Assembly (NCBI GenBank): GCA_017405465.1
Contig: JAFRAJ010000016.1
Location: 110,818-174,817 of the forward strand
Direction: 5' to 3'
Length of the DNA stretch: 64,000 bases
DNA from: Oscillospiraceae bacterium
GTDB taxonomy: Bacteria; Bacillota; Clostridia; Oscillospirales; Ruminococcaceae
Of the stretch, positions 1 through 64,000 are shown piece by piece (within the stretch, counting starts at the first letter, position 1; the number at the start of each line of letters is the position of its first letter). The notes below the pieces were generated by a model. The model did not search any database. It had not been told where the DNA came from and worked only from the letters and a program-made list of their open reading frames with translations. The translations under genes were made by a program, and so were the position numbers.

Positions 1-1
1 G

Positions 2-1003
2 ATGACCATGTATGCCTCCAATGCCGGAAAGTCCGGAGGCGAGTTCTTTACGCCTGCTGATGTTTCTGAACTCCTGACCAGACTGGGGACAGTAGGCAAA
101 ACGGAAGTCAATAAGGTCTATGATCCTGCCTGTGGTTCTGGTTCTCTTCTTCTGAAGGCTGAAAAAGTCCTTGGCCGAGATGGAGTTCGTAACGGTTTCT
201 TCGGGCAGGAAATCAATATCACGACATACAACCTTTGCCGCATCAATATGTTCCTGCATGATGTCGGCTTCGATCATTTTGATATCGCCTGCGAGGACAC
301 TTTGACAAGCCCGCAGCACTGGGATGACGAGCCTTTTGAACTGATCGTCTCAAATCCGCCTTACAGCATCAAGTGGGCCGGTGATGAAAATCCGTTGCTG
401 ATCAACGACCCTCGTTTTTCGCCTGCCGGAGTGCTGGCTCCGAAGAGCAAGGCTGATCTGGCGTTCATCATGCACAGTCTCTCATGGCTGGCTCCGAACG
501 GGACAGCTGCAATCGTCTGCTTCCCTGGTATCATGTATCGTGGTGGCGCTGAACAGAAGATTCGTAAATATCTCGTTGATAATAACTTTATCGACTGTGT
601 GATCCAGCTTCCGAGCAACCTTTTCTTCGGAACGTCTATTGCTACCTGCATTATGGTGCTGAAGAAAGGTAAAGCCGACAGCAAGGTGCTGTTTATCGAC
701 GCTACGAACGAGTGCATCAAGGTCACGAACAACAATAAGCTGACACAGGCCAATATGGATCGTATCGTAGATACCTATGCAGGTCGCCTGGAAGAACCGC
801 ATTTCTCTCATCTGGCAAGCTATGATGAGATCACAGAGAGTGACTATAATCTCTCAGTGTCAACTTATGTAGAAGCAGCTGATACCAGAGAAATAATTGA
901 CATCAAAAAACTTAATGCTGAAATCGAAGAGATAGTCGCACGCGAGGATACATTAAGAAAAGAAATTGCCGCTATCATCGAAGAAATTGAGGTGGCAGAA
1001 TGA
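2..1003 (+). CDS. hsdM: Type I restriction-modification DNA methyltransferase subunit (HsdM), 5' truncated by window edge
   Basis: This is the adenine-N6 methyltransferase subunit of a type I restriction-modification complex (M2S, or R2M2S with the endonuclease). The visible 333 residues contain the SAM-binding motif DPACGSG (about residues 41-47) and the catalytic NPPY motif (about 118-121), in the order usual for gamma-class N6-adenine methyltransferases. Full HsdM proteins are near 500 residues, so the N-terminal helical domain probably lies left of the window and the first ATG here is probably internal. The stop overlaps the hsdS start by four bases (ATGA), so the two subunits are translationally coupled. 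The C-terminus (ELNAEIEEIVAREDTLRKEI) is helical, as expected for the segment that packs against HsdS. Confidence 0.93.
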   Translation: MTMYASNAGKSGGEFFTPADVSELLTRLGTVGKTEVNKVYDPACGSGSLLLKAEKVLGRDGVRNGFFGQEINITTYNLCRINMFLHDVGFDHFDIACEDTLTSPQHWDDEPFELIVSNPPYSIKWAGDENPLLINDPRFSPAGVLAPKSKADLAFIMHSLSWLAPNGTAAIVCFPGIMYRGGAEQKIRKYLVDNNFIDCVIQLPSNLFFGTSIATCIMVLKKGKADSKVLFIDATNECIKVTNNNKLTQANMDRIVDTYAGRLEEPHFSHLASYDEITESDYNLSVSTYVEAADTREIIDIKKLNAEIEEIVAREDTLRKEIAAIIEEIEVAE

Positions 1004-2835
1004 GCAGATTGGATGAGTTAATTGCCGAACTATGTCCCAATGGAGTTGAATATAAGACAATTGGCGAAATTGCAACTGATATCTTCAGAGGGTCTGGGAT
1101 AAAACGAGATCAAATAACAGAGACAGGAACACCCTGTGTAAGGTACGGGGAAATATACACTACATATGGGGTGTGGTTTGAAACTTGTGTTTCTCACACA
1201 GATGAATCAATAATCCAATCGCCTAAATATTTTGAGCATGGTGATATCCTTTTTGCTATTACAGGAGAAAGTGTAGAGGATATTGCAAAGTCATGTGCTT
1301 ATGGAGGATATGAACGATGCTTGGCGGGAGGCGATATCGTAGTCCTTAAACATAATCAAGATCCTAAATATCTCGCATATGCTCTAACAACAACTAACGC
1401 TCGGCTTCAAAAGTCTAAAGGGAAAGTAAAGAGTAAGGTGGTCCATTCTAGCGTTCCTGCGATTGAGGCTATTAAGATTCCTGTGCCTCCTATGGAGGTA
1501 CAGTGTGAAATTGTCCGCATTTTGGACAATCTCACGGATCTTACAGCGGATCTTACAGCGGATCTTACAGCGGAGCTTACAGCTAGAAAAAAACAATATG
1601 AATATTACCGAAACGAATTACTGACATTTAACCATAACACTAAGGTTGTACCGCTTGAGAGCATAGCTGAAATCAGCACGGGAAGCAGTAATACAAATGA
1701 AGGATTGGAAGAAGGTTTATATCCTTTTTTTGTCCGTTCACAGGAACCACTTCGAAAAAACGAATACGAATATGATGAAACAGCTATCATTACCGCTGGT
1801 GATGGAGTTGGTGTTGGCAAGGTTTTCCATTATGTTGAGGGCAAATATGCACTTCATCAAAGAGCATACCGAATTCATATCAATAGCCTGGACGTTTTGC
1901 CACGATACTATTTTCATTATATGAAATCCGCATTTTTACCTTACATACAAAAGACTATGTTTCAAGGATCAGTCGCTTCAATACGGCGGCCTATGCTGAA
2001 TGAATTTCCTGTTCCAGTTCCATCCATACAGGTCCAGGAACGATTAATCAATGTGTTAGATAATTTTGAAACTATCTGTTCTGATCTGAATATCGGCCTT
2101 CCAGCAGAGATAGATGCTCGCCAAAAACAATATGAGTATTATAGAGATTTGCTATTGACGTTCGCAGAGACTGGATCGACAATCTCTGACAGACAGACAG
2201 ACAGACAGACTGAAATAGCGCTCCTTCAGTATGTGTTTGGTTATGCTCCTGTAAAAATTGGTGAGATAGCAACAATCGTTCGTGGTGGCAACTTTCAAAA
2301 GAAGGACTTTGTGGAGGCAGGTAAACCATGCATCCATTATGGTCAGATGTATACCCACTATGGCGTGTATGCAAGCAAGACAATCACTTTTGTGTCCGAT
2401 GAGGTGTTCAATTGTTCCAAGCAGGCACACACCGGAGACATTGTGATGGCAGTTACAAGTGAAAACGTTGATGATGTTTGCAAATGCACAGCCTGGCTTG
2501 GTGAGGAGGACATCGCTGTTAGCGGCCATACAGCGATTGTTCGCCACACACAAAACGCCAAATACTTATCTTACTTTTTCCATTCAGCTGCATTTTACGA
2601 GCAGAAGGTAAAACTGGCTCACGGGACAAAAGTTATTGAGATTACACCGAGCAAGTTAGCTGATGCTATGATCATGCTCCCACCTTTGCAAGAACAGGAG
2701 AAGATTGTAAAAATACTGGATCGCTTCAATTCGCTTTGTAATGACATCTCAGAAGGGCTCCCTGTTGAGATAGAAGCACGTAGGCAGCAGTACGAGTACT
2801 ATAGGGATAAATTGCTTTCTTTCAAGGAGGAGTAA
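1000..2835 (+). CDS. hsdS: Type I restriction specificity subunit with three target-recognition domains (HsdS)
   Basis: HsdS selects the bipartite DNA target of the type I complex. A usual HsdS has two target-recognition domains (TRDs) and about 400 residues; this one has 611 residues and three. TRD1 covers about residues 15-165, TRD2 about 213-345 and TRD3 about 412-555. Each is followed by a conserved helix ending in a QYEYYR motif (near residues 200, 376 and 598). TRD1 and TRD3 resemble each other: both start IGEIAT and keep a G.PC..YG..YT.YGV pattern. The first spacer helix holds the DLTA/TAEL-type repeat known from EcoR124-like systems. Between TRD2 and TRD3 the reading frame passes through a GACA tract (SDRQTDRQTE). 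One GACA unit more or less gives a stop at once and a two-TRD protein of 404-405 residues, the canonical size. The stop is followed directly by an AAGGAGG site and a TTG codon. Confidence 0.93.
   Translation: MSRLDELIAELCPNGVEYKTIGEIATDIFRGSGIKRDQITETGTPCVRYGEIYTTYGVWFETCVSHTDESIIQSPKYFEHGDILFAITGESVEDIAKSCAYGGYERCLAGGDIVVLKHNQDPKYLAYALTTTNARLQKSKGKVKSKVVHSSVPAIEAIKIPVPPMEVQCEIVRILDNLTDLTADLTADLTAELTARKKQYEYYRNELLTFNHNTKVVPLESIAEISTGSSNTNEGLEEGLYPFFVRSQEPLRKNEYEYDETAIITAGDGVGVGKVFHYVEGKYALHQRAYRIHINSLDVLPRYYFHYMKSAFLPYIQKTMFQGSVASIRRPMLNEFPVPVPSIQVQERLINVLDNFETICSDLNIGLPAEIDARQKQYEYYRDLLLTFAETGSTISDRQTDRQTEIALLQYVFGYAPVKIGEIATIVRGGNFQKKDFVEAGKPCIHYGQMYTHYGVYASKTITFVSDEVFNCSKQAHTGDIVMAVTSENVDDVCKCTAWLGEEDIAVSGHTAIVRHTQNAKYLSYFFHSAAFYEQKVKLAHGTKVIEITPSKLADAMIMLPPLQEQEKIVKILDRFNSLCNDISEGLPVEIEARRQQYEYYRDKLLSFKEE
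1537..1584 (+). repeat. 12-bp tandem repeat in the hsdS spacer helix
   Basis: Three perfect copies of GATCTTACAGCG (1537-1548, 1549-1560, 1561-1572) are followed by a fourth diverged copy, GAGCTTACAGCT (1573-1584). They encode DLTA-DLTA-DLTA-ELTA, four residues per unit. In EcoR124-type HsdS, a change in the number of TAEL units alters the spacing between the two half-sites. The same effect is inferred here. Confidence 0.9.
2188..2210 (+). repeat. GACA tetranucleotide tract inside hsdS (probable phase-variation switch)
   Basis: The tract is 23 bases, or 5.75 units of GACA, and is read in frame as DRQTDRQT. Removing one unit gives ...AGA CTG AAA TAG; adding one gives ...ACA GAC TGA. Both changes stop translation just after TRD2, so slipped-strand mispairing would toggle three-TRD and two-TRD forms. 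Confidence 0.88.
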
Positions 2836-2847
2836 TTGAGCAATAGC

Positions 2848-2857
2848 AAAAAAAAAA
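2848..2857 (+). other. A10 homopolymer that separates a good TTG start from the downstream membrane-protein frame
   Basis: The AAGGAGG at 2824-2830 at the end of hsdS is well placed for a TTG at 2836, directly after the hsdS stop. As written, that frame ends at 2881-2883 after 15 codons. With eleven As the frame would run without a stop into the membrane protein that starts at 2925, adding a Lys/Ser-rich N-terminus of 30 residues before its first methionine. Possible causes are slippage, programmed frameshifting, a phase-variable tract or a homopolymer sequencing error. Confidence 0.6.
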
Positions 2858-2924
2858 GAAAAACAAACAGTCAAAGAAGATAAACAAGACAGCTTCATCT
2901 TCTATAGATTCTGTTAAGGAAGGA

Positions 2925-3473
2925 ATGTCACCAGATTCTTTGCGAGAGGTGATTGTAGATTCACTTCTTTTATATGACCAAAGGAAGGTTGATCTAGCCA
3001 AACAAGCGGAAGAAATAGAAGCCCAGAAAAGGCAAAAACTAATAGGATATAAGGATTACTCGAATCGCAAATTAATTCCTCGAGCGTTTCTGACTTTTCT
3101 CAATCGAACATGGGTGTTGTTAAAAATCTTATTTATGCGTAAAGATAAGATCAGCGGAGAATATGTGACTACCAGTCTTATGTCAACAGCCGTGTCATCA
3201 TTGTTTGGCTTAATTAAATGGATTCTGTGGATCATAGCAGCTGTACTGTTATTGAAGTATCCCTTGTCGTTTGTAATACCGAGCATACCCGCTATAAAGA
3301 TGTCTCTTTATCTGGTCTATATCGGTATAGCTATACTTGCATTTGAATTTGCGCAGGTTTTCCGTATTGCAAGCATAGAGATAGAAAAGACGCAAGATCG
3401 CAACTACATTGTGGACATCTTTGCTGCCGTAACAGCGATAGTTTCCATTATTATTTCTCTTGTAATTAGATAA
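2925..3473 (+). CDS. Small multi-pass membrane protein between hsdS and hsdR
   Basis: I do not recognise this 182-residue protein as a named family. Residues 1-50 are charged and probably helical. They are followed by three or four hydrophobic segments, at roughly 85-115, 120-142 and 160-182. The ATG at 2925 has an AAGGAAGGA stretch directly upstream. A stronger site serves the TTG at 2836, which is out of frame by one base through the A10 run. The gene lies inside the hsd operon, 14 bases before hsdR. Unknown membrane proteins are sometimes cargo between restriction genes. A role in restriction, such as envelope localisation of the complex, is only a guess. Confidence 0.7.
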   Translation: MSPDSLREVIVDSLLLYDQRKVDLAKQAEEIEAQKRQKLIGYKDYSNRKLIPRAFLTFLNRTWVLLKILFMRKDKISGEYVTTSLMSTAVSSLFGLIKWILWIIAAVLLLKYPLSFVIPSIPAIKMSLYLVYIGIAILAFEFAQVFRIASIEIEKTQDRNYIVDIFAAVTAIVSIIISLVIR

Positions 3474-3487
3474 GGAGCTGTTTCGTA

Positions 3488-6400
3488 ATGCCGTATTTCA
3501 ATATCGTTGCGCAGACAAGTGAAAATACAGTTGTCACGGAATATGAACCAGTAAAGACTCGTTCAGACAGTTATCAAAGCGAGGCTGATCTGGAGAAGGA
3601 ATTCATACGCATGCTTTCTGAGCAAGGGTATGAATACCTTTCTATCCATACAGAGAATGATCTGTTAGTGAACCTCCGTAAACAGATCGAGAAGCTTAAC
3701 AGCTATCAGTTTTCAGACAATGAGTGGAGTTCGTTTCTCTCGAACAGCATTGCTAACCCTAATGAACATATTGTTGAAAAGACCAGGAAGATCCAGGAAG
3801 ACTATGTTCAAGTCCTCAAGCGTGACGATGGTACCAGCAAGAACATCTCATTGATAGACAAAAAGAACATCCATAACAATTATCTTCAGGTCATCAACCA
3901 ATATGCCATTAGTCAGGGACAGGGAGCTAAGCATGACAACCGTTACGACGTGACAATCCTAGTCAATGGATTGCCATTGGTTCATGTGGAACTCAAGAGA
4001 CGTGGCGTAGCAATTCGCGAGGCGTTCAATCAGATAAGCAGGTATCAGCGAGACTCATTCTGGGCAGGATGCGGTCTATATGAGTATGTTCAGATATTTG
4101 TTATCAGCAACGGAACCAACACAAAATACTATTCCAACAGTACGAGGTTCAACGCGATCAAAGATCATCAGTCCGGAACCAGCAAGAAGGAAAAGACATC
4201 CAATAGTTTTGAGTTCACTTCATATTGGGCTGACAGCAACAACAAGGTCATACCGGATCTGGTTGACTTCACTCGTACGTTCTTTGCAAGACATACAATC
4301 CTGAACATTCTGACTAAGTATTGCATCTTCACATCAGAGAACATGCTGATGGTCATGAGACCGTATCAGATCACAGCGACGGAGCGTATTCTAAACCGTA
4401 TCGACATAGCAAACAACTACAAGAAGTACGGATCGGTAGCTGGAGGCGGATATATCTGGCATACGACCGGATCAGGAAAGACGCTGACTTCCTTTAAGAC
4501 TGCAAGACAGGCTTCTCAGCTTCCATATATCGATAAAGTTCTGTTCGTCGTGGACCGCAAAGACCTGGACTACCAGACTATGAAGGAGTACGATCGCTTT
4601 GAGAAAGGCGCAGCAAACAGCAACACGAATACAGCCATTCTTAAACGACAGCTGGAGGATCCTAACTCTCATATCATCATCACGACAATACAGAAGCTCT
4701 CGACTTTTATAAAGAGGAATCCTGAACACGACGTATATGACAAGCATGTGGTCATCATCTTTGATGAGTGCCACCGCAGCCAGTTTGGTGACATGCATAC
4801 TGCTATAGTCAGACATTTCAATAAGTATCACTTGTTTGGGTTTACCGGCACACCTATCTTTGCAGCGAATGCCGGCCACGTAAAGAATCCGCAACTGTTT
4901 ACGACAGAACAGACGTTCGGAGATCAGTTGCATTCATATACCATCGTTGACGCGATCAACGATAAGAACGTACTCCCATTTAAGGTAGATTATATAAAGA
5001 CCATGGATACCGATCCGGATATCGATGACAAGCAGGTCTATGATATCGACAGGGAAAGAGCGTTCATGGCCCCTAAGAGAATAGAACTTGTAACGAAGTA
5101 TATTCTCGATCACTTCGATCAGAAGACATATCGAGGAGATAAGGCCTACGTTTTCAATTCATTGATGAACATATCTGCGGTGGCTTCTTCTGAACGTGGT
5201 ACTGTTGAAGAAGTTAAGCAGAAACAGCGCATTAGCGGATTCAACGCGATATTCTGCGTTGCTTCTGTGCCTATGGCTAAACTGTATTATCAGGAATTTC
5301 AAAAACAAATGGCTGCTGATCCTTCAAAGAAGCTGAGGATAGCAACCATCTACAGCTATAGCGCTAATGAGGAAGATCCAGACGGAGATCTCCCAGGAGA
5401 AGAGAACAGCGAGGATACTAGCGGACTTGATAAGACGAGCCGCGACTTCCTGGAGTCTGCTATCCAGGATTACAACAAGATGTTTAATACGAACTACTCC
5501 ACAGACGGAGACAGGTTCCAAAACTACTACAAAGACGTATCCCTCAGGATGAAGAACAAAGAACTTGATTTGTTGATCGTAGTGAATATGTTCCTCACGG
5601 GATTTGACGCAACGACGCTGAATACTCTATGGGTGGATAAGAACCTCAGAATGCATGGATTGATCCAGGCATTCAGTAGAACCAACCGTATCCTCAACAG
5701 CATCAAGACGTTCGGAAACATAGTGTGCTTCCGTAACCTGCAGAAGCGTGTTGATGACGCTATCTCGCTGTTTGGTGACAAGGACGCCGGAGGTATAGTG
5801 CTTCTGCAAAAATTCGATGCATATTATTACGGATATATCGATGATGATGGGAAACAGCATCGAGGCTTCGTGGATATGATCAGTGAGCTTACGGAGAAGT
5901 TCCCATTGTCAGAGCCGCAGATCATCGGAGAGCAGAACCAGAAAGACTTCATAGTGCTGTTTGGAGCTGTCCTCAGAATGAGAAATCTGCTTTCATCGTT
6001 TGATGAATTTGCCGGGAAAGAGATTCTGACTGACAGAGAACTGCAGGATTACCTTAGCAGGTATCAGGATCTTCGCGATGAATGGCGAAACAAAAAAGAC
6101 GGTGGGGCAAAGGAAGATATCGTTGATGACCTTGTCTTTGAAGTCGAACTGGTCAAACAGATAGAGATCAATATTGACTATATTTTGCTTTTGGTTCAGA
6201 AGTATCACGACACGAACTGCACTGACAAGGAAGTGTTGGTTGATATCCAAAAGGCGATAGGGTCTAGCCCAGAACTGCGTAGTAAGAAGACGCTGATTGA
6301 GACTTTTATAGAAGGACTCAACGATGTCGGCGATGTCATGGAAGGGTGGACACGTTTCGTAGAAAGGGAACGTGAAAGACAGCTAAAAGAGATTATTCAG

Positions 6401-6748
6401 GAAGAGAATCTCAAGGAAGCGGAAACAAGAAAGTTTATAGAAAACTCTTTCCACGACGGAGAGATACGTACTATCGGAACAGATATTGATAAACTGTTGC
6501 CGCCTGTATCACGCTTCGGAAGTAGTGCACGAGCTGACAAGAAACAGCGTGTCATCGATAAACTGCTAGAGTTCTTTGAAAGGTTCTTCGGATTGGGCGG
6601 AAGCATGATGTCAGATTATAACGAAGAAGTCGAGAAAGAAGAAAAATCAGCGGAATCGATATATGTCGAACCAGCTAGTTACTTTCCGGAAGAAGTCCGG
6701 AAGAAATATGGTCTGGGAGAGTATTACAAAGAGGAAAGTGACACTTAA
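3488..6748 (+). CDS. hsdR: Type I restriction endonuclease subunit (HsdR)
   Basis: HsdR is the motor and nuclease of the type I complex. It translocates unmethylated DNA in an ATP-dependent way and then cuts it. The 1086 residues fit the family length. An N-terminal PD-(D/E)XK nuclease domain is visible (RYDVTIL, then VELKRR at about 165-171), followed by superfamily 2 helicase motifs: Walker A HTTGSGKT (325-332), DECH (426-429) and FTGTP. The C-terminal region is helical and charged, as expected for the segment that docks on HsdM. The start has AAGGAG 11 bases upstream. It is the last hsd gene and is followed after 20 bases by a WYL regulator, so one transcript is likely. Confidence 0.95.
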   Translation: MPYFNIVAQTSENTVVTEYEPVKTRSDSYQSEADLEKEFIRMLSEQGYEYLSIHTENDLLVNLRKQIEKLNSYQFSDNEWSSFLSNSIANPNEHIVEKTRKIQEDYVQVLKRDDGTSKNISLIDKKNIHNNYLQVINQYAISQGQGAKHDNRYDVTILVNGLPLVHVELKRRGVAIREAFNQISRYQRDSFWAGCGLYEYVQIFVISNGTNTKYYSNSTRFNAIKDHQSGTSKKEKTSNSFEFTSYWADSNNKVIPDLVDFTRTFFARHTILNILTKYCIFTSENMLMVMRPYQITATERILNRIDIANNYKKYGSVAGGGYIWHTTGSGKTLTSFKTARQASQLPYIDKVLFVVDRKDLDYQTMKEYDRFEKGAANSNTNTAILKRQLEDPNSHIIITTIQKLSTFIKRNPEHDVYDKHVVIIFDECHRSQFGDMHTAIVRHFNKYHLFGFTGTPIFAANAGHVKNPQLFTTEQTFGDQLHSYTIVDAINDKNVLPFKVDYIKTMDTDPDIDDKQVYDIDRERAFMAPKRIELVTKYILDHFDQKTYRGDKAYVFNSLMNISAVASSERGTVEEVKQKQRISGFNAIFCVASVPMAKLYYQEFQKQMAADPSKKLRIATIYSYSANEEDPDGDLPGEENSEDTSGLDKTSRDFLESAIQDYNKMFNTNYSTDGDRFQNYYKDVSLRMKNKELDLLIVVNMFLTGFDATTLNTLWVDKNLRMHGLIQAFSRTNRILNSIKTFGNIVCFRNLQKRVDDAISLFGDKDAGGIVLLQKFDAYYYGYIDDDGKQHRGFVDMISELTEKFPLSEPQIIGEQNQKDFIVLFGAVLRMRNLLSSFDEFAGKEILTDRELQDYLSRYQDLRDEWRNKKDGGAKEDIVDDLVFEVELVKQIEINIDYILLLVQKYHDTNCTDKEVLVDIQKAIGSSPELRSKKTLIETFIEGLNDVGDVMEGWTRFVERERERQLKEIIQEENLKEAETRKFIENSFHDGEIRTIGTDIDKLLPPVSRFGSSARADKKQRVIDKLLEFFERFFGLGGSMMSDYNEEVEKEEKSAESIYVEPASYFPEEVRKKYGLGEYYKEESDT

Positions 6749-6768
6749 CGATCAAACAGGTAGACAAA

Positions 6769-7722
6769 ATGTTAAATGAAAGAGTCCTTTTGACGCTTAA
6801 ATATCTTTGGGAAGAATCTACTGCAGATAATTATGTTACCTGCGTGGATATCATGCGATATCTGGAAGAACATGGCTTAAAGGCGCCTTCACGCACTACT
6901 GTCTATAAGGATATAAAGCAGCTGCAGATTCTGGGAATCGATATCGAACAGAAAAAAAGCACGCAGAATCATTACTGGATCGGAGACAGAGTGTTCTCAA
7001 CAGCTGAGTTACAGTTGCTTATTGATGCCGTTCAAGCTGCACGGTTCATTTCCAGAAGCAATAGTAATGCGATTATAGATAAGCTGTCCGTCTTTGCTGA
7101 GCCTGGCAATCAGGAACTCCTTAACAGAAGACTTCTTGTCGAGACGCGTCCTAAGTCAACAAATGATAGAGTTTTCCTAAATGTTAATGAACTGCAGTAT
7201 GCAATAGCGCACAAAAAGAAAGTCCAATTTTATTATGTCGATTATTCTTCAGCAAAGAAGAAGGTGTATCGTCACCAAGGACAGAGGTATTCTGTTTCTC
7301 CGTTTTCCATTCTTTGGAACGGAGATAACTACTATATGATCGGATGGTCAGATAATCGTGACATAGTCGCATGCTTTAGAGTCGACAGAATGGACAAGGT
7401 GTCGGCTGTGGACGAGAAGGCGCATTCAAAGCCGCGAGGCTATAAGGAATCAGATTACTATAGCCAGATCTTTTCCATGTATGATGGCCCGGATTGCGAA
7501 GTTGTGCTTTTGTGCCAGAACGATATGATGAACACAATAATCGATCGTTTCGGGACTGGTGTTAACACAGAGATAGTGGACAGAAACACTTTCAAGGCTA
7601 CTGTTACAGTGCATCTGAGCAATAATTTCTTCGGGTGGCTTTGCGCGTTGGCAGGCAAGATAAAGCTTATATCTCCACAGCCAGCGGTGGACCAGCTTCA
7701 TGAATTAGTAGCGAAACTATAA
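6769..7722 (+). CDS. WYL-domain transcriptional regulator
   Basis: The protein has 317 residues with a winged-helix DNA-binding domain at about 1-70 (PSRTTVYKDIKQLQILGI is the recognition-helix region), a WYL domain at about 140-205 (KKVQFYYVDYSS ... VSPFSILWNGDNYYMIGWS) and a WCX-like C-terminal extension. WYL proteins bind nucleic-acid or nucleotide ligands and often repress defence operons (BrxR and CapW types). The gene follows hsdR by 20 bases and precedes the DUF3578 gene by 39, so it most likely regulates the restriction operon or the neighbouring defence genes. No palindrome could be assigned to it with confidence. Confidence 0.88.
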   Translation: MLNERVLLTLKYLWEESTADNYVTCVDIMRYLEEHGLKAPSRTTVYKDIKQLQILGIDIEQKKSTQNHYWIGDRVFSTAELQLLIDAVQAARFISRSNSNAIIDKLSVFAEPGNQELLNRRLLVETRPKSTNDRVFLNVNELQYAIAHKKKVQFYYVDYSSAKKKVYRHQGQRYSVSPFSILWNGDNYYMIGWSDNRDIVACFRVDRMDKVSAVDEKAHSKPRGYKESDYYSQIFSMYDGPDCEVVLLCQNDMMNTIIDRFGTGVNTEIVDRNTFKATVTVHLSNNFFGWLCALAGKIKLISPQPAVDQLHELVAKL

Positions 7723-7761
7723 GAATAGACATCCAGCTAGTTTTTATAGAAGGAGACAGCT

Positions 7762-8970
7762 ATGAAAGAGTCTTTTCAGTATATTCTCGATACATATCAG
7801 AGTTTGCCAGGACGGGTTGATTCAGGTACCAGAACATACAGAGAACTTGTGCACAATTTACCGGCAGAAATAAAAGCGTTGTTTCCGGATCGCGAAGATC
7901 TGATTGTTAAGGGATCTATGGGAAATGGCAACAGGGCAGAATATCCATGGATTTCGATACTTAACAGAAACGTAACTGTCACGACCCAGAAAGGCCTGTA
8001 TGTTGTGTTTCTGTTTAAGAAAGATATGTCGGGCTTCTATCTGACGCTGAACCAGGGGATCACTAATTTCGAGAACCTATATGGAAGAGAGAAGTACGCT
8101 AACGCTCAGAAAGTGTCAGATTACTTCCGGTCCGAAATAACGGATACCACTATTTCTAAGGATCCGATCTATCTGGGTACAAAGCGTGGTGATCTTGGCT
8201 ATGGGTATGAGACTACAACAGTGCTTCAGACTTTCTATCCATCACACGGCTTTACGGATACAGTTTTAAGAAATGATCTTCTTGAGATGATGGATATCTA
8301 TGATTCCATCGTGAAGCATTTTGATTCTGGCAGCTATGATACAGTGATCCAGAGAGTGCTGGCGCAGGAGATGGAGCAGATCATCCCGGCGGAAGAAGCG
8401 GTTGAGATGATCAGAGAGATCGTTGATCCGGATAATGATCTCCCGTTTGGATTTAACCGACAACTTCAGCAGGTCGAACCTTATGTGGATAGAGACAATA
8501 AGTATACAAGGATCACTAACCCCCAGGCAGGAAAGATAGATTACATAAAGAAAGCGATGAGAGATGCGCGTACGGGACTGCTCGGTGAGCAGATGGTAAT
8601 ACAGTACGAGCAGGAAAGACTATCTAGTCTTGGCTTGGAAGAGTATGCAGAAAAGGTCAGGTGGGTATCCAGCGAATCAGACAGCTATGGATATGACATA
8701 CTTTCGTATACTGTACTTCCGGATGGTTCCGTAAAAGAACTGTACATTGAAGTTAAAGCAACCACATCTAAGGTTGACACAGTGTTTTATGTGAGCCGAA
8801 ATGAAGTGGAAAAGTCCAATATTTATGCGGACAGATACTGTGTTTACAGAATTTATGACGCCAACTCGATGTCTCCGAAGTTCTATAAAGCTTTTGGAAG
8901 GATCGAAGACAACTTTATTTTGGATCCGATAACATATATGGCCAGATATAAGGGGCTAGATGCGGCATAG
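7762..8970 (+). CDS. DUF3578 (MrcB N-terminal-like) and DUF3883 protein, probable restriction or defence accessory
   Basis: The N-terminal half (about 1-190) resembles the DUF3578/MrcB_N domain, which is a DNA-recognition module fused to GTPase motors in some McrB-like proteins. Visible segments are YPWISILNRNVTVTTQKGLYVVFLF and the following YLTLNQGITNF block. The C-terminal part (about 270-395) resembles DUF3883: a conserved GLLGEQMVI helix, then GYDILSY and YIEVKATT. This gives a D...ExK arrangement like a PD-(D/E)XK nuclease core. There is no GTPase or helicase domain, so a stand-alone DNA-binding nuclease is possible. AGAAGGAGA precedes the ATG, and a strong terminator follows about 80 bases later, closing the hsd transcript. 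Confidence 0.75.
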   Translation: MKESFQYILDTYQSLPGRVDSGTRTYRELVHNLPAEIKALFPDREDLIVKGSMGNGNRAEYPWISILNRNVTVTTQKGLYVVFLFKKDMSGFYLTLNQGITNFENLYGREKYANAQKVSDYFRSEITDTTISKDPIYLGTKRGDLGYGYETTTVLQTFYPSHGFTDTVLRNDLLEMMDIYDSIVKHFDSGSYDTVIQRVLAQEMEQIIPAEEAVEMIREIVDPDNDLPFGFNRQLQQVEPYVDRDNKYTRITNPQAGKIDYIKKAMRDARTGLLGEQMVIQYEQERLSSLGLEEYAEKVRWVSSESDSYGYDILSYTVLPDGSVKELYIEVKATTSKVDTVFYVSRNEVEKSNIYADRYCVYRIYDANSMSPKFYKAFGRIEDNFILDPITYMARYKGLDAA

Positions 8971-9052
8971 AACAGGTGATTATCGTTACTGCTTCTGATG
9001 TGAGCCACATGGGGAGAAGAGGTTTTAAGGATAAGGCGTAATAAAGAGAATC

Positions 9053-9106
9053 AATCGCAGGAATGGTTCGTGCTAAGATCGTTCCTGCGATTCTTTAGTT
9101 TTTTGC
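9053..9106 (+). terminator. Intrinsic terminator after the hsd/WYL operon
   Basis: An 11-bp perfect stem, AATCGCAGGAA (9053-9063) with TTCCTGCGATT (9082-9092), is followed by a T-rich tail ending in TTTTTT. It separates the restriction transcript from the large signalling operon. Confidence 0.85.
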
Positions 9107-9131
9107 TGATTGTATTTGATTTGTATATAAT
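9103..9131 (+). promoter_or_regulatory. Sigma-A-like promoter of the large signalling operon
   Basis: TTGCTG (9103-9108), a 17-base spacer and TATAAT (9126-9131) lie about 60 bases before the ATG at 9191. The -35 overlaps the T-run of the preceding terminator, a compact arrangement. AGGAAG at 9179-9184 is the ribosome-binding site. Confidence 0.65.
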
Positions 9132-9190
9132 ATATTGATACATATGGAAGTGTTTTTTATTCATAGTAATGAAAGTATAGGAAGCATAAA

Positions 9191-12100
9191 ATGGCAGACC
9201 AAATGGTTCTTCTTAGCAGCAGTACTGGATCCAGAGTAGTAACCGTACTGTGCCCCGAGTGTGGCAGGATAAGTCGTCAAATACTGAAGGAATCATATAC
9301 TGGTAATAACTTGGCCTCTCTGTCAAGGGCTTTGACATGTCCTGTTTGTGGCAAGAGATATAAGGACTGCAGTTCTGCTGATGCATACAAATGGAGAACG
9401 GCATTATCAAGTTACAATACAGATAATGAAAAGTACAATGATAATGCAAAAAGAGATTATAAGAACAGCATAGACAAGACTGTAAACAACACCGTTTCAT
9501 CATTGCCACAACTTAAGAATGATAAGTGGAAGGGAATGTTTACGTCGGTTATTCTTGAGCGAGGAAGAGAGTACTATCAGGAAAACAAAGTTGAAATCTT
9601 ATCCGACAGTAATGGAGATTCGATCAAAGCACTGGTAAAAGGAACAAAAGATTACACGGTAAGTATCAGTGTGTTTAATGGACTTCCTTATGGTCTGAAG
9701 TGCACATGTCCATATGCCGCAAAAGAACAACATTGTAAACACCAAGCTGCTGTTCTGTTTGCAATCAGCGGTGAACCCCAAACGTCTACAGATAGTTCTG
9801 CCACCATAAGCAAAACCACAAAACAAATCACTGCTAAAGATGATAGTAATGCACCTGTCAAGAGTTCAGGAAATGTAAGCTCAAGCCAAACAGTTCAGAA
9901 GCCATCGCCTACGAAGACACAGACTGTTACTAACGAGAAAAGTATAAACAGTCTGAGCCCTGCGCCAGTTGCCGCCAGCACTGAAAACACAATTAATAAA
10001 TATACTTCTTTTGAAGGCTTGGATAACAAGATAGATCTTTGGAAGCGAGAACTTCTTGATACGGGAAAAAGAAACAAAATGATCAATTACCGCGAGACAA
10101 AGCGGTCGTCATTGCGTATTCTCGAACCGGAAGCAACGGAACTGTTTAACAAGCTTGCTTTTTCCGATAAAGCATTAACGTTCCAGAGACCGATAAGCAA
10201 GGATTCCGATCTGCGTACATATTCTATAATCGCGCTTATGGAGACGCTGTCGTATAACCTGAATGTTCAAAGAGGAGATATAAAAACAGCTGGAACGATT
10301 ATAGAAAGAGAAAAAACTCTTAAGAATCTCCGGCAAAAAGCAAAGCTAGCACAGGAAGAACAGGGAACCAATATTCTGTATCTATGCTTCGGCTTTATTT
10401 ACTGGCGTGAACAGAACAGAGACAGTTCTCCCTGGCTTAAAGCCCCTTTGCTTATGATGCCGGTTACTATCGGCCTTAAATCTCTGAATTCTCCGTTCAC
10501 TCTGAGCAGATATGATGATGAGATTGAAGTTAATCCGACACTGTCGTATTTGTTCCGTACAGAATACAATATCGATCTCCCGGAGTTTGATCTGGAGAAC
10601 AGATCTTCATTCGACGAATATCTTGCACTAATAGAAGAAATTGTTGATAAACGAGGCTGGAAGGTAATGCCTGAAGTCAGTCTCGGCCTTTTGTCGTTCC
10701 TGAAAATCAGCATGTATCACGATCTGGACGTCAATAAGGAGCGTATCGTTTCCAATCCGGTCCTTAGAGCAATGGCCGGAGACAGATCGGCTGAAATAGA
10801 TGTGCCCCGCGAAGCAGAAAACTATGATTTCGATGCAGTAAGACCAGAAGAATGGCATGAAGTAATAGATTCCGACTCCAGCCAGGAAGAAGCTATACTG
10901 CTTTCAAAATTAGGTACGAGTTTTGTAATGCAGGGGCCTCCCGGCACTGGAAAAAGCCAGACTATAACCAACATAATTGCTGAGGCACTGGCGGATGGAA
11001 AGAAAGTGTTGTTTGTTTCCGAGAAGGCGGCTGCTCTTCAGGTGGTTTTAAAGCGGCTTGCTGAAGTTGGGCTGGATGACTTTTGTCTTTCATTGCACAA
11101 CTACAAAGCAAACAAGAAAGAGATCATTGATAGTATAGGTGCAAATTTAAGTCTCAAAGAAGAGTATGTTGACAGTTCTGAATTGAGAGAGTTGACGGAG
11201 TTGTTCCGTGACAGAGAATTTTTAAACAAATATGCCAGTGAGCTCCACGAGCCTATTGCGCCGCTTGATGAGAGCATATACTCAGCATTCGGAAAGATAA
11301 CAAAGTTAAAGCAAGCTACACCATTAGAGTTTCGTATAGAACACCCGGAAGATGTGACTAAGGATCAGTATGCTTCTTTTTTGTACAGTGTCATCGCTTT
11401 TGAAAAGGCACTGAAGGGCATAGGAACAAAGTTGAGTGAAAATCCATGGTTTAATACAAAAGCAACTTCCTCCGGTACAACATTTAAAGATCAGCTGATT
11501 AACCAGACAGATGGATTGTCGGATAAGCTGCGTTCAGTAAAGGAAAAAGCTGCAAAGATCGAACAGAAGCTGAACACCGGAAAGAATGACAGCCTCGCTG
11601 ATGTTGAGACCCTTATCTCAACTGCAGATGTACTCATAAATAAGCCTTCTTCAATTAACAGAAACTGGTTCGACACACAGATATTGTTTTCATGTGAGCA
11701 AAGTGTCCTGGAAGGCAGAATGCATAGTGAACGCTTGAGTGAGTATCAGGATCGAGTATCAGGAAATTGGAATGATTCTATATTTGACTATGACATTGCA
11801 CCAATAAAAGAATACTTTAACGATGAGTATTCCTGGATCTACAGCACAAATGACACAAACACAGAACTGGAACAACAGATTGAAGATAACAGAGACATAG
11901 CGTCTGAATTGTTCGAAGAGATGGAAGTAGTCCTTGAGGCATTCAGGGAAGGATCAGAGCTACTTTCGTATAGATGTACAGAATCGTTTGAATCGCTAGA
12001 GATGGTTTCAAAGGTGCTTGGATTGGCTGCCGAAGCTCCTTATCTGGAACCGTCATGGTTTGACGCACGAAAAAACGAAGAAATCGTCCCGATTATCCGG

Positions 12101-15100
12101 GAGGCACAAATCCATAGCGGCAATATAGCGTCTTATACAGAAGACATCATGAATAATTGGGAAGCATCTGTTTTCTCAATTGATGCAGACAGCATGCTGG
12201 CAAGGTTTAAGACGGAATATGTCGGACTGTTCCACACCATGAAGCCCAGTTATAAAGAGGACATAAAAACGCTTAGACTCCATGCGAAAAGTATAGGCGG
12301 AAAAATAGATGAATCTGAAGCCGTTGACCTTCTTCAGAAGATAAAATCATTGAACGATGAAAAAGCATGGTTTGATTCTCATAACGATGTGTTCGTGGAT
12401 GCAATTGGCGGTCAGTACCATGGTGCGGAGACAGATTGGACACGTATTCTTGACGGCATGCAGAAGGCTCTCGATATTGTTGCGGTTTTCCCTTACGCCA
12501 ATATACCTGAGGAGACGGTGAATGCACTTGTTGGGATAACTAATAGTATCCAGTTGTCCGGCAATGCCCGTCGTATAGCTGAAGTTATCTCTTCAAAAGA
12601 AATAGATGAGCTGAAGGGAAAGATTGCAACAGCCAGGTTCCTGTCAGTTGAGTTAAACGAATGTATTATTCCCAAAGAGGTACTTCCTCAGATCAGTCGG
12701 TTTATCGATAGCTGCAATGCGCAGAGCCATTACTATACTTCACTTGTTGAAAATAAGAGGGAGCCCGTTCTTACAAAAAAGGAAGTTGATGACCTTGTTT
12801 CCGATATTGATGTGATAACTCAGGAAAAGAAGTGGTTCAGTGACAATGGCAGTACATTAAGAGGTCTGTTTGAAGGCTCATATAACGGTTCTGCAACCGA
12901 CTGGATCAGTATAGAAAACGGTCTGAAAGCGGTCAGAAGATTAACTGAACTGTTTGCCGGCAATGTGCCGGAAAATGTTCTTTCATTAGCGTGCAGCAAT
13001 GTAACAGATGTTGTTGATAAAGAAGAATTATTGTCTGATCTAATTCCTTCGTTTAATGAGGCGGAGGAAAAGGTGAATGCTTTTACTTCATACTTTAATG
13101 ATGCCGATTTTATAAATGCAGATCTTATAACGGTTGCAGATAAATATGACAGATGTATTGACGGCTTTGATGAATTAAATAAGTGGTTGGACTATGCGGA
13201 GACACGGGAAGAATGCGATAAACTCGGCTTATCCGGCTTTACTTCAAGTGTAAGTGAATTAGACAATACGGTCCCAGATGTGACGGAAGCTTTTGAAAAG
13301 GCATTCTATATACAGTGGATCAATGTTCAATTGAATAAAGTCAAGTCAGTACAGACTTTCCGAAAGAGAGTTCATGAGCAGAAACTGGAACAGTTTGTCG
13401 ATCTTGATTCCAAACAATATGAGATATCAAGAAAGAGAATCAGGGAAAAGATAATCAGTTCTTTCCCCAGCGTAAATACGGTTGCCCGCGCAGGCTCTCA
13501 GCTTGGAATACTAAGACATCAGATGGAGCTTAAACGAAGAGTTATGCCACTGAGAAGACTGTTCCAAAGCATTCCGGATTTATTATTGACCCTGAAACCG
13601 TGCCTGATGATGTCTCCGTTGTCAGTTGCCTACTTCCTTGATGCTGATGCTTACAAATTTGATATCGTTATCTTCGACGAAGCTTCTCAGATATTCCCGC
13701 AGGATGCGATCGGCGCAATATTCAGAGCTAATCAGGTGATAATCGCAGGCGATACACGACAGCTTCCGCCTACAAACTTCTTCGCCGCAAACACAAACAA
13801 CGGAAGCGAAGGCTATGATGACGATGAAGGATACGATGACGAATCGTATGACTCAATACTTGAGGAAACTGCAAGTATCCTTCCGAGCCGGACTCTGCTT
13901 TGGCATTACAGGAGCAGGCAGGAACACTTAATTGCATTTTCCAACCAGGAGATATACAAAAACGAACTGATTACATTCCCGAGCAGCAATGAAAGCGAGC
14001 CGGACACGGGAGTGGAGTTTGTGTATGTTGAAGATGGATATTATGAGCCATCACCTAAGAACTACAATATTCTTGAGGCTAAGCGAATCGTTGAACTTGT
14101 TAAGGAACACATAGAAAAGCATCCCAATCGTTCTTTGGGCATAATTGCATTCAGTGAAAAACAACAGCAGGCAATATCTCTTGAGATCCAGCGTTTCCGC
14201 GAAAAGAATCCCCGATATGAGACATTCTTTACTGAGGGAAAAGAAGAAGAATTCTTTGTTAAAAACCTGGAAAATGTACAGGGCGACGAGAGAGATACTA
14301 TCTTCTTCAGTATCGGATACGCGAAGACAAAGGAGCAGAAAGCAAACGGCAGGCAGATGTCGCTGCGGTTCGGACCTCTTGGAATTGCGGGAGGAGAACG
14401 TCGACTTAATGTTGCGATAACAAGAGCAAAGACAAACATCAAACTGGTCAGTTCAATACTGCCGTCAGACATTGATATATCAAGAACGGAATCAGAAGGA
14501 ATCCGTATGCTGCGCTCATATATTGAGTTTGCAATGAACGGAGAGTCATCTTTGTCAGTTTCTCACAAGAGTGTCAGAACAGACGATTTCGTCGATTCGA
14601 TAGCTCAGTTTATTCGGGACAACGGATATAGTGTCGAACAATACATTGGCTGTTCTGGATACAAGATAGATATAGCAGTAAAACATCCGTCAGAGGATGT
14701 CGAAGAATTTGTCGCAGCAATAGAGTGCGACGGGTATTCTTATGTCTCTGCCAAAACAGCAAGAGACCGAGATCGCCTGAGAGGTTCTGTGCTTAAGTCG
14801 ATGGGATGGAACCTGTATCGTGTATGGTCTGCAGAATGGTATAAAAACCCTGAAGTAGAAGGAAAAAGACTTTTGCAGTTTATTGCAAACTCGATTAAAG
14901 AATGTGACAGAAAGAGGCAGTTGTCAGAAGAACTGCAAAGAGAAGAAAACCTGAAAAAGCAGGCGTTAGAGGAAGAAAGAGCCCGCAAAGAAGCTGAAAC
15001 TAAAAAGCTTCAGGAAGAGCAGGCGCGAAAAGATGCAGAGTTAAAGAGACAGCAGGAAGAACAGGCTCGTCGAGAAGCTGCAAAGATTCTGGCAAAGAAA

Positions 15101-16003
15101 GATCAAAATAGTCAGAAATCAGAAGAGATCAGGAGATTAAACACAAATAAAAAAGATCAAGACATTAAAAAAGAAGTTCTTGATCTGTCATGGGTCGTTC
15201 CGGGAGCACGTGTAAGGCACAAGTCCTGGGGCAGCGGTGTTGTGCTTAACGTGTTAAGGATAAACGGTATAGTTGACGTGCGATTCAGTAAGTTTGAGAG
15301 ATCGCTTTCGTACCCGTTTGTGTTTGAGACCGGAGTTCTTACAAAAGACGACTCAGTACCAGTGAACGATCATGTTGTTTCTGTAAAAGGTCAGACTGTC
15401 ACAACTAACAGCAATACCGCTACAGCAGGTGTGAAAAACGCTGCAGTGCAGAATAAGAAAGAGGAAGATGCCGCCGGAGAAGATGCAGATGCTTCATGGG
15501 TAAAAGAAGGAGTTCGCGTTTTCAATAAGGTCTACGGTGAAGGTGTGATTGAAGAGGTGAGCGGAACAAAGCTGTTTGTTTTGTTTGGAAAACGAATACG
15601 TGAGTTTACTCTGACATCTGTTAAAAAAGGATTTCTGGAGAAAATAGAAGGTTCTTCACAACCGGAAAAACCTTCTGCACCGCTGCAGCAGAACAGTGCT
15701 CAAGGGCAGGGATTACAGACTTCAGAAGAGAAAACAGGTTTTGTCTATGATTCTGACCATAAAGAGAATACAGCTGTGGTTCGTGAAGCATCGGATCTAA
15801 AAGATTATTTTACGAAAAACGGATTCAGTGTTCGCGACTTAAGAGCACATGGCGGTAACCTTGCAGTCAAAGGAACAGAAAAAGAGATAAGACCTTATCT
15901 GGATGTGGCTGAAGAACTGTTTGGTGACATTGATGGTAAATTCCTTATCAGTTCCGGAACTTTTGCCAGTCAACCTGCGTGGGTCACAAAAAGTCCTAAA
16001 TAG
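9191..16003 (+). CDS. Giant SWIM-zinc-finger, DUF4011, superfamily I helicase and PD-(D/E)XK-like nuclease protein
   Basis: The 2270-residue protein has several modules in order. Two CxxC pairs at about 21-55 form a zinc ribbon. A SWIM zinc finger lies at about 170-190 (CTCPYAAKEQHCKH), followed by a low-complexity Ser/Thr linker. A DUF4011-like block begins near 278. Superfamily I helicase motifs are split: Walker A GPPGTGKS at 582-589, an insertion of about 900 mostly helical residues, then DEAS at 1496-1499, GDTRQLPP and NVAITRAK. A DUF559/MTES-type nuclease-like domain covers about 1795-1895 (YKIDIAV ... AAIECDGYSY). A charged coiled coil follows (about 1915-1970), then two small beta modules with a GSGVV or GEGVI turn, like the tudor domains at helicase C-termini. 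The expected role is ATP-driven DNA unwinding with cleavage. It is the first gene of the kinase/phosphatase operon. Confidence 0.85.
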   Translation: MADQMVLLSSSTGSRVVTVLCPECGRISRQILKESYTGNNLASLSRALTCPVCGKRYKDCSSADAYKWRTALSSYNTDNEKYNDNAKRDYKNSIDKTVNNTVSSLPQLKNDKWKGMFTSVILERGREYYQENKVEILSDSNGDSIKALVKGTKDYTVSISVFNGLPYGLKCTCPYAAKEQHCKHQAAVLFAISGEPQTSTDSSATISKTTKQITAKDDSNAPVKSSGNVSSSQTVQKPSPTKTQTVTNEKSINSLSPAPVAASTENTINKYTSFEGLDNKIDLWKRELLDTGKRNKMINYRETKRSSLRILEPEATELFNKLAFSDKALTFQRPISKDSDLRTYSIIALMETLSYNLNVQRGDIKTAGTIIEREKTLKNLRQKAKLAQEEQGTNILYLCFGFIYWREQNRDSSPWLKAPLLMMPVTIGLKSLNSPFTLSRYDDEIEVNPTLSYLFRTEYNIDLPEFDLENRSSFDEYLALIEEIVDKRGWKVMPEVSLGLLSFLKISMYHDLDVNKERIVSNPVLRAMAGDRSAEIDVPREAENYDFDAVRPEEWHEVIDSDSSQEEAILLSKLGTSFVMQGPPGTGKSQTITNIIAEALADGKKVLFVSEKAAALQVVLKRLAEVGLDDFCLSLHNYKANKKEIIDSIGANLSLKEEYVDSSELRELTELFRDREFLNKYASELHEPIAPLDESIYSAFGKITKLKQATPLEFRIEHPEDVTKDQYASFLYSVIAFEKALKGIGTKLSENPWFNTKATSSGTTFKDQLINQTDGLSDKLRSVKEKAAKIEQKLNTGKNDSLADVETLISTADVLINKPSSINRNWFDTQILFSCEQSVLEGRMHSERLSEYQDRVSGNWNDSIFDYDIAPIKEYFNDEYSWIYSTNDTNTELEQQIEDNRDIASELFEEMEVVLEAFREGSELLSYRCTESFESLEMVSKVLGLAAEAPYLEPSWFDARKNEEIVPIIREAQIHSGNIASYTEDIMNNWEASVFSIDADSMLARFKTEYVGLFHTMKPSYKEDIKTLRLHAKSIGGKIDESEAVDLLQKIKSLNDEKAWFDSHNDVFVDAIGGQYHGAETDWTRILDGMQKALDIVAVFPYANIPEETVNALVGITNSIQLSGNARRIAEVISSKEIDELKGKIATARFLSVELNECIIPKEVLPQISRFIDSCNAQSHYYTSLVENKREPVLTKKEVDDLVSDIDVITQEKKWFSDNGSTLRGLFEGSYNGSATDWISIENGLKAVRRLTELFAGNVPENVLSLACSNVTDVVDKEELLSDLIPSFNEAEEKVNAFTSYFNDADFINADLITVADKYDRCIDGFDELNKWLDYAETREECDKLGLSGFTSSVSELDNTVPDVTEAFEKAFYIQWINVQLNKVKSVQTFRKRVHEQKLEQFVDLDSKQYEISRKRIREKIISSFPSVNTVARAGSQLGILRHQMELKRRVMPLRRLFQSIPDLLLTLKPCLMMSPLSVAYFLDADAYKFDIVIFDEASQIFPQDAIGAIFRANQVIIAGDTRQLPPTNFFAANTNNGSEGYDDDEGYDDESYDSILEETASILPSRTLLWHYRSRQEHLIAFSNQEIYKNELITFPSSNESEPDTGVEFVYVEDGYYEPSPKNYNILEAKRIVELVKEHIEKHPNRSLGIIAFSEKQQQAISLEIQRFREKNPRYETFFTEGKEEEFFVKNLENVQGDERDTIFFSIGYAKTKEQKANGRQMSLRFGPLGIAGGERRLNVAITRAKTNIKLVSSILPSDIDISRTESEGIRMLRSYIEFAMNGESSLSVSHKSVRTDDFVDSIAQFIRDNGYSVEQYIGCSGYKIDIAVKHPSEDVEEFVAAIECDGYSYVSAKTARDRDRLRGSVLKSMGWNLYRVWSAEWYKNPEVEGKRLLQFIANSIKECDRKRQLSEELQREENLKKQALEEERARKEAETKKLQEEQARKDAELKRQQEEQARREAAKILAKKDQNSQKSEEIRRLNTNKKDQDIKKEVLDLSWVVPGARVRHKSWGSGVVLNVLRINGIVDVRFSKFERSLSYPFVFETGVLTKDDSVPVNDHVVSVKGQTVTTNSNTATAGVKNAAVQNKKEEDAAGEDADASWVKEGVRVFNKVYGEGVIEEVSGTKLFVLFGKRIREFTLTSVKKGFLEKIEGSSQPEKPSAPLQQNSAQGQGLQTSEEKTGFVYDSDHKENTAVVREASDLKDYFTKNGFSVRDLRAHGGNLAVKGTEKEIRPYLDVAEELFGDIDGKFLISSGTFASQPAWVTKSPK

Positions 16004-16070
16004 TTCATCACAGATCAACCAGTAAAGGCTGTTTTCGTTCGGGTCGATTCAGATTAATGAGGTATGAAGT

Positions 16071-17762
16071 ATGGCTGAAAAAACAGTGATAAATACAGCT
16101 GTTAATTCTTCGACACCGACTGTAATCAATAACAATATCGTTGAAGAATACAATCGGCAGAATAACATAGATGTTGAGGAATACAGTTCCATAACAGAAG
16201 GAACCATGATATGCGATAAATATAAGGTGTTAAGTCAGCTTGAAGTATCCTCAGGCGAGGCGGATCTGTACTTGTGTGCAGATGGAACTCAGGAATATGT
16301 CGCAAAAGTCTATAAGCGCAAGTTTGCAATCAAGCAGGAAGTTCTTGACGTTCTATTGACTATTAGCTCGCCTTATGTTGCAAGACTGTATGAGACAGGA
16401 TCATACAATGATTATCCTGTTGAAATCCTTCCGTACTATGAAAACGGAAGTCTTCAGGGCAAAACCTTCAATGAAGATGAGCTGTTCAGAAAGGTTATTC
16501 CCAGCATCAATGAGGGATTGCATGTAATCCATGAAGCAGGAATCATTCACAAAGACCTTAAGCCGTCTAACATAATGATCAATGATGACGGCGAGACTTT
16601 CTCGATCATAGATTTCGGTATCAGTTCGGTTGTGGATGAAGGCAATACCGTTCTTGTGACAAAAACGGGAATGACCCCTGAATACTCCGCGCCGGAAACA
16701 TTCAGGAATCTCTTTCTTAAAGAATCAGATTATTATTCGTTCGGTATTACGTTGTTCGAATTGTTCTGCGGATACACTCCATATGCTAATCTTCAGCCTG
16801 ACGAGATCGAACAGTATATCTCGGTACAGCGAATTCCTTATCCGGATGATATGCCGGCGTTGCTTCAGGATTTTATTTCTGCGTTAACATATCCTGATAT
16901 CAGCAATAGAGCTAATAAGAGCAATCCTAACAGAAGGTGGACCTATGACGAGGTCAAACAATGGCTGGATGGAGAACCTCTCGTTATCCCCGGTGAAGGA
17001 ATCGGAAATGTCGGTAAAGGCACGATGCCTGTGTATGTTTTTCTGGGTGAGGAATACACAGATCCTGCATTGCTGGTCAATGCCCTTGCAAAAAACTGGG
17101 AAGAAGGGAAGAAACAATTATTCAGAGGACAGCTTACGAATCATTTTCGTTCCTGGAATCAGGAAATTGCCAGAAAGTGTCAGGCGGCTGAAGAAGAAGC
17201 AAGCAGGGAAAACGGAAAAGATGACATCATATTCTGGAAATTGTTGTATCAGATCAATCCGAAACTCAAGGGTTTTTACTGGATGGGACAAATATATGAG
17301 AGCCTGGCTGCTTTTGGAAGAGAAGTTCTGGATAAACTGTGGGACAAAGACAGATCGCAGTATTCGTACTACAACAGCATTCTTTCTGAAAAACTGTTGT
17401 CACAATATGTTTCTTTAGCGGCTCCTAAAAACGAGAAGTTGAAGAAGGCTGCAGAGGCTATTGAAGATTCTTATGAATTGGAGAAGAATAACGATACAGA
17501 TCTGCAGCGCACATATTATCTGATGGCTTATACATTGTCCGGCCAGAAACTTTTGCTTCTGGATGGAGAGCAGATCCGTACAGTGGGTGAGTTGGCAAAT
17601 TACATGAAAGCTTTACTGGCAGAGTCATATGACAAATTTGAATCATTATGTCACCGTTTGGTTGATTATGACGGAAACCTTGATTTCCAATTAGAGACAT
17701 GGCTGATGGCAATTGGAAAACAAAATGAAATAGAGAAGTGGCGCTCCTCTATGAACGAGTGA
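16071..17762 (+). CDS. Eukaryotic-like serine/threonine protein kinase
   Basis: The 563-residue cytosolic protein has a complete kinase domain at about 45-300. Visible parts are the VAKVYKR lysine strand, the catalytic loop HKDLKPSN (H160, D162), DFG at 181-183, the activation segment ending SAPE, and FGITLFELFCGYTPY of lobe C. HKD in place of HRD is tolerated in active kinases. The C-terminal 230 residues are helical with no membrane segment, so it is not a PASTA-type receptor. It belongs with the FHA protein and PP2C phosphatase encoded downstream, which would read and erase the mark. Likely substrates are its own operon partners, especially the helicase or AAA+ ATPase. This is inference. 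Confidence 0.93.
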   Translation: MAEKTVINTAVNSSTPTVINNNIVEEYNRQNNIDVEEYSSITEGTMICDKYKVLSQLEVSSGEADLYLCADGTQEYVAKVYKRKFAIKQEVLDVLLTISSPYVARLYETGSYNDYPVEILPYYENGSLQGKTFNEDELFRKVIPSINEGLHVIHEAGIIHKDLKPSNIMINDDGETFSIIDFGISSVVDEGNTVLVTKTGMTPEYSAPETFRNLFLKESDYYSFGITLFELFCGYTPYANLQPDEIEQYISVQRIPYPDDMPALLQDFISALTYPDISNRANKSNPNRRWTYDEVKQWLDGEPLVIPGEGIGNVGKGTMPVYVFLGEEYTDPALLVNALAKNWEEGKKQLFRGQLTNHFRSWNQEIARKCQAAEEEASRENGKDDIIFWKLLYQINPKLKGFYWMGQIYESLAAFGREVLDKLWDKDRSQYSYYNSILSEKLLSQYVSLAAPKNEKLKKAAEAIEDSYELEKNNDTDLQRTYYLMAYTLSGQKLLLLDGEQIRTVGELANYMKALLAESYDKFESLCHRLVDYDGNLDFQLETWLMAIGKQNEIEKWRSSMNE

Positions 17763-17777
17763 CAGGGAGGTTTTAGT

Positions 17778-19232
17778 ATGAGTGGTCCGAAGATATCTGT
17801 TTATTCACTGACCAGAAGTGCTGAAGCGATCGTTGCTGGGCAGGTCCTCTGCGAACAGCAGTGTCTTGCGTGTTATAGAAATATACAAGAAATTATACGA
17901 AATCTCCGTTCGAATTCATCCGGCTATGAGAAACAAAACAGCAATATTCAGCTTCTGATGAAGAGAACTTCAGAAGGAGAAGAACAACTAAAGCAGCTTC
18001 AGTCCATACGGGACGAAGTTGAGAGAGAAACGAAAGATATCGAAGAGGAGTTAAAGGATAAAACGCCTCACGTCTCAGAAAAATATACGATAACAATTGC
18101 AGCATTAACTGAAAAACAGTCGGAGTTGCAGGCGCTGCAGACTTTGCAAAGAAAAGCGGAACGAGTGAAAGCCAAGATCGACGCTCTGTCTGCTCAGAAT
18201 CAAAAGAATACATCAAAGATACAAGCCAGTATTATAAAAGATTTGGAAGACGTTGCGCCGACGTCTTCTGAAGAAACCAGTTCAAATTATTTGAAGCGTG
18301 ACAGCTCACAGGACATACAAAAAATACAGTCCAGCATTCTCGATGATATTAGTTCTGTAACATCATTCGATATAGAAGAAGAGGCAGAGACAACAGGCAT
18401 TGCTGAAAAGAAAAACACTATAAGTGCAAAACTAAAAGAACTGCAAAATGAGACTCTTTTGTCGGAAGCATTGCAGAAGGAAATCAAACAGGCAATTTCT
18501 TCTCTATCAAAGATAGAAGAGGAACGTTTTCTGCAAACCTTTGAGACAGTTACAGTCAAGAAACTGTTCAAAAAGGTAGATGATTATCGCAGTGAGCAAG
18601 AACAAGCCAGGAAAGAATATAGAGATCTGTGTGTCAGGTATGAATCGCTGTGTGAAATGACAGGAGAATCACCAATAAGCATTCCGCCTTGTCCAGGAGA
18701 AGCTGTTTCCACAATAGGTGAAGAGATCAAGCGGATGGAGCAGCAGATTGTACGTCAGCAGGAACAGCTATACATAACGGAATGCGTTAACGAAGTAATG
18801 ACAGAGATGGGCTACGACATAATCGGCTCGAGAGAAGTCAGGAAAAAGAGCGGAAAGCATTTCAGAAACGAGCTGTTCTCCTTTAATGAAGGTACAGCGG
18901 TAAATGTTATGTATTCTCCGGATGGACAGATCTCAATGGAACTTGGCGGTCTTGACAGGGAAGACCGGATACCGACAGAAGAAGAGGCAGAAGTTCTTAC
19001 CAGCGATATGGAGAGTTTCTGCAGCGAGTTTGAAGAGTTCGAAAAACGTATGCGAGAGAGGGGAATAATTGTCGGCAATCGTATAGCGTTGTCGCCTCCT
19101 TCTGCTGAGTATGCGGCAATAATAAACGTGAATGATTATGATGTTGCAGACTCGACACAGATCACGATGATGAATGTGACAGAGAAGAAACGCAAACAGA
19201 CTGATCGAATAGTTATGAGGCAGGATGATTAA
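17778..19232 (+). CDS. Long coiled-coil protein of the kinase operon
   Basis: The 484 residues start with MSGPKISVYSL and then form several long charged heptad stretches (about 50-150, 205-260 and 280-350). A more globular C-terminal part follows (YDIIGSREVRKKSG, then FNEGTAVNVMYSPDGQISMEL) that looks like a small beta domain. No catalytic motif is visible. GGGAGG lies before the ATG, and the gap to the kinase gene is 15 bases. As I recall the family, such an N-terminal signature occurs on coiled-coil proteins beside kinase/phosphatase modules. A scaffold or kinase substrate is the best guess. Confidence 0.7.
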   Translation: MSGPKISVYSLTRSAEAIVAGQVLCEQQCLACYRNIQEIIRNLRSNSSGYEKQNSNIQLLMKRTSEGEEQLKQLQSIRDEVERETKDIEEELKDKTPHVSEKYTITIAALTEKQSELQALQTLQRKAERVKAKIDALSAQNQKNTSKIQASIIKDLEDVAPTSSEETSSNYLKRDSSQDIQKIQSSILDDISSVTSFDIEEEAETTGIAEKKNTISAKLKELQNETLLSEALQKEIKQAISSLSKIEEERFLQTFETVTVKKLFKKVDDYRSEQEQARKEYRDLCVRYESLCEMTGESPISIPPCPGEAVSTIGEEIKRMEQQIVRQQEQLYITECVNEVMTEMGYDIIGSREVRKKSGKHFRNELFSFNEGTAVNVMYSPDGQISMELGGLDREDRIPTEEEAEVLTSDMESFCSEFEEFEKRMRERGIIVGNRIALSPPSAEYAAIINVNDYDVADSTQITMMNVTEKKRKQTDRIVMRQDD

Positions 19233-19235
19233 GTA

Positions 19236-19862
19236 ATGGAATTGCAAAAGTACAAGATATGTCCTGAGTGCGGAGAGCATAATCCCCCAAATCTTTTAGA
19301 GTGCAGATATTGTGAGGCTGATCTGACTGGAGTAAAGGTGGTTGATGATTCTGTAATTGAATTACAGCAAGACGCAGTTGATTCAAAATCTGATGATCCA
19401 GAGAACACTGAATTGGTTCGGATTTGTGAATGCGGAGCAGAGAATGCTCCTCAGGCAAGAAAATGTAAAGTGTGCGGGGAGGACATCTCGGACATAATAC
19501 CTGTTAAGGTGAACAGGACGGAAAATACTGTCAGCGCATACGAATTGAAGAGTGTGGACGGATCCTTTTCCATAATTATTGATAAACCGTTGATTACTAT
19601 TGGAAGAGAAGCTGAACTAAGCGACTACCTTGAGTCTAAAGTTTTTGTTAGCAGACAGCATTGTAAATTGACAATTGCGGCAGGAAAGGTGTTTGTTGAG
19701 AACCTTAGCCGTACGAATAAGACTTTTTTGAATAATGTAGAGATACAGGATGGAACGCCTGTAGAAATAAAAGACGGCGACATATTGGGTCTTGGCGGAA
19801 AAGAAATCAATGGCGAACTGCAGGACGATGCAGCATATTTCGTTTACGGGGAGAACAAATGA
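19236..19862 (+). CDS. FHA-domain phosphothreonine reader with two zinc ribbons
   Basis: The 208-residue protein has two short zinc ribbons (CPECG/CRYC at about 9-26 and CECG/CKVC at about 64-81), then an FHA domain at about 113-205. The FHA signature is visible as GREAELSDY (123-131), SRQHC (139-143) and LSRTNKTFLN. FHA domains bind phosphothreonine, so this is the expected reader of the upstream kinase. It starts four bases after the coiled-coil gene and its stop overlaps the radical SAM start (ATGA), which implies tight co-expression. Confidence 0.9.
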   Translation: MELQKYKICPECGEHNPPNLLECRYCEADLTGVKVVDDSVIELQQDAVDSKSDDPENTELVRICECGAENAPQARKCKVCGEDISDIIPVKVNRTENTVSAYELKSVDGSFSIIIDKPLITIGREAELSDYLESKVFVSRQHCKLTIAAGKVFVENLSRTNKTFLNNVEIQDGTPVEIKDGDILGLGGKEINGELQDDAAYFVYGENK

Positions 19863-20434
19863 ACGTAGCCAGAGTCCTTTATCCTGTCCAGGTACTTGGA
19901 CCCGGAGATCGAGTAGGTATATGGCTGTGTGGATGTACTCGGAAATGTAAAGGGTGCAGCAATCCGGAACTATGGGAGCGCCGTGATGAGTTTGAGGTAG
20001 CTCCTGAAGATGTGTTTTTGCTTATAGATAATGTGCACAAGACAAATAAGATCGATGGATTTACGATTTCAGGCGGAGAACCAATGGATCAAGTCGCAGA
20101 GCTGAGCACTCTGATCCAAATGCTGCGTTCTGTCTCGGACGATATACTCGTTTACACGGGTTATAAGCTGGACGAGCTATGGGCAAGGAATGACACGAGC
20201 ACGGATTCGGTATTGAATAGCATAGCTGTACTCGTGGATGGACCATATATAGAAGAATTAAATAATGACGTGCTGCTCAGAGGATCATCAAACCAAACGA
20301 TCCACATTCTAAATGATTCTTATCTGAAAAGATATGAAGACTACATGTCTTGTGCGCATAATCAGATTCAGAATTTTACTGCCAAGGATGGTATTGTCTC
20401 TGTTGGTATTCATCACAGAGGTTTTAGCAGGTGA
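19859..20434 (+). CDS. NrdG-like radical SAM activating protein
   Basis: The 191-residue protein has a radical SAM cluster motif, CTRKCKGC (C26, C30, C33), and SGGEP at 71-75. Length and layout match anaerobic ribonucleotide-reductase activating proteins (NrdG) and related single-cluster activases, which place a glycyl radical on a partner enzyme. No NrdD-like or other glycyl-radical gene lies in this window. Overlap with the FHA gene and a 20-base gap to the ATPase gene place it firmly inside the signalling operon. It therefore probably has a non-NrdD partner, or acts on a housekeeping glycyl-radical enzyme. It should work only under anaerobic conditions. Confidence 0.88.
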   Translation: MNVARVLYPVQVLGPGDRVGIWLCGCTRKCKGCSNPELWERRDEFEVAPEDVFLLIDNVHKTNKIDGFTISGGEPMDQVAELSTLIQMLRSVSDDILVYTGYKLDELWARNDTSTDSVLNSIAVLVDGPYIEELNNDVLLRGSSNQTIHILNDSYLKRYEDYMSCAHNQIQNFTAKDGIVSVGIHHRGFSR

Positions 20435-20454
20435 TTAAAACATAAGGAGGCATT

Positions 20455-22332
20455 ATGGAAGACTATATTGCAAAGTGGCACAGAGAACTCGGGATTTTCT
20501 GTAAGATCAAGCCATTGATAATTGTTGAAGGTAATGTCCTTGATGTATATCAATACCCAGTAGAAGGGAGCGCTCCAAAAGGCAGTATCCTTCGGCTTCC
20601 TGAGTATTTGAATTATTACTTTACGGATTTGGGATATAAGACGATCGTGTTTTTCGACAGCATGCAGGGATTCTATAACTCATGTGATGAGAAACATATT
20701 CAGTCCTTTGCTTCGATTACAAATGCAAAGCTTGATGGGTCATATATTCGCAGTGATTTTAAGGGGAAGGCAAATTCAGCAACTTCTTTAATTAAAACTG
20801 CTGTCAGCCAAAACAAAGAGTCCGTAGCGATAGTAATGAATTTGGCCTCAAGATACATAACTTCTCCTGACAGTATCGATCAGTCGGAAGTCGACAGCTA
20901 TACCAATCTTATGCTGGCATCAATGGAAGGCAAAGACGTCAGAACCGAGAATGGAACATTAAAGAATTTGGTCGTTATGGTCGTTAATAAGGTTAACGAT
21001 ATTCCAGCGTGGTTTTATTTGGACAATCCAAATGTCAAGACCGTTACGATCGGCACGCCGTCCAAAGAAGAAAGAGAGCAGTTGGTCAAAGGGGAGAACT
21101 TTTCCAGTTTCTTCTCGTCAGATGTTTTCGAGGAAGACTATCCCTATTTCGAAGCCCATCCCGATGAACTGGAAAAGGTTCAGGACCGTTTTGTAGGCCT
21201 TACAGAGGGGTTCAGCTTTACTGAGATCAATGGGCTCAGAAGACTTTGCAAAAATGAAAAAACACGGATCCGACAGATGTCATCTGTTGTAGATCTGTAC
21301 AGATACGGCATCAAGGAAAACCCGTGGGACAGCCTGGATGTAAATGAACTGAAAACAGCTAAAGAAGATTTTGAGAAGAGAGTTAAGGGACAGGACTTTG
21401 CAATAGTAAAGACGCTGGATGTCGTGAAGAGGGCAGTTACTGGAATGGCGGGCCTCCAGAGTTCTTCTCATGGAAAGCCCAAGGGCATTCTGTTCTTTGC
21501 CGGACCGACTGGAACAGGAAAAACAGAAACAGCCAAAACACTTGCAGAGAAACTGTTCGGAGATGAAAGCTGCTGCATACGTTTTGATATGAGCGAATAC
21601 AGTCAGAGCCACAGCGATCAGAAACTGCTTGGTGCGCCTCCAGGATATGTCGGATATGAAGCGGGAGGACAGCTCACAAATGCTGTGAGAGAAAATCCGT
21701 TCTCAATTCTGTTGTTTGATGAGATAGAAAAAGCCCATCCCTCGATCTTTGACAAGTTTCTGCAGATCCTGGAAGACGGGCGAATGACTGACGGGCAGGG
21801 AAATACTGTTTATTTTTCAGAATGCATCATTATTTTTACGAGCAATCTTGGTATTTACACAAGAAATGAAATGGGAATCAGAAAGGCAAACGTCACTCCC
21901 GATATGCCTTATGCCGAAGTTCAGAAAAAAGTACGTCAGGCAATAGAAGATTATTTCAAACTGGAACTGGGAAGGCCTGAGATCCTGAACCGCATTGGTG
22001 AAAACATCGTAGTTTTTGATTTCATCAGACCTGATGTTGCTGAACTAATCCTTGATTCACAGATTTCCAAGATAGTTAAGAATCTTGCTACTGAGAAGGG
22101 TATTGACCTGGTAGTCACAGATAAAGCCAGAAGCATCCTCGTTTCAAAAGCGTTGGATAATCTTGATAATGGCGGACGAGGAATAGGCAATATCGTCGAA
22201 AGCCTTTTGATCAATCCTCTTTCCCGCTACATGTTTGATCAAGATATTAAGGAAAACGTCAGAATAACTCTGAATGATATTGACGCGGAGAATATGCCGT
22301 ATGCACTTAGCTGTACACACGAGGTTCTGTAA
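20455..22332 (+). CDS. ClpB/ClpA-like AAA+ ATPase with a novel N-terminal domain
   Basis: The 625 residues split into an N-terminal region of about 300 residues without P-loop motifs and one C-terminal class II AAA+ module of the ClpB-D2 kind. Visible motifs are Walker A GPTGTGKT (350-357), Walker B ILLFDEIEKAHP (from about 418), the pore-loop sequence GAPPGYVGY, sensor 1 IIFTSNLG and an arginine-finger region ending RPEILNRIGE. The N-terminal half shares a repeating pattern with ATPases (IIVEGNVLDV, IVFFDSMQGFY) and may be a degenerate or CDC48-like recruitment domain. It should be a hexameric unfoldase or remodeller. AAGGAGG precedes the ATG, and the stop overlaps the phosphatase start by one base. 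Confidence 0.88.
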   Translation: MEDYIAKWHRELGIFCKIKPLIIVEGNVLDVYQYPVEGSAPKGSILRLPEYLNYYFTDLGYKTIVFFDSMQGFYNSCDEKHIQSFASITNAKLDGSYIRSDFKGKANSATSLIKTAVSQNKESVAIVMNLASRYITSPDSIDQSEVDSYTNLMLASMEGKDVRTENGTLKNLVVMVVNKVNDIPAWFYLDNPNVKTVTIGTPSKEEREQLVKGENFSSFFSSDVFEEDYPYFEAHPDELEKVQDRFVGLTEGFSFTEINGLRRLCKNEKTRIRQMSSVVDLYRYGIKENPWDSLDVNELKTAKEDFEKRVKGQDFAIVKTLDVVKRAVTGMAGLQSSSHGKPKGILFFAGPTGTGKTETAKTLAEKLFGDESCCIRFDMSEYSQSHSDQKLLGAPPGYVGYEAGGQLTNAVRENPFSILLFDEIEKAHPSIFDKFLQILEDGRMTDGQGNTVYFSECIIIFTSNLGIYTRNEMGIRKANVTPDMPYAEVQKKVRQAIEDYFKLELGRPEILNRIGENIVVFDFIRPDVAELILDSQISKIVKNLATEKGIDLVVTDKARSILVSKALDNLDNGGRGIGNIVESLLINPLSRYMFDQDIKENVRITLNDIDAENMPYALSCTHEVL

Positions 22333-23063
22333 TGATTTATGCTTCCTCCAGAAAAGGAAAACATCATAATGTCAACGAGGACACAATCGTAATCGGTACA
22401 GAAATACTGTCTGATTCTTCAGGTTCTTTTGAGATACCAGATAATGGGTTTATCTGTATTGCAGATGGAGTAGGCGGCAATGAAGGCGGAGATAAAGCAT
22501 CTCATTTTGTCGCTCAAGAGTTATCAGAGTGGAATGGCAGAAGCAAAGATTCGATTAAAGAATTTTTGACTCAGATAAACAATAATCTGATTGAAGCGTC
22601 TGTTACTGACGTAAATGCCCGTGACAGAGCAACTACACTAACGGGATTTTTTGTGAATGGCAGTGCTTTCAAGGTCATTCATATCGGCAATACCAGAGCC
22701 TTTATTAGGCAAGGGAAATATCTGAAACAAATCACTTCAGATCATACTACATACAATTGGCTGGTCAGAAGCGGACAGACAGAAGCCGCCGAGTCAGCTA
22801 ACAGAAGTGAGATTACAAACTGCTTCGGCGGAATAGATGCGGCGTTGTTGTCTAAACTCTATATTGCAGATTGTCAGGAGTTTTCATTAGCTCTGTTAAC
22901 ATCGGATGGCGTCCATGATTATTTGAGCCTGGATGAACTGGAGGAGATCATCTCAGATGTCAGTTCTTACAGTGATAAATGTGAAACGATAATACAAAAG
23001 GCAATCGACGCAGGATCTGAAGATGATATAAGCGTTGTTATTGTTTGTCCTATGGAAGGATAG
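22332..23063 (+). CDS. PP2C-family serine/threonine phosphatase
   Basis: The 243-residue protein has all main PP2C metal-binding motifs: NED near 15-17, IADGVGG at 43-49, HIGNTRAF, LLTSDGVHDYL, and the terminal SEDDISVV with its aspartates. It should remove phosphate groups added by the kinase encoded six kilobases upstream, which closes the write/read/erase set with the FHA protein. The TAATG overlap with the ATPase gene implies translational coupling and roughly equal amounts. Confidence 0.93.
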   Translation: MIYASSRKGKHHNVNEDTIVIGTEILSDSSGSFEIPDNGFICIADGVGGNEGGDKASHFVAQELSEWNGRSKDSIKEFLTQINNNLIEASVTDVNARDRATTLTGFFVNGSAFKVIHIGNTRAFIRQGKYLKQITSDHTTYNWLVRSGQTEAAESANRSEITNCFGGIDAALLSKLYIADCQEFSLALLTSDGVHDYLSLDELEEIISDVSSYSDKCETIIQKAIDAGSEDDISVVIVCPMEG

Positions 23064-23068
23064 TTTTT

Positions 23069-24136
23069 ATGGGTTGGCGGTATCACAGAAGTATTAATCT
23101 TGGCGGAGGGTTCAGAATCAACCTCAGTAAATCAGGGGTTGGTTATAGTTGGGGTACAAAAGGATACAGAATAACCAGGACCGCGCAGGGGACGACACGC
23201 AGAACGTATACTATTCCTGGAACCGGGTGGTCTTATGTTGATGAAAACAGAGATCCGAGAAGCAGCAGAAATCAGTACGGTCAGAGTAGAACCCGTAATG
23301 TCCAACGCAACAGTTACCAACAACAGTACCTAACACCCGATTATGAGCAGGCAAGCTTTCCTTCAAGAATGCGTAATGATGATGGCTCTCTGCTGATAAA
23401 AACAAAAGAGGATACAGTAGCAGATGCTATTAAAAGAACGATCAGCCTGAACAGAATAGGGATTATTATGCTGTTTTGCCTGTTGCTGGTTGGTTTACAC
23501 CCGATAATGATACTGATACCTGTCACTGGTCTGGTCTTTATACTAATAGCTCACACTATAGGCAGAGTATCACTTGACTATTCCTTTGATCCAGAAAAAG
23601 AAGAAGAGTATATTCGACGCCTTGATGCCTGGGAGATTCTGGCGGAAGGCAAGAAGGAATGGCAGGTGGTATCAGAAACGCATAACAATAATATAAAGAT
23701 CAATGCCGGAGTATACAGAAATGTAGAGCGTGTTGAGGTCCAAATAAATAAAGGACATCCATATTATGTAAAGACTAACGTTGATTCGATTCAGATCGTT
23801 TTAAACAAGAAGGAAAGACTGATAATTCTACCGGACAAAGTGTTTCATATTAATAAAAACAATGTGAACATGATTGAGTACTCTGATTTTAATATTGATG
23901 TTTCTACGATACGTTTCGTCGAGAAAGGACCGATCCCAAGCGATGCACAGGTAATAGGGTATACCTGGCAGTACGTTAACAAAAACGGGACTCCGGACTT
24001 AAGATACAAAGATAACCGGCAAATACCTGAATGTCTGTACGGAAGAGTATTACTGCGAACCTCCTCGGGGCTAAATATTGAGCTGCAAATATCAAACGTT
24101 CAAAATGCACGAGATTTTGCGGAACTGATTCCATAA
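23069..24136 (+). CDS. DUF4236-domain membrane protein
   Basis: The N-terminus (MGWRYHRSINLGGGFRINLS ... KSGVGYSWGTKGYR ... IPGTGWSY) is a clear DUF4236 domain, an all-beta module of unknown function. I chose the ATG at 23069 because GGAAGGA lies at 23054-23060 and this is the conserved domain start. Two hydrophobic segments occur near residues 135-175 (LFCLLLVGLHP, then LVFILIAHTIG), followed by a soluble C-terminal domain of about 180 residues. The 355-residue product is therefore membrane-anchored and could tether the system to the envelope. It sits between the phosphatase and hydrolase genes without a gap. Confidence 0.8.
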   Translation: MGWRYHRSINLGGGFRINLSKSGVGYSWGTKGYRITRTAQGTTRRTYTIPGTGWSYVDENRDPRSSRNQYGQSRTRNVQRNSYQQQYLTPDYEQASFPSRMRNDDGSLLIKTKEDTVADAIKRTISLNRIGIIMLFCLLLVGLHPIMILIPVTGLVFILIAHTIGRVSLDYSFDPEKEEEYIRRLDAWEILAEGKKEWQVVSETHNNNIKINAGVYRNVERVEVQINKGHPYYVKTNVDSIQIVLNKKERLIILPDKVFHINKNNVNMIEYSDFNIDVSTIRFVEKGPIPSDAQVIGYTWQYVNKNGTPDLRYKDNRQIPECLYGRVLLRTSSGLNIELQISNVQNARDFAELIP

Positions 24137-24139
24137 GCG

Positions 24140-25096
24140 ATGCGAAAGAGAACGTACTATATACTTGTTCTTCTGGCAGCAGTGTTAGTATTGTCTGCTG
24201 TGATCGTTGTATGCAAACCGTTTCTTAAGAGTGTTTATGAAAAGAAAACAGAACAGGTTTCACCGGAAGATCAGTACACTCGTCAAATCGATCAGCAAGC
24301 AAACATTAAAGAAGAAGCGAATCAGGCTTCATTTGAGATTCATTTCTTTAATGTCGGAGAAGCAGACTCTGCTTTGGTAATGTGTGACGGCCACTATATG
24401 CTGATCGACGGGGGTAATCCCGGGAATTCATCGTTTTTGTATTCATATCTTGAATCGCATGGAATTAATTATATTGATTACATTGTGTGTTCACATGCGC
24501 ATACCGATCATGTCGGAGGATTAGCAGGTGCACTGAACTATGCAAAAGTTGGCTTCGCTTATTCTCCTGTAGCTTCATATGACAGTCGTGCGTTTAACAG
24601 CTTCATAAAGTATCTTTCCCAACAGGGGAAAAACATAAAGGTCCCGTTTTCCGGAGAAACGATTGAACTTGGCAGTGCTGTTATAACGTTTATTGGCCCA
24701 ATCGATATGTCTCTTGCAGAGACAGATGAGAACAATTCATCAATAGTACTTAGGATCGAATATGGATCCACATCATTTCTGTTTACAGGGGATGCAGAAA
24801 CAGAGGAAGAATCATCTCTTGTTAAATCGGATTTCATGCTTAAAAGCACAGTGCTTAAAGTCGGACATCATGGCAGCAATTCGTCATCTTCTCAAAGATT
24901 CATTGATGTAGTTGACCCCCAATTTGCTGTAATATCGGTGGGTGTAAATGATTACGATCACCCCAATGATGATGTCATTAAAAGATTAGAAAAATACTGT
25001 GACAGAATATATAGGACAGATTTGAATGGCAATATCGTATGTACGAGTGATGGAGAGGCTCTAGCATTCTATGTTGAAATGGACACGAATCTCTAA
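24140..25096 (+). CDS. Membrane-anchored metallo-beta-lactamase-fold hydrolase (ComEC C-terminal type)
   Basis: The 318-residue protein has one N-terminal membrane segment (about 6-28), a polar linker, and an MBL domain that begins IHFFNVGEADSALV. The metal-binding motif is HAHTDH (H119, H121, D123, H124), with later ligands in LFTGDAE and VGHHGS. The opening sequence and the GHHGS block match the beta-lactamase-like domain of ComEC/Rec2, which is thought to degrade one strand during DNA uptake. The anchor would place it outside the cytoplasmic membrane. A nuclease or phosphodiesterase role beside an FtsK-like motor is plausible but inferred. Confidence 0.87.
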   Translation: MRKRTYYILVLLAAVLVLSAVIVVCKPFLKSVYEKKTEQVSPEDQYTRQIDQQANIKEEANQASFEIHFFNVGEADSALVMCDGHYMLIDGGNPGNSSFLYSYLESHGINYIDYIVCSHAHTDHVGGLAGALNYAKVGFAYSPVASYDSRAFNSFIKYLSQQGKNIKVPFSGETIELGSAVITFIGPIDMSLAETDENNSSIVLRIEYGSTSFLFTGDAETEEESSLVKSDFMLKSTVLKVGHHGSNSSSSQRFIDVVDPQFAVISVGVNDYDHPNDDVIKRLEKYCDRIYRTDLNGNIVCTSDGEALAFYVEMDTNL

Positions 25097-25189
25097 TTTA
25101 TATTGCATGAAAAGCCGTTTTATATGATTTCGCTTTATGAGTAGCTTACATAAATCTACTTAGACAGTTTTTGTGGAAAGGATGATAGT

Positions 25190-26854
25190 ATGGAAACTTT
25201 TGTTGCCATTAGTTTTTTCATTGGCCTGGTTGCGCTTTTAGTATCAATAATCATGTTTATTGTGAAGAAGATAAAAAAAGAAAACACAGAGCGTATAGCT
25301 AAAACTATAAACTTTGTGGTTTTCGTAATAGCGCTTGACATTATCATCATGCTATTTCCTATGGGAAAAACTACGGCTCTAGTATATACGGGAATTTTGT
25401 TGCTGATATCAATACACTATGTGATCTCACTCGATGTTCTCAGATTAAATATCATATCAAGGAAAGACAGCTCGATAGGGGAGAACGTTCCGGTCACACT
25501 GAATCAGACGACTAACAATCAGCAAATACAAGAAATAACTGCAAAAACTGTTTCAGCTGATGAAGAAGTAACAATACTGCCAGAAAGTGCAGATGCAGAA
25601 TACATAGAAAATATTGAAGAAGATAACGATCAAAAGCAAATATCAGACAATGAATTGAATGAGTTCAGGCTAATAAGCGATGTCGAGGTACAGAACACTC
25701 AGGAGGGTGTCCGCATTAATTTCGGAAGAGAAGAAAACTCGGTTTCAGAAGAGTTTCCTTCGGTTGCAAGAGAGTGCAAGAGTTCATTTGAGGTACCAAT
25801 ATTTAGATTCGGAGCATCGTACTTTAAACAGGATATTTCAAAAAACAATTCATTGATAGGAGGAACTTCAGGAAGCGGAAAATCCTCACTTGCAAAAGCA
25901 TTGCTTATGTGGCTTTGTTTGCGTAATTCGCCGGAGAACCTCAGAGTGGTAATAATCGATACGCGATCTGTCGACTATATTTCATTCAGATCTTTACCTC
26001 ACCTGCTGGTTCCTGTTGTGAAAGAGATAAATAGGGCACCGGGCTTGATCAGATGGCTTAATACAGAGGTGATTAACAGAAATCGTTCAATGCAATCAGG
26101 AATCAATGTTGCATCTCAGAAGATCCTGCTTGTCATTGACGATATGGCAGGGTTGGGAGACCCTTCAGACTGGAAAGAATCATTACGCAATATTTTGGCT
26201 GAAGGACAGAGGGTTGGAGTTTTTGTTATGATGGTAACATCAAATCCGTCCTCTGATGTTCTTTCTACGGATCTTAAGATAAACATTCCGTTAAGAATGT
26301 CTTTTTATGTACCGTCAACCATGGGATCCCGAATGATTCTTGAAGCAAGTGGAGCGGAAAAGATCAGTGAACGAGGTAATGTGCTTGTTAATGCCAGCGG
26401 TTCTATAAAAGAGGGAAAAGCTCTATATATTGCAGAAGAAGACTTGGAGACACTATCAAGACAACTAAATGATATTTATGGAGAGCACTATTATGAGTGC
26501 CTTTCATACAGCACATCATTGCTTCAAGATAATTGGCCTATTCATTGCATACATAATCCAGACGAAGAAATAGTCAAAAAGATTAATTATAATAGCGGCG
26601 CAGTTAGCCCAGATGATACAGATGAAAACGGATTTGACGATATGTTTGAAGCTGCGGTGGAAGCTGTCCTTGATGCAGGTCAAGCGAACACTTCTATGAT
26701 TATGAGAAAGCTGCGGCTCGGATATGCTAGATGCGCTAGAATAATGGATGAAATGGAACAGGCGGGGATAATAGCACCTCAAGAAGGCAGCAAGCCCAGA
26801 CAGGTCTTAATAACAAAACAGCAATGGCGTGAAAGGACTACAGTCAGAAGGTGA
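25190..26854 (+). CDS. FtsK/SpoIIIE-like DNA-translocase ATPase
   Basis: The 554 residues begin with two or three membrane segments (about 3-27, 41-57 and 61-80), then an acidic linker, an FtsK-type motor with Walker A GTSGSGKS (225-232) and Walker B ILLVIDDMAGL (near 310), and a C-terminal winged helix. That winged helix (MIMRKLRLGYARCARIMDEM) closely follows the gamma domain of FtsK, which reads KOPS-like DNA sites. The protein is shorter than chromosomal FtsK and has a reduced membrane part. It may pump DNA at the envelope or direct the helicase. GGAAAGGATG precedes the start. Confidence 0.88.
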   Translation: METFVAISFFIGLVALLVSIIMFIVKKIKKENTERIAKTINFVVFVIALDIIIMLFPMGKTTALVYTGILLLISIHYVISLDVLRLNIISRKDSSIGENVPVTLNQTTNNQQIQEITAKTVSADEEVTILPESADAEYIENIEEDNDQKQISDNELNEFRLISDVEVQNTQEGVRINFGREENSVSEEFPSVARECKSSFEVPIFRFGASYFKQDISKNNSLIGGTSGSGKSSLAKALLMWLCLRNSPENLRVVIIDTRSVDYISFRSLPHLLVPVVKEINRAPGLIRWLNTEVINRNRSMQSGINVASQKILLVIDDMAGLGDPSDWKESLRNILAEGQRVGVFVMMVTSNPSSDVLSTDLKINIPLRMSFYVPSTMGSRMILEASGAEKISERGNVLVNASGSIKEGKALYIAEEDLETLSRQLNDIYGEHYYECLSYSTSLLQDNWPIHCIHNPDEEIVKKINYNSGAVSPDDTDENGFDDMFEAAVEAVLDAGQANTSMIMRKLRLGYARCARIMDEMEQAGIIAPQEGSKPRQVLITKQQWRERTTVRR

Positions 26855-26987
26855 AAAGCGATTAATTAGGCATATAGTCTCTTATTATTTATGCTTTTTC
26901 GATATAGTCTATTTGATTTGCGTTCGGGTCCACTATCGGCCTTTGTGAACAATATGCCCACATGGATCGAAACATAAAGGGTTTAAA

Positions 26988-28286
26988 ATGACAACAGCGG
27001 CAGGTTTAGCAGAATATCTGAGAAAAACACATACGGAGTCTGTCAAGCAAGATTCGCAATCCTTACAGATCAATGACAGGGTAACTGTTCTGTTTAATCC
27101 GTCCAGGATAACCAACTCACTAATGCTGGCGTTCAATGAATTATACACTCTTCAGATGCGGAGTGAAGCAGAATCTGTTGACGGCGACATGAAGGATATT
27201 CTTAACAGCATCTTTGAAGAAGACATTTGTTCGCCTGTTTTAGGCAGTTTTATGCCTTCATGGATGTCGGACACAAATGTCCCGCTTTGGGCAAATTTGA
27301 TGCTTGGTATCATGGGATATATAGCAGAACGTGTTCCTGCGCAGGACCTGGATCTGATCAAGAATAATCTGCTGATTGCCGATTGTGTTTCAAAATACAA
27401 CGGTGATCTGCAGTTAAAGAAATACTTCAGCAGAAAATCAGATTTGCGATCCGTTAATTCCTCTTTACAAAGACAGTGTATTATTCCTGAAAACTCCTCT
27501 ACTAAAACAAGAACAAGAATAAAAAAGCAAAGAAACAATAACTCTGCAGAGAAACGATCTGTTATTAGCAGGCTGTACTGGTTCGTGGTATTGGTTTTAT
27601 CGGTAATCACTTCCTGCACAATATGGAACGTCACACATTCTGTTGACGTTGTACTCATAATAGCTTTTGCCTTCTCAATACCCGCGCTTATTTCATGTAT
27701 AGCAGCTGTTCTTTATAAGTTTTCGAATAAACCGGCAAGGAAAGCCTGGCGCATTTTTGTTGTATCCATAATAGCCTTTGTAGTTTTCCTCGTAGTTGGC
27801 GGGATTAACGAGTGCGAGCATAATTGGGTTTTTGAAGAAACAATTGCACCAACATGCGAAGCTTATGGATATGACCTGTATAAATGCGATCTGTGTGGAG
27901 CTTCAGAAAAGCGCAATAAGGAATCTGCTTTGGGCCATTCTTTTGAGGGAACAAAAAACGAAGACGGTGAAGTGTACAGTGTTTGCAGCAGATGCGGCAA
28001 GAAAGTCGTGAGTAAAAAAAGCAAAAAGAGTGAGACGGAAGATTCAGAACCGGTGTTTACATCGGAAGGGAAGGCAGGATTCACATTGCTTCTGATAATA
28101 ATTGCTATACCTATAATCAAGTCGGTAAGAAAAGACAAACGGTATCAGCAAATTCTTGATGATATCCAAAGAAGAGGAGGCAGGGTCGTCTATCAAAACC
28201 GTCAAACCGGAACAATAAGTGCACAGTATCCGGGCGGAGTACGGCAGACTTATTCTGCATACAGAGGATACAATTCAAAAGTTTGA
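26988..28286 (+). CDS. Membrane protein with internal zinc ribbons
   Basis: I do not recognise the 432-residue protein as a whole. A soluble helical N-terminus (about 1-180) is followed by three hydrophobic segments between about 192 and 275. A Cys-rich stretch follows with two CxxC pairs (CDLCG and CSRCG) around GHSFEG, similar to small repeats common in clostridial surface proteins. One more membrane segment lies at about 362-375. The tail is GGRVVYQNRQTG plus aromatic residues. It lies 133 bases after the FtsK-like gene and probably belongs to the same transcript. An envelope component of the system is the best guess. Confidence 0.65.
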   Translation: MTTAAGLAEYLRKTHTESVKQDSQSLQINDRVTVLFNPSRITNSLMLAFNELYTLQMRSEAESVDGDMKDILNSIFEEDICSPVLGSFMPSWMSDTNVPLWANLMLGIMGYIAERVPAQDLDLIKNNLLIADCVSKYNGDLQLKKYFSRKSDLRSVNSSLQRQCIIPENSSTKTRTRIKKQRNNNSAEKRSVISRLYWFVVLVLSVITSCTIWNVTHSVDVVLIIAFAFSIPALISCIAAVLYKFSNKPARKAWRIFVVSIIAFVVFLVVGGINECEHNWVFEETIAPTCEAYGYDLYKCDLCGASEKRNKESALGHSFEGTKNEDGEVYSVCSRCGKKVVSKKSKKSETEDSEPVFTSEGKAGFTLLLIIIAIPIIKSVRKDKRYQQILDDIQRRGGRVVYQNRQTGTISAQYPGGVRQTYSAYRGYNSKV

Positions 28287-28307
28287 CAACCAGATATAGG
28301 TAATAAA

Positions 28308-29108
28308 ATGAACAAACAAAATACTTTTGAATCCGATTTTGTCGCATTGAGATGTCCGAGTTGCGGCGCACCTCTTACATATAACGAAGCGGACGGAACA
28401 TACAACTGCTCGTTTTGCGGAATTTCCTTCATCATGAAGAAAAAAGGCAATGCTGCAGATTCCTTGAGCATGGCCAGAAAAGAATATGAGAAAGAAAGAT
28501 ACGACGATGCCAGGAGATACTACGCCAAAGCCCTGGAAGAGGATCCTGACAGTTGGGAAGCAGATCTCGGAGTGGCTACTTGTGACATGCTCAAGTCCAA
28601 GTGGAACGATTACCGCGCAGACCAGTTCAAATCAAATATCAAAGAAATAAGAAAACAGATTGATAAACTTCCAGAGAGTGAGATATATGAGGCAAAGTAT
28701 ACGCTTGGCGGTATGATCGCAGATGTGGCTTTGTATGTAAACAATGAACTGGAAGATTCTGTTTATGACAGATGGATGAGAAACATTGAGAACGGCCGTC
28801 GTTATCCGGAACCGGATGTGTCGAGCCATGAACTGATGGAAGATGTCAAGGACTGGATCTTGGAAGAAACACAGTTGATGTTCGAGTCGGAGCCCGGAGA
28901 CGGTCCTATCCCGGAGGACAAGGTCAAACTCATAGAGATGCTGTTCAATTATGTGTATGCCAAAGACACTTATACGATAGTGTTGGAAGGATACGGAACT
29001 CATCCGATAGATGATTATTTCAGGAATAAAAAAGACATGTACATGAAGATGCTCGAGAAGCGCAATCCGGGATATAAGTTCTACCAGAACGTCACCCTCA
29101 GGTATTGA
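28308..29108 (+). CDS. Zinc-ribbon and TPR-like cytosolic protein
   Basis: The 266-residue protein begins with a zinc ribbon (CPSCGAPLTYNEADG ... CSFCG, about 13-36). It continues with a TPR-like helical repeat (ARKEYEKERYDDARRYYAKA ... LEEDPDSWEADLGVATC). The rest is acidic and helical with no catalytic motif. It is the last gene of the run and starts 21 bases after its neighbour. An adaptor that binds a partner through the TPR is likely. Confidence 0.7.
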   Translation: MNKQNTFESDFVALRCPSCGAPLTYNEADGTYNCSFCGISFIMKKKGNAADSLSMARKEYEKERYDDARRYYAKALEEDPDSWEADLGVATCDMLKSKWNDYRADQFKSNIKEIRKQIDKLPESEIYEAKYTLGGMIADVALYVNNELEDSVYDRWMRNIENGRRYPEPDVSSHELMEDVKDWILEETQLMFESEPGDGPIPEDKVKLIEMLFNYVYAKDTYTIVLEGYGTHPIDDYFRNKKDMYMKMLEKRNPGYKFYQNVTLRY

Positions 29109-29154
29109 CAATTTATAGATTGTATCTGAATGACTGCGCGGTAAGTATAATATG

Positions 29155-29311
29155 AGAGAGCCTATGGCAAGCCGATGGGGTTCCGCCCGCGCGATGGTTT
29201 GGTCCTGGTGGTATGGGGCTGCGCGTGATAACTCTGATCTGGTGATCTGTCAACAAAAACATGTGAATTTTGATTGAGGTGTGATGAGTGTTTCACACCT
29301 CTTTTGTTTTT
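29155..29311 (+). ncRNA. Candidate small RNA ending in a strong terminator
   Basis: About 155 bases without a convincing reading frame lie between a TATAAT (29146-29151) and a good intrinsic terminator. The stretch is G-rich, with a CGCGC/GCGCG pairing around 29190-29226, so it may fold. No -35 box lies at normal distance; the TTGACA at 29105-29110 is 35 bases away. I could not match it to SRP RNA, 6S RNA or a known riboswitch. It could be a small RNA or simply a 3' leader. Confidence 0.3.
29276..29311 (+). terminator. Intrinsic terminator before the LexA-like module
   Basis: The perfect 9-bp stem GAGGTGTGA/TCACACCTC has an 8-base loop and a TTTTGTTTTT tail. Confidence 0.88.
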
Positions 29312-29378
29312 GCGGATTTTTCAGAAAAAAGGTATTGCAATGTCTTTGCGGATGAGTATTATATGGATTACGAAATGA

Positions 29379-29401
29379 TAAATGAACAAGATGTTCATTT
29401 A
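29379..29401 (+). promoter_or_regulatory. 23-bp palindromic operator upstream of the LexA-like repressor gene
   Basis: TAAATGAACA and TGTTCATTTA form a perfect 10-3-10 inverted repeat (centre AGA). The core GAAC-N5-GTTC resembles the Gram-positive SOS box (GAAC-N4-GTTC) with one extra base. It ends a few bases before the GGAGG of the LexA-like gene, so autorepression is likely. Confidence 0.72.
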
Positions 29402-29417
29402 AATGAGGAGGAGGCCG

Positions 29418-30035
29418 ATGCGCAGAAGAAGCGAAGAAACGCTGGAGTATATCTTCGGGTATATAGAAGAGTACTACAGGCGGAATCATGCAGCTCCGAC
29501 TGTCAGACAGATAGCCGCTGAGGTGCAGATCGCTGTAGGTACGGCATACAACTACCTTGTCGAGATGGACAGGAGAGGGATGCTGGTATACCGGGACGGC
29601 GAGATATCGGGAATGGAGAATATGAGCAAGGTCTCCGCAGATCTCATATCGGTGCCGCTTGTGGGATCCATTGCATGCGGTGATCCAGAGAACGAGACTG
29701 AGGAAGTGGAGAAGTATTACGATCTTCCGGCGGGGCTCTTCGGGAAGGGGGAATTCTATCTTCTCCGGGCGACAGGGGACTCCATGGAGGATGACGGGAT
29801 ATATGACGGGGATGTGGTCCTGATAGAGCAGCAGAAGGAATGCAATATAGGAGATATCGTCGTTGCGCTGGATGAAGAGAATCAGAACACTCTCAAGAGA
29901 TACGGCGGGATAGACAGGAAAACAAAGAAGGTCGTGCTCGAGTATTCCAACGAGGCTGTGTATCCTGGAAAGAAGATATATGTAGATTTCCTGCAGATAC
30001 AGGGCGTCGCAAGAAGAGTCATCCACGAACTGTAG
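29418..30035 (+). CDS. LexA-like self-cleaving repressor (S24 peptidase)
   Basis: The 205-residue protein has an N-terminal winged helix (about 1-65) and a C-terminal S24 domain. The likely cleavage bond is Cys87-Gly88 (SIACGDP), the catalytic Ser is Ser122 (GDSM) and the Lys is Lys160 (TLKRY). This spacing is close to E. coli LexA (84-85, 119 and 156). It should cut itself on RecA filaments during DNA damage and release its targets. I chose the ATG at 29418 because GGAGGAGG lies at 29406-29412. A perfect palindrome sits just upstream. The gene begins a visibly G+C-richer block, so it was probably acquired separately from the operon to its left. Confidence 0.9.
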   Translation: MRRRSEETLEYIFGYIEEYYRRNHAAPTVRQIAAEVQIAVGTAYNYLVEMDRRGMLVYRDGEISGMENMSKVSADLISVPLVGSIACGDPENETEEVEKYYDLPAGLFGKGEFYLLRATGDSMEDDGIYDGDVVLIEQQKECNIGDIVVALDEENQNTLKRYGGIDRKTKKVVLEYSNEAVYPGKKIYVDFLQIQGVARRVIHEL

Positions 30036-30046
30036 GGTGTACTCAC

Positions 30047-30292
30047 GTGAAGAAGAAGGTATTTGTACAGGTGGTCTGCACGCATCTGGACAACGGAGCC
30101 GTCATACCCCATGAGATATGGTGGCAGGACGGGAGGAGATGGAGCATCAGGAGGGTGTTGCACACCAGTGAGAGCCCTGATGACGGTTTTGAAGGAATTC
30201 GCTACGCGGTATTGATAAACAGAAGCACCAGGTATTTGTATCAGTCGGGAGACAGGTGGTATGTGGAAGCCACGGATAAGGAGGGTGCATGA
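30047..30292 (+). CDS. Small protein beside the LexA/ImmA pair, paralogue of the product at 31806
   Basis: The 81-residue protein starts at GTG. Its C-terminal part (VLINRSTRYLYQSGDRWYVE) matches the pattern of the product at 31806-32129 (VVIRNRQRYLYRDGNRWFMI), so the two are paralogues. The fold looks like a small beta barrel with conserved RYLY and RW residues. No function is known to me. The start of the ImmA-like gene overlaps its stop (ATGA). Confidence 0.7.
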   Translation: MKKKVFVQVVCTHLDNGAVIPHEIWWQDGRRWSIRRVLHTSESPDDGFEGIRYAVLINRSTRYLYQSGDRWYVEATDKEGA

Positions 30293-31014
30293 AAAAACAA
30301 TGGAACGTTCCGTTCAGCGAACTTGATCAGATCGGGGAAGGAATATCGAAGTCCTATACGGACAGGACAGGCAGTGGTGATTCAATGTGTATAGACATAG
30401 AGGGACTGCTGACCGATTATCTCGGACTGGATCTCAGATACGAGAAGATCGCGGAAGAGGGCGGAGACGTGCTCGGGTTCTATGCCAACGGCAGAGATCC
30501 TCTGGCGGTGATACGGGACGGGGTACCCAGAGACGAGGTCTTCCCGGAGGGAACGGTCGTCATAGAAAGAGACCTGCTGAGGGAGGAACAGAGCGCGAGG
30601 AGGCGCTTCACGATGGCGCACGAAGCGGCGCATGACATTGTAAAGAAACTGTATCCGGGACAGAGCGTACGGGAGATATACAGTGATCCGCAGGCGCTGC
30701 GGGGCAGCACTCCGCAGGAGGTGGAGGAATGCATCAGGAGAGAGGAGCGGGTGACGAACAGGCTCGGGGCGTCGATCCTGATGGCGAGATACAAGATAGA
30801 CAGGTTTCTCAGGGAGAATCACGGCGGAGAACCGGTCCGGTGCTACGGAGACGGGGTGTTCACGCAGGAGGACAGGATCTGCATACAGAGGATGGCCAAC
30901 GATATGGGAGCCAGCTTCACGGCGATGGTCATACAGCTCAGAGATCTGGGGATGTTCGAGTACAGACCTGTTGAAGAATTCATTGAGAACGGTATTCTGA
31001 GGCGGAAGCAATGA
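30289..31014 (+). CDS. ImmA/IrrE-type zinc metallopeptidase
   Basis: The 241-residue protein has the metal-binding HEAAH motif at 111-115 within RRRFTMAHEAAHD and a downstream EERVTNRLGASILM helix that supplies the third ligand. This is the DUF955 pattern. ImmA-type peptidases cut element repressors on a damage or quorum signal and so induce transfer of ICEs such as ICEBs1. Here it lies between two LexA-like genes with overlapping stop/start codons on both sides, so one of these repressors is its probable substrate. Confidence 0.88.
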   Translation: MKKQWNVPFSELDQIGEGISKSYTDRTGSGDSMCIDIEGLLTDYLGLDLRYEKIAEEGGDVLGFYANGRDPLAVIRDGVPRDEVFPEGTVVIERDLLREEQSARRRFTMAHEAAHDIVKKLYPGQSVREIYSDPQALRGSTPQEVEECIRREERVTNRLGASILMARYKIDRFLRENHGGEPVRCYGDGVFTQEDRICIQRMANDMGASFTAMVIQLRDLGMFEYRPVEEFIENGILRRKQ

Positions 31015-31622
31015 GATACGGAACTAAAAGGGCTCAGGACAGGGAGCAGTGCAGGATAGAGGTCTACACCTATATCTGCAATCATATACAGAAAAACGGG
31101 GACGCTCCATCTGTGGAGGAGATCTGTGAGAAGCTGGGGCTGGCGCCCAGGACTGTGAAGGGACTCCTCAAGGAGATGAACGGGAGAAATGACGTCTTCG
31201 GGTGGGAGGACGGAGAGATATACAGCATCCGCAAGCGCATGCGCGAGAATATGCTGACCGCCTATCCCTTCCTGCAGACGGGCATGGACAACTACAGGCT
31301 CTTCTATGAGAAGATGCTGGGACGCGGGGAGCGGTTCTTCACGGTGGCGAACGGAGACGGGATGGCTGGAGCCGGCATACGCAACGGAAGCCACGTCATC
31401 GTGGACCTGATGAGGATGCCCAGGGAAGGGCAGCAGGCCATGGTGATGCTCAACGGCAGGAACTATATCAGGACCGTCAGGCATCATGCCAACGGAAGGA
31501 TGTACCTGGTGAGGGAGCTCAAGGAGCCGGAGATCACCGAGATCGGCAGCGATGATGACTGCAGGATCCTGGGCGTGGTATGGAAGGTGCTGGGACCCGC
31601 AGACATGAGAGAGGTGTCGTGA
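31011..31622 (+). CDS. LexA/S24-like protein lacking the catalytic Ser and Lys
   Basis: The 203-residue protein has a winged helix (about 10-70, SVEEICEKLGLAPRTVKGLL) and an S24-like C-terminal half. At the Ser motif it has GDGM (Gly117 in place of Ser), and at the Lys position TVR (Arg157 in place of Lys). No AG or CG cleavage site is obvious. It should therefore be a DNA-binding protein that cannot cleave itself. Possible roles are a non-inducible repressor, or a dimer partner that modulates the active LexA-like protein at 29418, or a substrate of the adjacent peptidase. Confidence 0.85.
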   Translation: MRYGTKRAQDREQCRIEVYTYICNHIQKNGDAPSVEEICEKLGLAPRTVKGLLKEMNGRNDVFGWEDGEIYSIRKRMRENMLTAYPFLQTGMDNYRLFYEKMLGRGERFFTVANGDGMAGAGIRNGSHVIVDLMRMPREGQQAMVMLNGRNYIRTVRHHANGRMYLVRELKEPEITEIGSDDDCRILGVVWKVLGPADMREVS

Positions 31623-31831
31623 TGGAGTATCAGGCAAAGTGCCGTGTCTGCGGACATATGAATACGGAGCTGCTTCTGGATGATTCCCACGGATACTTCG
31701 AGTGCGAGAAGTGCAGGACAGTGAACCGCGTGGTGATGCGCAGGTGTGCTGCGGCTGCTGCGGGAGAGAGGCGTGAGAGAAGACGCGCTCTCAGAAGGAG
31801 AGAAGGTGAACGCCGTGCCTGCCCGCGCTGA
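31622..31831 (+). CDS. Small zinc-ribbon protein
   Basis: The 69-residue protein has CRVCG and CEKC pairs (about 7-33) in a zinc-ribbon arrangement and an Arg-rich tail. The ATG overlaps the upstream stop by one base. The tail overlaps the start region of the next gene and may not be conserved. It could bind nucleic acid. Confidence 0.65.
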   Translation: MEYQAKCRVCGHMNTELLLDDSHGYFECEKCRTVNRVVMRRCAAAAAGERRERRRALRRREGERRACPR

Positions 31832-32129
31832 GAGAAGAACGGAACCCCGGTATGTGACCGTTACCGCGCTGCATTACGTGAGCGGAGCGTGTCTGCCTCA
31901 GGTGGTAAAGACCGGGAAGGGTTCTTTCCTGATAGAGGATGTGAGGGAGAGGAAGGCGATCGCGGACCGTGAGAGATACTGCGGCGCGCAGGAGAGGTTC
32001 GTGGTGGTGATAAGAAACAGACAGAGATATCTGTACAGGGACGGGAACCGGTGGTTCATGATCCCGGAGAAGGATGACGGACTGCTCTTCGGGACGCATA
32101 CGGAACTGTTTTATGGAATGGAGGGATAG
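31806..32129 (+). CDS. Small paralogue of the 30047 product
   Basis: The start is taken as GTG 31806 because AAGGAG lies about 10 bases upstream. This gives 107 residues beginning MNAVPARAERRTEPRYV. The C-terminal RYLYRDGNRWF segment repeats the signature of the product at 30047. Each copy follows a LexA-like gene (the second after one small gene), so the unit repressor plus small beta protein seems duplicated. Confidence 0.68.
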   Translation: MNAVPARAERRTEPRYVTVTALHYVSGACLPQVVKTGKGSFLIEDVRERKAIADRERYCGAQERFVVVIRNRQRYLYRDGNRWFMIPEKDDGLLFGTHTELFYGMEG

Positions 32130-32131
32130 AG

Positions 32132-32344
32132 ATGGAAGCTATGAAAGGGTTCATGAGGAATGCTGCATTTGACACGGAGGCCGATGCCTTTTTCAACGAA
32201 TATTACGATCTGACTGGAGAGAACTTCCCGCCCTGCGACAGGGAGCGCTGGAGCAATCTGGACGACTGGTTCACGGATCTCAAGCTCGCGGTGTACAGGC
32301 AGAGAGCCCTGAAGGAGATATACGGAGGAAGGAGAACAGCATGA
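32132..32344 (+). CDS. Small hypothetical protein of the mobile module
   Basis: The 70-residue acidic protein has a GGAGGG site upstream. Its stop overlaps the next start. It is helical with many aromatic residues (FFNEYYDLTG, WSNLDDWFTDL). I do not recognise it. Confidence 0.6.
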   Translation: MEAMKGFMRNAAFDTEADAFFNEYYDLTGENFPPCDRERWSNLDDWFTDLKLAVYRQRALKEIYGGRRTA

Positions 32345-32700
32345 CAAAATTCAGAGAACTGAAGACGGAAGAAGCGGAGGAACTGCTGAGAAAACTGCGG
32401 GAGAATCTCCCGGAAGATGAACTCGAGACAGACGAAAAGGACTGCCCGGCGGAAGAGAACACAGAAGAACGCTGCCTGATCAGGTTCGCCGCAGAGAAGG
32501 ACGGAGAAGTGATCGGCATGGCGGATATATTCGCCATGGAAGAACACCGCAGCTGCAGCAGGGTATATCTGCTGAGGGATCCGCAGGATGACAGAGAACT
32601 CAATGATGTGTTCAGCGACTTCACATATTACGTAGCATCCAATCAGCTGCTGAAAAGACTCAGAGCTGAGTATGACGCGATGTACGGGCCGGTCGCATGA
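32341..32700 (+). CDS. Small acidic hypothetical protein
   Basis: The 119-residue product is rich in Glu and Asp in its first half and has a short beta-rich second half (IRFAAEKDGEVIGMADIFAM). It lies in a four-base-overlap chain with both neighbours, so it is a real gene. No family is recognised. Confidence 0.6.
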   Translation: MTKFRELKTEEAEELLRKLRENLPEDELETDEKDCPAEENTEERCLIRFAAEKDGEVIGMADIFAMEEHRSCSRVYLLRDPQDDRELNDVFSDFTYYVASNQLLKRLRAEYDAMYGPVA

Positions 32701-33008
32701 ATGCCCGTAAACGCAGACAGACGGACAGCACGGAACGGGAATACTGGATGGACTGGAACGAAAGATTCAGGGATCCCGATCCGGAAGTCCTGGACAGGAT
32801 GAGGGAGTCCGTCAGGGATTATGAGAATACCGATATGAGGGAGCTGAGATGTCCTGTATGTCACAGGATACTGGGGGAAGTGCAGACGGGGCAGCAGAGC
32901 ATCGTGAGGATATTCTGTGACAACTGCAAATCCACAGCGCCACTGGATCTCAGGTTCTTCCGCAGACAGAGACGCAGAAGAAGCGCATCACACTGGACAG
33001 TCAGGTGA
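32697..33008 (+). CDS. Com-like zinc-ribbon protein
   Basis: The 103-residue protein has CPVCHRILGE and CDNCKS pairs 22-25 residues apart, then a basic tail. This resembles phage Com-type zinc ribbons, but the assignment is loose. It is the last gene before the attenuator-like leader of the sigma-factor gene. Confidence 0.62.
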   Translation: MNARKRRQTDSTEREYWMDWNERFRDPDPEVLDRMRESVRDYENTDMRELRCPVCHRILGEVQTGQQSIVRIFCDNCKSTAPLDLRFFRRQRRRRSASHWTVR

Positions 33009-33096
33009 GTCGCACCGGCTGAATATAAAAAGTAAATATCGATCGACTTTTAACCGAGCAAGCAGAGCAGGATCCGAAAGGACTGAAAAACTACCG

Positions 33097-33185
33097 AGCG
33101 CCGTACGAAGCCGGAATGATGACACCACCGGTGTCATGTTTCCGAATTCTGCGGCGCTTTTTTATATGCTCCGCTTCGTACGGCG
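33097..33185 (+). promoter_or_regulatory. Attenuator-like leader with mutually exclusive hairpins
   Basis: A terminator stem, AGCGCCG (33097-33103) with CGGCGCT (33152-33158), encloses a second stem (GACACC/GGTGTC) and is followed by six Ts. GCCGTACGAAGC (33100-33111) is also perfectly complementary to GCTTCGTACGGC (33173-33184). The longer pairing takes over the left terminator arm, so only one structure can form. This is the usual logic of attenuation and antitermination ahead of the sigma-like gene at 33230. Confidence 0.6.
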
Positions 33186-33229
33186 GCGGGGTTCTTCTCC
33201 ATTCAGGCGGTCCTGCGGAAAGGAGAAAC

Positions 33230-33820
33230 ATGAAGAGCATCTATATGGTAAAGAAGGATCCGTCAAAGGAGAACGAACCCGGAAACTGGAGGATGATGGC
33301 CAGAAATGAGTTTCTGGAATTCATCAGCACACCGGAAGGGAGGATGAGAGCAAACAGCTTCGGGAGGCTGAGCTCCTGCGGTCAGAACGATCCCGTCATC
33401 ATTGCCGAGTGCGGCAGCGCGGAGGCAAAGAAGTGGAAGGATGAGCAGAACAGGCACCGTTATCTCAGGGAAATAGAGAAAGAAGTCGCTCCGTTCGGGC
33501 TTCTCAGCCTGAATCAGTCTCTGGATGACGATCTTACTTTGGAAGAGACGCTCTGCGATGAGAGCGTCGACGCAGAGGCTGAGGCTATCGGGGAGATCAG
33601 GAAAGAGGAACTCAAAGAAGCTCTGGACAGGCTGGATCCGATGGAGAAGAGCCTGATACAGATGACGGTCCTGGCAAAACGGCCGATAAGCCTGTCCGAG
33701 TTCGGGGACCGCTATATGCTTGACAGGACATATCTGCAAAGAAAGAAGCATAGCGCTTTACGGAAACTCAGGGTGATTATCAGGATGGAGAACCGGGATG
33801 AAAAGAAAGATATGTCTTAG
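33230..33820 (+). CDS. Sigma-70-family-like regulator of a Tn916-type module
   Basis: The start is ATG 33230, preceded by AAAGGAG, giving 196 residues. The C-terminal part (about 140-185) has a sigma region-4 helix-turn-helix (EALDRLDPMEKSLIQMTVLA ... LSEFGDRYMLDRTYLQRKKH). In Tn916-like elements a small sigma-like regulator lies shortly before xis and int. The same order is seen here, so a role in transcribing the recombination genes is likely. The gene overlaps the next one by 23 bases. Confidence 0.78.
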   Translation: MKSIYMVKKDPSKENEPGNWRMMARNEFLEFISTPEGRMRANSFGRLSSCGQNDPVIIAECGSAEAKKWKDEQNRHRYLREIEKEVAPFGLLSLNQSLDDDLTLEETLCDESVDAEAEAIGEIRKEELKEALDRLDPMEKSLIQMTVLAKRPISLSEFGDRYMLDRTYLQRKKHSALRKLRVIIRMENRDEKKDMS

Positions 33821-34340
33821 TTCTCCGAAATGGCAGGCTGCGGATGTAGACGGGATCACAGAGCGTTTCATAAAGCTGAGGTTTCGGAACACTGAGGAGA
33901 TCATGAAATGCAGAGTGTACGATATGCTGAACATCTGCAGTCTGAGCAGCGCTGAGGTCGAGGAGATGATCCTGGCATTGTACCGCTGGTGCAGCGAAGA
34001 TCCCGCAGCCGACGAAGACATGTCTGCAGGAATAAGAAAACAGGACTTCGATTATTCCAAATGGAGGCGGGAACATCATGATCGTTCTGCGGTAACAGTG
34101 GAGGATATCGTCCGGCAGGAAGGCATAAACAGAAAGGCAGCACTGCACATATACGGACTGGTCGTAAGGTCGTTCTATAAGTCCGAACAATATGACGGAC
34201 AGGAATATAAATATTTCAATTACACATCTTTAAAAAGGAGAAAGAAAAATGAACAAACAGGAAAAAAGCATTGCAGTCCCGATCTGGGAAAGAGCCACAT
34301 TGTCAATAGAGGAGGCAGCAGCTTATACGGGAATCGGTGA
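33798..34340 (+). CDS. Helix-rich hypothetical protein between sigma-like gene and excisionase
   Basis: The 180-residue product has two helical segments with an HTH-like stretch (VEDIVRQEGINRKAALHIYG). The last 30 residues overlap the excisionase gene in another frame and look non-conserved, so the functional part may end near 34240. The position matches the small orf before xis in Tn916-like elements. Confidence 0.55.
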   Translation: MKRKICLSSPKWQAADVDGITERFIKLRFRNTEEIMKCRVYDMLNICSLSSAEVEEMILALYRWCSEDPAADEDMSAGIRKQDFDYSKWRREHHDRSAVTVEDIVRQEGINRKAALHIYGLVVRSFYKSEQYDGQEYKYFNYTSLKRRKKNEQTGKKHCSPDLGKSHIVNRGGSSLYGNR

Positions 34341-34461
34341 GAACAAGCTTAGGGAGATGACTATGTCTGCCGGATGTGACTTCGTCCTATGGGTTGGTCA
34401 GAAAAGACTTATCAAGAGAAAGAAGCTGGAAGATTATCTTGACAGGGTGTTCTCGGTATAA
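34249..34461 (+). CDS. xis: Excisionase (Tn916 Xis type)
   Basis: The 70-residue protein has a winged-helix MerR-like fold (LSIEEAAAYTGIGENKLREM), ending with the RLIKRKKLEDYLD helix typical of Tn916 Xis. AAGGAG lies before the ATG. It directs the neighbouring integrase towards excision. It is followed by a perfect palindrome and then int, as in Tn916-type right ends. Confidence 0.9.
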   Translation: MNKQEKSIAVPIWERATLSIEEAAAYTGIGENKLREMTMSAGCDFVLWVGQKRLIKRKKLEDYLDRVFSV

Positions 34462-34462
34462 A

Positions 34463-34482
34463 AATGTGCGATTTCGCACATT
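34463..34482 (+). promoter_or_regulatory. Perfect 9-2-9 palindrome between xis and int
   Basis: AATGTGCGA and TCGCACATT flank TT. The core GTGCGATTTCGCAC recurs exactly at 47439-47452 between the divergent XRE and recombinase genes. It is probably the operator of an XRE-type regulator. Confidence 0.65.
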
Positions 34483-34531
34483 GGACTGCGGAGGGAGCAG
34501 AGAGTATCGTTAAGTCAGCAGAAAGGAGAGA

Positions 34532-35806
34532 ATGATGGGCAAAAGAGGAAAAGCAAGAGGCGGAGTTCGCTACGACAATAAGCACGTGAGACTCCAAACA
34601 GGTGAGACTCAGCGGAGCGATGGATCATATATGTATCGCTGGACTGATGGTCACGGAGTCAGACACTCTGTTTATGGCTCTACGCTGGAAATACTCCGAA
34701 AAAAAGAAGAACAGATCTTTGTTGATATCCACGACGGCATTCGTCCAGACGCACAGATTTTGACAGTCAATGATGTGTATGAACTATGGCGTGATATAAA
34801 GCGCGGCGTTCGCGGGACTACAATGGCAAACTATATCTATTACTACGACAGGTATGTTCATGACGGGTTTGGTCAGAAACGTATTACTGCAGTAAAGAAA
34901 TCAGACGTCCGTAGATTCTATAATTCTCTGCATGATGATAAGCTGCTCAAGATCAATTCCATTGACAGTGTGCATACCGTTCTGCATCAGGTGTTTCAGA
35001 CGGCAGTTGACGACAACATCATAAGAAGCAATCCAACAGATAACATGCTTCGGGAACTGAAAGGAGCCCGGGGATTGGATTACGAAGTAAGAGATGCAAT
35101 GACAGTATCGCAGCAAAACCTGTTTCAGGAATATATGCTGAGAAATCCGAAGTACAGGCACTGGTATCCGATATTCTTTATTATGCTCAACACCGGCATG
35201 CGTGTCGGTGAAGTGATAGGCCTCAGATGGCAGGATGTGGATATGGAAAAAGGGATCATCAATGTAACTCATAATGTCTTCTACTGTTCCCATAAGGGAA
35301 ACGGGCAAAAATGTCATTATGAGGTTCATTCCACGAAGTCAAGAGCCGGGGTGCGCTTGATCCCGATGACACAGGCGGTCAAAGATGCATTTCTTATGGA
35401 AAAGGAATATCAGGAACTGACTGGGATCCATAACACTATGAGCATAGACGGATATACAGGTTTTATCTTCACGAATGCGAACGGCAGCATGCATAATCTG
35501 ACTATGCTCAATAAAGCACTGAAACGGATCACACGGGACTGCAATGATGAAATGATCGAGAAATATGGTATTGAAAATGTGCCGGTACTTCTTCCAAATC
35601 TCAGTACGCACATACTCCGGCATAGTTTTGCGACAAGACTCTGCGAAAGCGGTGTAAGTGTAAAGACCGCACAGTCAATTCTCGGTCACGCTAATTTTTC
35701 AACTACAATGGATATATATGTGACTGTAACGGAAGAGATGAGAAATAAAGGAGCAGAACTGCTAGAGGAGTATCTGTCTGTGATGGGGAGAGACAATAGA
35801 GCATAA
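34532..35806 (+). CDS. int: Tyrosine integrase (Tn916 type)
   Basis: The 424-residue protein has a Tn916-like N-terminal arm-binding domain, a SAM-like core-binding domain (about 85-185) and a catalytic domain. Catalytic residues are visible in TGMRVGEVIGLRW (Arg), HILRHSFATR (His and Arg) and MDIYVTV (Tyr396). It inserts and excises the element together with Xis. The ATG pair at 34532/34535 follows AAAGGAG. A strong terminator follows, so the element end should lie within about 100 bases of the stop. Confidence 0.93.
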   Translation: MMGKRGKARGGVRYDNKHVRLQTGETQRSDGSYMYRWTDGHGVRHSVYGSTLEILRKKEEQIFVDIHDGIRPDAQILTVNDVYELWRDIKRGVRGTTMANYIYYYDRYVHDGFGQKRITAVKKSDVRRFYNSLHDDKLLKINSIDSVHTVLHQVFQTAVDDNIIRSNPTDNMLRELKGARGLDYEVRDAMTVSQQNLFQEYMLRNPKYRHWYPIFFIMLNTGMRVGEVIGLRWQDVDMEKGIINVTHNVFYCSHKGNGQKCHYEVHSTKSRAGVRLIPMTQAVKDAFLMEKEYQELTGIHNTMSIDGYTGFIFTNANGSMHNLTMLNKALKRITRDCNDEMIEKYGIENVPVLLPNLSTHILRHSFATRLCESGVSVKTAQSILGHANFSTTMDIYVTVTEEMRNKGAELLEEYLSVMGRDNRA

Positions 35807-35827
35807 TAACGCACTAAAAAAAGAGTA

Positions 35828-35897
35828 AGAAGGCGAAAATGGTGCTAGGTGCAACTTTAGATTAACACCTGATGATGATCGCCTTCTATTTTTTTTT
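35828..35897 (+). terminator. Terminator after int, near the element end
   Basis: AGAAGGCGA (35828-35836) pairs with TCGCCTTCT (35879-35887), with an inner AGGTG/CACCT stem and a run of nine Ts (35889-35897). Confidence 0.85.
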
Positions 35898-35916
35898 GTA
35901 ATCACTAATAAAACTC

Positions 35917-35970
35917 TTTACAAATGCTTGCGAATGTGATAAATATGTCACAAGTTACAATATTGTCACA
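35917..35970 (+). promoter_or_regulatory. Promoter with TGTCACA operator repeats
   Basis: TTTACA (35917-35922), a 17-base spacer and TAAATA (35940-35945) form a plausible promoter. Two TGTCACA copies (35946-35952 and 35964-35970), 18 bases apart, plus an inverted TGTGA (35935-35939), overlap the start region. They could bind the XRE regulator encoded at 36384. Confidence 0.5.
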
Positions 35971-35983
35971 TTGGAGGAGTGTT

Positions 35984-36397
35984 ATGGTTAAGTTGAAGAC
36001 ACAAGAATTCTTCGAGATGGCCTTTCCTGGCATTTGTTTTATTGCTTATGGAGTGCTTGGATATTTTGTTAGCGTTCCGTCAGTATTTCTGGTAGTGTCC
36101 TTGATGAGTCTTATTTTTGCATTTTACTCAATTATTAGATTAGTAAAGAAAAAAGAGAAAGATGATGACCTTTCTCTTTTGAATAAACAGCGTGCAGGGT
36201 ATAAAGCATTTCTTATAGGCGGACTGGTTGTGTTTTTATTCATTGCTGTCCAGATGTTTCGTAGTTACAGGAGTTCATATTTTTCAATTCAGATAGATCT
36301 ACGGATATTAGCTATTCTTTATGGAAGCTGGATGCTTATCTATTATGCAGTATTCAGAATGCTGGAGAGGCCTGGTGAGGATTATGATGAAGACTAA
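35984..36397 (+). CDS. Small four-helix membrane protein
   Basis: The ATG at 35984 follows GGAGGAG and gives 138 residues with hydrophobic segments at about 12-28, 32-50, 75-93 and 108-125. An adjacent charged stretch (RLVKKKEKDDD) would face the cytoplasm. The pair 'membrane protein then small XRE protein' is common in Bacillota, where the membrane protein often controls the regulator. The two genes overlap by 14 bases. Confidence 0.72.
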   Translation: MVKLKTQEFFEMAFPGICFIAYGVLGYFVSVPSVFLVVSLMSLIFAFYSIIRLVKKKEKDDDLSLLNKQRAGYKAFLIGGLVVFLFIAVQMFRSYRSSYFSIQIDLRILAILYGSWMLIYYAVFRMLERPGEDYDED

Positions 36398-36581
36398 TCT
36401 TCCAGAGCTGAGACACGAGTCAGGCATTACACAAGGTGAACTTGCGAATAAAGTTGGCGTCCGTAGAGAAACAATTGTCAGGATGGAAAAAGGGCTGTAT
36501 GTTCCATCGCTTAAGCTTGCAATGGACATTGCTGATGTATTTGGTAAAACCGTCTATGAGGTTTTCAGTTTTAAAGAATAG
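36384..36581 (+). CDS. Small XRE-family transcriptional regulator
   Basis: The 65-residue protein is almost only a Cro/CI-type helix-turn-helix (ITQGELANKVGVRRETIVRM). It follows GGTGAGG, and an alternative ATG lies three bases later. Such minimal XRE proteins usually repress their own operon. The TGTCACA repeats upstream are the candidate site. Confidence 0.85.
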   Translation: MMKTNLPELRHESGITQGELANKVGVRRETIVRMEKGLYVPSLKLAMDIADVFGKTVYEVFSFKE

Positions 36582-36599
36582 TGAAAGGTAATTGATCAT

Positions 36600-39140
36600 A
36601 TGCAGGTCGGCATTGATGAGTTGAAGAATAGGGTTCATATCAGTAAAGCGTCAAAAGACATGAACTATTATTGCCCGTTCTGCGGAGCATCGCTACAGGT
36701 AAGACGAGGTGAGAGAAACTCAGAGCATTTTGCACACAGGAGAAATGAAGCCTGCAACGACAGTTGGTCCAGAGAATACGATATGTCAGACTGGCATACC
36801 GACTGGCAGAACCGTTTCCCGGCAATTAATCAGGAAATAAAGCTGACACTTGGCTCTGTGACACACAGAGCAGATGTTATGGTCGGCAGGACTATTATTG
36901 AATTTCAACACAGCAGAATGAATGCAGAACAGTTTTCGAACAGAAACAATTTTTATATGAACTTTGGAAACAAAGTGATCTGGCTGTTTGATTTCAGAGA
37001 GGATTATAAGAAAGGTCTTATTGAAAATGATTGGGAAGAGGATGGAGGGTTAATCCATTTTGTTTGGAATAAGACTAGATCTGCTTTCAAGTTCACAGAC
37101 GTCTATCGTCCAGATTGTGAGATCTTTATACAGATAGGGGATGATGACTTACAGATCATCAGAGTTTTTAAAGTAGATGGAGCAGGTCTGCAGGGATTTG
37201 TCACTGACAGGTTCTATTCGGTTGAAGAGTTCCTTAGATTTATAAAGGGCAATAGTGATTCGTTTGAAGAGCCACATGACTATTTAGAAGCGGAAGCAGA
37301 TTATAGGGAATTCAAAGAAAAATATCATATAGATCTCGATCCACAGCAGGAACGTGCGGTAATGACTGTTGATGGTCCGTTTCTGCTTTTGGCTGTGCCG
37401 GGAAGCGGAAAAACGACAACATTGCTGAACCGTCTGGGATACATGACACTGCAAAAAGGGATCGCAGCGGATACTATACTTTGTATATCATTCACTATCG
37501 CAGCGGCTGACGAAATGAGAAGCAGATTTGCTTCTGAATTCGGGGATGAACTGGCATCACAAATAGATTTCAGAACGATAAACAGTCTTGCGGTTAGTAT
37601 ATTGAGCGAGTATTGCAAGAAGAAGAAAACCCCACTGCCGGCTCTGGTCGATAAAAAGAAGTCAAGACAGGTCATCAGAAGAATTCTTGGGAAATATCTT
37701 GATAGAAAAATATACGATAAAGATATAGTCGATGTTATGACCCGCATGTCATATGCAAAGAACAGACTTACAGAAGAGGAGGAGCAAAAGAACTACTATG
37801 TCATCGAGGATGTAAATGCTTTCGATTTCATAAAAGAGTATAGGGAGGGGATCCAGGACAGCTCCGGAACACGAATAATTGATTTTGACGATCAGCTTTG
37901 TTATGCAAAGACTATTCTTGAAAAGCATAGTGATATACTTGAGTATTTCCAAAAGAAATACAGATATATCTGTCTGGATGAAGCTCAGGACACGTCGAAG
38001 ATCCAGTTTGAGATCATAAATCTGATCAGTTCTGATCACAAAAACCTGTTTATGGTCGGAGATGACGATCAGTCCATTTATGGTTTCAGAGGGGCATATC
38101 CACAGGAGATCTATTCATTCAGGGTTAATTATCCTAATCCGACGATTAAGTATCTGGAGAACAACTACAGATCTTTCAGAGAGATAACTAATATTGCGGA
38201 CTCCTTTATCGCTGATACAAGGGTATTTCCAAAGACTATACATTCGGTAAAAGGGGAAGGCGGAGCAGTAAATCTGATAAACATTAACAACTGGAAAGAC
38301 CAGTTCCCGTGGGTCACTGACTATATCAGGAACAACACTGATAAAAGCATAGGTATTCTATACAGGGAAAACTCTTCTGCTATTCCGTTAGTGGCGTTAT
38401 GTAAAAGAGCAGGTATACCGTTTACTCTACTGGGTGGAAATGAATTCTTTTTTGAATCATGGCCTGTTCTGAATATCTTTGATGCTCTGAGGATGGTTAA
38501 GAACCCCTATGATGTGCAGCTTTTCAAGAAAACTGCCAAAACCTTCTTTTCCGGTATAGAAGAGAAAAAGCGTGATTATTGGATTCCCAGACTGATCCGT
38601 GAGAAACACATGACAATGTTTGAAGCAGTATACGACCAATATAAAATGTATGGTGGAAGTGAATACAACAAAGCGAGTCGGTATTACCGTGTTTTTTCAA
38701 GAGTGAGCGATAATGCAGCGGAGTGTTTGAGGATCCTTAAGAATTCAGATTACGATTATGCCTTCGGCGGTGATCTGTTTTTTGATACTCTTCTCTACCT
38801 GGCAGAAGAAGGACAGACTATCGGAGAGTATATGAATTCCATCGAACAATTTAAGGAATATCTCTCAGCAAAGATAGACAATAATAGGAATGTCTGTCTT
38901 TCAACGATCCACTCTGCCAAAGGACTGGAATTTGATGTTGTTGTTCTTGTCGATGCTATTGAAGGAATGTTTCCTTCTACGCATGAAGTTGATTCTTCAG
39001 ATTATGATGAAGAGAAACGTATATTTTACGTCGGACTGACTAGAGCAAAACAGGAACTGAATGTATTTAACATAAAAGATATTGCATCGCCTTTTGTTGA
39101 CGAATTGATCAGCCGAAAAACGTGGTACACATTGAAATAG
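36600..39140 (+). CDS. CoiA-like nuclease fused to a UvrD/PcrA-type helicase
   Basis: The 846-residue protein starts with a CoiA-like unit (about 15-150): a zinc finger (YCPFCGASL ... EHFAHRR) and a PD-(D/E)XK core (HRADVMV ... IIEFQHS). A superfamily 1A helicase follows from about 240, with Walker A PGSGKTT (267-273), a DEAQDTSK Walker B, DDDQSIYGFRG and the C-terminal STIHSAKGLEFDVVVL and GLTRAK motifs. CoiA acts on incoming DNA in natural transformation. Fusion to a 3'-5' helicase suggests unwinding coupled to cutting, useful in defence or repair. The length fits a complete helicase plus the extra N-terminus. It lies 18 bases after the XRE gene. Confidence 0.88.
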   Translation: MQVGIDELKNRVHISKASKDMNYYCPFCGASLQVRRGERNSEHFAHRRNEACNDSWSREYDMSDWHTDWQNRFPAINQEIKLTLGSVTHRADVMVGRTIIEFQHSRMNAEQFSNRNNFYMNFGNKVIWLFDFREDYKKGLIENDWEEDGGLIHFVWNKTRSAFKFTDVYRPDCEIFIQIGDDDLQIIRVFKVDGAGLQGFVTDRFYSVEEFLRFIKGNSDSFEEPHDYLEAEADYREFKEKYHIDLDPQQERAVMTVDGPFLLLAVPGSGKTTTLLNRLGYMTLQKGIAADTILCISFTIAAADEMRSRFASEFGDELASQIDFRTINSLAVSILSEYCKKKKTPLPALVDKKKSRQVIRRILGKYLDRKIYDKDIVDVMTRMSYAKNRLTEEEEQKNYYVIEDVNAFDFIKEYREGIQDSSGTRIIDFDDQLCYAKTILEKHSDILEYFQKKYRYICLDEAQDTSKIQFEIINLISSDHKNLFMVGDDDQSIYGFRGAYPQEIYSFRVNYPNPTIKYLENNYRSFREITNIADSFIADTRVFPKTIHSVKGEGGAVNLININNWKDQFPWVTDYIRNNTDKSIGILYRENSSAIPLVALCKRAGIPFTLLGGNEFFFESWPVLNIFDALRMVKNPYDVQLFKKTAKTFFSGIEEKKRDYWIPRLIREKHMTMFEAVYDQYKMYGGSEYNKASRYYRVFSRVSDNAAECLRILKNSDYDYAFGGDLFFDTLLYLAEEGQTIGEYMNSIEQFKEYLSAKIDNNRNVCLSTIHSAKGLEFDVVVLVDAIEGMFPSTHEVDSSDYDEEKRIFYVGLTRAKQELNVFNIKDIASPFVDELISRKTWYTLK

Positions 39141-39167
39141 TTGTTGTTAGGCATTTTGTGAAAAACT

Positions 39168-41339
39168 ATGGAACGTCTCAGGTGTGTAGTTGAAAGAATT
39201 ACATATCAGAATGAGGATAACGGATATTCCGTTATCAGATGTTCCGCGTCCGGATTCAGGGACCTGGTCACGGTGGTTGGGAATATGCCTGAAGTGCATG
39301 TGGGCAGTATTCTGCAGCTGGAAGGCTGGTGGAAGACTGATCCGAAATACGGGCGACAGTTCGTGATGCAGACCTTTGAGGAGACTCTCCCTGCCACGGT
39401 CTACGGGATAGAGAAATATCTCGGAAGCGGTCTGGTCAAGGGCGTCGGTCCCATGTTCGCCAGACGGATAGTACAGAAGTTCGGGAAGGATACTCTGGAT
39501 ATCATAGAAGACGATCCGGAAAGGCTCATCGAAGTCTACGGTATAGGCAAGGTCCGTGTGGAAAGAATCAGGCAGAGCTGGGAGGAGCAGAAGGAAGTAA
39601 AGAACATCATGCTCTTTCTGCAGAGCCATGATGTCAGCACCAGTCATGCCACCAAGATTTATAAGACATACGGGAATCAGAGCCTTGATATCGTGAAAGA
39701 AAATCCGTACCGCCTCGCGGACGATATCTGGGGGATCGGCTTCAAGACAGCGGACTCCATTGCCGACAAGCTGGGCTTCGATCACAATGAGTATGTCAGG
39801 CTCCGCAGCGGCCTCATGTATACACTCAACAGTCTCGCGGACGAAGGACACTGCTTCTCTACGGAGTCTATGCTCATAAAAGCAGGCATTGAACAGCTGC
39901 AGGTGGAAGAGCCGCTTCTCAAGGATGTTCTTGAACAGATGATCCGTGATGATGACGTTATCCTGGATACATATCAGAAGGATGATGGGCAGCAGGAAAC
40001 AGCGATATATCTGCCTCCGTTCTATTTCTCAGAGACCGGAACAGCCAGAAGGCTGTTCCAGATAGCGGAATCAGAAGGTGTCAGTGTTGAATATACAGAA
40101 GGCCTTGCCGAACGCATCGGCAAAAAGAACGGGATAGAATACGACGAAGTCCAGCTGGATGCGATACGCACAGCAGTGACCAGCAAGATCATGCTGCTGA
40201 CCGGCGGACCGGGCACAGGCAAGACGACGACCACACAGGGCATCATAACAGCGTTCCGTCAGTCAGGGCTCAAGGTGCTGCTCGCAGCGCCTACAGGCAG
40301 AGCCGCCAAGAGACTGTCAGAAGTGACCGGCCTTGAAGCGAAGACCATACACAGGCTCCTGGAGTTCAAGCCGCCGGAAGGTTACCAGCGGAATGAGGAG
40401 AATCCGCTGGAGGGCGATGTGCTCATCGTGGACGAGTGCTCCATGATAGACATCATGCTGATGTACAATCTCCTGAAAGCTATTCCTGACACGATGAGAC
40501 TTATACTGGTCGGAGACGTGGACCAGCTGCCCAGCGTCGGAGCGGGAAACGTTCTCAGAGACATTATCGATTCAGGCGCATTTCCTGTAGTGAGACTGAC
40601 AAGGATCTTCCGCCAGGCGCAGCAGAGCAGGATCATCATGAATGCTCACCGCATCAATGAAGGAAAAACTCCTGATCTGTCCAACGGAAGCAAAAGCGAT
40701 TTCTTCTATATAGAGCAGGAAGATCCGGAAAAGGTTCCGGATCAGATAGTAGGGCTTATTAAAACACGGCTTCCGAACTATTATCATGTTTCTTCCGGCG
40801 ATATTCAGATCCTGACGCCGATGCAGAGAGGCGTCATAGGTGCTGAGAACCTGAACCAGGTGATACAGACCGCTGTTAACCCGGAAGGCGACGGGCTGCG
40901 CCGGGGAGGCTATACGTTCCGCACCGGTGATAAGGTGATGCAAATCCGGAACAACTACGACAAGGAAGTATTCAACGGAGATATAGGGACAGTAGAATCG
41001 GTGGATCTGGAATACCAGACGCTCAGAGTCGGTTATGACGGAAGGTCTGTGGAATACGAGAGATCGGAGCCGGATGAGATAGTTCTGGCATATGCAGTTA
41101 CCATTCATAAGAGTCAGGGCTCGGAGTATCCGATAGTGATCATGCCGGTCATGATGAGTCATTATGTGATGCTACAGAGAAACCTGATCTATACGGGAGT
41201 GACTCGAGCAAAGAAGATCCTTGTCGTAGTCGGGACGAAAAAAGCGCTTAATTATGCGGTACGAAATGTGACCGTAAAGAAGCGTAATACACTATTGAGA
41301 ATACGGCTTATGAGACGAGGAAACGCTGAAAACACTTGA
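39168..41339 (+). CDS. recD2: RecD2-like 5'-3' DNA helicase
   Basis: The 723-residue protein has tandem helix-hairpin-helix elements in the N-terminal part (about 80-215), Walker A GGPGTGKT (346-353), DECSMID as Walker B, GDVDQLPSVGAG, and C-terminal AVTIHKSQGSEYP and GVTRAKK. These are the RecD2/TraA signatures. Free RecD2 functions in repair and is often a second copy on mobile elements. No clear ribosome-binding site precedes the ATG at 39168, and the base composition is richer in G+C than in the neighbour to the left, which points to a separate origin. Confidence 0.92.
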   Translation: MERLRCVVERITYQNEDNGYSVIRCSASGFRDLVTVVGNMPEVHVGSILQLEGWWKTDPKYGRQFVMQTFEETLPATVYGIEKYLGSGLVKGVGPMFARRIVQKFGKDTLDIIEDDPERLIEVYGIGKVRVERIRQSWEEQKEVKNIMLFLQSHDVSTSHATKIYKTYGNQSLDIVKENPYRLADDIWGIGFKTADSIADKLGFDHNEYVRLRSGLMYTLNSLADEGHCFSTESMLIKAGIEQLQVEEPLLKDVLEQMIRDDDVILDTYQKDDGQQETAIYLPPFYFSETGTARRLFQIAESEGVSVEYTEGLAERIGKKNGIEYDEVQLDAIRTAVTSKIMLLTGGPGTGKTTTTQGIITAFRQSGLKVLLAAPTGRAAKRLSEVTGLEAKTIHRLLEFKPPEGYQRNEENPLEGDVLIVDECSMIDIMLMYNLLKAIPDTMRLILVGDVDQLPSVGAGNVLRDIIDSGAFPVVRLTRIFRQAQQSRIIMNAHRINEGKTPDLSNGSKSDFFYIEQEDPEKVPDQIVGLIKTRLPNYYHVSSGDIQILTPMQRGVIGAENLNQVIQTAVNPEGDGLRRGGYTFRTGDKVMQIRNNYDKEVFNGDIGTVESVDLEYQTLRVGYDGRSVEYERSEPDEIVLAYAVTIHKSQGSEYPIVIMPVMMSHYVMLQRNLIYTGVTRAKKILVVVGTKKALNYAVRNVTVKKRNTLLRIRLMRRGNAENT

Positions 41340-41520
41340 GATTCTCTACGGGTTAACAAAGATTATGAATTGTGCGGCGCACCTGCAAATTAGAGTATGC
41401 TTTTTCGCGGATTACTGTATTTATCAAAATAACCTGATTACTACAATAGTATTTGAGAAAGAGTACTCTTGTGAAATGGGTGGTACGTTGCCCGGATTTA
41501 CAGGTTAGGAGGACAGAACT

Positions 41521-41769
41521 GTGGATTGCCCTTATTGTGGGAAAGAGATGGAAGAAGGCATGATTCAAAACAGATACCCGCTGATATGGCGTAAGGGAAC
41601 GAACAGACACGAAATCAAATGGGTCAGTAAAGAAGATATCACTCTTTCAAGATCCATTGTAAACGGGGCAGCAATAAAAGTATTTTATTGCCGGGATTGT
41701 AAAAAGATGATCATCGACTGTGCGGATCCTCATTCCGATCTTAACAATTATGATCCGTATCATTACTGA
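41521..41769 (+). CDS. Small zinc-binding protein (PF20097-like)
   Basis: The 82-residue protein starts at GTG after AGGAGG. It has CPYCGKEMEEGMI at the N-terminus and YCRDCKK near the C-terminus, a zinc-ribbon pattern of small clostridial proteins. The function is unknown. The 180 bases before it show only an A+T-rich stretch with no certain promoter. Confidence 0.72.
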   Translation: MDCPYCGKEMEEGMIQNRYPLIWRKGTNRHEIKWVSKEDITLSRSIVNGAAIKVFYCRDCKKMIIDCADPHSDLNNYDPYHY

Positions 41770-41798
41770 GACTGTCCCGCCGCACACCCGTGGCTTTT

Positions 41799-41830
41799 GA
41801 GGTTTGCTCTGATAAGGGCAAGCCTCTTTT
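41799..41830. terminator. Terminator between convergent genes
   Basis: GAGGTTTGC (41799-41807) pairs with GCAAGCCTC (41818-41826) with one G-T pair and a TTTTA tail. It serves the rightward gene and probably also the leftward operon that ends at 41829. Confidence 0.7.
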
Positions 41831-42701
41831 ATGATGGATCAGAGGCACTGTTCAGAACGTCGGCCTCGTCATTCAGCATGCTGTCTCTTCCTGTATACGG
41901 CAGGGAAGACTTTTCGTACAGCTTTCTCATGTTCAGATTGTTCTTGGAATCCTTTTTCTTGCCGCCGTTATAAGTGATGACCATCGCTTCTGCCAGACGG
42001 ACGGAGCCCGGACCTCTTTCCTTTGCGATGCGTATAAGGGATTTGATCGATACGGATCCCAGCTTTTCGACGAAAAGTTCATCATCCATGGAATCATCGT
42101 AAGTGACGATCATCTTAGTGATCGCGTTCATGATCTTTCCGGAAAGGGAATTGGCTTCGCCTTCCCATGTCGCGACACATAGGCGCAGGACATGGTCCAG
42201 CACGTGATATCCGTACTTTTCATAGATGGATTCCATTGTTGAGACTGCAGATATGGTTCCTGGATGCGGATTCTTTCCAAGTTTCAGACCATATGACTCG
42301 ACCATATCTCTGATGATGAGCTGCATATCGCTGCCAGCCTCTATATTTGCCATAAAGACTTCATAAGGACTGAGCGGCTTTACATACTTCATCTGGTTTG
42401 CAAAGATATCCGCTTCGTGTTGATATGAGAGGTCATCGTAGATCATGCACCAGACCGGAGTCTCCCGCGATCCTGAGACTAGAGCGACTATCTCAATAGT
42501 GTGCTGTCCGTTGAAAACATAATTGATCCCGTCTCTTCTGCTGACTTTTACAGGATTTATCTGATACAGATCGAAGTTTGCAGCAGCACGCTGGATGTGT
42601 TTTTGAGACAGATTTCGCTGGTATTCCTGATTGGATACCAGGTTTTTTATCGGGATCTGTTCGAAATGGACATTCGGTACAAATGAGCTCAGGTCAGTCA
42701 T
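41829..42701 (-). CDS. ParB/DUF6551-like protein of the recombinase operon
   Basis: The 290-residue protein begins with a ParB-like fold (LVSNQEYQRNLSQKHIQRAA ... VFNGQHTIEIV). The 'GQHT' stretch corresponds to the ParB nucleotide-binding motif region. It is the last gene of a six-gene leftward operon and overlaps the previous one by eight bases. ParB-fold proteins use CTP or act as nucleases. A role in element maintenance or recombination is inferred from the context. Confidence 0.72.
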   Translation of the reverse strand: MTDLSSFVPNVHFEQIPIKNLVSNQEYQRNLSQKHIQRAAANFDLYQINPVKVSRRDGINYVFNGQHTIEIVALVSGSRETPVWCMIYDDLSYQHEADIFANQMKYVKPLSPYEVFMANIEAGSDMQLIIRDMVESYGLKLGKNPHPGTISAVSTMESIYEKYGYHVLDHVLRLCVATWEGEANSLSGKIMNAITKMIVTYDDSMDDELFVEKLGSVSIKSLIRIAKERGPGSVRLAEAMVITYNGGKKKDSKNNLNMRKLYEKSSLPYTGRDSMLNDEADVLNSASDPS

Positions 42702-43638
42702 TGCTGTACTCCCTTAATAATGAAAGCATATGCAGAGTGCTGTTCTGCAGATCCGTAAGACTTTTCTGCAGCTTTTCTCCGGCACCTGAAGAAATATTTG
42801 AAAAGTCTGCCGCTTTTTCCACACGTGATATGGAGCTGATCCATGACGGTATAGTCAGAGTGAGGCCGGTGATCTCTGAATCAGGATCATATGTTGGCAT
42901 GTCTTTGACAGAAGCAGCCGGTTCATCAGACGGATTGGTGTTCCGATTCTTTTGAGAATCTTTTCGGGGTTTGCGGTAACGTACGAAATCAGGGTTCGAA
43001 CGCTCAAGGTTCCGGTTCATCCTCCTGACTTCCTCAGCAGGCAGTTTTGCCAGCTCCAGAACGCCGTTGTGTGATATCTGGTATTTTCCGGAAAGAATGC
43101 TGGAAATGATGGCAGGCTCCTTTTTGCCGATCTCATTCAATGCACGCGCAAAGGCACCGTATTTTTCTACTGAGACACGTGCAAGATGATACTTTTTGGC
43201 GATCATGATGGCTGTGCTTGTCTTGGAAAGTGCTTCCTGGCCGCTTCCGTATATATTCTGATAGCTTCCGAATCTGGTCCTTTCCTTGTCAGCAGCTTTC
43301 TCGCTTTCATATAACACGCCAATGAGAAAGCGCTGCATCACTTCCGGAAGATCACTGCGCTCCAGCTGATCTCTGCATATCCAGGCCATGACTTCTTCCT
43401 TGCAGCTGAAGTGCAGCTCTATAGTACAGAAAGGTATGCCGTTCCTCCTGCATATCTCATAACGGTTATGTCCTGCGACGATATAACCGTCCCATGTAAT
43501 GATGGGATGCTGACATCCGTTTACGATCAGGTCTTTCTCAAGCTGCAGATATTCCTGCCGTGATATCGGCTGTATCAGATTTCTGAAATCAGCATCTGTC
43601 TTCAGGTCATAAACACCGGGTATATTCATGGCCATCAC
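42694..43638 (-). CDS. ParB N-terminal-domain protein
   Basis: The 314-residue protein has a ParB-like N-terminal domain (LQLEKDLIVNGCQHPIITW, then GYIVAGHNRYEICRRNGIPF), with the GHNRY motif typical of the family, and a helical middle part (SVEKYGAFARALNEIGKKEP) like a ParB HTH. No ParA lies nearby. It overlaps both neighbours (eight and four bases). In the element it may bind DNA near the recombination site or help partitioning after excision. This is inference. Confidence 0.82.
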   Translation of the reverse strand: MMAMNIPGVYDLKTDADFRNLIQPISRQEYLQLEKDLIVNGCQHPIITWDGYIVAGHNRYEICRRNGIPFCTIELHFSCKEEVMAWICRDQLERSDLPEVMQRFLIGVLYESEKAADKERTRFGSYQNIYGSGQEALSKTSTAIMIAKKYHLARVSVEKYGAFARALNEIGKKEPAIISSILSGKYQISHNGVLELAKLPAEEVRRMNRNLERSNPDFVRYRKPRKDSQKNRNTNPSDEPAASVKDMPTYDPDSEITGLTLTIPSWISSISRVEKAADFSNISSGAGEKLQKSLTDLQNSTLHMLSLLREYSND

Positions 43639-44018
43639 CCTCGAGGAACTATCGTCATGGTGTCCATGGAAAACAGGGATATTCTTTCGGAAGGCACTAT
43701 GATCCCGGACAAGTGATAGGAATGTTCCGGACTGAGTTCCGGAAACGCGTCCCTGAGCAGCGTCATAAAGGTCTGGCTCGTTATCGTGGCAGGAATCTCG
43801 CTGTTTATGACCTTTTTGGGAATGCGGAACGTCTGATCGCCTTCTTCTGCGCGGTCAACGGCTCGGACTGCCATTGCGCGGGATTCCGGATTCACAAGAA
43901 GCTGAACGTAGGAAGGGTTTCCCAGGGCCTTCAGCGTTGAACGGTTGATGCGTATCACGTTTCTTCCAACGTCCATGCCGAGTGTGGTCTTGATGCTTGT
44001 GCTTTCACTCATAGTCAA
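43635..44018 (-). CDS. Small protein sharing the recombinase-associated domain (minimal copy)
   Basis: The 127 residues look like a single domain. The segment LGNPSYVQLLVNPESRAMAV aligns with segments of the next two upstream products (FPEANAVQVLINRETKIMAL and FGKNTRIELLVHPLLKRFAI). A second match is the SYHLSGIIV strand. The shared fold is unknown to me. It is translated with its neighbours in the recombinase operon. Confidence 0.72.
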   Translation of the reverse strand: MTMSESTSIKTTLGMDVGRNVIRINRSTLKALGNPSYVQLLVNPESRAMAVRAVDRAEEGDQTFRIPKKVINSEIPATITSQTFMTLLRDAFPELSPEHSYHLSGIIVPSERISLFSMDTMTIVPRG

Positions 44019-44024
44019 CGCTCC

Positions 44025-44768
44025 TTACTGTCCTGCTGCCTTGGGTTTATCATCGGGAAGAGGTATTTCAGGCGGATTATCTGGCGGAGATTCGCTTATA
44101 TCCCTCAGGGAATAAACTGCATATCCGTCAAATATATCGATCTGCATGGACTTCTTGTGTTCGCTATAGGGAAGTCCGAACTGATTCTGCCATTCAGCAG
44201 GGAACACCGGCTTTCTTGCAGTTTTGACTTTTCCTTCTTCTGTATATGTGCGCTGATAGATCTCAGCGGACTTAAGATCAAAGACGATAAGCGTCTCGCC
44301 GTTTGCGCGAATCATCTTGCCGAGCATTTTATATCTGTAATCAGGATTCCATCCCATCAGATCCACGATCTTTGCAAAGAACATCCTGCAAGTGACCTGA
44401 CGCGGCTTGCGTCTGCCATTATTGTCGTTGCACCAGATAAATGCATCCTTCTCTGATTCCGGACAGGGAAGAAGAGCCATGATCTTTGTTTCCCTGTTGA
44501 TAAGGACCTGTACAGCATTTGCTTCCGGGAATTTCCTGAGGCAGGCCATATTGACATAGAATTTGCAGTTGTTGAACACTGCAGCGGGCTCCAGCGTATG
44601 AGCAAAGAACTCTCTTCTTACGACCTGGAATCCGTCAAAGTCGAAATCATCGCCCATATCGATGATGTCGTCATCATCGACCGCAGATGGCTGGACCTGA
44701 GGTACATCATCAGACAGCTTGTCCAGAATGTCCTGCAGTACTTCCTGTTTATCAGCTGTATCAGTCAT
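44025..44768 (-). CDS. Protein homologous to the C-terminal domain of the adjacent serine recombinase
   Basis: The 247-residue protein has about 180 residues (about 45-225) that follow the recombinase C-terminal domain motif by motif: an 'RREFF' or 'RSSFF' opening, the VQVLINRETKIMAL strand, then LMGWNPDYRYKMLGKMI. The acidic N-terminus is unique. It overlaps the recombinase gene by four bases. It may be a separate subunit that joins or modulates the recombinase synapse. Confidence 0.78.
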   Translation of the reverse strand: MTDTADKQEVLQDILDKLSDDVPQVQPSAVDDDDIIDMGDDFDFDGFQVVRREFFAHTLEPAAVFNNCKFYVNMACLRKFPEANAVQVLINRETKIMALLPCPESEKDAFIWCNDNNGRRKPRQVTCRMFFAKIVDLMGWNPDYRYKMLGKMIRANGETLIVFDLKSAEIYQRTYTEEGKVKTARKPVFPAEWQNQFGLPYSEHKKSMQIDIFDGYAVYSLRDISESPPDNPPEIPLPDDKPKAAGQ

Positions 44769-46636
44769 TGTGATGCCTCCATGCCTGCGACAGTCGCCAG
44801 CTCATTGCGGATATAAGACTTCAGTGTATCAAAGGGTGTGACGTTCAGCCGTTTCCCGGTCTCGAATAGTTGACCTTCCAGCATAAGAGCCCATTCGTTC
44901 CTGTTAAGACTGTCCAGAGCTGACAGTGACAGATCATGCAGGTAATACGGACTTCCGAACGATCTGGCCCACTGCTGAGGGATCCCTGTGAAGCGGTCTT
45001 TCTGTGACGAGAACGGCTTTATGGAAGGATCCTGCTCGGAATCGGTCATCTCATCGGCGAGAATGTATGCTTCCGAATCATCCGTATCAAAAATAAAAGC
45101 GGTCTCATTGCCGGAAGTGTACTGGAAACCGTAGACCTTGTACCTGTATCTGCTGTTCCATCCCATCAGTTCCAACATGACCCTGAAATATGCTCCGGCA
45201 GCGACCGTCTTGGGGTAATAGACGAGGTTGTCAACGTAAGAGAAAACAATGTTGTTTCTGTTTTCCTTTGTGGTGGGGCGGATCGCGAAGCGCTTTAGAA
45301 GAGGATGAACAAGCAGTTCGATTCGGGTATTCTTGCCGAATTTCCTGACACATTCGGTGCTGAACTGCAGACTGTTTCCGGAGAAGCGCACAAAAGGCTT
45401 GTCCTTTGTGCTGAAGAATGACGATCTGGTGATCTCGAATCCCCGGAGATCCAGATCGCCGGGATTGAACTCTATATTTGTGTTTTCCAGATTCTCTGCC
45501 AGTTCGTCAGGAGAATCATAGGCGCTCTGACTGGCGCGGTAGTAGTCATCTGCCGTAAAACTGCCCCATCTCGGATTTACGGATACATAGCCTTTGAGGA
45601 TCCCTTCCTTTACTACCCGAAGCTCGGGAAGTATCGATTTGTTTCCGTATTTCGCATTATCCAGCATTCTCTGGACTGCGATGTAATCATCTCTGCTGAC
45701 TATGGCTGCATGGTGATTTATATATCTGCTCTGCGGCCTGTCACCACGGTTCTTGAGTGTGCGGTGTGTTCTGAAGTCTTCTGTAAAGGTCTTTCTGGTG
45801 AGAACGTCGCCGCAGTGGCGCTCGTTGCGCAGTATCTGGACGATGCCTCCGGAGGTCCAGTTGATGTTCCCGAGATATGACTTTCTTCCCAGTGCGTTGA
45901 AGGCGTTTGCGATCTGCTGTGTAGAGTATCCGTATAGGTACATGTAGAATGCCAGCTTGACAGTAGGAGCTTCCTCCGGGTTGATGACGAGGTTGCCGTC
46001 AGCGTCATGGGAGTATCCCAGCAGTTTCGGCGTAAGCGGGATCCCGTTGTCAAGACGCATCCTGAGAGACGTCTCCATGCTTCTGCTTCTGGTGTGGGAT
46101 TCCTCCTCAGCCATGGTTGCCTGGAATGTCAGGGCCATCTGGGAATCATCATTCAGGGAGAATATGCATTCCGACTCAAAGAAGATCCCGACAGGAGGCT
46201 TGAGGTGTGACAGATCACGTGCCATGCCGATCGTTATCATCACATTCCTGGCAAATCGGGATACGCTCTTTGTGATTATCAGATCTATCTTTCCGGCCTT
46301 GCAGTCTGCGATCATCTGGTTGAAGGCATCTCTGTGCTTGAGGGAAGTGCCGCTGATGCCTTCGTCGGCATAGATGTCCACAAGAGTCCAGTTAGGACGC
46401 TGATTCACAAAATCTTCGTAATACTTCTTCTGAAGCTCGTATGACGTGGTCTGACGGATATCATCTGTAGAGACACGCACATAGATCGCTACACGCTGCT
46501 GGATATCTGTATCGTAATAGTCCGCCTTTTTCTTTTCGGGAATGTATTCGTAGTTGTCCGGATCTACGGTAACATTCATCCTGCGGCGGACTTTTTCTTT
46601 TGCTTCCTGTTTTGAGCGTCTGGAGTTTTCTATCAT
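44765..46636 (-). CDS. Large serine recombinase with an extra C-terminal domain
   Basis: The 623-residue protein has an unusual charged N-terminal extension (about 1-45). The catalytic resolvase domain follows, with YVRVSTDD (nucleophile Ser56, Arg54) and SVSRFARN, then a recombinase domain (about 205-300, KLLGYSHDADGNLV). About 230 further residues include a domain at about 400-565 that is homologous to the next two gene products. It lacks the Cys zinc cluster that many large serine integrases carry in this region. It should integrate or excise DNA at specific att sites. The gene overlaps both neighbours by four bases. Confidence 0.92.
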   Translation of the reverse strand: MIENSRRSKQEAKEKVRRRMNVTVDPDNYEYIPEKKKADYYDTDIQQRVAIYVRVSTDDIRQTTSYELQKKYYEDFVNQRPNWTLVDIYADEGISGTSLKHRDAFNQMIADCKAGKIDLIITKSVSRFARNVMITIGMARDLSHLKPPVGIFFESECIFSLNDDSQMALTFQATMAEEESHTRSRSMETSLRMRLDNGIPLTPKLLGYSHDADGNLVINPEEAPTVKLAFYMYLYGYSTQQIANAFNALGRKSYLGNINWTSGGIVQILRNERHCGDVLTRKTFTEDFRTHRTLKNRGDRPQSRYINHHAAIVSRDDYIAVQRMLDNAKYGNKSILPELRVVKEGILKGYVSVNPRWGSFTADDYYRASQSAYDSPDELAENLENTNIEFNPGDLDLRGFEITRSSFFSTKDKPFVRFSGNSLQFSTECVRKFGKNTRIELLVHPLLKRFAIRPTTKENRNNIVFSYVDNLVYYPKTVAAGAYFRVMLELMGWNSRYRYKVYGFQYTSGNETAFIFDTDDSEAYILADEMTDSEQDPSIKPFSSQKDRFTGIPQQWARSFGSPYYLHDLSLSALDSLNRNEWALMLEGQLFETGKRLNVTPFDTLKSYIRNELATVAGMEASQ

Positions 46637-47241
46637 TCTTCTGATGTGTCTCCTTGAACTGTGTCGGGGTTGGGGAGAAGTTGCCAGTCATCTGACGGGA
46701 AGAACTCAGGATCGAGCAGATCTTCCAGGTAATACGATGCAAGTGTGAAGACATCTTCCGAGACGAAGTAGATACCGACTGGAGGATCCTGAGCTGCAAG
46801 CATCCTGGAGCAGAACGCAACTTCTCCTGGTTCTCTGGATACGTTAGAGATCTTCTGTGTAATGATCAGGTCGACTTTCCCAGCGAAGCAGTCTTCTATG
46901 AGTCGGCTCCATTCCGGAGCGTTTTCCATATAAGGTGTGGAAGATCCTTCGTCAATGTAGAAATCCACAAGATCCCAGTTGGGACAGAGATCCAGTGTGT
47001 CCATGTACTGCTTTTTATGGAAGGCAAGATAGTTCTCGTATTTTGTCTGATTAAAGTACCTGATATAGATACCGACCTTGAAGTGATGAGCAGTATTAGG
47101 GCGCTCGTGCCTAATGCTGTGAAGCCAGACTCTGTGTGCTGCAAGACGCTTCGCCTGCTCGGAATCATCTTCCATGAGCATGGAAAATTGTGGAGCATAT
47201 TCGATCATAGACAGTTCATCACTAGGTTTTTTCGCTCCCAT
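46633..47241 (-). CDS. Resolvase-like protein without the catalytic serine
   Basis: The 202-residue protein has a resolvase fold that aligns with the next gene (VGIYIRYFNQTKYENYLAFHK with VAIYVRVSTDDIRQ; then NWDLVDFYIDEGSS and KVDLIITQKISNVSRE). The Ser nucleophile position is Phe63, and the second Arg cluster (RFARN) is lost. It must be inactive for strand exchange. Since it is the first gene of the operon and is coupled to the active enzyme by a four-base overlap, it may act as a regulatory or directionality partner. GGAGGAG lies upstream. Confidence 0.83.
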   Translation of the reverse strand: MGAKKPSDELSMIEYAPQFSMLMEDDSEQAKRLAAHRVWLHSIRHERPNTAHHFKVGIYIRYFNQTKYENYLAFHKKQYMDTLDLCPNWDLVDFYIDEGSSTPYMENAPEWSRLIEDCFAGKVDLIITQKISNVSREPGEVAFCSRMLAAQDPPVGIYFVSEDVFTLASYYLEDLLDPEFFPSDDWQLLPNPDTVQGDTSEE

Positions 47242-47270
47242 AAAACTCCTCCAGCATTCTTAATGTATGA

Positions 47271-47276
47271 ATTATA
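47271..47276 (-). promoter_or_regulatory. Possible -10 box of the leftward recombinase operon
   Basis: ATTATA on the + strand reads TATAAT leftward, about 30 bases before the start codon at 47241. The matching -35 (TTCTTT on the - strand) is weak, so an activator or the GTTTAAG sites may assist. Confidence 0.45.
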
Positions 47277-47309
47277 GATAAGGAGACAGCCGTAAAGAAT
47301 AAACCAGGA

Positions 47310-47357
47310 GTTTAAGAACTTAAACCAACAGTTTAAGTTTTCGCGATTCAGTTTAAG
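47310..47357. repeat. Phased GTTTAAG repeats upstream of the recombinase operon
   Basis: GTTTAAG occurs at 47310-47316, 47331-47337 and 47351-47357, spaced 21 and 20 bases (two helical turns). An inverted copy CTTAAAC at 47319-47325 forms a palindrome with the first. The last two copies share the longer CAGTTTAAGTTTT. They may be protein-binding sites for regulation or recombination. Confidence 0.65.
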
Positions 47358-47375
47358 TTTTGGGTATAAAAATAG

Positions 47376-47392
47376 GTCAGACATCGTCTGAC
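47376..47392. repeat. Short inverted repeat in the divergent promoter region
   Basis: GTCAGAC (47376-47382) and GTCTGAC (47386-47392) flank ATC, a 7-3-7 dyad. It could be a regulator site or a recombination core. Confidence 0.5.
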
Positions 47393-47438
47393 TCTATAAA
47401 AAGTTCAATTATATCTTGTTGTAAATGGATGTTGAAAT

Positions 47439-47483
47439 GTGCGATTTCGCACGTTTTTGTTTTTTCAGAAGCCGGCATATAAT
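47439..47483 (+). promoter_or_regulatory. Promoter of the XRE gene with palindromic operator
   Basis: GTGCGA/TCGCAC with a TT centre (47439-47452) lies just upstream of the promoter, which has TATAAT at 47478-47483 and only a poor -35 (TTGTTT at 47457-47462). The same 14-mer palindrome lies between xis and int (34466-34479). The divergent recombinase gene is also within reach. Confidence 0.6.
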
Positions 47484-47529
47484 ACGAAAAAAATGAAAGC
47501 AGTATTATAAAAACAGGGAGGCTGTCTCG

Positions 47530-47898
47530 ATGCCGGTTAACCGCAGCGCGTTGGGAAGGCGCATTCAGATTCAGAGAAAAAGAATAGATATGTCACAGAA
47601 TGAACTGGCTGATCTGATAGACAAGTCGACCATATTTGTCAGCTATATCGAAAACGGGAACAAGAACCTAAGCCTGGATACTTTTATGGATATCGTTACT
47701 GCGCTGCAGACAACTCCCAACGAGCTTCTCAGGGACAGTTATGATACGAGCTTGGAAGAAATTGCGATGATTATGGCTGATGAACTGGGAGGCTGCAGTG
47801 ATGACGAGAGACAGCTGATTCTCGAGATGACACATATGATTCAGACGCTGAGGATGATCCTTTCGAAGGAAGGAAACAGACGCAATCGGTACAGATAA
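47530..47898 (+). CDS. XRE-family transcriptional regulator
   Basis: The 122-residue protein has an N-terminal Cro/CI-type helix-turn-helix (MSQNELADLIDKSTIFVSYIE, about 21-45) and a short helical C-terminus. GGGAGG precedes the ATG. It diverges from the recombinase operon with a 288-base intergenic region full of symmetric sites. It is the best candidate to bind GTGCGATTTCGCAC and hold both this operon and the integrase at 34532 in check. Confidence 0.88.
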   Translation: MPVNRSALGRRIQIQRKRIDMSQNELADLIDKSTIFVSYIENGNKNLSLDTFMDIVTALQTTPNELLRDSYDTSLEEIAMIMADELGGCSDDERQLILEMTHMIQTLRMILSKEGNRRNRYR

Positions 47899-47920
47899 GA
47901 ATTACATTTATGAATAAGGG

Positions 47921-47956
47921 CGAGATGCCGCATAAAAAGGCATCTCGTTCTTTTTT
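47921..47956 (+). terminator. Intrinsic terminator after the XRE gene
   Basis: CGAGATGCC pairs with GGCATCTCG (9 bp) and is followed by TTCTTTTTT. A TATAAT at 47983-47988 for the next gene lies just beyond. Confidence 0.88.
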
Positions 47957-48044
47957 ATATTCCGAACAGCGTTAGAGATTCGTATAATTAATAGTATACA
48001 GGCTTTAATAATGAATTGTTGTTAGTTATAACTAGGAGATAAAA

Positions 48045-49208
48045 ATGAAATGTCCGGTATGTGGTGCAATATCACTGAACTATAATGCTATCTGTCCGGT
48101 ATGCGGCGCAATACTACAGGATTCCAGCAAGTTTAGTTCTAAAGAAAAAGTAATTCTTAATTTCGGTACACCTGATGAATATGAACTTGAATACGACACA
48201 GATGAAGAAGGTACAATTCATTACAAGGCTTCGGAGATAATAGGAAAAGACGAATATCGCGATTTACCATCTGAATGGATTGATGAGGTGCCTGATACGG
48301 CCCGTCCGTTGTTACATATAGCTGATAGGCTGAAGGATAAAGTGTTATCACTTTTGTATACTGCGCCTTCTTTTATTCAATATGTTAAAGCTAACATACC
48401 AATAGAGACATTAAGACCAGTCTTTACTAATGAACAACTGGCAGAACTGAAAAAGGGAACCTTGAAATTAATGAGTAAGAAAAACGGTTCCATGCTAGCC
48501 TCATTAGTAGATTCTCAAACGAACAAAATAGTTGCTCAAGTGCCCTTGGAAAAAGTAAATCTTGCTCCTGAAATCGATACTGCAATGACAGATCTTGCGG
48601 CACAAATGCAGATGGCGCAGATAGCTAAGCAGATTGAGAACCTTCAGAAGACAATTGAGGAAATACAACAGGGGTTGGAACTTGACCGATTAGCTACAGC
48701 ATATAGCTGTGAGCAAAAGCTGTTACAAGCTATGTCGATAAGAGACCCGCAATTAAGAACCGGTGCATTAATGCGTATAGCGGCCGATGCTGAAGACAGC
48801 AGAAACAGGCTAATGTTGACACAGGGAAATACTGTTGATTTGTTGATGAATGAACCTGAGAGTTATTGGGTGAAGCTGTTAAAAGGGGCGAACACAAAAA
48901 CAATCGACAAAAGAATCAGTGAAATCAGGACTAGTTTAGATGCGGTTAGTAGGGTTTCTATTACTCAGGCAATTGCATATCAGCAATTGGGAGAGAGTGA
49001 TGCTGCACGTGTTAGCATGGAGCATTACAGTGACTTTATTCAAAAAACGTATATGAATGATCCCAAAACATTAGAAAGACTCGATATGTTAGATCCAGCC
49101 ATAGAACAATATTGGACACATCAATTGCCTAATATTACAAAAAGCATTCAATCTCTGCCGGTTGTATATGATAAAATCGATTTACTACCAGAAAGTGTTA
49201 GCAAATAA
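48045..49208 (+). CDS. Zinc-ribbon coiled-coil protein of unknown function
   Basis: The 387-residue protein begins with two CPVCG pairs (a zinc ribbon at about 3-21). A mixed domain follows, then a coiled coil (about 185-215, MQMAQIAKQIENLQKTIEEI) and a helical C-terminal half. AGGAGA lies before the ATG. I do not recognise the family. It lies near the island edge and forms a pair with the next small zinc protein. Confidence 0.68.
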   Translation: MKCPVCGAISLNYNAICPVCGAILQDSSKFSSKEKVILNFGTPDEYELEYDTDEEGTIHYKASEIIGKDEYRDLPSEWIDEVPDTARPLLHIADRLKDKVLSLLYTAPSFIQYVKANIPIETLRPVFTNEQLAELKKGTLKLMSKKNGSMLASLVDSQTNKIVAQVPLEKVNLAPEIDTAMTDLAAQMQMAQIAKQIENLQKTIEEIQQGLELDRLATAYSCEQKLLQAMSIRDPQLRTGALMRIAADAEDSRNRLMLTQGNTVDLLMNEPESYWVKLLKGANTKTIDKRISEIRTSLDAVSRVSITQAIAYQQLGESDAARVSMEHYSDFIQKTYMNDPKTLERLDMLDPAIEQYWTHQLPNITKSIQSLPVVYDKIDLLPESVSK

Positions 49209-49226
49209 GTTAGTGGGAGATAAATA

Positions 49227-49397
49227 ATGGAACAGAAAAAATGCAAAAGATGCGGGAAGCCACTACCTGCAGGATATACAAAAAAGAAATGTGAGCATTG
49301 CATAAATCAAGATAAAGATAAGGCTCAAGCGGTTGTTGGCACAGCGTTTGCGCTTGCTGTTGCAGTACTGACGGGAAAAAAGCTAAATAAAAAGTAA
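49227..49397 (+). CDS. Very small zinc-ribbon protein with a hydrophobic tail
   Basis: The 56-residue product starts MEQKKCKRCGKPLPAGYTKK, has CKRC and CEHC pairs at 6-25, and ends with a short hydrophobic stretch (AVVGTAFALAVAVL, 35-48) and a lysine-rich end. GGGAGA lies before the ATG, 18 bases after the previous stop. Two zinc proteins in a row suggest a small functional pair. It may be a tail-anchored membrane protein. Confidence 0.62.
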   Translation: MEQKKCKRCGKPLPAGYTKKKCEHCINQDKDKAQAVVGTAFALAVAVLTGKKLNKK

Positions 49398-49550
49398 TTG
49401 CACCACTCCTTAATTTGCTCCATACATATTCCGTGATTATGAGATTATGTCAGGTTTCGTTATACACTCTGCACTTAAGAAAAGTGTTTTAAAAGTCCTC
49501 AAAAAATACTGTATTTTTATATAAATTAGCTTGAGCATTTCCCGACACTG

Positions 49551-50036
49551 CGTTCCATCAAGACTGGAAGCGAAGGTGCGGCAGCTGAAACAACGGCAGA
49601 AAATGCTGCTCCGGAGCAGCCTGTTTCCATGCCTTTTGAAAACGCTGTAACAGAGCCGATCGATTTCTCCAATGTCCAGGTAGAGCCTCTGTTTGAGGAT
49701 TATGTGGACTTCGAGACATTCTCAAGATCCGACTTCAGAGTGGTCAAGGTGCTCGCTTGTGAAGCCGTCCCGAAGAGTCAAAAACTGCTGAAATTCACGC
49801 TAAATGATGGTATAAGTTCACACAGAGTCATTTTAAGCGGAATTCACGAGTACTATGAGCCGGAAGAACTGGTGGGGAAAACATGTGTCGCGATCACGAA
49901 TCTTCCTCCCAGGAAGATGATGGGGATCGACTCAGAAGGCATGCTGATCTCAGCGACTCATACTGTTGACGGGACAGAGAGACTGAACCTTCTGATGCTG
50001 GATCCGCGCATTCCGGCAGGCGCAAAGCTCTATTGA
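49551..50036 (+). pseudogene. Orphan 3' end of a methionyl-tRNA synthetase-like gene (tRNA-binding domain)
   Basis: The frame ending at 50036 encodes a complete tRNA-binding OB fold of the MetRS C-terminal/CsaA kind (FSRSDFRVVKVLACEAVPKS ... ILSGIHEYYEPEELVGK ... NLPPRKMMGIDSEGMLI). It is preceded by an Ala/Glu-rich linker as found between the MetRS body and this domain. The catalytic part is absent: upstream the frame meets a stop at 49521, and no ribosome-binding site precedes the ATG at 49629. The best reading is a metG gene split by the island, whose right junction lies near 49550. An independent CsaA-like gene is less likely. Confidence 0.7.
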
Positions 50037-50058
50037 TTTCGGGCTGAAATGATGGTGT

Positions 50059-50099
50059 TTACACCACTGTTTACACCAAATTACACCAGAGTTACACCA
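50059..50099 (+). repeat. Four TTACACCA direct repeats behind the metG fragment
   Basis: Copies lie at 50059-50066, 50071-50078, 50081-50088 and 50092-50099, spaced 12, 10 and 11 bases, about one helical turn. They may be arm-type integrase sites or binding sites for an unknown protein. Confidence 0.7.
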
Positions 50100-50110
50100 A
50101 ATTTACATTC

Positions 50111-50138
50111 AGAAACATGCGAATTCGCAGATGTTTCT
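50111..50138 (+). repeat. Inverted repeat with GCGAATTCGC centre
   Basis: AGAAACAT (50111-50118) and ATGTTTCT (50131-50138) enclose the palindrome GCGAATTCGC plus two unpaired bases. It could be an operator or a recombination-core dyad next to the TTACACCA repeats. Confidence 0.55.
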
Positions 50139-50183
50139 AAGAATTCTCATCTGTTAATAAACGCACACTTTGCACGGAAACAC

Positions 50184-50222
50184 AGGAACCCAATGACTAA
50201 ACAGTTAAAGGGTTCCTTTTTT
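50184..50222 (+). terminator. Intrinsic terminator downstream of the metG fragment
   Basis: AGGAACCC (50184-50191) pairs with GGGTTCCT (50210-50217), followed by TTTTT. Confidence 0.85.
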
Positions 50223-50343
50223 GTTGTATCTGGATGATAGAATGAAGGTACAAATCGTAATATGCCAAGGTGATGCTACCTAAAATAGTTCAGTCTTGAA
50301 AGTTTGATTCAATATGAGGAATAGTTAACATTATATAAGAATA

Positions 50344-50373
50344 TTGCATGCTGAAAATAGCTTTTGCTATACT
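50344..50373 (+). promoter_or_regulatory. Promoter of the LysR gene
   Basis: TTGCAT (50344-50349), an 18-base spacer and TATACT (50368-50373) lie about 70 bases before the gene. An ATAGC/GCTAT dyad around the -10 may be the regulator's own site. Confidence 0.55.
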
Positions 50374-50441
50374 TGTTATGCAAATAGTACATATTAGATC
50401 GTCAAATAAGAACCGTGTGATTTATATTGAAGAAAGAGAAA

Positions 50442-51323
50442 ATGGATATTGAAATACTAAGGAATTTTCTGGTAGTAGCACGTGAAGAAAGCATAACAAG
50501 AGCTTCTGAATTGCTTAACATATCGCAGCCTTCACTAAGCCGTCAGATACAGAATCTGGAGGAAGAATTTGGTGTCAGGCTTTTCACAAGGAACAGAAAG
50601 AAGACTACGCTGACAACACAGGGAATGATGTTGCAGAAAAGAGCTTCTGAACTGCTCGACATGTACAGAAAAACTCAGATCGAGATCCACTCAGAACCTG
50701 AAATAATTACCGGTGATATCCGTTTTGCCACTATTTATGCCCCTTCACTTGACGATATATTGAAGCTCGGCAAAATAATGACTGACGAACACCCAGGTGT
50801 CAGGCTTCTCGTATCAAATGGAGATATGTATGCCGTCAGAGAACTGGTCTATTCCGGACAGGTTGATCTTGGCCTGGTATACGCAATGAAGCATGGGGAT
50901 GATATGTTCGAGCGGATCGAGATACAGGAAAACATGAACGTGGGAGTTCTTTTACCAACTGATCACCCGCTAGCAGAAAAAAAGGTAATCCGTTTTGAGG
51001 ATCTAAGACCGTATCCCATGGTATTGCATGAGAGATTTCTTGGAGCTCCTATTCCGGGACGCCGGGAGATAGACCAGGATAAATACAATATAAGCGGGAC
51101 TTATACTACACCTGTAGGAGCTAGTCTAATGGTCAACGCAGGATACGGGATTGCACTTCTCTCAGAAAGTAACATCAGATTCAATTACGGCAATATCATT
51201 TACAGAAATATCATGCATAACACTAACCTTTCAACATACCTCATTTGGAAGAAAGACAGTGCTATGCCAATTCAATCGTCTTTCTTTTTAAAAAGGATAA
51301 AAGAGTACTATCTAGGTCAGTGA
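50442..51323 (+). CDS. LysR-family transcriptional regulator
   Basis: From ATG 50442 the protein has 293 residues, the usual length. An in-frame TTG at 50427 would add five. The N-terminal winged helix is clear (MDIEILRNFLVVAREESITR, then SQPSLSRQIQNLEEEFG), followed by a type 2 periplasmic-binding-protein-like effector domain. LysR proteins need a small-molecule ligand. It reads in the same direction as the hydrolase genes and is separated from them by its own terminator. A dyad at 51508-51527 before the first esterase gene is its likely target. Confidence 0.93.
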   Translation: MDIEILRNFLVVAREESITRASELLNISQPSLSRQIQNLEEEFGVRLFTRNRKKTTLTTQGMMLQKRASELLDMYRKTQIEIHSEPEIITGDIRFATIYAPSLDDILKLGKIMTDEHPGVRLLVSNGDMYAVRELVYSGQVDLGLVYAMKHGDDMFERIEIQENMNVGVLLPTDHPLAEKKVIRFEDLRPYPMVLHERFLGAPIPGRREIDQDKYNISGTYTTPVGASLMVNAGYGIALLSESNIRFNYGNIIYRNIMHNTNLSTYLIWKKDSAMPIQSSFFLKRIKEYYLGQ

Positions 51324-51351
51324 ATATCTGCAAGAAAGATTCAAGTTGTAC

Positions 51352-51386
51352 AAAAAGGAGATCATCAAAATGTGATCTCCTTTTTT
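51352..51386 (+). terminator. Intrinsic terminator after the LysR gene
   Basis: AAAAAGGAGATCA (51352-51364) pairs with TGATCTCCTTTTT (from 51373), ending in TTTTTT. Confidence 0.87.
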
Positions 51387-51507
51387 GGACCGTTATGACA
51401 TTATTTTTACCCAGACACAAGATCTAAGGTCATTTTGAATCCCGAAGAAGATACGCGCTTGTATAGGCAAATCGAATGTAAAACATGCACAGATTCGATA
51501 AAATTAT

Positions 51508-51527
51508 ATATTACAAAATAGTAATAT
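51508..51527 (+). promoter_or_regulatory. Candidate LysR operator before the esterase genes
   Basis: ATATTAC (51508-51514) and GTAATAT (51521-51527) form a 7-6-7 dyad in an A+T-rich stretch 40 bases before the ATG at 51569. This fits an interrupted-dyad LysR site. Confidence 0.5.
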
Positions 51528-51568
51528 TAACTATAGAAGTATATGTTCGTTATCAGGAGGATAGTGTT

Positions 51569-53098
51569 ATGTACAAAAGATTGGTTACGATTGATTCAGG
51601 TGAATTACAAGGTATTTTTGGTTATGACCCAAGGATCACTGTATTTAAGGGAGTTCCATACGCCGCGCCTCCTGTAGGAGACCTTCGCTGGAGGGCACCG
51701 CAGCCTGTGGAACCTTGGGAAGGGGTAAGGCTCGCCTCCGAGTATGCAGATATTTCAATACAAAAAGTTCCCGGTGGGGATCCGAATGAGTTCTGGACTA
51801 AGGAACTGCATCCCGCGGGGCCGGAGTTTACTATGAGTGAAGATTGTCTGTACCTCGATGTCTATACTCCAGCGAAGAAGGGAAATGAGAAACTTCCGGT
51901 ATATTTTTATATACATGGAGGAGGACTGCAGGGAGGATATCCGCATGAGATAGAGTTCGACTGGGAACATATGGCGAGAAAAGGAATAGTTGTAGTTACT
52001 CCTGCATACAGGCTCGGATACATGGGGTTCCTTTCACATCCCTGGCTTTCTGAGGAAGCACCGAAAGATCCTAAAGGTTCATATGGCTATCTGGATCAGT
52101 TGGCTGCGCTGAAGTGGACGAAACGCAATATCGAGGCATTCGGCGGAGATCCGGACAAGATAACTATCGGAGGACAGTCGGCAGGAGCAGGGAGTGTTAT
52201 GGCTCATCTTTCGAGCCCGATGTCTAAAGATCTATTCCGTGCAGCGGTAATACAGAGTGGCATAAGGATCCCTATGAAAGACACCGGAGAACCTGACCGG
52301 AACCAGACTGTAGACCAGGCAGAGAAAAACGGGGAAAAACTGTTTGAACTATGCGGATTTAAGAGCCTGGAAGAAGCGAGAGCATGCGACGCGATGGAAA
52401 TCTACAAAGTCGTCGAAGAGAACAAGCTGCGTTTCTCGCCATGCAACGACGGTATCTTCTCTCTCAAACCTTCAGCGCAGGCACTATTGGATGGAGAATG
52501 GGGAGATAAACCGATCATTTTCGGATTCAATGCAGGCGAGATCAGATCCGGAGGAATGTTCGCGGGCAATCTCCCGCAGACACTGGCTGATTTGGAAAAA
52601 GTAGCTGAGACATACGGCCCTGACAAACAGAAATTCCTTGAACTGGTTGGATGTTCTTCTGACGATGAAGTCAAGCAGTTTATGGCTGAAAGCAGAGCTT
52701 TTAAACCATTAGTGATCTCCACACTTCTGGCGGGATGCCTCAGAGACAAACAGGGTGCAAAAGCCTACCTTTATGAGTTTGCTCACCACATCCCCGGAGA
52801 AGATAATCCCGGAGTCTATCATGGCGCTGAGCTAGCTTTCGCATATGATGCGATCTCTCGTATGTGGAGACCATTTACCGGTGTTGACTATGATATGGCC
52901 AGGTATGTCAACTCTTATTGGATCAACTTTATCAAGAATAGTGATCCTAACGGTGAAACTAACTTCGGAGAGGAACTGCCTCGTTGGGATGCATATACGG
53001 CAGACAACATGAATATCATGAAGTTTACGGACGAGTGCAAACAGGAAAAGGAAGAAGTTACCGAGCTCATGCTGATGAGACTGAAAAACGGCAGATAA
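51569..53098 (+). CDS. Type B carboxylesterase
   Basis: The start is ATG 51569, 7 bases after AGGAGG, giving 509 residues. The alpha/beta hydrolase of the cholinesterase/para-nitrobenzyl-esterase kind opens with FKGVPYAAPPVGDLRWRAPQP. It has the oxyanion HGGGLQGG segment, the nucleophile elbow GGQSAGAGS (Ser204) and the late catalytic His in YHGAELAF. No signal peptide is visible, so it acts in the cytoplasm. It is a close paralogue of the products at 59545 and 61091 (all share DPRIT.F.GVPYA). The substrate is unknown; acylated sugars or plant-derived esters are guesses. Confidence 0.93.
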   Translation: MYKRLVTIDSGELQGIFGYDPRITVFKGVPYAAPPVGDLRWRAPQPVEPWEGVRLASEYADISIQKVPGGDPNEFWTKELHPAGPEFTMSEDCLYLDVYTPAKKGNEKLPVYFYIHGGGLQGGYPHEIEFDWEHMARKGIVVVTPAYRLGYMGFLSHPWLSEEAPKDPKGSYGYLDQLAALKWTKRNIEAFGGDPDKITIGGQSAGAGSVMAHLSSPMSKDLFRAAVIQSGIRIPMKDTGEPDRNQTVDQAEKNGEKLFELCGFKSLEEARACDAMEIYKVVEENKLRFSPCNDGIFSLKPSAQALLDGEWGDKPIIFGFNAGEIRSGGMFAGNLPQTLADLEKVAETYGPDKQKFLELVGCSSDDEVKQFMAESRAFKPLVISTLLAGCLRDKQGAKAYLYEFAHHIPGEDNPGVYHGAELAFAYDAISRMWRPFTGVDYDMARYVNSYWINFIKNSDPNGETNFGEELPRWDAYTADNMNIMKFTDECKQEKEEVTELMLMRLKNGR

Positions 53099-53124
53099 AG
53101 CGATTACTGGTAAGGAGAAAACTG

Positions 53125-54696
53125 ATGATTAAAGACGGAGCGATAATCAATACTAAAGAAGGAAAACTGGAAGGTGTATGCATTGATGGTATCTATCGTT
53201 TCATCGGAGTGAGATATGCAGAGCCAACGTGGGGGGAGAACAGATTCATGCCCCCGCAACCTCTTAAACCTTGGGAAGGAGTAAGACCTGCAAAGGAATA
53301 TGCGCCTATATGCTGGCAGACAGATACTCCAAGGATGGAGGACAAAGAAGTTACCAGTACAGACATTCCATCCTTATACGGAAAGCTGCTCACAGGGAAT
53401 ACCGACCCGTCTGCCTGTGAACAGTCAGAGGATTGCCTGGCCGTGAATATATGGACAGCCGGGCTGAGAGACGGAAGGAAACGCCCTGTTATGGTGTGGT
53501 TCCATGGGGGCGGATACATTGCAGGTGGAGCCCCTTGCAACTGGCATGATGGATGGAACATGGCCAAAAAGCAGGACGTGGTTCTTGTCTCTGTCGGTCA
53601 CCGTCTCGGGATATTCGGGTACCTGTATCTGGGATTGTTCGATGAGAGATATAAAGACTCTGCTAATGTCGGACATCAGGATATGGCAGCTGCACTCAGG
53701 TGGATCAAGGAAAATGCTGAAGAACTCGGTGGAGATCCGGATAACATAACCATCTTCGGGCAGTCCGGAGGTGGAGGTAAAGTAGCTGGACTCATGGCAA
53801 TGCCTCTGGCCAAGGGCTGTGTACACAAAGCGATCATTCAGTCTGGTGGATTCGGCGGGCTTGTGACAAAAGAAAAAGGTGCAGAAGTAGCGAAACAGCT
53901 GCTGGACCATCTTGGAATAGCTCCTGAAAACGCAAAAGAACTACTGAAGTATTCAGCTGAAGAACTTATCGAGGCAACGCGTGAAATCAATAGGACAAGG
54001 ACAAATGGAAACTACTTTGTGTGTCCGCTGATAAAAGACGGTGAAGTAATCAAGTATGATCCATTTGACGGAGCGGAAGGTTCTGAATACAGCAAGGATG
54101 TCATTCTCATGAGCGGGTATACAAGAGATGACGCCAAACTGCAGGCCCTTTTCAATCCCCCTGTATTCAGTTACACCATGGAGGAACTGCCGGACAGACT
54201 TATGGAACTTGGATACTCTGAGGAAGATTCAGACAAGATCATCAGAATGTATGAAAAGGTGCTTCCGGAGGATCATGATGCATGTGATATCTATACCGGG
54301 CTTCTTCAGGACAGGAATGCACTTATAGCAAACATCAACAGGTATGAAGCCAGAGAGAAGGTCGGTGCTTCTCCGATGTACAACTATGTATTCTGCCGTG
54401 AAGCTCCGTCGCGCATGATGAAGGCAATACACGGAGTGGAAGTTCCTTTTGTGTTTGACAATGCGGTTTATGCTCCTGAGATGTGGAACGCAGATACCAG
54501 AGTCACAGCTATGCAAGTTTCGGAAGCGACTGGAGCCGCATGGGCGGCATTCGCCAGAACCGGAAATCCGAGCAACCCATACATGCCTGCCTGGAAGCCA
54601 TATGACAGTGTGAACCGTTACACGATGTCGATTGATGTGGAATGCAGACTTATTAGCGATTATAGAAAAGAGATAAGAGAATTCCTCGGAAGATAG
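53125..54696 (+). CDS. Type B carboxylesterase, divergent copy
   Basis: The start is ATG 53125 after AAGGAG, giving 523 residues. It has a FIGVRYAEP opening, an HGGGYIAGG oxyanion stretch and the elbow FGQSGGGG (Ser214). It is more distant from the other three type B enzymes of the cluster and probably has another specificity. It follows the first esterase gene by 26 bases and is followed by a strong hairpin. Confidence 0.9.
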   Translation: MIKDGAIINTKEGKLEGVCIDGIYRFIGVRYAEPTWGENRFMPPQPLKPWEGVRPAKEYAPICWQTDTPRMEDKEVTSTDIPSLYGKLLTGNTDPSACEQSEDCLAVNIWTAGLRDGRKRPVMVWFHGGGYIAGGAPCNWHDGWNMAKKQDVVLVSVGHRLGIFGYLYLGLFDERYKDSANVGHQDMAAALRWIKENAEELGGDPDNITIFGQSGGGGKVAGLMAMPLAKGCVHKAIIQSGGFGGLVTKEKGAEVAKQLLDHLGIAPENAKELLKYSAEELIEATREINRTRTNGNYFVCPLIKDGEVIKYDPFDGAEGSEYSKDVILMSGYTRDDAKLQALFNPPVFSYTMEELPDRLMELGYSEEDSDKIIRMYEKVLPEDHDACDIYTGLLQDRNALIANINRYEAREKVGASPMYNYVFCREAPSRMMKAIHGVEVPFVFDNAVYAPEMWNADTRVTAMQVSEATGAAWAAFARTGNPSNPYMPAWKPYDSVNRYTMSIDVECRLISDYRKEIREFLGR

Positions 54697-54736
54697 AACC
54701 GGAGCATCCGGAGAATTGATCTACGGAACAAATATA

Positions 54737-54764
54737 GTGATGCCGGAACAAGTTCCGGCATCAC
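54737..54764 (+). terminator. Perfect 13-bp hairpin between hydrolase transcripts
   Basis: GTGATGCCGGAAC and GTTCCGGCATCAC with an AA loop, followed by ACCTTTCC. The T-run is poor, but the stem is strong. Confidence 0.65.
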
Positions 54765-54817
54765 ACCTTTCCTGATTATCTGTGTAGTTTTTGAATCGTG
54801 AAAGAAGGTGGAAGATA

Positions 54818-55765
54818 GTGAAGTGGTTGAAACTGAATGGTCCGGAGAATGGAGTGAAATCTGAATTCCAGACTGATTGGGACAGCCAAAATATTGATTT
54901 TTATGAAGATATACCGTATGGCACAGGTGGAGATCATGATATGTTTCTAGATCTCATGATGCCAAGAGACAGGGCTGGGAAGAAACTTCCGCTGATTATC
55001 TGGGTACACGGAGGAGGATGGAGCATCCCTGAACTTACTAAAAAATACAGACCGACGAATGCTGTAATAGAAGCGTGCAGAATGGGATTTGCTTTTGCGA
55101 GTGTGGAGTACAGGCTCGTTACTGAGAGCCCATTTCCCGCGCCTATCGAGGATTGCAAGTGTGCAGTAAGGTTCCTTAGAGCAAATGCGGATGAGCTTGG
55201 ATTGAATCCGGCGCATATCGGCATATGGGGAGAGTCTGCTGGAGGACAGTTAGCTGCTCTGGTCGGAGCTTCATATATGAATCCTAAATTAGAAGGAACC
55301 GGAGGATGGCAGAATGTTTCCAGCAGAGTGCAGGCGGTGTGCGACTGGTATTGCGGAGGAGACATGACTCATATGGGAGCGTGGAAGGTTCCTGAAGTAC
55401 AGGCTAAAGCCAGCGAATTGGGGATTACTCTTACAAAAATGGAGAACGATGGAGGACAGAGCGCACCAGGAGGGCTGTTTTCTATGATGTTCGGGAGACC
55501 GGGAGAAGAAGCTCCGGAGCTTTCTATGGATATAAGTCCTATTTTCTATGTAGACAGAGAACAGCCATCATTCCTGCTTATGCATGGTGACAGTGACCAG
55601 GCAGTGCCGATAGAGTTTTCCTACAACTATTATGATGCGCTCGTTTCTCATGGACATGACGTAACTTTTGTGATAGTGCCTAGACAAGGACATGGCTTCT
55701 TTAAAGGAGACGGTCTTTATGATATCGTTCTGGGATTCTTCAGAAAGAAACTGATGGAGGAATAA
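54818..55765 (+). CDS. Alpha/beta hydrolase of the esterase/lipase (BD-FAE/HSL-like) type
   Basis: The start is taken as GTG 54818 behind AAGGTGG, giving 315 residues beginning MKWLKLNGPENG. It has an IIWVHGGGWSI oxyanion motif, the elbow IWGESAGGQ (Ser140), a catalytic Asp region (MHGDSDQAVP) and the His in RQGHGF. These place it in the HSL/BD-FAE group. It is the first gene of a second hydrolase block and lies two bases before the next gene. Confidence 0.9.
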   Translation: MKWLKLNGPENGVKSEFQTDWDSQNIDFYEDIPYGTGGDHDMFLDLMMPRDRAGKKLPLIIWVHGGGWSIPELTKKYRPTNAVIEACRMGFAFASVEYRLVTESPFPAPIEDCKCAVRFLRANADELGLNPAHIGIWGESAGGQLAALVGASYMNPKLEGTGGWQNVSSRVQAVCDWYCGGDMTHMGAWKVPEVQAKASELGITLTKMENDGGQSAPGGLFSMMFGRPGEEAPELSMDISPIFYVDREQPSFLLMHGDSDQAVPIEFSYNYYDALVSHGHDVTFVIVPRQGHGFFKGDGLYDIVLGFFRKKLMEE

Positions 55766-55767
55766 AG

Positions 55768-57276
55768 ATGAAGCAGTATAGAAAACCTGTATATCATGAG
55801 GAACTGCTTGATGCAGCGGTGACTGCTGTTGAACTGCCTGAAATCACAGGACCGCTTGAGAGTAACGCAGATTCTTATCCTTTTGGAACGGCATTCCGTC
55901 AGAATGTGCCGGTGGATCTGGAGCAATACGGATATATTGAAGAAGAGTTCATAGTGAGCGGTTATGCCAATGTTTATGAATATCACGATGTAGGTATTTA
56001 TCCAAAGATCAGATGTGAAAACGGCAGATACACTACAAGGATCCTTGTAAGAAGACCCAAAGACCCTCTAAAGCAGAGTGAGTTTGCGATTCTTGAAATA
56101 TTCAACTATGCAGGACCGGAAAAGGCTTTTGCGGGTTGGGGATTCTGCGGAGAGTACATGCTCAAGAGAGGGGATGTCTGGGTCGGCATCACTATAAAGC
56201 AGAATGCAGTGGAAGGACTTAAACGATTCGATCCTGCACGATACAGAGATCTAGGATTTCCAAATCCCGTTCCAAAAGATAAAAGACGTCCTGTAACGTC
56301 TATGATCGGAGGAGCTCCGGAGCCTGGTGCAGAAGAATATGAGAGCGGACTGGCTTATGATGCCATGAGTCAGGTTGCTGCGCTGTTAAAAGCCAGAAAC
56401 CGTGCAAACCCGCTTTTCAGAGGCGGACCGAGCAGTAAGCCTGCGAAATATGTGCTGGGGATGGGAGCTTCCGGGTGCGACCTATCGCTCTATGCGGCTG
56501 CCCTTCAGCCCTTTGCGACTACAGACGGAATCCATCCGTGCTTTGATGGATTCCATATCCATATGACAGGATATCCGGGGAATATCAGTAACGGTGAGAC
56601 CAGATTCGAAGCTAATGATGACAGGTGCAAGATCATGACTAATGTTCCTCTGGTCTGGACTCAGACTATGGGCGATATGAGGGGAGGAGGAGTACATCCG
56701 AGTTATTCATATATGTATCGTTGGCCCGACAGTGATCTTCCCGGAAGACAGCACAGACAATATGAGATAGCTGGGGCAGCCTTGGGGCTTCTATATGACA
56801 GAAGATGCGGAGCGTGCCTTGAGGATTCTGAAAAATATACAGGAAAACCGGAAGTCAACAACGACCCGGAAATCGACAATGAGATACCTTTCTATTATGT
56901 GATCAGGGCCGTGCTCGACAGTCTGAAAAAATGGGTAAAAGACGGAGTGCCGGCGCCTCCTTCTGCGTATCTTGAAATGAAGGGAGAATACCCTGATGCG
57001 GATTTTGTGCTTGATGAGTATGGAAATCCTGTAGGAGGAGTGAGAAGCCCATATGTAGATGTGCCTACAAAGACATACACCTGGATAGACGATTTCTCGA
57101 TTTTCAATGTAGTTACTCCTTTCAGCAGTGAGAAATTAAAGGAACTCTATCCGACAAAAGAAGAGTATATGAGGAAGGTGATAGTATCAGCTCTTAAAAT
57201 GGTTTCTGACAGATACCTCCTTGCCGAAGACGCTCCAGAGCTGATATTTGATGCGATTGACGATTACAGAGTATAG
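55768..57276 (+). CDS. Abhydrolase_10-type alpha/beta hydrolase-domain protein
   Basis: The 502-residue protein resembles the PF20091 group: a FIVSGYANVYEY opening, LVRRPKDPLKQSEFAILEI, and the nucleophile elbow GMGASGCDLSLY (Ser235). Substrates of the family are largely unknown. The GGAGG site lies in the end of the preceding gene, so the two are co-translated. No signal peptide is visible. Confidence 0.82.
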   Translation: MKQYRKPVYHEELLDAAVTAVELPEITGPLESNADSYPFGTAFRQNVPVDLEQYGYIEEEFIVSGYANVYEYHDVGIYPKIRCENGRYTTRILVRRPKDPLKQSEFAILEIFNYAGPEKAFAGWGFCGEYMLKRGDVWVGITIKQNAVEGLKRFDPARYRDLGFPNPVPKDKRRPVTSMIGGAPEPGAEEYESGLAYDAMSQVAALLKARNRANPLFRGGPSSKPAKYVLGMGASGCDLSLYAAALQPFATTDGIHPCFDGFHIHMTGYPGNISNGETRFEANDDRCKIMTNVPLVWTQTMGDMRGGGVHPSYSYMYRWPDSDLPGRQHRQYEIAGAALGLLYDRRCGACLEDSEKYTGKPEVNNDPEIDNEIPFYYVIRAVLDSLKKWVKDGVPAPPSAYLEMKGEYPDADFVLDEYGNPVGGVRSPYVDVPTKTYTWIDDFSIFNVVTPFSSEKLKELYPTKEEYMRKVIVSALKMVSDRYLLAEDAPELIFDAIDDYRV

Positions 57277-57321
57277 AAGAAGATACAACAGTTATTGATA
57301 TGATCGAAAAGAGGACAGTTA

Positions 57322-58359
57322 ATGGAGAACAGGATTCTTGAAAAATTTGTAACCGGGATCGAGGATAAAAACCTTGGCGTACATGAGGTTGTTGTAAGAC
57401 ATCATGGCGAAGTCGTTGACAGCCATCAGTTCATTGAGCCTCAGGGAAGAGTGCAACTGTTTTCGGCAAGCAAATCATGGACTGCTATTGCTGTCGGAAT
57501 AGCTATCGGTGAAGGGTTATTCGGCATAAAGGACCGTATGGTCGATCTGCTTGATGGAGATATTCCTTATCAGCTGCCAAAGGGTTACGACAGGCTGACA
57601 GTCTGGCACCTGCTTACGATGAGCACGGGACATGCAGAATGCCCGGTCTTTAAAATGCAGGCGAAGGAGCGTGAGAAACTCATCAACAGCGGGATTGCTC
57701 CGTCTGCGCCTGGCAGCGGCAGGAATTTCTCTGATAAATGGTTTGAAGCTTTCATGACAGAGCCTCTTACGTTCGATCCTGATGATGGACATTGGGCATA
57801 TAACAACGGAGCAACATATGTCCTTGCCAGAATAATTGAGAAGTCTGCAGGAATGAATCTCAGAGATTACATGATGCCTCGTGTTTTTGATCCGCTTGAG
57901 ATCGCAGATCCTGTGTGGGACTGTGATCCTAATGGCCATGCACTTGGTGCAATAGGTCTGCATCTTAATACTGAGGAGCTCTCGCGTGGCGGTCAGCTGC
58001 TTCTGAATATGGGAAGATGGAACGGAGAACAATTAGTCCCGGAAGAGTTCGTCAGGCAGATGACGTCAAAGCAGGTCGAGAACGCAAATGAAAACACAGA
58101 CGAGAATGCCGGCGCAGGCTATGGATATCAGACATGGATGTGTGCGAGAGCTGGTTCTTACAGAATGGATGGTATGTTCTCACAACTGAGCATAGGCGTA
58201 CCTGACTGTGATGCTGTCATAGCTCTGACATCACATGAAGAAAAGAATGGACCAGAAATCATAAGAGAAGTCTTCACGAAGATAGTTCCCGAACTTCAGC
58301 GAGATTTCCTAGTGCGTAAAAGACCGGCAGAAAAGTTTGTCTGGCATTACAAAGTGTGA
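57322..58359 (+). CDS. Serine beta-lactamase-fold hydrolase (class C/EstB-like)
   Basis: The 345-residue protein has the SxxK motif SASK (Ser48, Lys51) and YxN as YNN (Tyr160, Asn162). This is the pattern of class C beta-lactamase-like esterases and DD-peptidases. It lacks a signal peptide, so it is more likely an intracellular esterase than an antibiotic-resistance or cell-wall enzyme. It is the only member of the cluster with a non-alpha/beta-hydrolase fold. Confidence 0.88.
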   Translation: MENRILEKFVTGIEDKNLGVHEVVVRHHGEVVDSHQFIEPQGRVQLFSASKSWTAIAVGIAIGEGLFGIKDRMVDLLDGDIPYQLPKGYDRLTVWHLLTMSTGHAECPVFKMQAKEREKLINSGIAPSAPGSGRNFSDKWFEAFMTEPLTFDPDDGHWAYNNGATYVLARIIEKSAGMNLRDYMMPRVFDPLEIADPVWDCDPNGHALGAIGLHLNTEELSRGGQLLLNMGRWNGEQLVPEEFVRQMTSKQVENANENTDENAGAGYGYQTWMCARAGSYRMDGMFSQLSIGVPDCDAVIALTSHEEKNGPEIIREVFTKIVPELQRDFLVRKRPAEKFVWHYKV

Positions 58360-58403
58360 TTGCATAATTATTGAAAATAAGAGAGCGAATTAAGGAGATA
58401 AAA

Positions 58404-59453
58404 ATGGACGAGAAAAAAGTATTGACCCCTGAAGAGAGATTAGCAAAACAACAGGAGAGAAGGAAAGACTTTGCTCCGGCTGAGCATCCTGCGATACCTT
58501 TGTATGAGAATGCACCGTGCTATGACAGAGAAAAGCTCGCCAAAATGCAGCGGCTTGGAGTGAGAATACTCGACACGGATGACAAAGAGGAGAGAATGAA
58601 ACTGATCGGGGAGTTTGAAGAAATCAGAGACAGCATTAAGAAGAAACCAGGGAAGCTGGCTCCTGTCGAACTGTGGCCGGAGGGAGTACTTCCTACCATT
58701 ACTGATTATCAGGATAACAGTGACCTGCGCTGGAATCATGATCCCGATTTCAGACCGTTCCTTTACGAGCTTCTCGTTCCGGATGGTGTACAACCAAAAG
58801 GACTGGTCATTTTCTGCGCCGGTGGAGATCATGGTTATGCCATGTTCCATGAAGCTTACATATCATGTCTTGATTTTGTCTCTATGGGTTACCAGACCAT
58901 TCTGCTGGCAAACAGGACGAACGGATGTCCGTGGAAGGCTGAAGATGCTGCTGCAGATGCATCTAGAGCAGTGAGATATGCCCGAAGAAATGCAAAGAGA
59001 CTGCGTATCAATCCGAACCACGTAGCATTTGCCGGTTTTTCAAACGGCGGTATCACCGGGGAGAACTGCATAAGATTCTTTTCGGGCGATAAAAAGATGA
59101 CTGATATCTACCATGACTATGTTCCGGATGAGCTGGACAGTTTCTATGGAGCCCCGGATGCCTTCATCTGTGTTTATGGCCCTCGATTCGAAGGAACAGA
59201 ATTTGATTTTACAGGAGTCGTATATCCGCCGACATTCTTTGCTGTGGGCAGGGAAGATAAGGCTTTGGATAATCTGAATTATGTGTATCCTACGCTGATA
59301 GAACAAGGAGTTAAAGTTGAAGTACATACCTTCGCTGGTACTCCTCACGGACAGGCTGGAGTAAGAGTGCTCGATGGCTATGTGAAGTATCCAAACTTCG
59401 AGATGTGGCTCAGCCTTGCAGATTACTTCCTGATGGATCTGTTCAAAAAATAA
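58404..59453 (+). CDS. Alpha/beta hydrolase, paralogue of the 62669 product
   Basis: The start is ATG 58404 after AAGGAG, giving 349 residues. A charged N-terminus is followed by a hydrolase core with the elbow AGFSNGG (Ser213), an ICVYGPRF strand, and a late His in AGTPHGQAG. The product at 62669 has the same length, the same elbow position and the same WxxGxxPxxTxYxDNSDL stretch. The pair probably arose by duplication together with the adjoining type B esterases. Confidence 0.85.
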   Translation: MDEKKVLTPEERLAKQQERRKDFAPAEHPAIPLYENAPCYDREKLAKMQRLGVRILDTDDKEERMKLIGEFEEIRDSIKKKPGKLAPVELWPEGVLPTITDYQDNSDLRWNHDPDFRPFLYELLVPDGVQPKGLVIFCAGGDHGYAMFHEAYISCLDFVSMGYQTILLANRTNGCPWKAEDAAADASRAVRYARRNAKRLRINPNHVAFAGFSNGGITGENCIRFFSGDKKMTDIYHDYVPDELDSFYGAPDAFICVYGPRFEGTEFDFTGVVYPPTFFAVGREDKALDNLNYVYPTLIEQGVKVEVHTFAGTPHGQAGVRVLDGYVKYPNFEMWLSLADYFLMDLFKK

Positions 59454-59457
59454 TAAA

Positions 59458-59493
59458 AAGGCATAAGCCTATATATTGATAGTCCTATGCCTT
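59458..59493 (+). terminator. Weak hairpin between hydrolase transcripts
   Basis: AAGGCATA (59458-59465) and TATGCCTT (59486-59493) form a stem with a 20-base loop and no T-run. Termination is uncertain. Confidence 0.4.
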
Positions 59494-59544
59494 CAATTCG
59501 TATCTTATTTAATTATCGTGATGTGATAAACAGGAGAAATAATC

Positions 59545-61089
59545 ATGCTTAGAAAAGTGACTACAAAATACGGAGTTATAGAAGGAGTACCAAGCGGCGA
59601 TCCGCGCATTACAGTTTTCCGTGGAGTACCATATGCCAAGCCTCCTGTAGGTGATCTGCGATGGAGAGCGCCGCAGCCTCCTGAACCCTGGGAAGGCGTG
59701 CTCAGGGCCGACCGTTTTCCAAATATTGCAGTTGTGCCTCAGCCTGGTGTCGATTGGACTGATTTTTACACGAAAGAGCTGAATCCGACAGGATACGAAC
59801 ATAAAACCAGTGAGGATTGTCTGTATTTGAACATTTGGTCCCCTGCCAGATCCACATACGATAAACTTCCCGTATTCTTCTACATTCACGGCGGAGGATT
59901 TACAGCCGGCTATTCATATGAAGTAGAGTTTGACGGGGAAAGAGTAGCACGCAACGATGTCATATTCATCACGGTCGGATACAGACTCGGACCTCTCGGC
60001 TTCTTCTCGCACAAAGAACTTGATGAAGAGAGTCAGGGCAATCAGGGATTGCTTGACCAGCTTCAGGCTTTGAAATGGGTTAAAGAGAACATCTCGGCAT
60101 TCGGAGGGGATCCTTCAAGAGTGACGATATGCGGTCAGTCTGCCGGAGGAATGAGCGTTTCAAGCCTTCTTAATTCACCGTTGGCTGAAGGGTACATCAG
60201 CGGGGGCATAATGATGTCAGGAGGAGGAATAAGACCGCCGTTCGGAGGAGTAGGGCCCTGGCTCTCGCTAGAAGAGGGACAGACATATGGCCAACAGCTT
60301 CTTGATTTCATCGGTGTCAAAAGCCTTGAAGAAGCCAGAGGAGTGCCTGCTGAAGTGATAGTAAGCACGGGCCTTGGTAGATGGCCTGACGGTAAGATAG
60401 CGCCTATGAGATGGAGACCTACGATTGACGGTTTCTTCTTTACCGAGGAATTGAGAGATTCGATTCTTGCAGGACACAGCATGAACGTTCCGATAATGAT
60501 AGGTTGCTGCAAAGGGGAGAACCTGCCGAAACAGCTGACCGGAGAACTGAGCAGTATAGAAAACTTCAGGAAAAGCGCAGAAGAGAAGTACGGCGATAAA
60601 GCTGAAGAGTTCCTTTCAATGTGCGATCTGTCTTCTGAAGAGAAATTCAAAGATTTCGTTTCAGGCGAACTGGGACTCTGCACTGGTTATACAGGAGCGA
60701 TGGCATATGCCAGACGCGAGGCGCAGCTTGGAAGAAAAGCATACACATTCGTATTTGATCATGATATACCCGGAGATGATGCAGGATCTTTCCACGGATC
60801 GGACATGTGGTTCGTATTCGATTCTCTTGGACATAGCTGGAGACCTTTTGAAGGAAAACATTATGATCTTGCAAGACAGGTATCATCCTACTGGGCTAAT
60901 TTCGTAAAGAACGGAGACCCCAATGGAAAGGACCGCATAGGGAAAGAGCTTCCTGAATGGAAACCTTTCACCGAAGAGGAAGAATTCACCATCTGTTTTA
61001 AGGATAAGCCAGTTAAACTCGATGAATCCGGAAAAGAAATCAAGCGATTCACGCAGGAGTATTTCCTGGAACAGAACACGGAGGGATAA
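59545..61089 (+). CDS. Type B carboxylesterase
   Basis: The 514-residue protein follows AGGAGAA. It has the FRGVPYAKPPVGDLRW opening, HGGGFTAGYS, the elbow CGQSAGGMS (Ser199) and a FHGSDMWFVFD His region. It is a close paralogue of the 61091 product, sharing long stretches such as FEGKHYDLARQ and FVKNGDPNG or FIKTGDPNG. No signal peptide is visible. It is the first gene of the third hydrolase block. Confidence 0.93.
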   Translation: MLRKVTTKYGVIEGVPSGDPRITVFRGVPYAKPPVGDLRWRAPQPPEPWEGVLRADRFPNIAVVPQPGVDWTDFYTKELNPTGYEHKTSEDCLYLNIWSPARSTYDKLPVFFYIHGGGFTAGYSYEVEFDGERVARNDVIFITVGYRLGPLGFFSHKELDEESQGNQGLLDQLQALKWVKENISAFGGDPSRVTICGQSAGGMSVSSLLNSPLAEGYISGGIMMSGGGIRPPFGGVGPWLSLEEGQTYGQQLLDFIGVKSLEEARGVPAEVIVSTGLGRWPDGKIAPMRWRPTIDGFFFTEELRDSILAGHSMNVPIMIGCCKGENLPKQLTGELSSIENFRKSAEEKYGDKAEEFLSMCDLSSEEKFKDFVSGELGLCTGYTGAMAYARREAQLGRKAYTFVFDHDIPGDDAGSFHGSDMWFVFDSLGHSWRPFEGKHYDLARQVSSYWANFVKNGDPNGKDRIGKELPEWKPFTEEEEFTICFKDKPVKLDESGKEIKRFTQEYFLEQNTEG

Positions 61090-61090
61090 A

Positions 61091-62623
61091 GTGCTTAGAA
61101 TAGTTAAAACAGATCTTGGGTATCTGGAAGGAATACCCTGCGGAGATCCCAGGATTACTGAGTTCAGAGGAGTTCCATATGCAGCACCTCCTGTTGGCCA
61201 ACTAAGATGGAGACCGCCGCAGCCTGCAGAACCATGGGAGGGAATACTCAGAGCTGACAGATATGCGCCGATGGAAGTACAGGCCAAAATCGGTGTGGAT
61301 GAAAAGGATTTCTACACAAAAGAATTGAATCCCACAGCTGCAGAATATGAGCAGAGCGAAGACTGCCTTTACTTCAACATGTGGTCTCCGGCCAGAAGCA
61401 CCGGGGATAAATTTCCTATCTATGTCTGGTTCCATGGAGGCGGTCTTCAGGCAGGATACTCTTACGAGATGGAATTCAACGGCGAGCACATGGCCAGAGA
61501 AGGAGTGATAGTCGTCTCCGTTGGCTACAGGATCAATGTTTTCGGATGGATGGCACATCCTGAACTTACTGCGGAAGATCCGGATGGCTGTCATGGCAAT
61601 TACTGTCTGCAGGATATCCTTTTCTGCTGTGAGTGGCTAAAGAAAAATGCAAGAGCTTTCGGCGGCGATCCTGACAGGATAACGTTAGGGGGACAGAGTG
61701 GCAGCGCGTTTGGAGCACAGGCCTTAGGAACGTCTCCCTTGGCAAAAGGATTGATCACAGGAATCATAATGCAGTCGGGCGGAGGCCTCAGATCATTGGG
61801 GTATGGAACAGGATGCACTCCCTTGAAGAAAGCAGAGGAAGCAGGAGTAGAACTGCTGCAGATACTGGGTGTCAACAGTATTGCAGAAGCAAGGGAAGTT
61901 CCTGCAGATGAACTGTACAAAGCCTATCAAAAGATGGGCAGAAGATTCGACGTCTGGAGCCCAAGGATAGATGGTAAGATGCTTCTTGAGGATTCGACAC
62001 AGGCATATATCAACGGGAATTTCAATGATATTCCGTATCTGTTCGGAAGCACTTCGGGTGAGGGCGGAAATGTTTTCGGAGGGAAAGCTCCTGAAACAGT
62101 AGAAGAGCTGAAAGCGATTGCGGAACCTATATTCGGAGCGAGAACAGATGAATTCCTTTCTTTATGCAGGACGGATTCTAAAGAGAATATTCTCAGAACA
62201 TATAGAGGACCTGCGTTCAATGCCAGGACTCTTGGAGCCAGAGGTTTTGCTATGACTCAAGCAGAACAGGGTAAAACAGGATATTGTTATATCTTCAATC
62301 ACGACATCCCTGGTGACGACAATGCAGGACCTTACCATGGAAGTGATCTGTGGTTCGTATTCAACAATCTGGATAAATGCTGGCGTCCATTTGAAGGCAA
62401 GCATTACGATCTGGCCAGACAGGCATGTAAATACTGGACCAACTTTATCAAGACCGGTGACCCGAACGGGATGGACATTAGCGGTAAACCTCTTCCTGAG
62501 TGGAGACCTGTAAAGGAAAACGATATGTTCGTCATGGAGTTTACAGATAAACCCGGACAAGAAGAAGGAGAACTGGACCCTGCAGCCAGATTCAGGATAG
62601 AGTATGAGCTTGGCAGAGTGTAG
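61091..62623 (+). CDS. Type B carboxylesterase
   Basis: The start is GTG 61091, which follows the GGAGG that ends the preceding gene, giving 510 residues beginning MLRIVKTDLGYLEG. It has a FRGVPYAAPPVGQLRW opening, an HGGGLQAGYS oxyanion segment, the elbow GGQSGSAFG (Ser203) and YHGSDLWFVF. The gene lies one base after its paralogue, a tandem duplicate in one transcript. The Ser-Gly-Ser elbow differs from Ser-Ala-Gly in the sister copies, so its specificity may differ. Confidence 0.92.
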   Translation: MLRIVKTDLGYLEGIPCGDPRITEFRGVPYAAPPVGQLRWRPPQPAEPWEGILRADRYAPMEVQAKIGVDEKDFYTKELNPTAAEYEQSEDCLYFNMWSPARSTGDKFPIYVWFHGGGLQAGYSYEMEFNGEHMAREGVIVVSVGYRINVFGWMAHPELTAEDPDGCHGNYCLQDILFCCEWLKKNARAFGGDPDRITLGGQSGSAFGAQALGTSPLAKGLITGIIMQSGGGLRSLGYGTGCTPLKKAEEAGVELLQILGVNSIAEAREVPADELYKAYQKMGRRFDVWSPRIDGKMLLEDSTQAYINGNFNDIPYLFGSTSGEGGNVFGGKAPETVEELKAIAEPIFGARTDEFLSLCRTDSKENILRTYRGPAFNARTLGARGFAMTQAEQGKTGYCYIFNHDIPGDDNAGPYHGSDLWFVFNNLDKCWRPFEGKHYDLARQACKYWTNFIKTGDPNGMDISGKPLPEWRPVKENDMFVMEFTDKPGQEEGELDPAARFRIEYELGRV

Positions 62624-62668
62624 ATATATCCATTTTTCTGACCAAATTATTGATATGGAGGTAATACG

Positions 62669-63715
62669 ATGGGAATTCTTGACAGACTTAAAGAACAGTT
62701 CAAGGCACAGGAACCATTCAATAGGATATTGAGGCCGTACGCACATGAGGCAGTCAAGATCTACGAAGATTGTGTCTGTTATCCTAAGGGTGAACTGGTG
62801 AGACTTTATAAAAAAGAAGCAGAGATGCGGGCTATTACAGATTTTGAAGAACTCGAAAGAAGAGTGAGCGAATTCGGAGATGTGATTAACGAAGTAGCCG
62901 GTACTCGCTTTACAGAAGTACCTCAGAGAATCGTGCTGTGGAAAGAAGGAAACATGCCCGAAGAGACTGAGTACAAAGATAATTCCGACTTGCAGTACAC
63001 GCATGATCCGGATTACGTACCGTTCATGTATGAGATGCTGCTTCCTGTTGATGTCTATCCCAAAGGGGCGATAATCATGTCTGCCGGGGGAGATCACGGA
63101 TCAAACATATTGCTGGAGTGTTATCAGGCCAGTCTAGAGATGAATGAGCTCGGATATCAGTGTTTTATATTAATGAACAGACCGAACGCCAATCCCTGGA
63201 CAGGCAGAGAAGCTGGCGCTGATGTCGCGAGAGCAATCCAGTATGTCAGAGCAAATGCAGAAAAGTATCGTATATCTGCGGATCATGTCGCATTCGCAGG
63301 ATACTCTAACGGAGGACTGACGGGAGAGCACAACATCCAGCATTTTTCCGGAGGCAGGACTATCAATGATTCTTTCCCGGAGTATATACCTGATGATCTT
63401 GACGGATTCAGCGGCTGTCCAGATGTGTTTTTGTGTGTTTATGGACCGAGATTCGTCGGTGAGACGTTCGACTGGGAAGGAGTGGAATATCCTCCTACAA
63501 TAGTCATAGTGGGAGAGAAAGACTTCAATATCCCGAACATCGCACCATATGCGGAAGATCTGCGTTCTCATGGGGTAACTGTCGAGATGCATACCTTCAT
63601 TAACTGCCCGCACGGAGGTGTAGGGAACGCTATTCTCGGTGAAGTAGAGCATCCAAACTACTACCAGTGGAGAACACTGTGTGATGCATTCATGACTGAG
63701 GTTTACAGGAGATAG
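62669..63715 (+). CDS. Alpha/beta hydrolase, paralogue of the 58404 product
   Basis: The 348-residue protein follows a GGAGG site. It has the elbow AGYSNGG (Ser213), FLCVYGPRF and a late His in CPHGGVG. It matches the 58404 product in length, order and nucleophile position. It is the last gene of the hydrolase cluster and ends before a hairpin and a group II intron. Confidence 0.85.
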   Translation: MGILDRLKEQFKAQEPFNRILRPYAHEAVKIYEDCVCYPKGELVRLYKKEAEMRAITDFEELERRVSEFGDVINEVAGTRFTEVPQRIVLWKEGNMPEETEYKDNSDLQYTHDPDYVPFMYEMLLPVDVYPKGAIIMSAGGDHGSNILLECYQASLEMNELGYQCFILMNRPNANPWTGREAGADVARAIQYVRANAEKYRISADHVAFAGYSNGGLTGEHNIQHFSGGRTINDSFPEYIPDDLDGFSGCPDVFLCVYGPRFVGETFDWEGVEYPPTIVIVGEKDFNIPNIAPYAEDLRSHGVTVEMHTFINCPHGGVGNAILGEVEHPNYYQWRTLCDAFMTEVYRR

Positions 63716-63722
63716 AAAGAAC

Positions 63723-63752
63723 AAGGCTGCCGGTATATATGCCGGCAGCCTT
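63723..63752 (+). terminator. 11-bp terminator hairpin interrupted by a group II intron
   Basis: AAGGCTGCCGG (63723-63733) pairs with CCGGCAGCCTT (63742-63752). The expected T-run is replaced by TTATGAG and then the intron start, as with class C introns that insert right after terminator stems. Confidence 0.8.
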
Positions 63753-63756
63753 ATGA

Positions 63757-64000
63757 GTGTGCCGGGCATGGCACGATTCTATCTGGTGAAAGTCCAGTCG
63801 CGGGTAGTTACCGCCAAGCGTAGCGAACCACAAGCCTGCAACAGCAATGACGCAGGGGGAGGAAGTGGTGTAGCAAATCCGAGGAGCCTACGAACAGAAA
63901 CCGGATACAAGGCCAAATGGCGGATGAGGTTGCTCTTGAAACCAAAGTCCAAAAGGTAAACGTAAAGCCAAGCGGGTAAATCCGGAGGTTGTGCGGAGAA
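63757..64000 (+). mobile_element. 5' end of a bacterial group II intron, cut by window edge
   Basis: The stretch begins GTGTGCC and contains GGTGAAAGTCC and GTAGTTACCGCCAAGCGTAG, segments typical of domain I of bacterial group II introns (GUGYG start, exon-binding and core loops). No protein starts in the visible 244 bases; the reverse-transcriptase gene should follow beyond the window. The position just behind a terminator stem suggests the class C subgroup. Confidence 0.8.

Follow-up and report, generated by a model that had tools for sequence, protein, structure and literature searches.

A candidate antiviral gene cassette joining a protein kinase, a Clp-like AAA+ protein and a radical SAM enzyme

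Gene content of the locus

The window analysed here, a 64,000-nucleotide stretch of DNA from an Oscillospiraceae bacterium, contains a run of twelve open reading frames between positions 9191 and 29108, all on the forward strand, as the first-pass annotation had described. Domains were assigned with Pfam for the twelve operon proteins and eight neighbours, in some cases with NCBIfam and PADLOC models as well, and the Pfam results support the protein identities given in that annotation (kinase, FHA, PP2C, ClpB-like, radical SAM, DUF4236, ComEC-like metallo-beta-lactamase fold, FtsK and helicase/nuclease). The features, with the short names used below, are:

9053 to 9092, + strand: terminator-like hairpin, 16 pairs with a T-rich tail, a consensus match only
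9191 to 16003, + strand: HEL, a giant protein with DUF4011, SF1 helicase (AAA_11/AAA_12) and MTES_1575 Vsr-like nuclease domains
16071 to 17762, + strand: KIN, a Ser/Thr protein kinase whose N-terminal tail is rich in Thr and whose C-terminal region has no assigned function
16083 to 16130, + strand: Thr motifs of the KIN tail (TVIN, TAVN and TVIN at residues 5, 9 and 17), predicted FHA docking sites
17778 to 19232, + strand: COIL, a coiled-coil protein that begins MSGPK and carries a conserved alpha/beta domain at its C-terminus, the third core protein of the cassette
19236 to 19862, + strand: FHA protein, with zinc ribbons and a forkhead-associated phospho-Thr reader domain
19859 to 20434, + strand: rSAM, a small NrdG-like radical SAM protein (Fer4_12/NrdG-like in Pfam) with CX3CX2C intact
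20455 to 22332, + strand: CLP, a double-AAA+ protein (AAA_2, ClpB_D2-small) with Walker A absent in domain 1 and a ClpB D2-type domain 2
22332 to 23063, + strand: PP2C phosphatase, Stp1-like
23045 to 24136, + strand: DUF4236 protein, true start likely near 23069 (MGWRYHRS)
24140 to 25096, + strand: MBL, an accessory hydrolase of the ComEC-like metallo-beta-lactamase fold that has a hydrophobic segment at its N-terminus
25190 to 26854, + strand: FtsK-like DNA translocase with FtsK_gamma, adjacent to the conserved unit, its membership in the unit unsupported
26988 to 28286, + strand: p432, with hydrophobic segments and no assigned function, not conserved with the cassette
28308 to 29108, + strand: zinc-ribbon/TPR protein, not conserved with the cassette

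The characteristic motifs are intact in HEL (GPPGTGKS/DEASQ), KIN (HKDLKPSN/DFG), the FHA protein (IGR/SRQH), rSAM (CTRKCKGC/GGEP), PP2C (ADGVGG/SDG), MBL (HAHTDH) and the second domain of CLP (Walker A GPTGTGKT, Walker B LLFDEIEK), and the N-terminus of HEL carries CxxC pairs that are probably zinc-binding. Glycyl radicals are the product of NrdG-like enzymes, and the glycyl-radical pattern R[VILAM][SACTG]G[YFW] is missing in all twelve operon proteins, which counts against the explanation that we prefer below.

By ORF coordinates, the genes from 9191 to 25096 are separated by at most 67 bp, with several overlaps, and the spacing widens after MBL, with gaps of 93 and 133 bp flanking the FtsK gene. 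The run had been credited with its own promoter, but a consensus scan found no promoter-like site on the + strand from position 9000 to the start codon at 9191, where the hairpin lies instead (the same scan returned 48 promoter-like sites against 43.7 expected over 9000 to 28999). This hairpin stands between the operon and the upstream type I restriction-modification, WYL and MrcB_N genes. Those restriction neighbours, which the first-pass annotation had taken as a hint of antiphage defence or a DNA-damage response, are not conserved partners of the cassette: among the 37 loci described below, restriction-type genes or fragments occur only in L103 and, by annotation, L104. Downstream of the operon, a LexA-like repressor is encoded at 29403.

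Conservation, layouts and spread

We counted same-strand partners at 37 CLP loci, which represent four or more phyla, with 72 loci around ordinary ClpB-type genes as a control. Partners at the CLP loci were rSAM (33/37), COIL (25/37), KIN (21/37) and FHA (20/37), whereas the control loci yielded a single kinase and no rSAM, COIL or FHA. The most constant partner of CLP is thus rSAM, and CX3CX2C was present in all 35 rSAM matches examined. Several observations count against our preferred explanation, among them that no GGE motif turned up in 8 of those 35 matches and that CLP stands without any partner in three Clostridia loci (L021 to L023, 57-60% identity, up to 10 kb per side). A same-strand FHA match is lacking at 17 of the 37 loci and a kinase match at 16; since both are missing in many loci, and the PIN type described below manages without them, phosphorylation is not the universal core.

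The other genes of the run recur far less often by tblastn against the same 37 loci, 23 of which were covered by a second search too: DUF4236 relatives in four (with the gene directly 3' of the PP2C gene in three relatives), MBL in one (an Aristaeella plasmid locus, 45% identity), FtsK in one (L017, a weak match of 22% over 276 residues), and p432 and TPR in none. When the FtsK protein was searched against 197 genomes of the family, 173 gave a match; among the matches listed, only the motor part aligned (residue 185 onward), the matching proteins were other proteins, mostly of 750-1,100 aa, and a second full-length match was not present. Judged by gene content, the conserved unit is therefore smaller than the run and consists of HEL, KIN, COIL, FHA, rSAM, CLP and PP2C, then DUF4236. 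The twelve-gene system proposed earlier was accordingly over-called. The synteny offered with it as a check was found.

The cassette recurs in three layouts: the kinase type seen in the window, a type in which kinase, helicase and nuclease are fused, and a helicase-PIN type. In the Rhizobium fusion the first two genes of the window form one polypeptide; the kinase is fused to the helicase in Rhizobium and Burkholderia (locus L102 being a fused example), and the NrdG-like rSAM of the cassette is present in both. The spread of the cassette is patchy. Matches that extend into the N-terminal 200 residues of CLP were found in 8 of 197 genomes of the family, its own included, and CLP matches in 4 of 394 genomes of the order and 13 of 398 of the phylum; the cassette was found on plasmids as well.

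A type III CRISPR locus holds or adjoins the cassette in 4 of 12 genomes of one genus (the g411 loci) and in Methylocaldum, though the four genomes of the one genus may represent one insertion. Counted against the preferred explanation are L129, with no cas gene in the 20 kb covered, L126 and L128, with short repeat remnants only, L027, with no repeat array in its 19.2 kb, and the cassettes of G077 and G167, which are flanked by apparent housekeeping genes, as judged by eye. Also on that side, Csm1 had no match in the window's own genome (80% complete), and a type III CRISPR location was not found for the window cassette.

Many of the kinases encoded at FHA loci have repeated Thr motifs in their N-terminal tails, with 8 of 18 tails significant alone, and such repeats were not seen in the three fused kinases without FHA. 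Weighing against our explanation, 5 of the 18 tails gave p > 0.7, and the tail of the window kinase is by itself not significant (p 0.087).

Comparison with known systems

Literature searches found no description of the cassette, and parts of it resemble several known systems. HEL scores 1296, 1214 and 850 bits against PDC-S37, ProA and Hhe, which are anti-phage proteins combining DUF4011, an SF1 helicase and a Vsr-like nuclease. The match to PDC-S37, a PADLOC candidate, is strong (E 0, over three stretches, from a model without a curated cut-off), and the ProA and Hhe scores lie below the NCBIfam cut-offs (1214 against 1500 and 849.5 against 2000, respectively). These models describe single proteins, whereas the window helicase is one gene in a kinase/AAA+/rSAM operon. 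Mokosh consists of the kinase-helicase MkoA and the PLD nuclease MkoB, and is not known to include CLP, rSAM or COIL. It shares with the cassette a Ser/Thr kinase with a COG1112-type SF1 helicase, adjacent in the window and fused in L102; MkoA models match both the kinase and the helicase proteins, and the HEL of the PIN type reaches 340 bits to MkoA. In contrast to Mokosh, the window operon has no PLD domain by Pfam, its nuclease being MTES_1575.

In TerY-P triads (vWA, PP2C and kinase), the kinase and PP2C are attached to nucleic-acid processing genes, according to the CoCoNuTs paper (PMC11090510), and the window operon likewise has Ser/Thr kinase and PP2C genes together. The first-pass annotation had mentioned TerY-P-type systems, but the operon is not one, as Pfam found no vWA domain in the twelve operon proteins and eight neighbours; an FHA protein takes the place of vWA, and the AAA+/rSAM core is foreign to the triad. 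The KKP system also brings a Ser/Thr kinase, FHA and PP2C into a defence locus, and as described it has two kinases, one FHA-fused and one fused to a cold-shock domain (PMC11341870). The window instead has a single kinase, FHA on a separate protein and no cold-shock domain by Pfam, and the terms "AAA" and "radical SAM" are absent from the main text of that source, the helicase passages there concerning a phage helicase loader (PMC11341870).

As for MADS, KIN matches mad6 (122 bits), the FtsK-like ATPase matches mad8 (46 bits), and the neighbouring type I methylase and specificity genes give matches as well. We rejected this identity: KIN scores 79 bits to NCBIfam MAD6 against a cut-off of 460, and the restriction-modification genes, set apart by the terminator-like hairpin, do not accompany the cassette as conserved partners. 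CLP resembles ClpA, ClpB and ClpC in its predicted double-AAA+ fold and the ClpB-like motifs of D2, but differs in the missing Walker A of domain 1, the missing Clp N-domain (the model aligns from residue 3) and the rSAM partner. Type VI ClpV identity was likewise rejected, CLP scoring 223 bits to TssH with a cut-off of 885.

Proposed function and alternatives

On balance, we consider it somewhat probable that the genes from 9191 to 24136 are a conserved kinase-type cassette, likely antiviral, in which a predicted kinase-FHA-PP2C switch controls a Clp-like AAA+ protein with a radical SAM partner together with a helicase/nuclease. Antiviral defence is suggested because the gene set recurs across phyla and because, in two separate lineages, type III CRISPR loci contain or adjoin it. 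The cassette is likely a phosphorylation-gated AAA+/radical SAM immune module behind interchangeable nucleic-acid sensors. Phosphorylation control of nucleic-acid processing, probably for defence, had been suggested from the window itself, and this suggestion gains from the synteny, the Rhizobium fusion and the CRISPR location. Gene content, co-occurrence, the fusion, the intact motifs, the absent Walker A, the Thr repeats and the CRISPR location are read from the sequences. Defence, phosphorylation, docking, assembly and the direction of signalling are predicted, and would proceed as follows. Foreign nucleic acid would be engaged by the DUF4011/SF1 helicase; at other loci a Mokosh-like helicase paired with a PIN protein, or else a type III CRISPR complex, would serve as the sensor. 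This engagement would turn on the kinase, which adjoins the helicase here and is fused to it in Rhizobium and Burkholderia, and the kinase would phosphorylate the Thr motifs lined up along its own tail. The FHA protein would then dock at the phospho-Thr sites and collect COIL, CLP and rSAM. CLP, a putative hexamer-type motor whose first AAA+ domain would be dead and probably regulatory, may thread or remodel a partner such that the nuclease or the rSAM product is freed, and PP2C would reset the switch.

More tentatively, the cassette could be a portable immune signalling unit, in which the repeated phospho-Thr kinase tail is a multivalent platform nucleating an FHA-COIL-AAA+-radical SAM assembly, plugged into interchangeable nucleic-acid sensors (DUF4011 helicase-nucleases, Mokosh-like helicases working with PIN RNases, or type III CRISPR complexes).

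The cassette might instead be a stress-response or DNA-repair module, with the helicase/nuclease and AAA+ protein repairing or resetting damaged nucleoprotein complexes under kinase/phosphatase tuning, and with defence islands and CRISPR loci as mere travel sites. The L015 and L016 cassettes between apparent housekeeping genes, the solo CLP genes of L021 to L023 and the LexA-like repressor fit such a role, but the patchy spread, the plasmid copies, the CRISPR loci and a helicase of a defence family make it unlikely. Prokaryotic viperins make toxic or chain-terminating small molecules, and if rSAM were an effector of this kind, merely activated by the AAA+ protein, its constancy and its invariant CX3CX2C would be explained; the Moellerella rSAM even matches pVip models weakly (24 bits). 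We regard this as rather improbable, given that such a score may be reached by any radical SAM protein, that the family overall is NrdG-like and not viperin, and that GGE was not found in some matches.

That all twelve genes, including MBL, the FtsK motor, p432 and TPR, form one DNA-processing machine is suggested by their common strand and short gaps; it is quite doubtful given the wider gaps after MBL, the lack of conservation of FtsK, p432 and TPR near the cassette in the 37 relatives, bar the weak FtsK-domain match, and the lack of a second full-length FtsK among the matches listed from the family. Some type VI systems have a control set of kinase, FHA, PP2C and ClpV-like ATPase. The window has a comparable set, its FHA protein shows a weak match to TagH (33.5 bits, cut-off 120), and L017 holds a 1112-aa FtsK-related protein, EssC-like by reading, all of which would suit a phospho-regulated secretion or contractile apparatus (a type VI PpkA-Fha-PppA-ClpV arm, or one linked to EssC of type VII) with CLP as its recycling ATPase. 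This is very improbable, since CLP falls far short of TssH, no operon protein matches a secretion structural part at the Pfam cut-off, and the helicase, PIN and CRISPR partners fit poorly.

If the preferred explanation holds, a single cassette found in four or more phyla would place a layer of control by protein phosphorylation on both stand-alone helicase defences and type III CRISPR, and a dead-first-ring AAA+ motor and an NrdG-like radical SAM enzyme would gain a role in immunity. The pairing of kinase tail and FHA, the threaded partner of the motor and the target of the radical enzyme would become directly testable. Were the portable arrangement also true, CRISPR immunity would have a protein-phosphorylation arm beside cyclic-oligonucleotide signalling, and a radical SAM enzyme and a dead-first-ring Clp-type motor would be central to immunity. 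In the plasmid records that we opened, the core genes are annotated merely as "AAA family ATPase", "4Fe-4S single cluster domain-containing protein" and "hypothetical protein".

The operon in the window

The source assembly of the window comprises 2.05 Mb in 62 contigs and is 80% complete, the window being contig C38:110818-174817. The first-pass annotation had described a single same-strand run of genes with its own promoter. The run was recovered as 12 ORFs on the + strand at 9191-29108, with gaps of no more than 67 bp and frequent overlaps as far as 25096 and an FtsK gene flanked by gaps of 93 and 133 bp, and the domains and motifs of the operon proteins are intact. The promoter was not: a consensus scan of 9000-28999 found no convincing promoter for the operon, and there is instead a terminator-like hairpin of 16 pairs (9053-9092) between the operon and the upstream type I RM, WYL and MrcB_N/NOV_C genes. 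The MrcB_N + NOV_C protein (7762-8970), whose gene has the type I RM genes on one side and the operon on the other, matches PADLOC PDC-S36 at 126 bits.

Distribution of the Clp-like protein

As the anchor for defining the conserved unit, we used CLP, a double-AAA+ Clp-like protein whose first AAA+ domain lacks Walker A. At 1e-60, CLP was matched in 23 of 197 family genomes; the match reached into the first 200 residues in eight of these, own genome included, and in the remaining 15 began only from residue 236 on, covering mainly the common AAA+ core. A profile built from the first ~300 residues plus one full-length row was matched in 4/394 genomes of the order and 13/398 of the phylum. Named genomes gave 587 matching stretches; among the top 80 of these, eight span nearly the whole protein and 72 cover residues from 248 on only. 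Of 72,556 plasmid records, 21 matched, 19 of them with 80% or more of the query covered, and 12 of the 21 are predicted to be conjugative.

Members with a named host belong to Bacillota, Pseudomonadota, Actinomycetota (Streptomyces) and Cyanobacteriota (Geminocystis). The CLP of one further record, P0047, is 84% identical to that of the window over the first 300 residues and is labelled Segatella copri (MAG); the label, if right, would mean transfer to Bacteroidota, and otherwise a binning error. In Streptomyces aidingensis (L028, 8624-12019), the CLP ORF is 1131 aa long with a long N-terminal extension, and kinase and FHA ORFs lie nearby.

Conserved partners of CLP

The first-pass annotation had proposed looking for conserved synteny, and the partners do recur. 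We annotated 37 CLP loci (7 from family genomes, 8 from named genomes, 8 of the 21 plasmids and 14 more) with iterated profiles. Same-strand partners were an NrdG-like radical SAM protein (rSAM) in 33, a coiled-coil protein (COIL) in 25, a Ser/Thr kinase (KIN) in 21, a zinc-ribbon/forkhead-associated protein (FHA) in 20, a helicase in 14, a PP2C phosphatase in 13 and PIN in 8. The loci without a same-strand rSAM are L028, where it is on the opposite strand, and three Clostridia loci (L021, L022 and L023; 57-60% identity) in which CLP stands alone and which form their own clade in the CLP tree. The same profiles run on 72 control loci matching only the ClpB-type core retrieved one KIN and no rSAM, COIL, FHA, PP2C or helicase. 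The contrast is large, even though the member loci themselves were the source of the profiles and the controls are shorter (at least 15 kb in 33/72 vs 31/37).

Three layouts of the cassette

The kinase type, in the order HEL-KIN-COIL-FHA-rSAM-CLP-PP2C (HEL being the DUF4011/SF1 helicase/MTES_1575 nuclease), is found in the window, G069 (L014), G555 (L116) and an Aristaeella plasmid (L101), and in other genomes without the helicase; DUF4236 lies directly 3' of PP2C in L014, L116 and L118. The fusion type, CLP-rSAM-KIN::HEL, occurs in Rhizobium, Bradyrhizobium and Burkholderia. The 2086-aa Rhizobium protein carries Pkinase (183-355), DUF4011 (747-831), AAA_11, AAA_12 and MTES_1575 (1980-2075), i.e., a single polypeptide there unites what the window operon encodes in its first two genes. 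Three genomes of the window's phylum have the PIN type, helicase-PIN-COIL-CLP-rSAM, as do Moellerella, Photobacterium, Polaromonas, Acinetobacter and Leisingera. On the CLP maximum-likelihood tree (35 rows), the PIN type and fusion type each fall on one side of a fully supported branch, and the kinase type requires 4 changes.

Next to the cassette, PIN-type loci often encode additional radical SAM proteins and nucleotide-kinase-like proteins, to which L018 adds one resembling a carbamoyltransferase; such a gene content is like that for the biosynthesis of small molecules or nucleosides.

PIN-type loci with extra genes (by annotation or eye)
L018, 919-6164
L019, 5250-8497
L104, 1437-3505
L107, 14145-16127
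L122, 12720-15729

Association with CRISPR loci

In g411, a genus of the window's phylum, the cassette is present in 4/12 genomes examined, in the order KIN-COIL-CLP-rSAM-FHA-PP2C. Csm1 is above cut-off in 11/12 g411 genomes and lies 7-18 kb from CLP in all four cassette-bearing ones. In L125, the cassette follows csm1-csm2-csm3-csm4-csm5, all five above curated cut-offs (csm1 partial at the edge of the stretch), and a 207-aa gene, all on the same strand. L126 has the same csm genes, L128 has csm1, and neither csm genes nor the 207-aa gene were found in 20 kb of L129. One repeat family is present in all four loci, with ~65-bp-spaced arrays in L125 and on either side of the L129 cassette; L126 has just 3 copies, and the 4 in L128 are irregular. 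The 207-aa gene (L125, 14682-15305), between csm5 and the kinase gene, is kept in L126 and partly in L128 and has no NCBIfam match; its product is possibly Cas6-like.

In Methylocaldum (L027), homologues of cmr1, cmr2, cmr4 and cmr6 that score above cut-off come directly after KIN, FHA, a COIL-like gene, CLP and rSAM; a search of the 19.2 kb of this locus turned up no repeat array. Since L027 groups with Streptomyces rather than g411 in the CLP tree (96/92), the association probably arose at least twice; the four g411 loci may represent a single event. Csm1 had no match in the window's genome (80% complete).

The g411 COIL (L125, 10813-12357) scores 62 bits against a PADLOC Csx1/Csm6 model in a match that spans almost all of the protein, which may be either an artefact or a trace of such proteins having been collected earlier near CRISPR loci.

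Threonine tails of the kinases

Ahead of its kinase domain, the window KIN reads TVIN-TAVN-...-TVIN. Tails of relatives are TxIN-like in L014, L116, L118 and L101, repeat RKATEVDEGWR in L017 and QQTRREN in L120, and carry T-x-x-M in L016. We counted the commonest residue three positions after Thr against shuffles of each tail, for 18 kinases of FHA loci (two near-copies removed) and 3 fused kinases without FHA. The former gave a combined p of 1.7e-10 (8/18 below 0.05 singly, 5/18 above 0.7; window kinase, 0.087) and the latter 0.68. FHA domains recognise phospho-Thr with a preference at the third residue after it, and the tail is thus predicted to be a docking platform for the FHA protein. The Aristaeella plasmid (L101, 22168-25038) encodes a second cassette-type kinase, 956 aa long and bearing a TxxN tail of its own, adjoining a DUF6273 protein.

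The radical SAM protein

All 35 rSAM matches examined have CX3CX2C; no GGE motif could be located in eight, and in two it is at an odd position. The window rSAM is similar to NrdG yet under its cut-off (TIGR02491, 110.6 bits vs 126.1). Because the operon proteins contain no glycyl-radical partner motif and rSAM is retained in aerobes, e.g., Rhizobium, a classical glycyl-radical role is doubtful.

Proposed mechanism and relation to known systems

Judged from sequence, the cassette is most economically read as a signalling and execution module behind varying nucleic-acid sensors. The kinase-helicase fusion links KIN to the helicase, its link to the COIL-CLP-rSAM core would run through FHA and the Thr tails, and the CRISPR and PIN variants show the nucleic-acid part to be exchangeable.

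PADLOC and NCBIfam models identify the window helicase as related to PDC-S37, ProA and Hhe. No model found there gives a name to the first domain of CLP, to the rSAM set or to the COIL of the window, the Csx1/Csm6 match of the g411 COIL being the sole exception. No description of the cassette was found in the literature searched, which consisted mostly of papers outside subscription, and subscription papers may hold an earlier mention. Other conflict systems combining vWA, AAA+, radical SAM or FHA parts are described in PMC7159879. None of the systems tested has a counterpart of the cassette core, while both the helicase and the kinase/phosphatase theme belong to kinds already known.

Elsewhere in the window, downstream of an integrase, a UvrD-type helicase with a GajB/RTasHel-like score (36600-39140) and a RecD-like helicase (39168-41339) possibly form a further defence locus.
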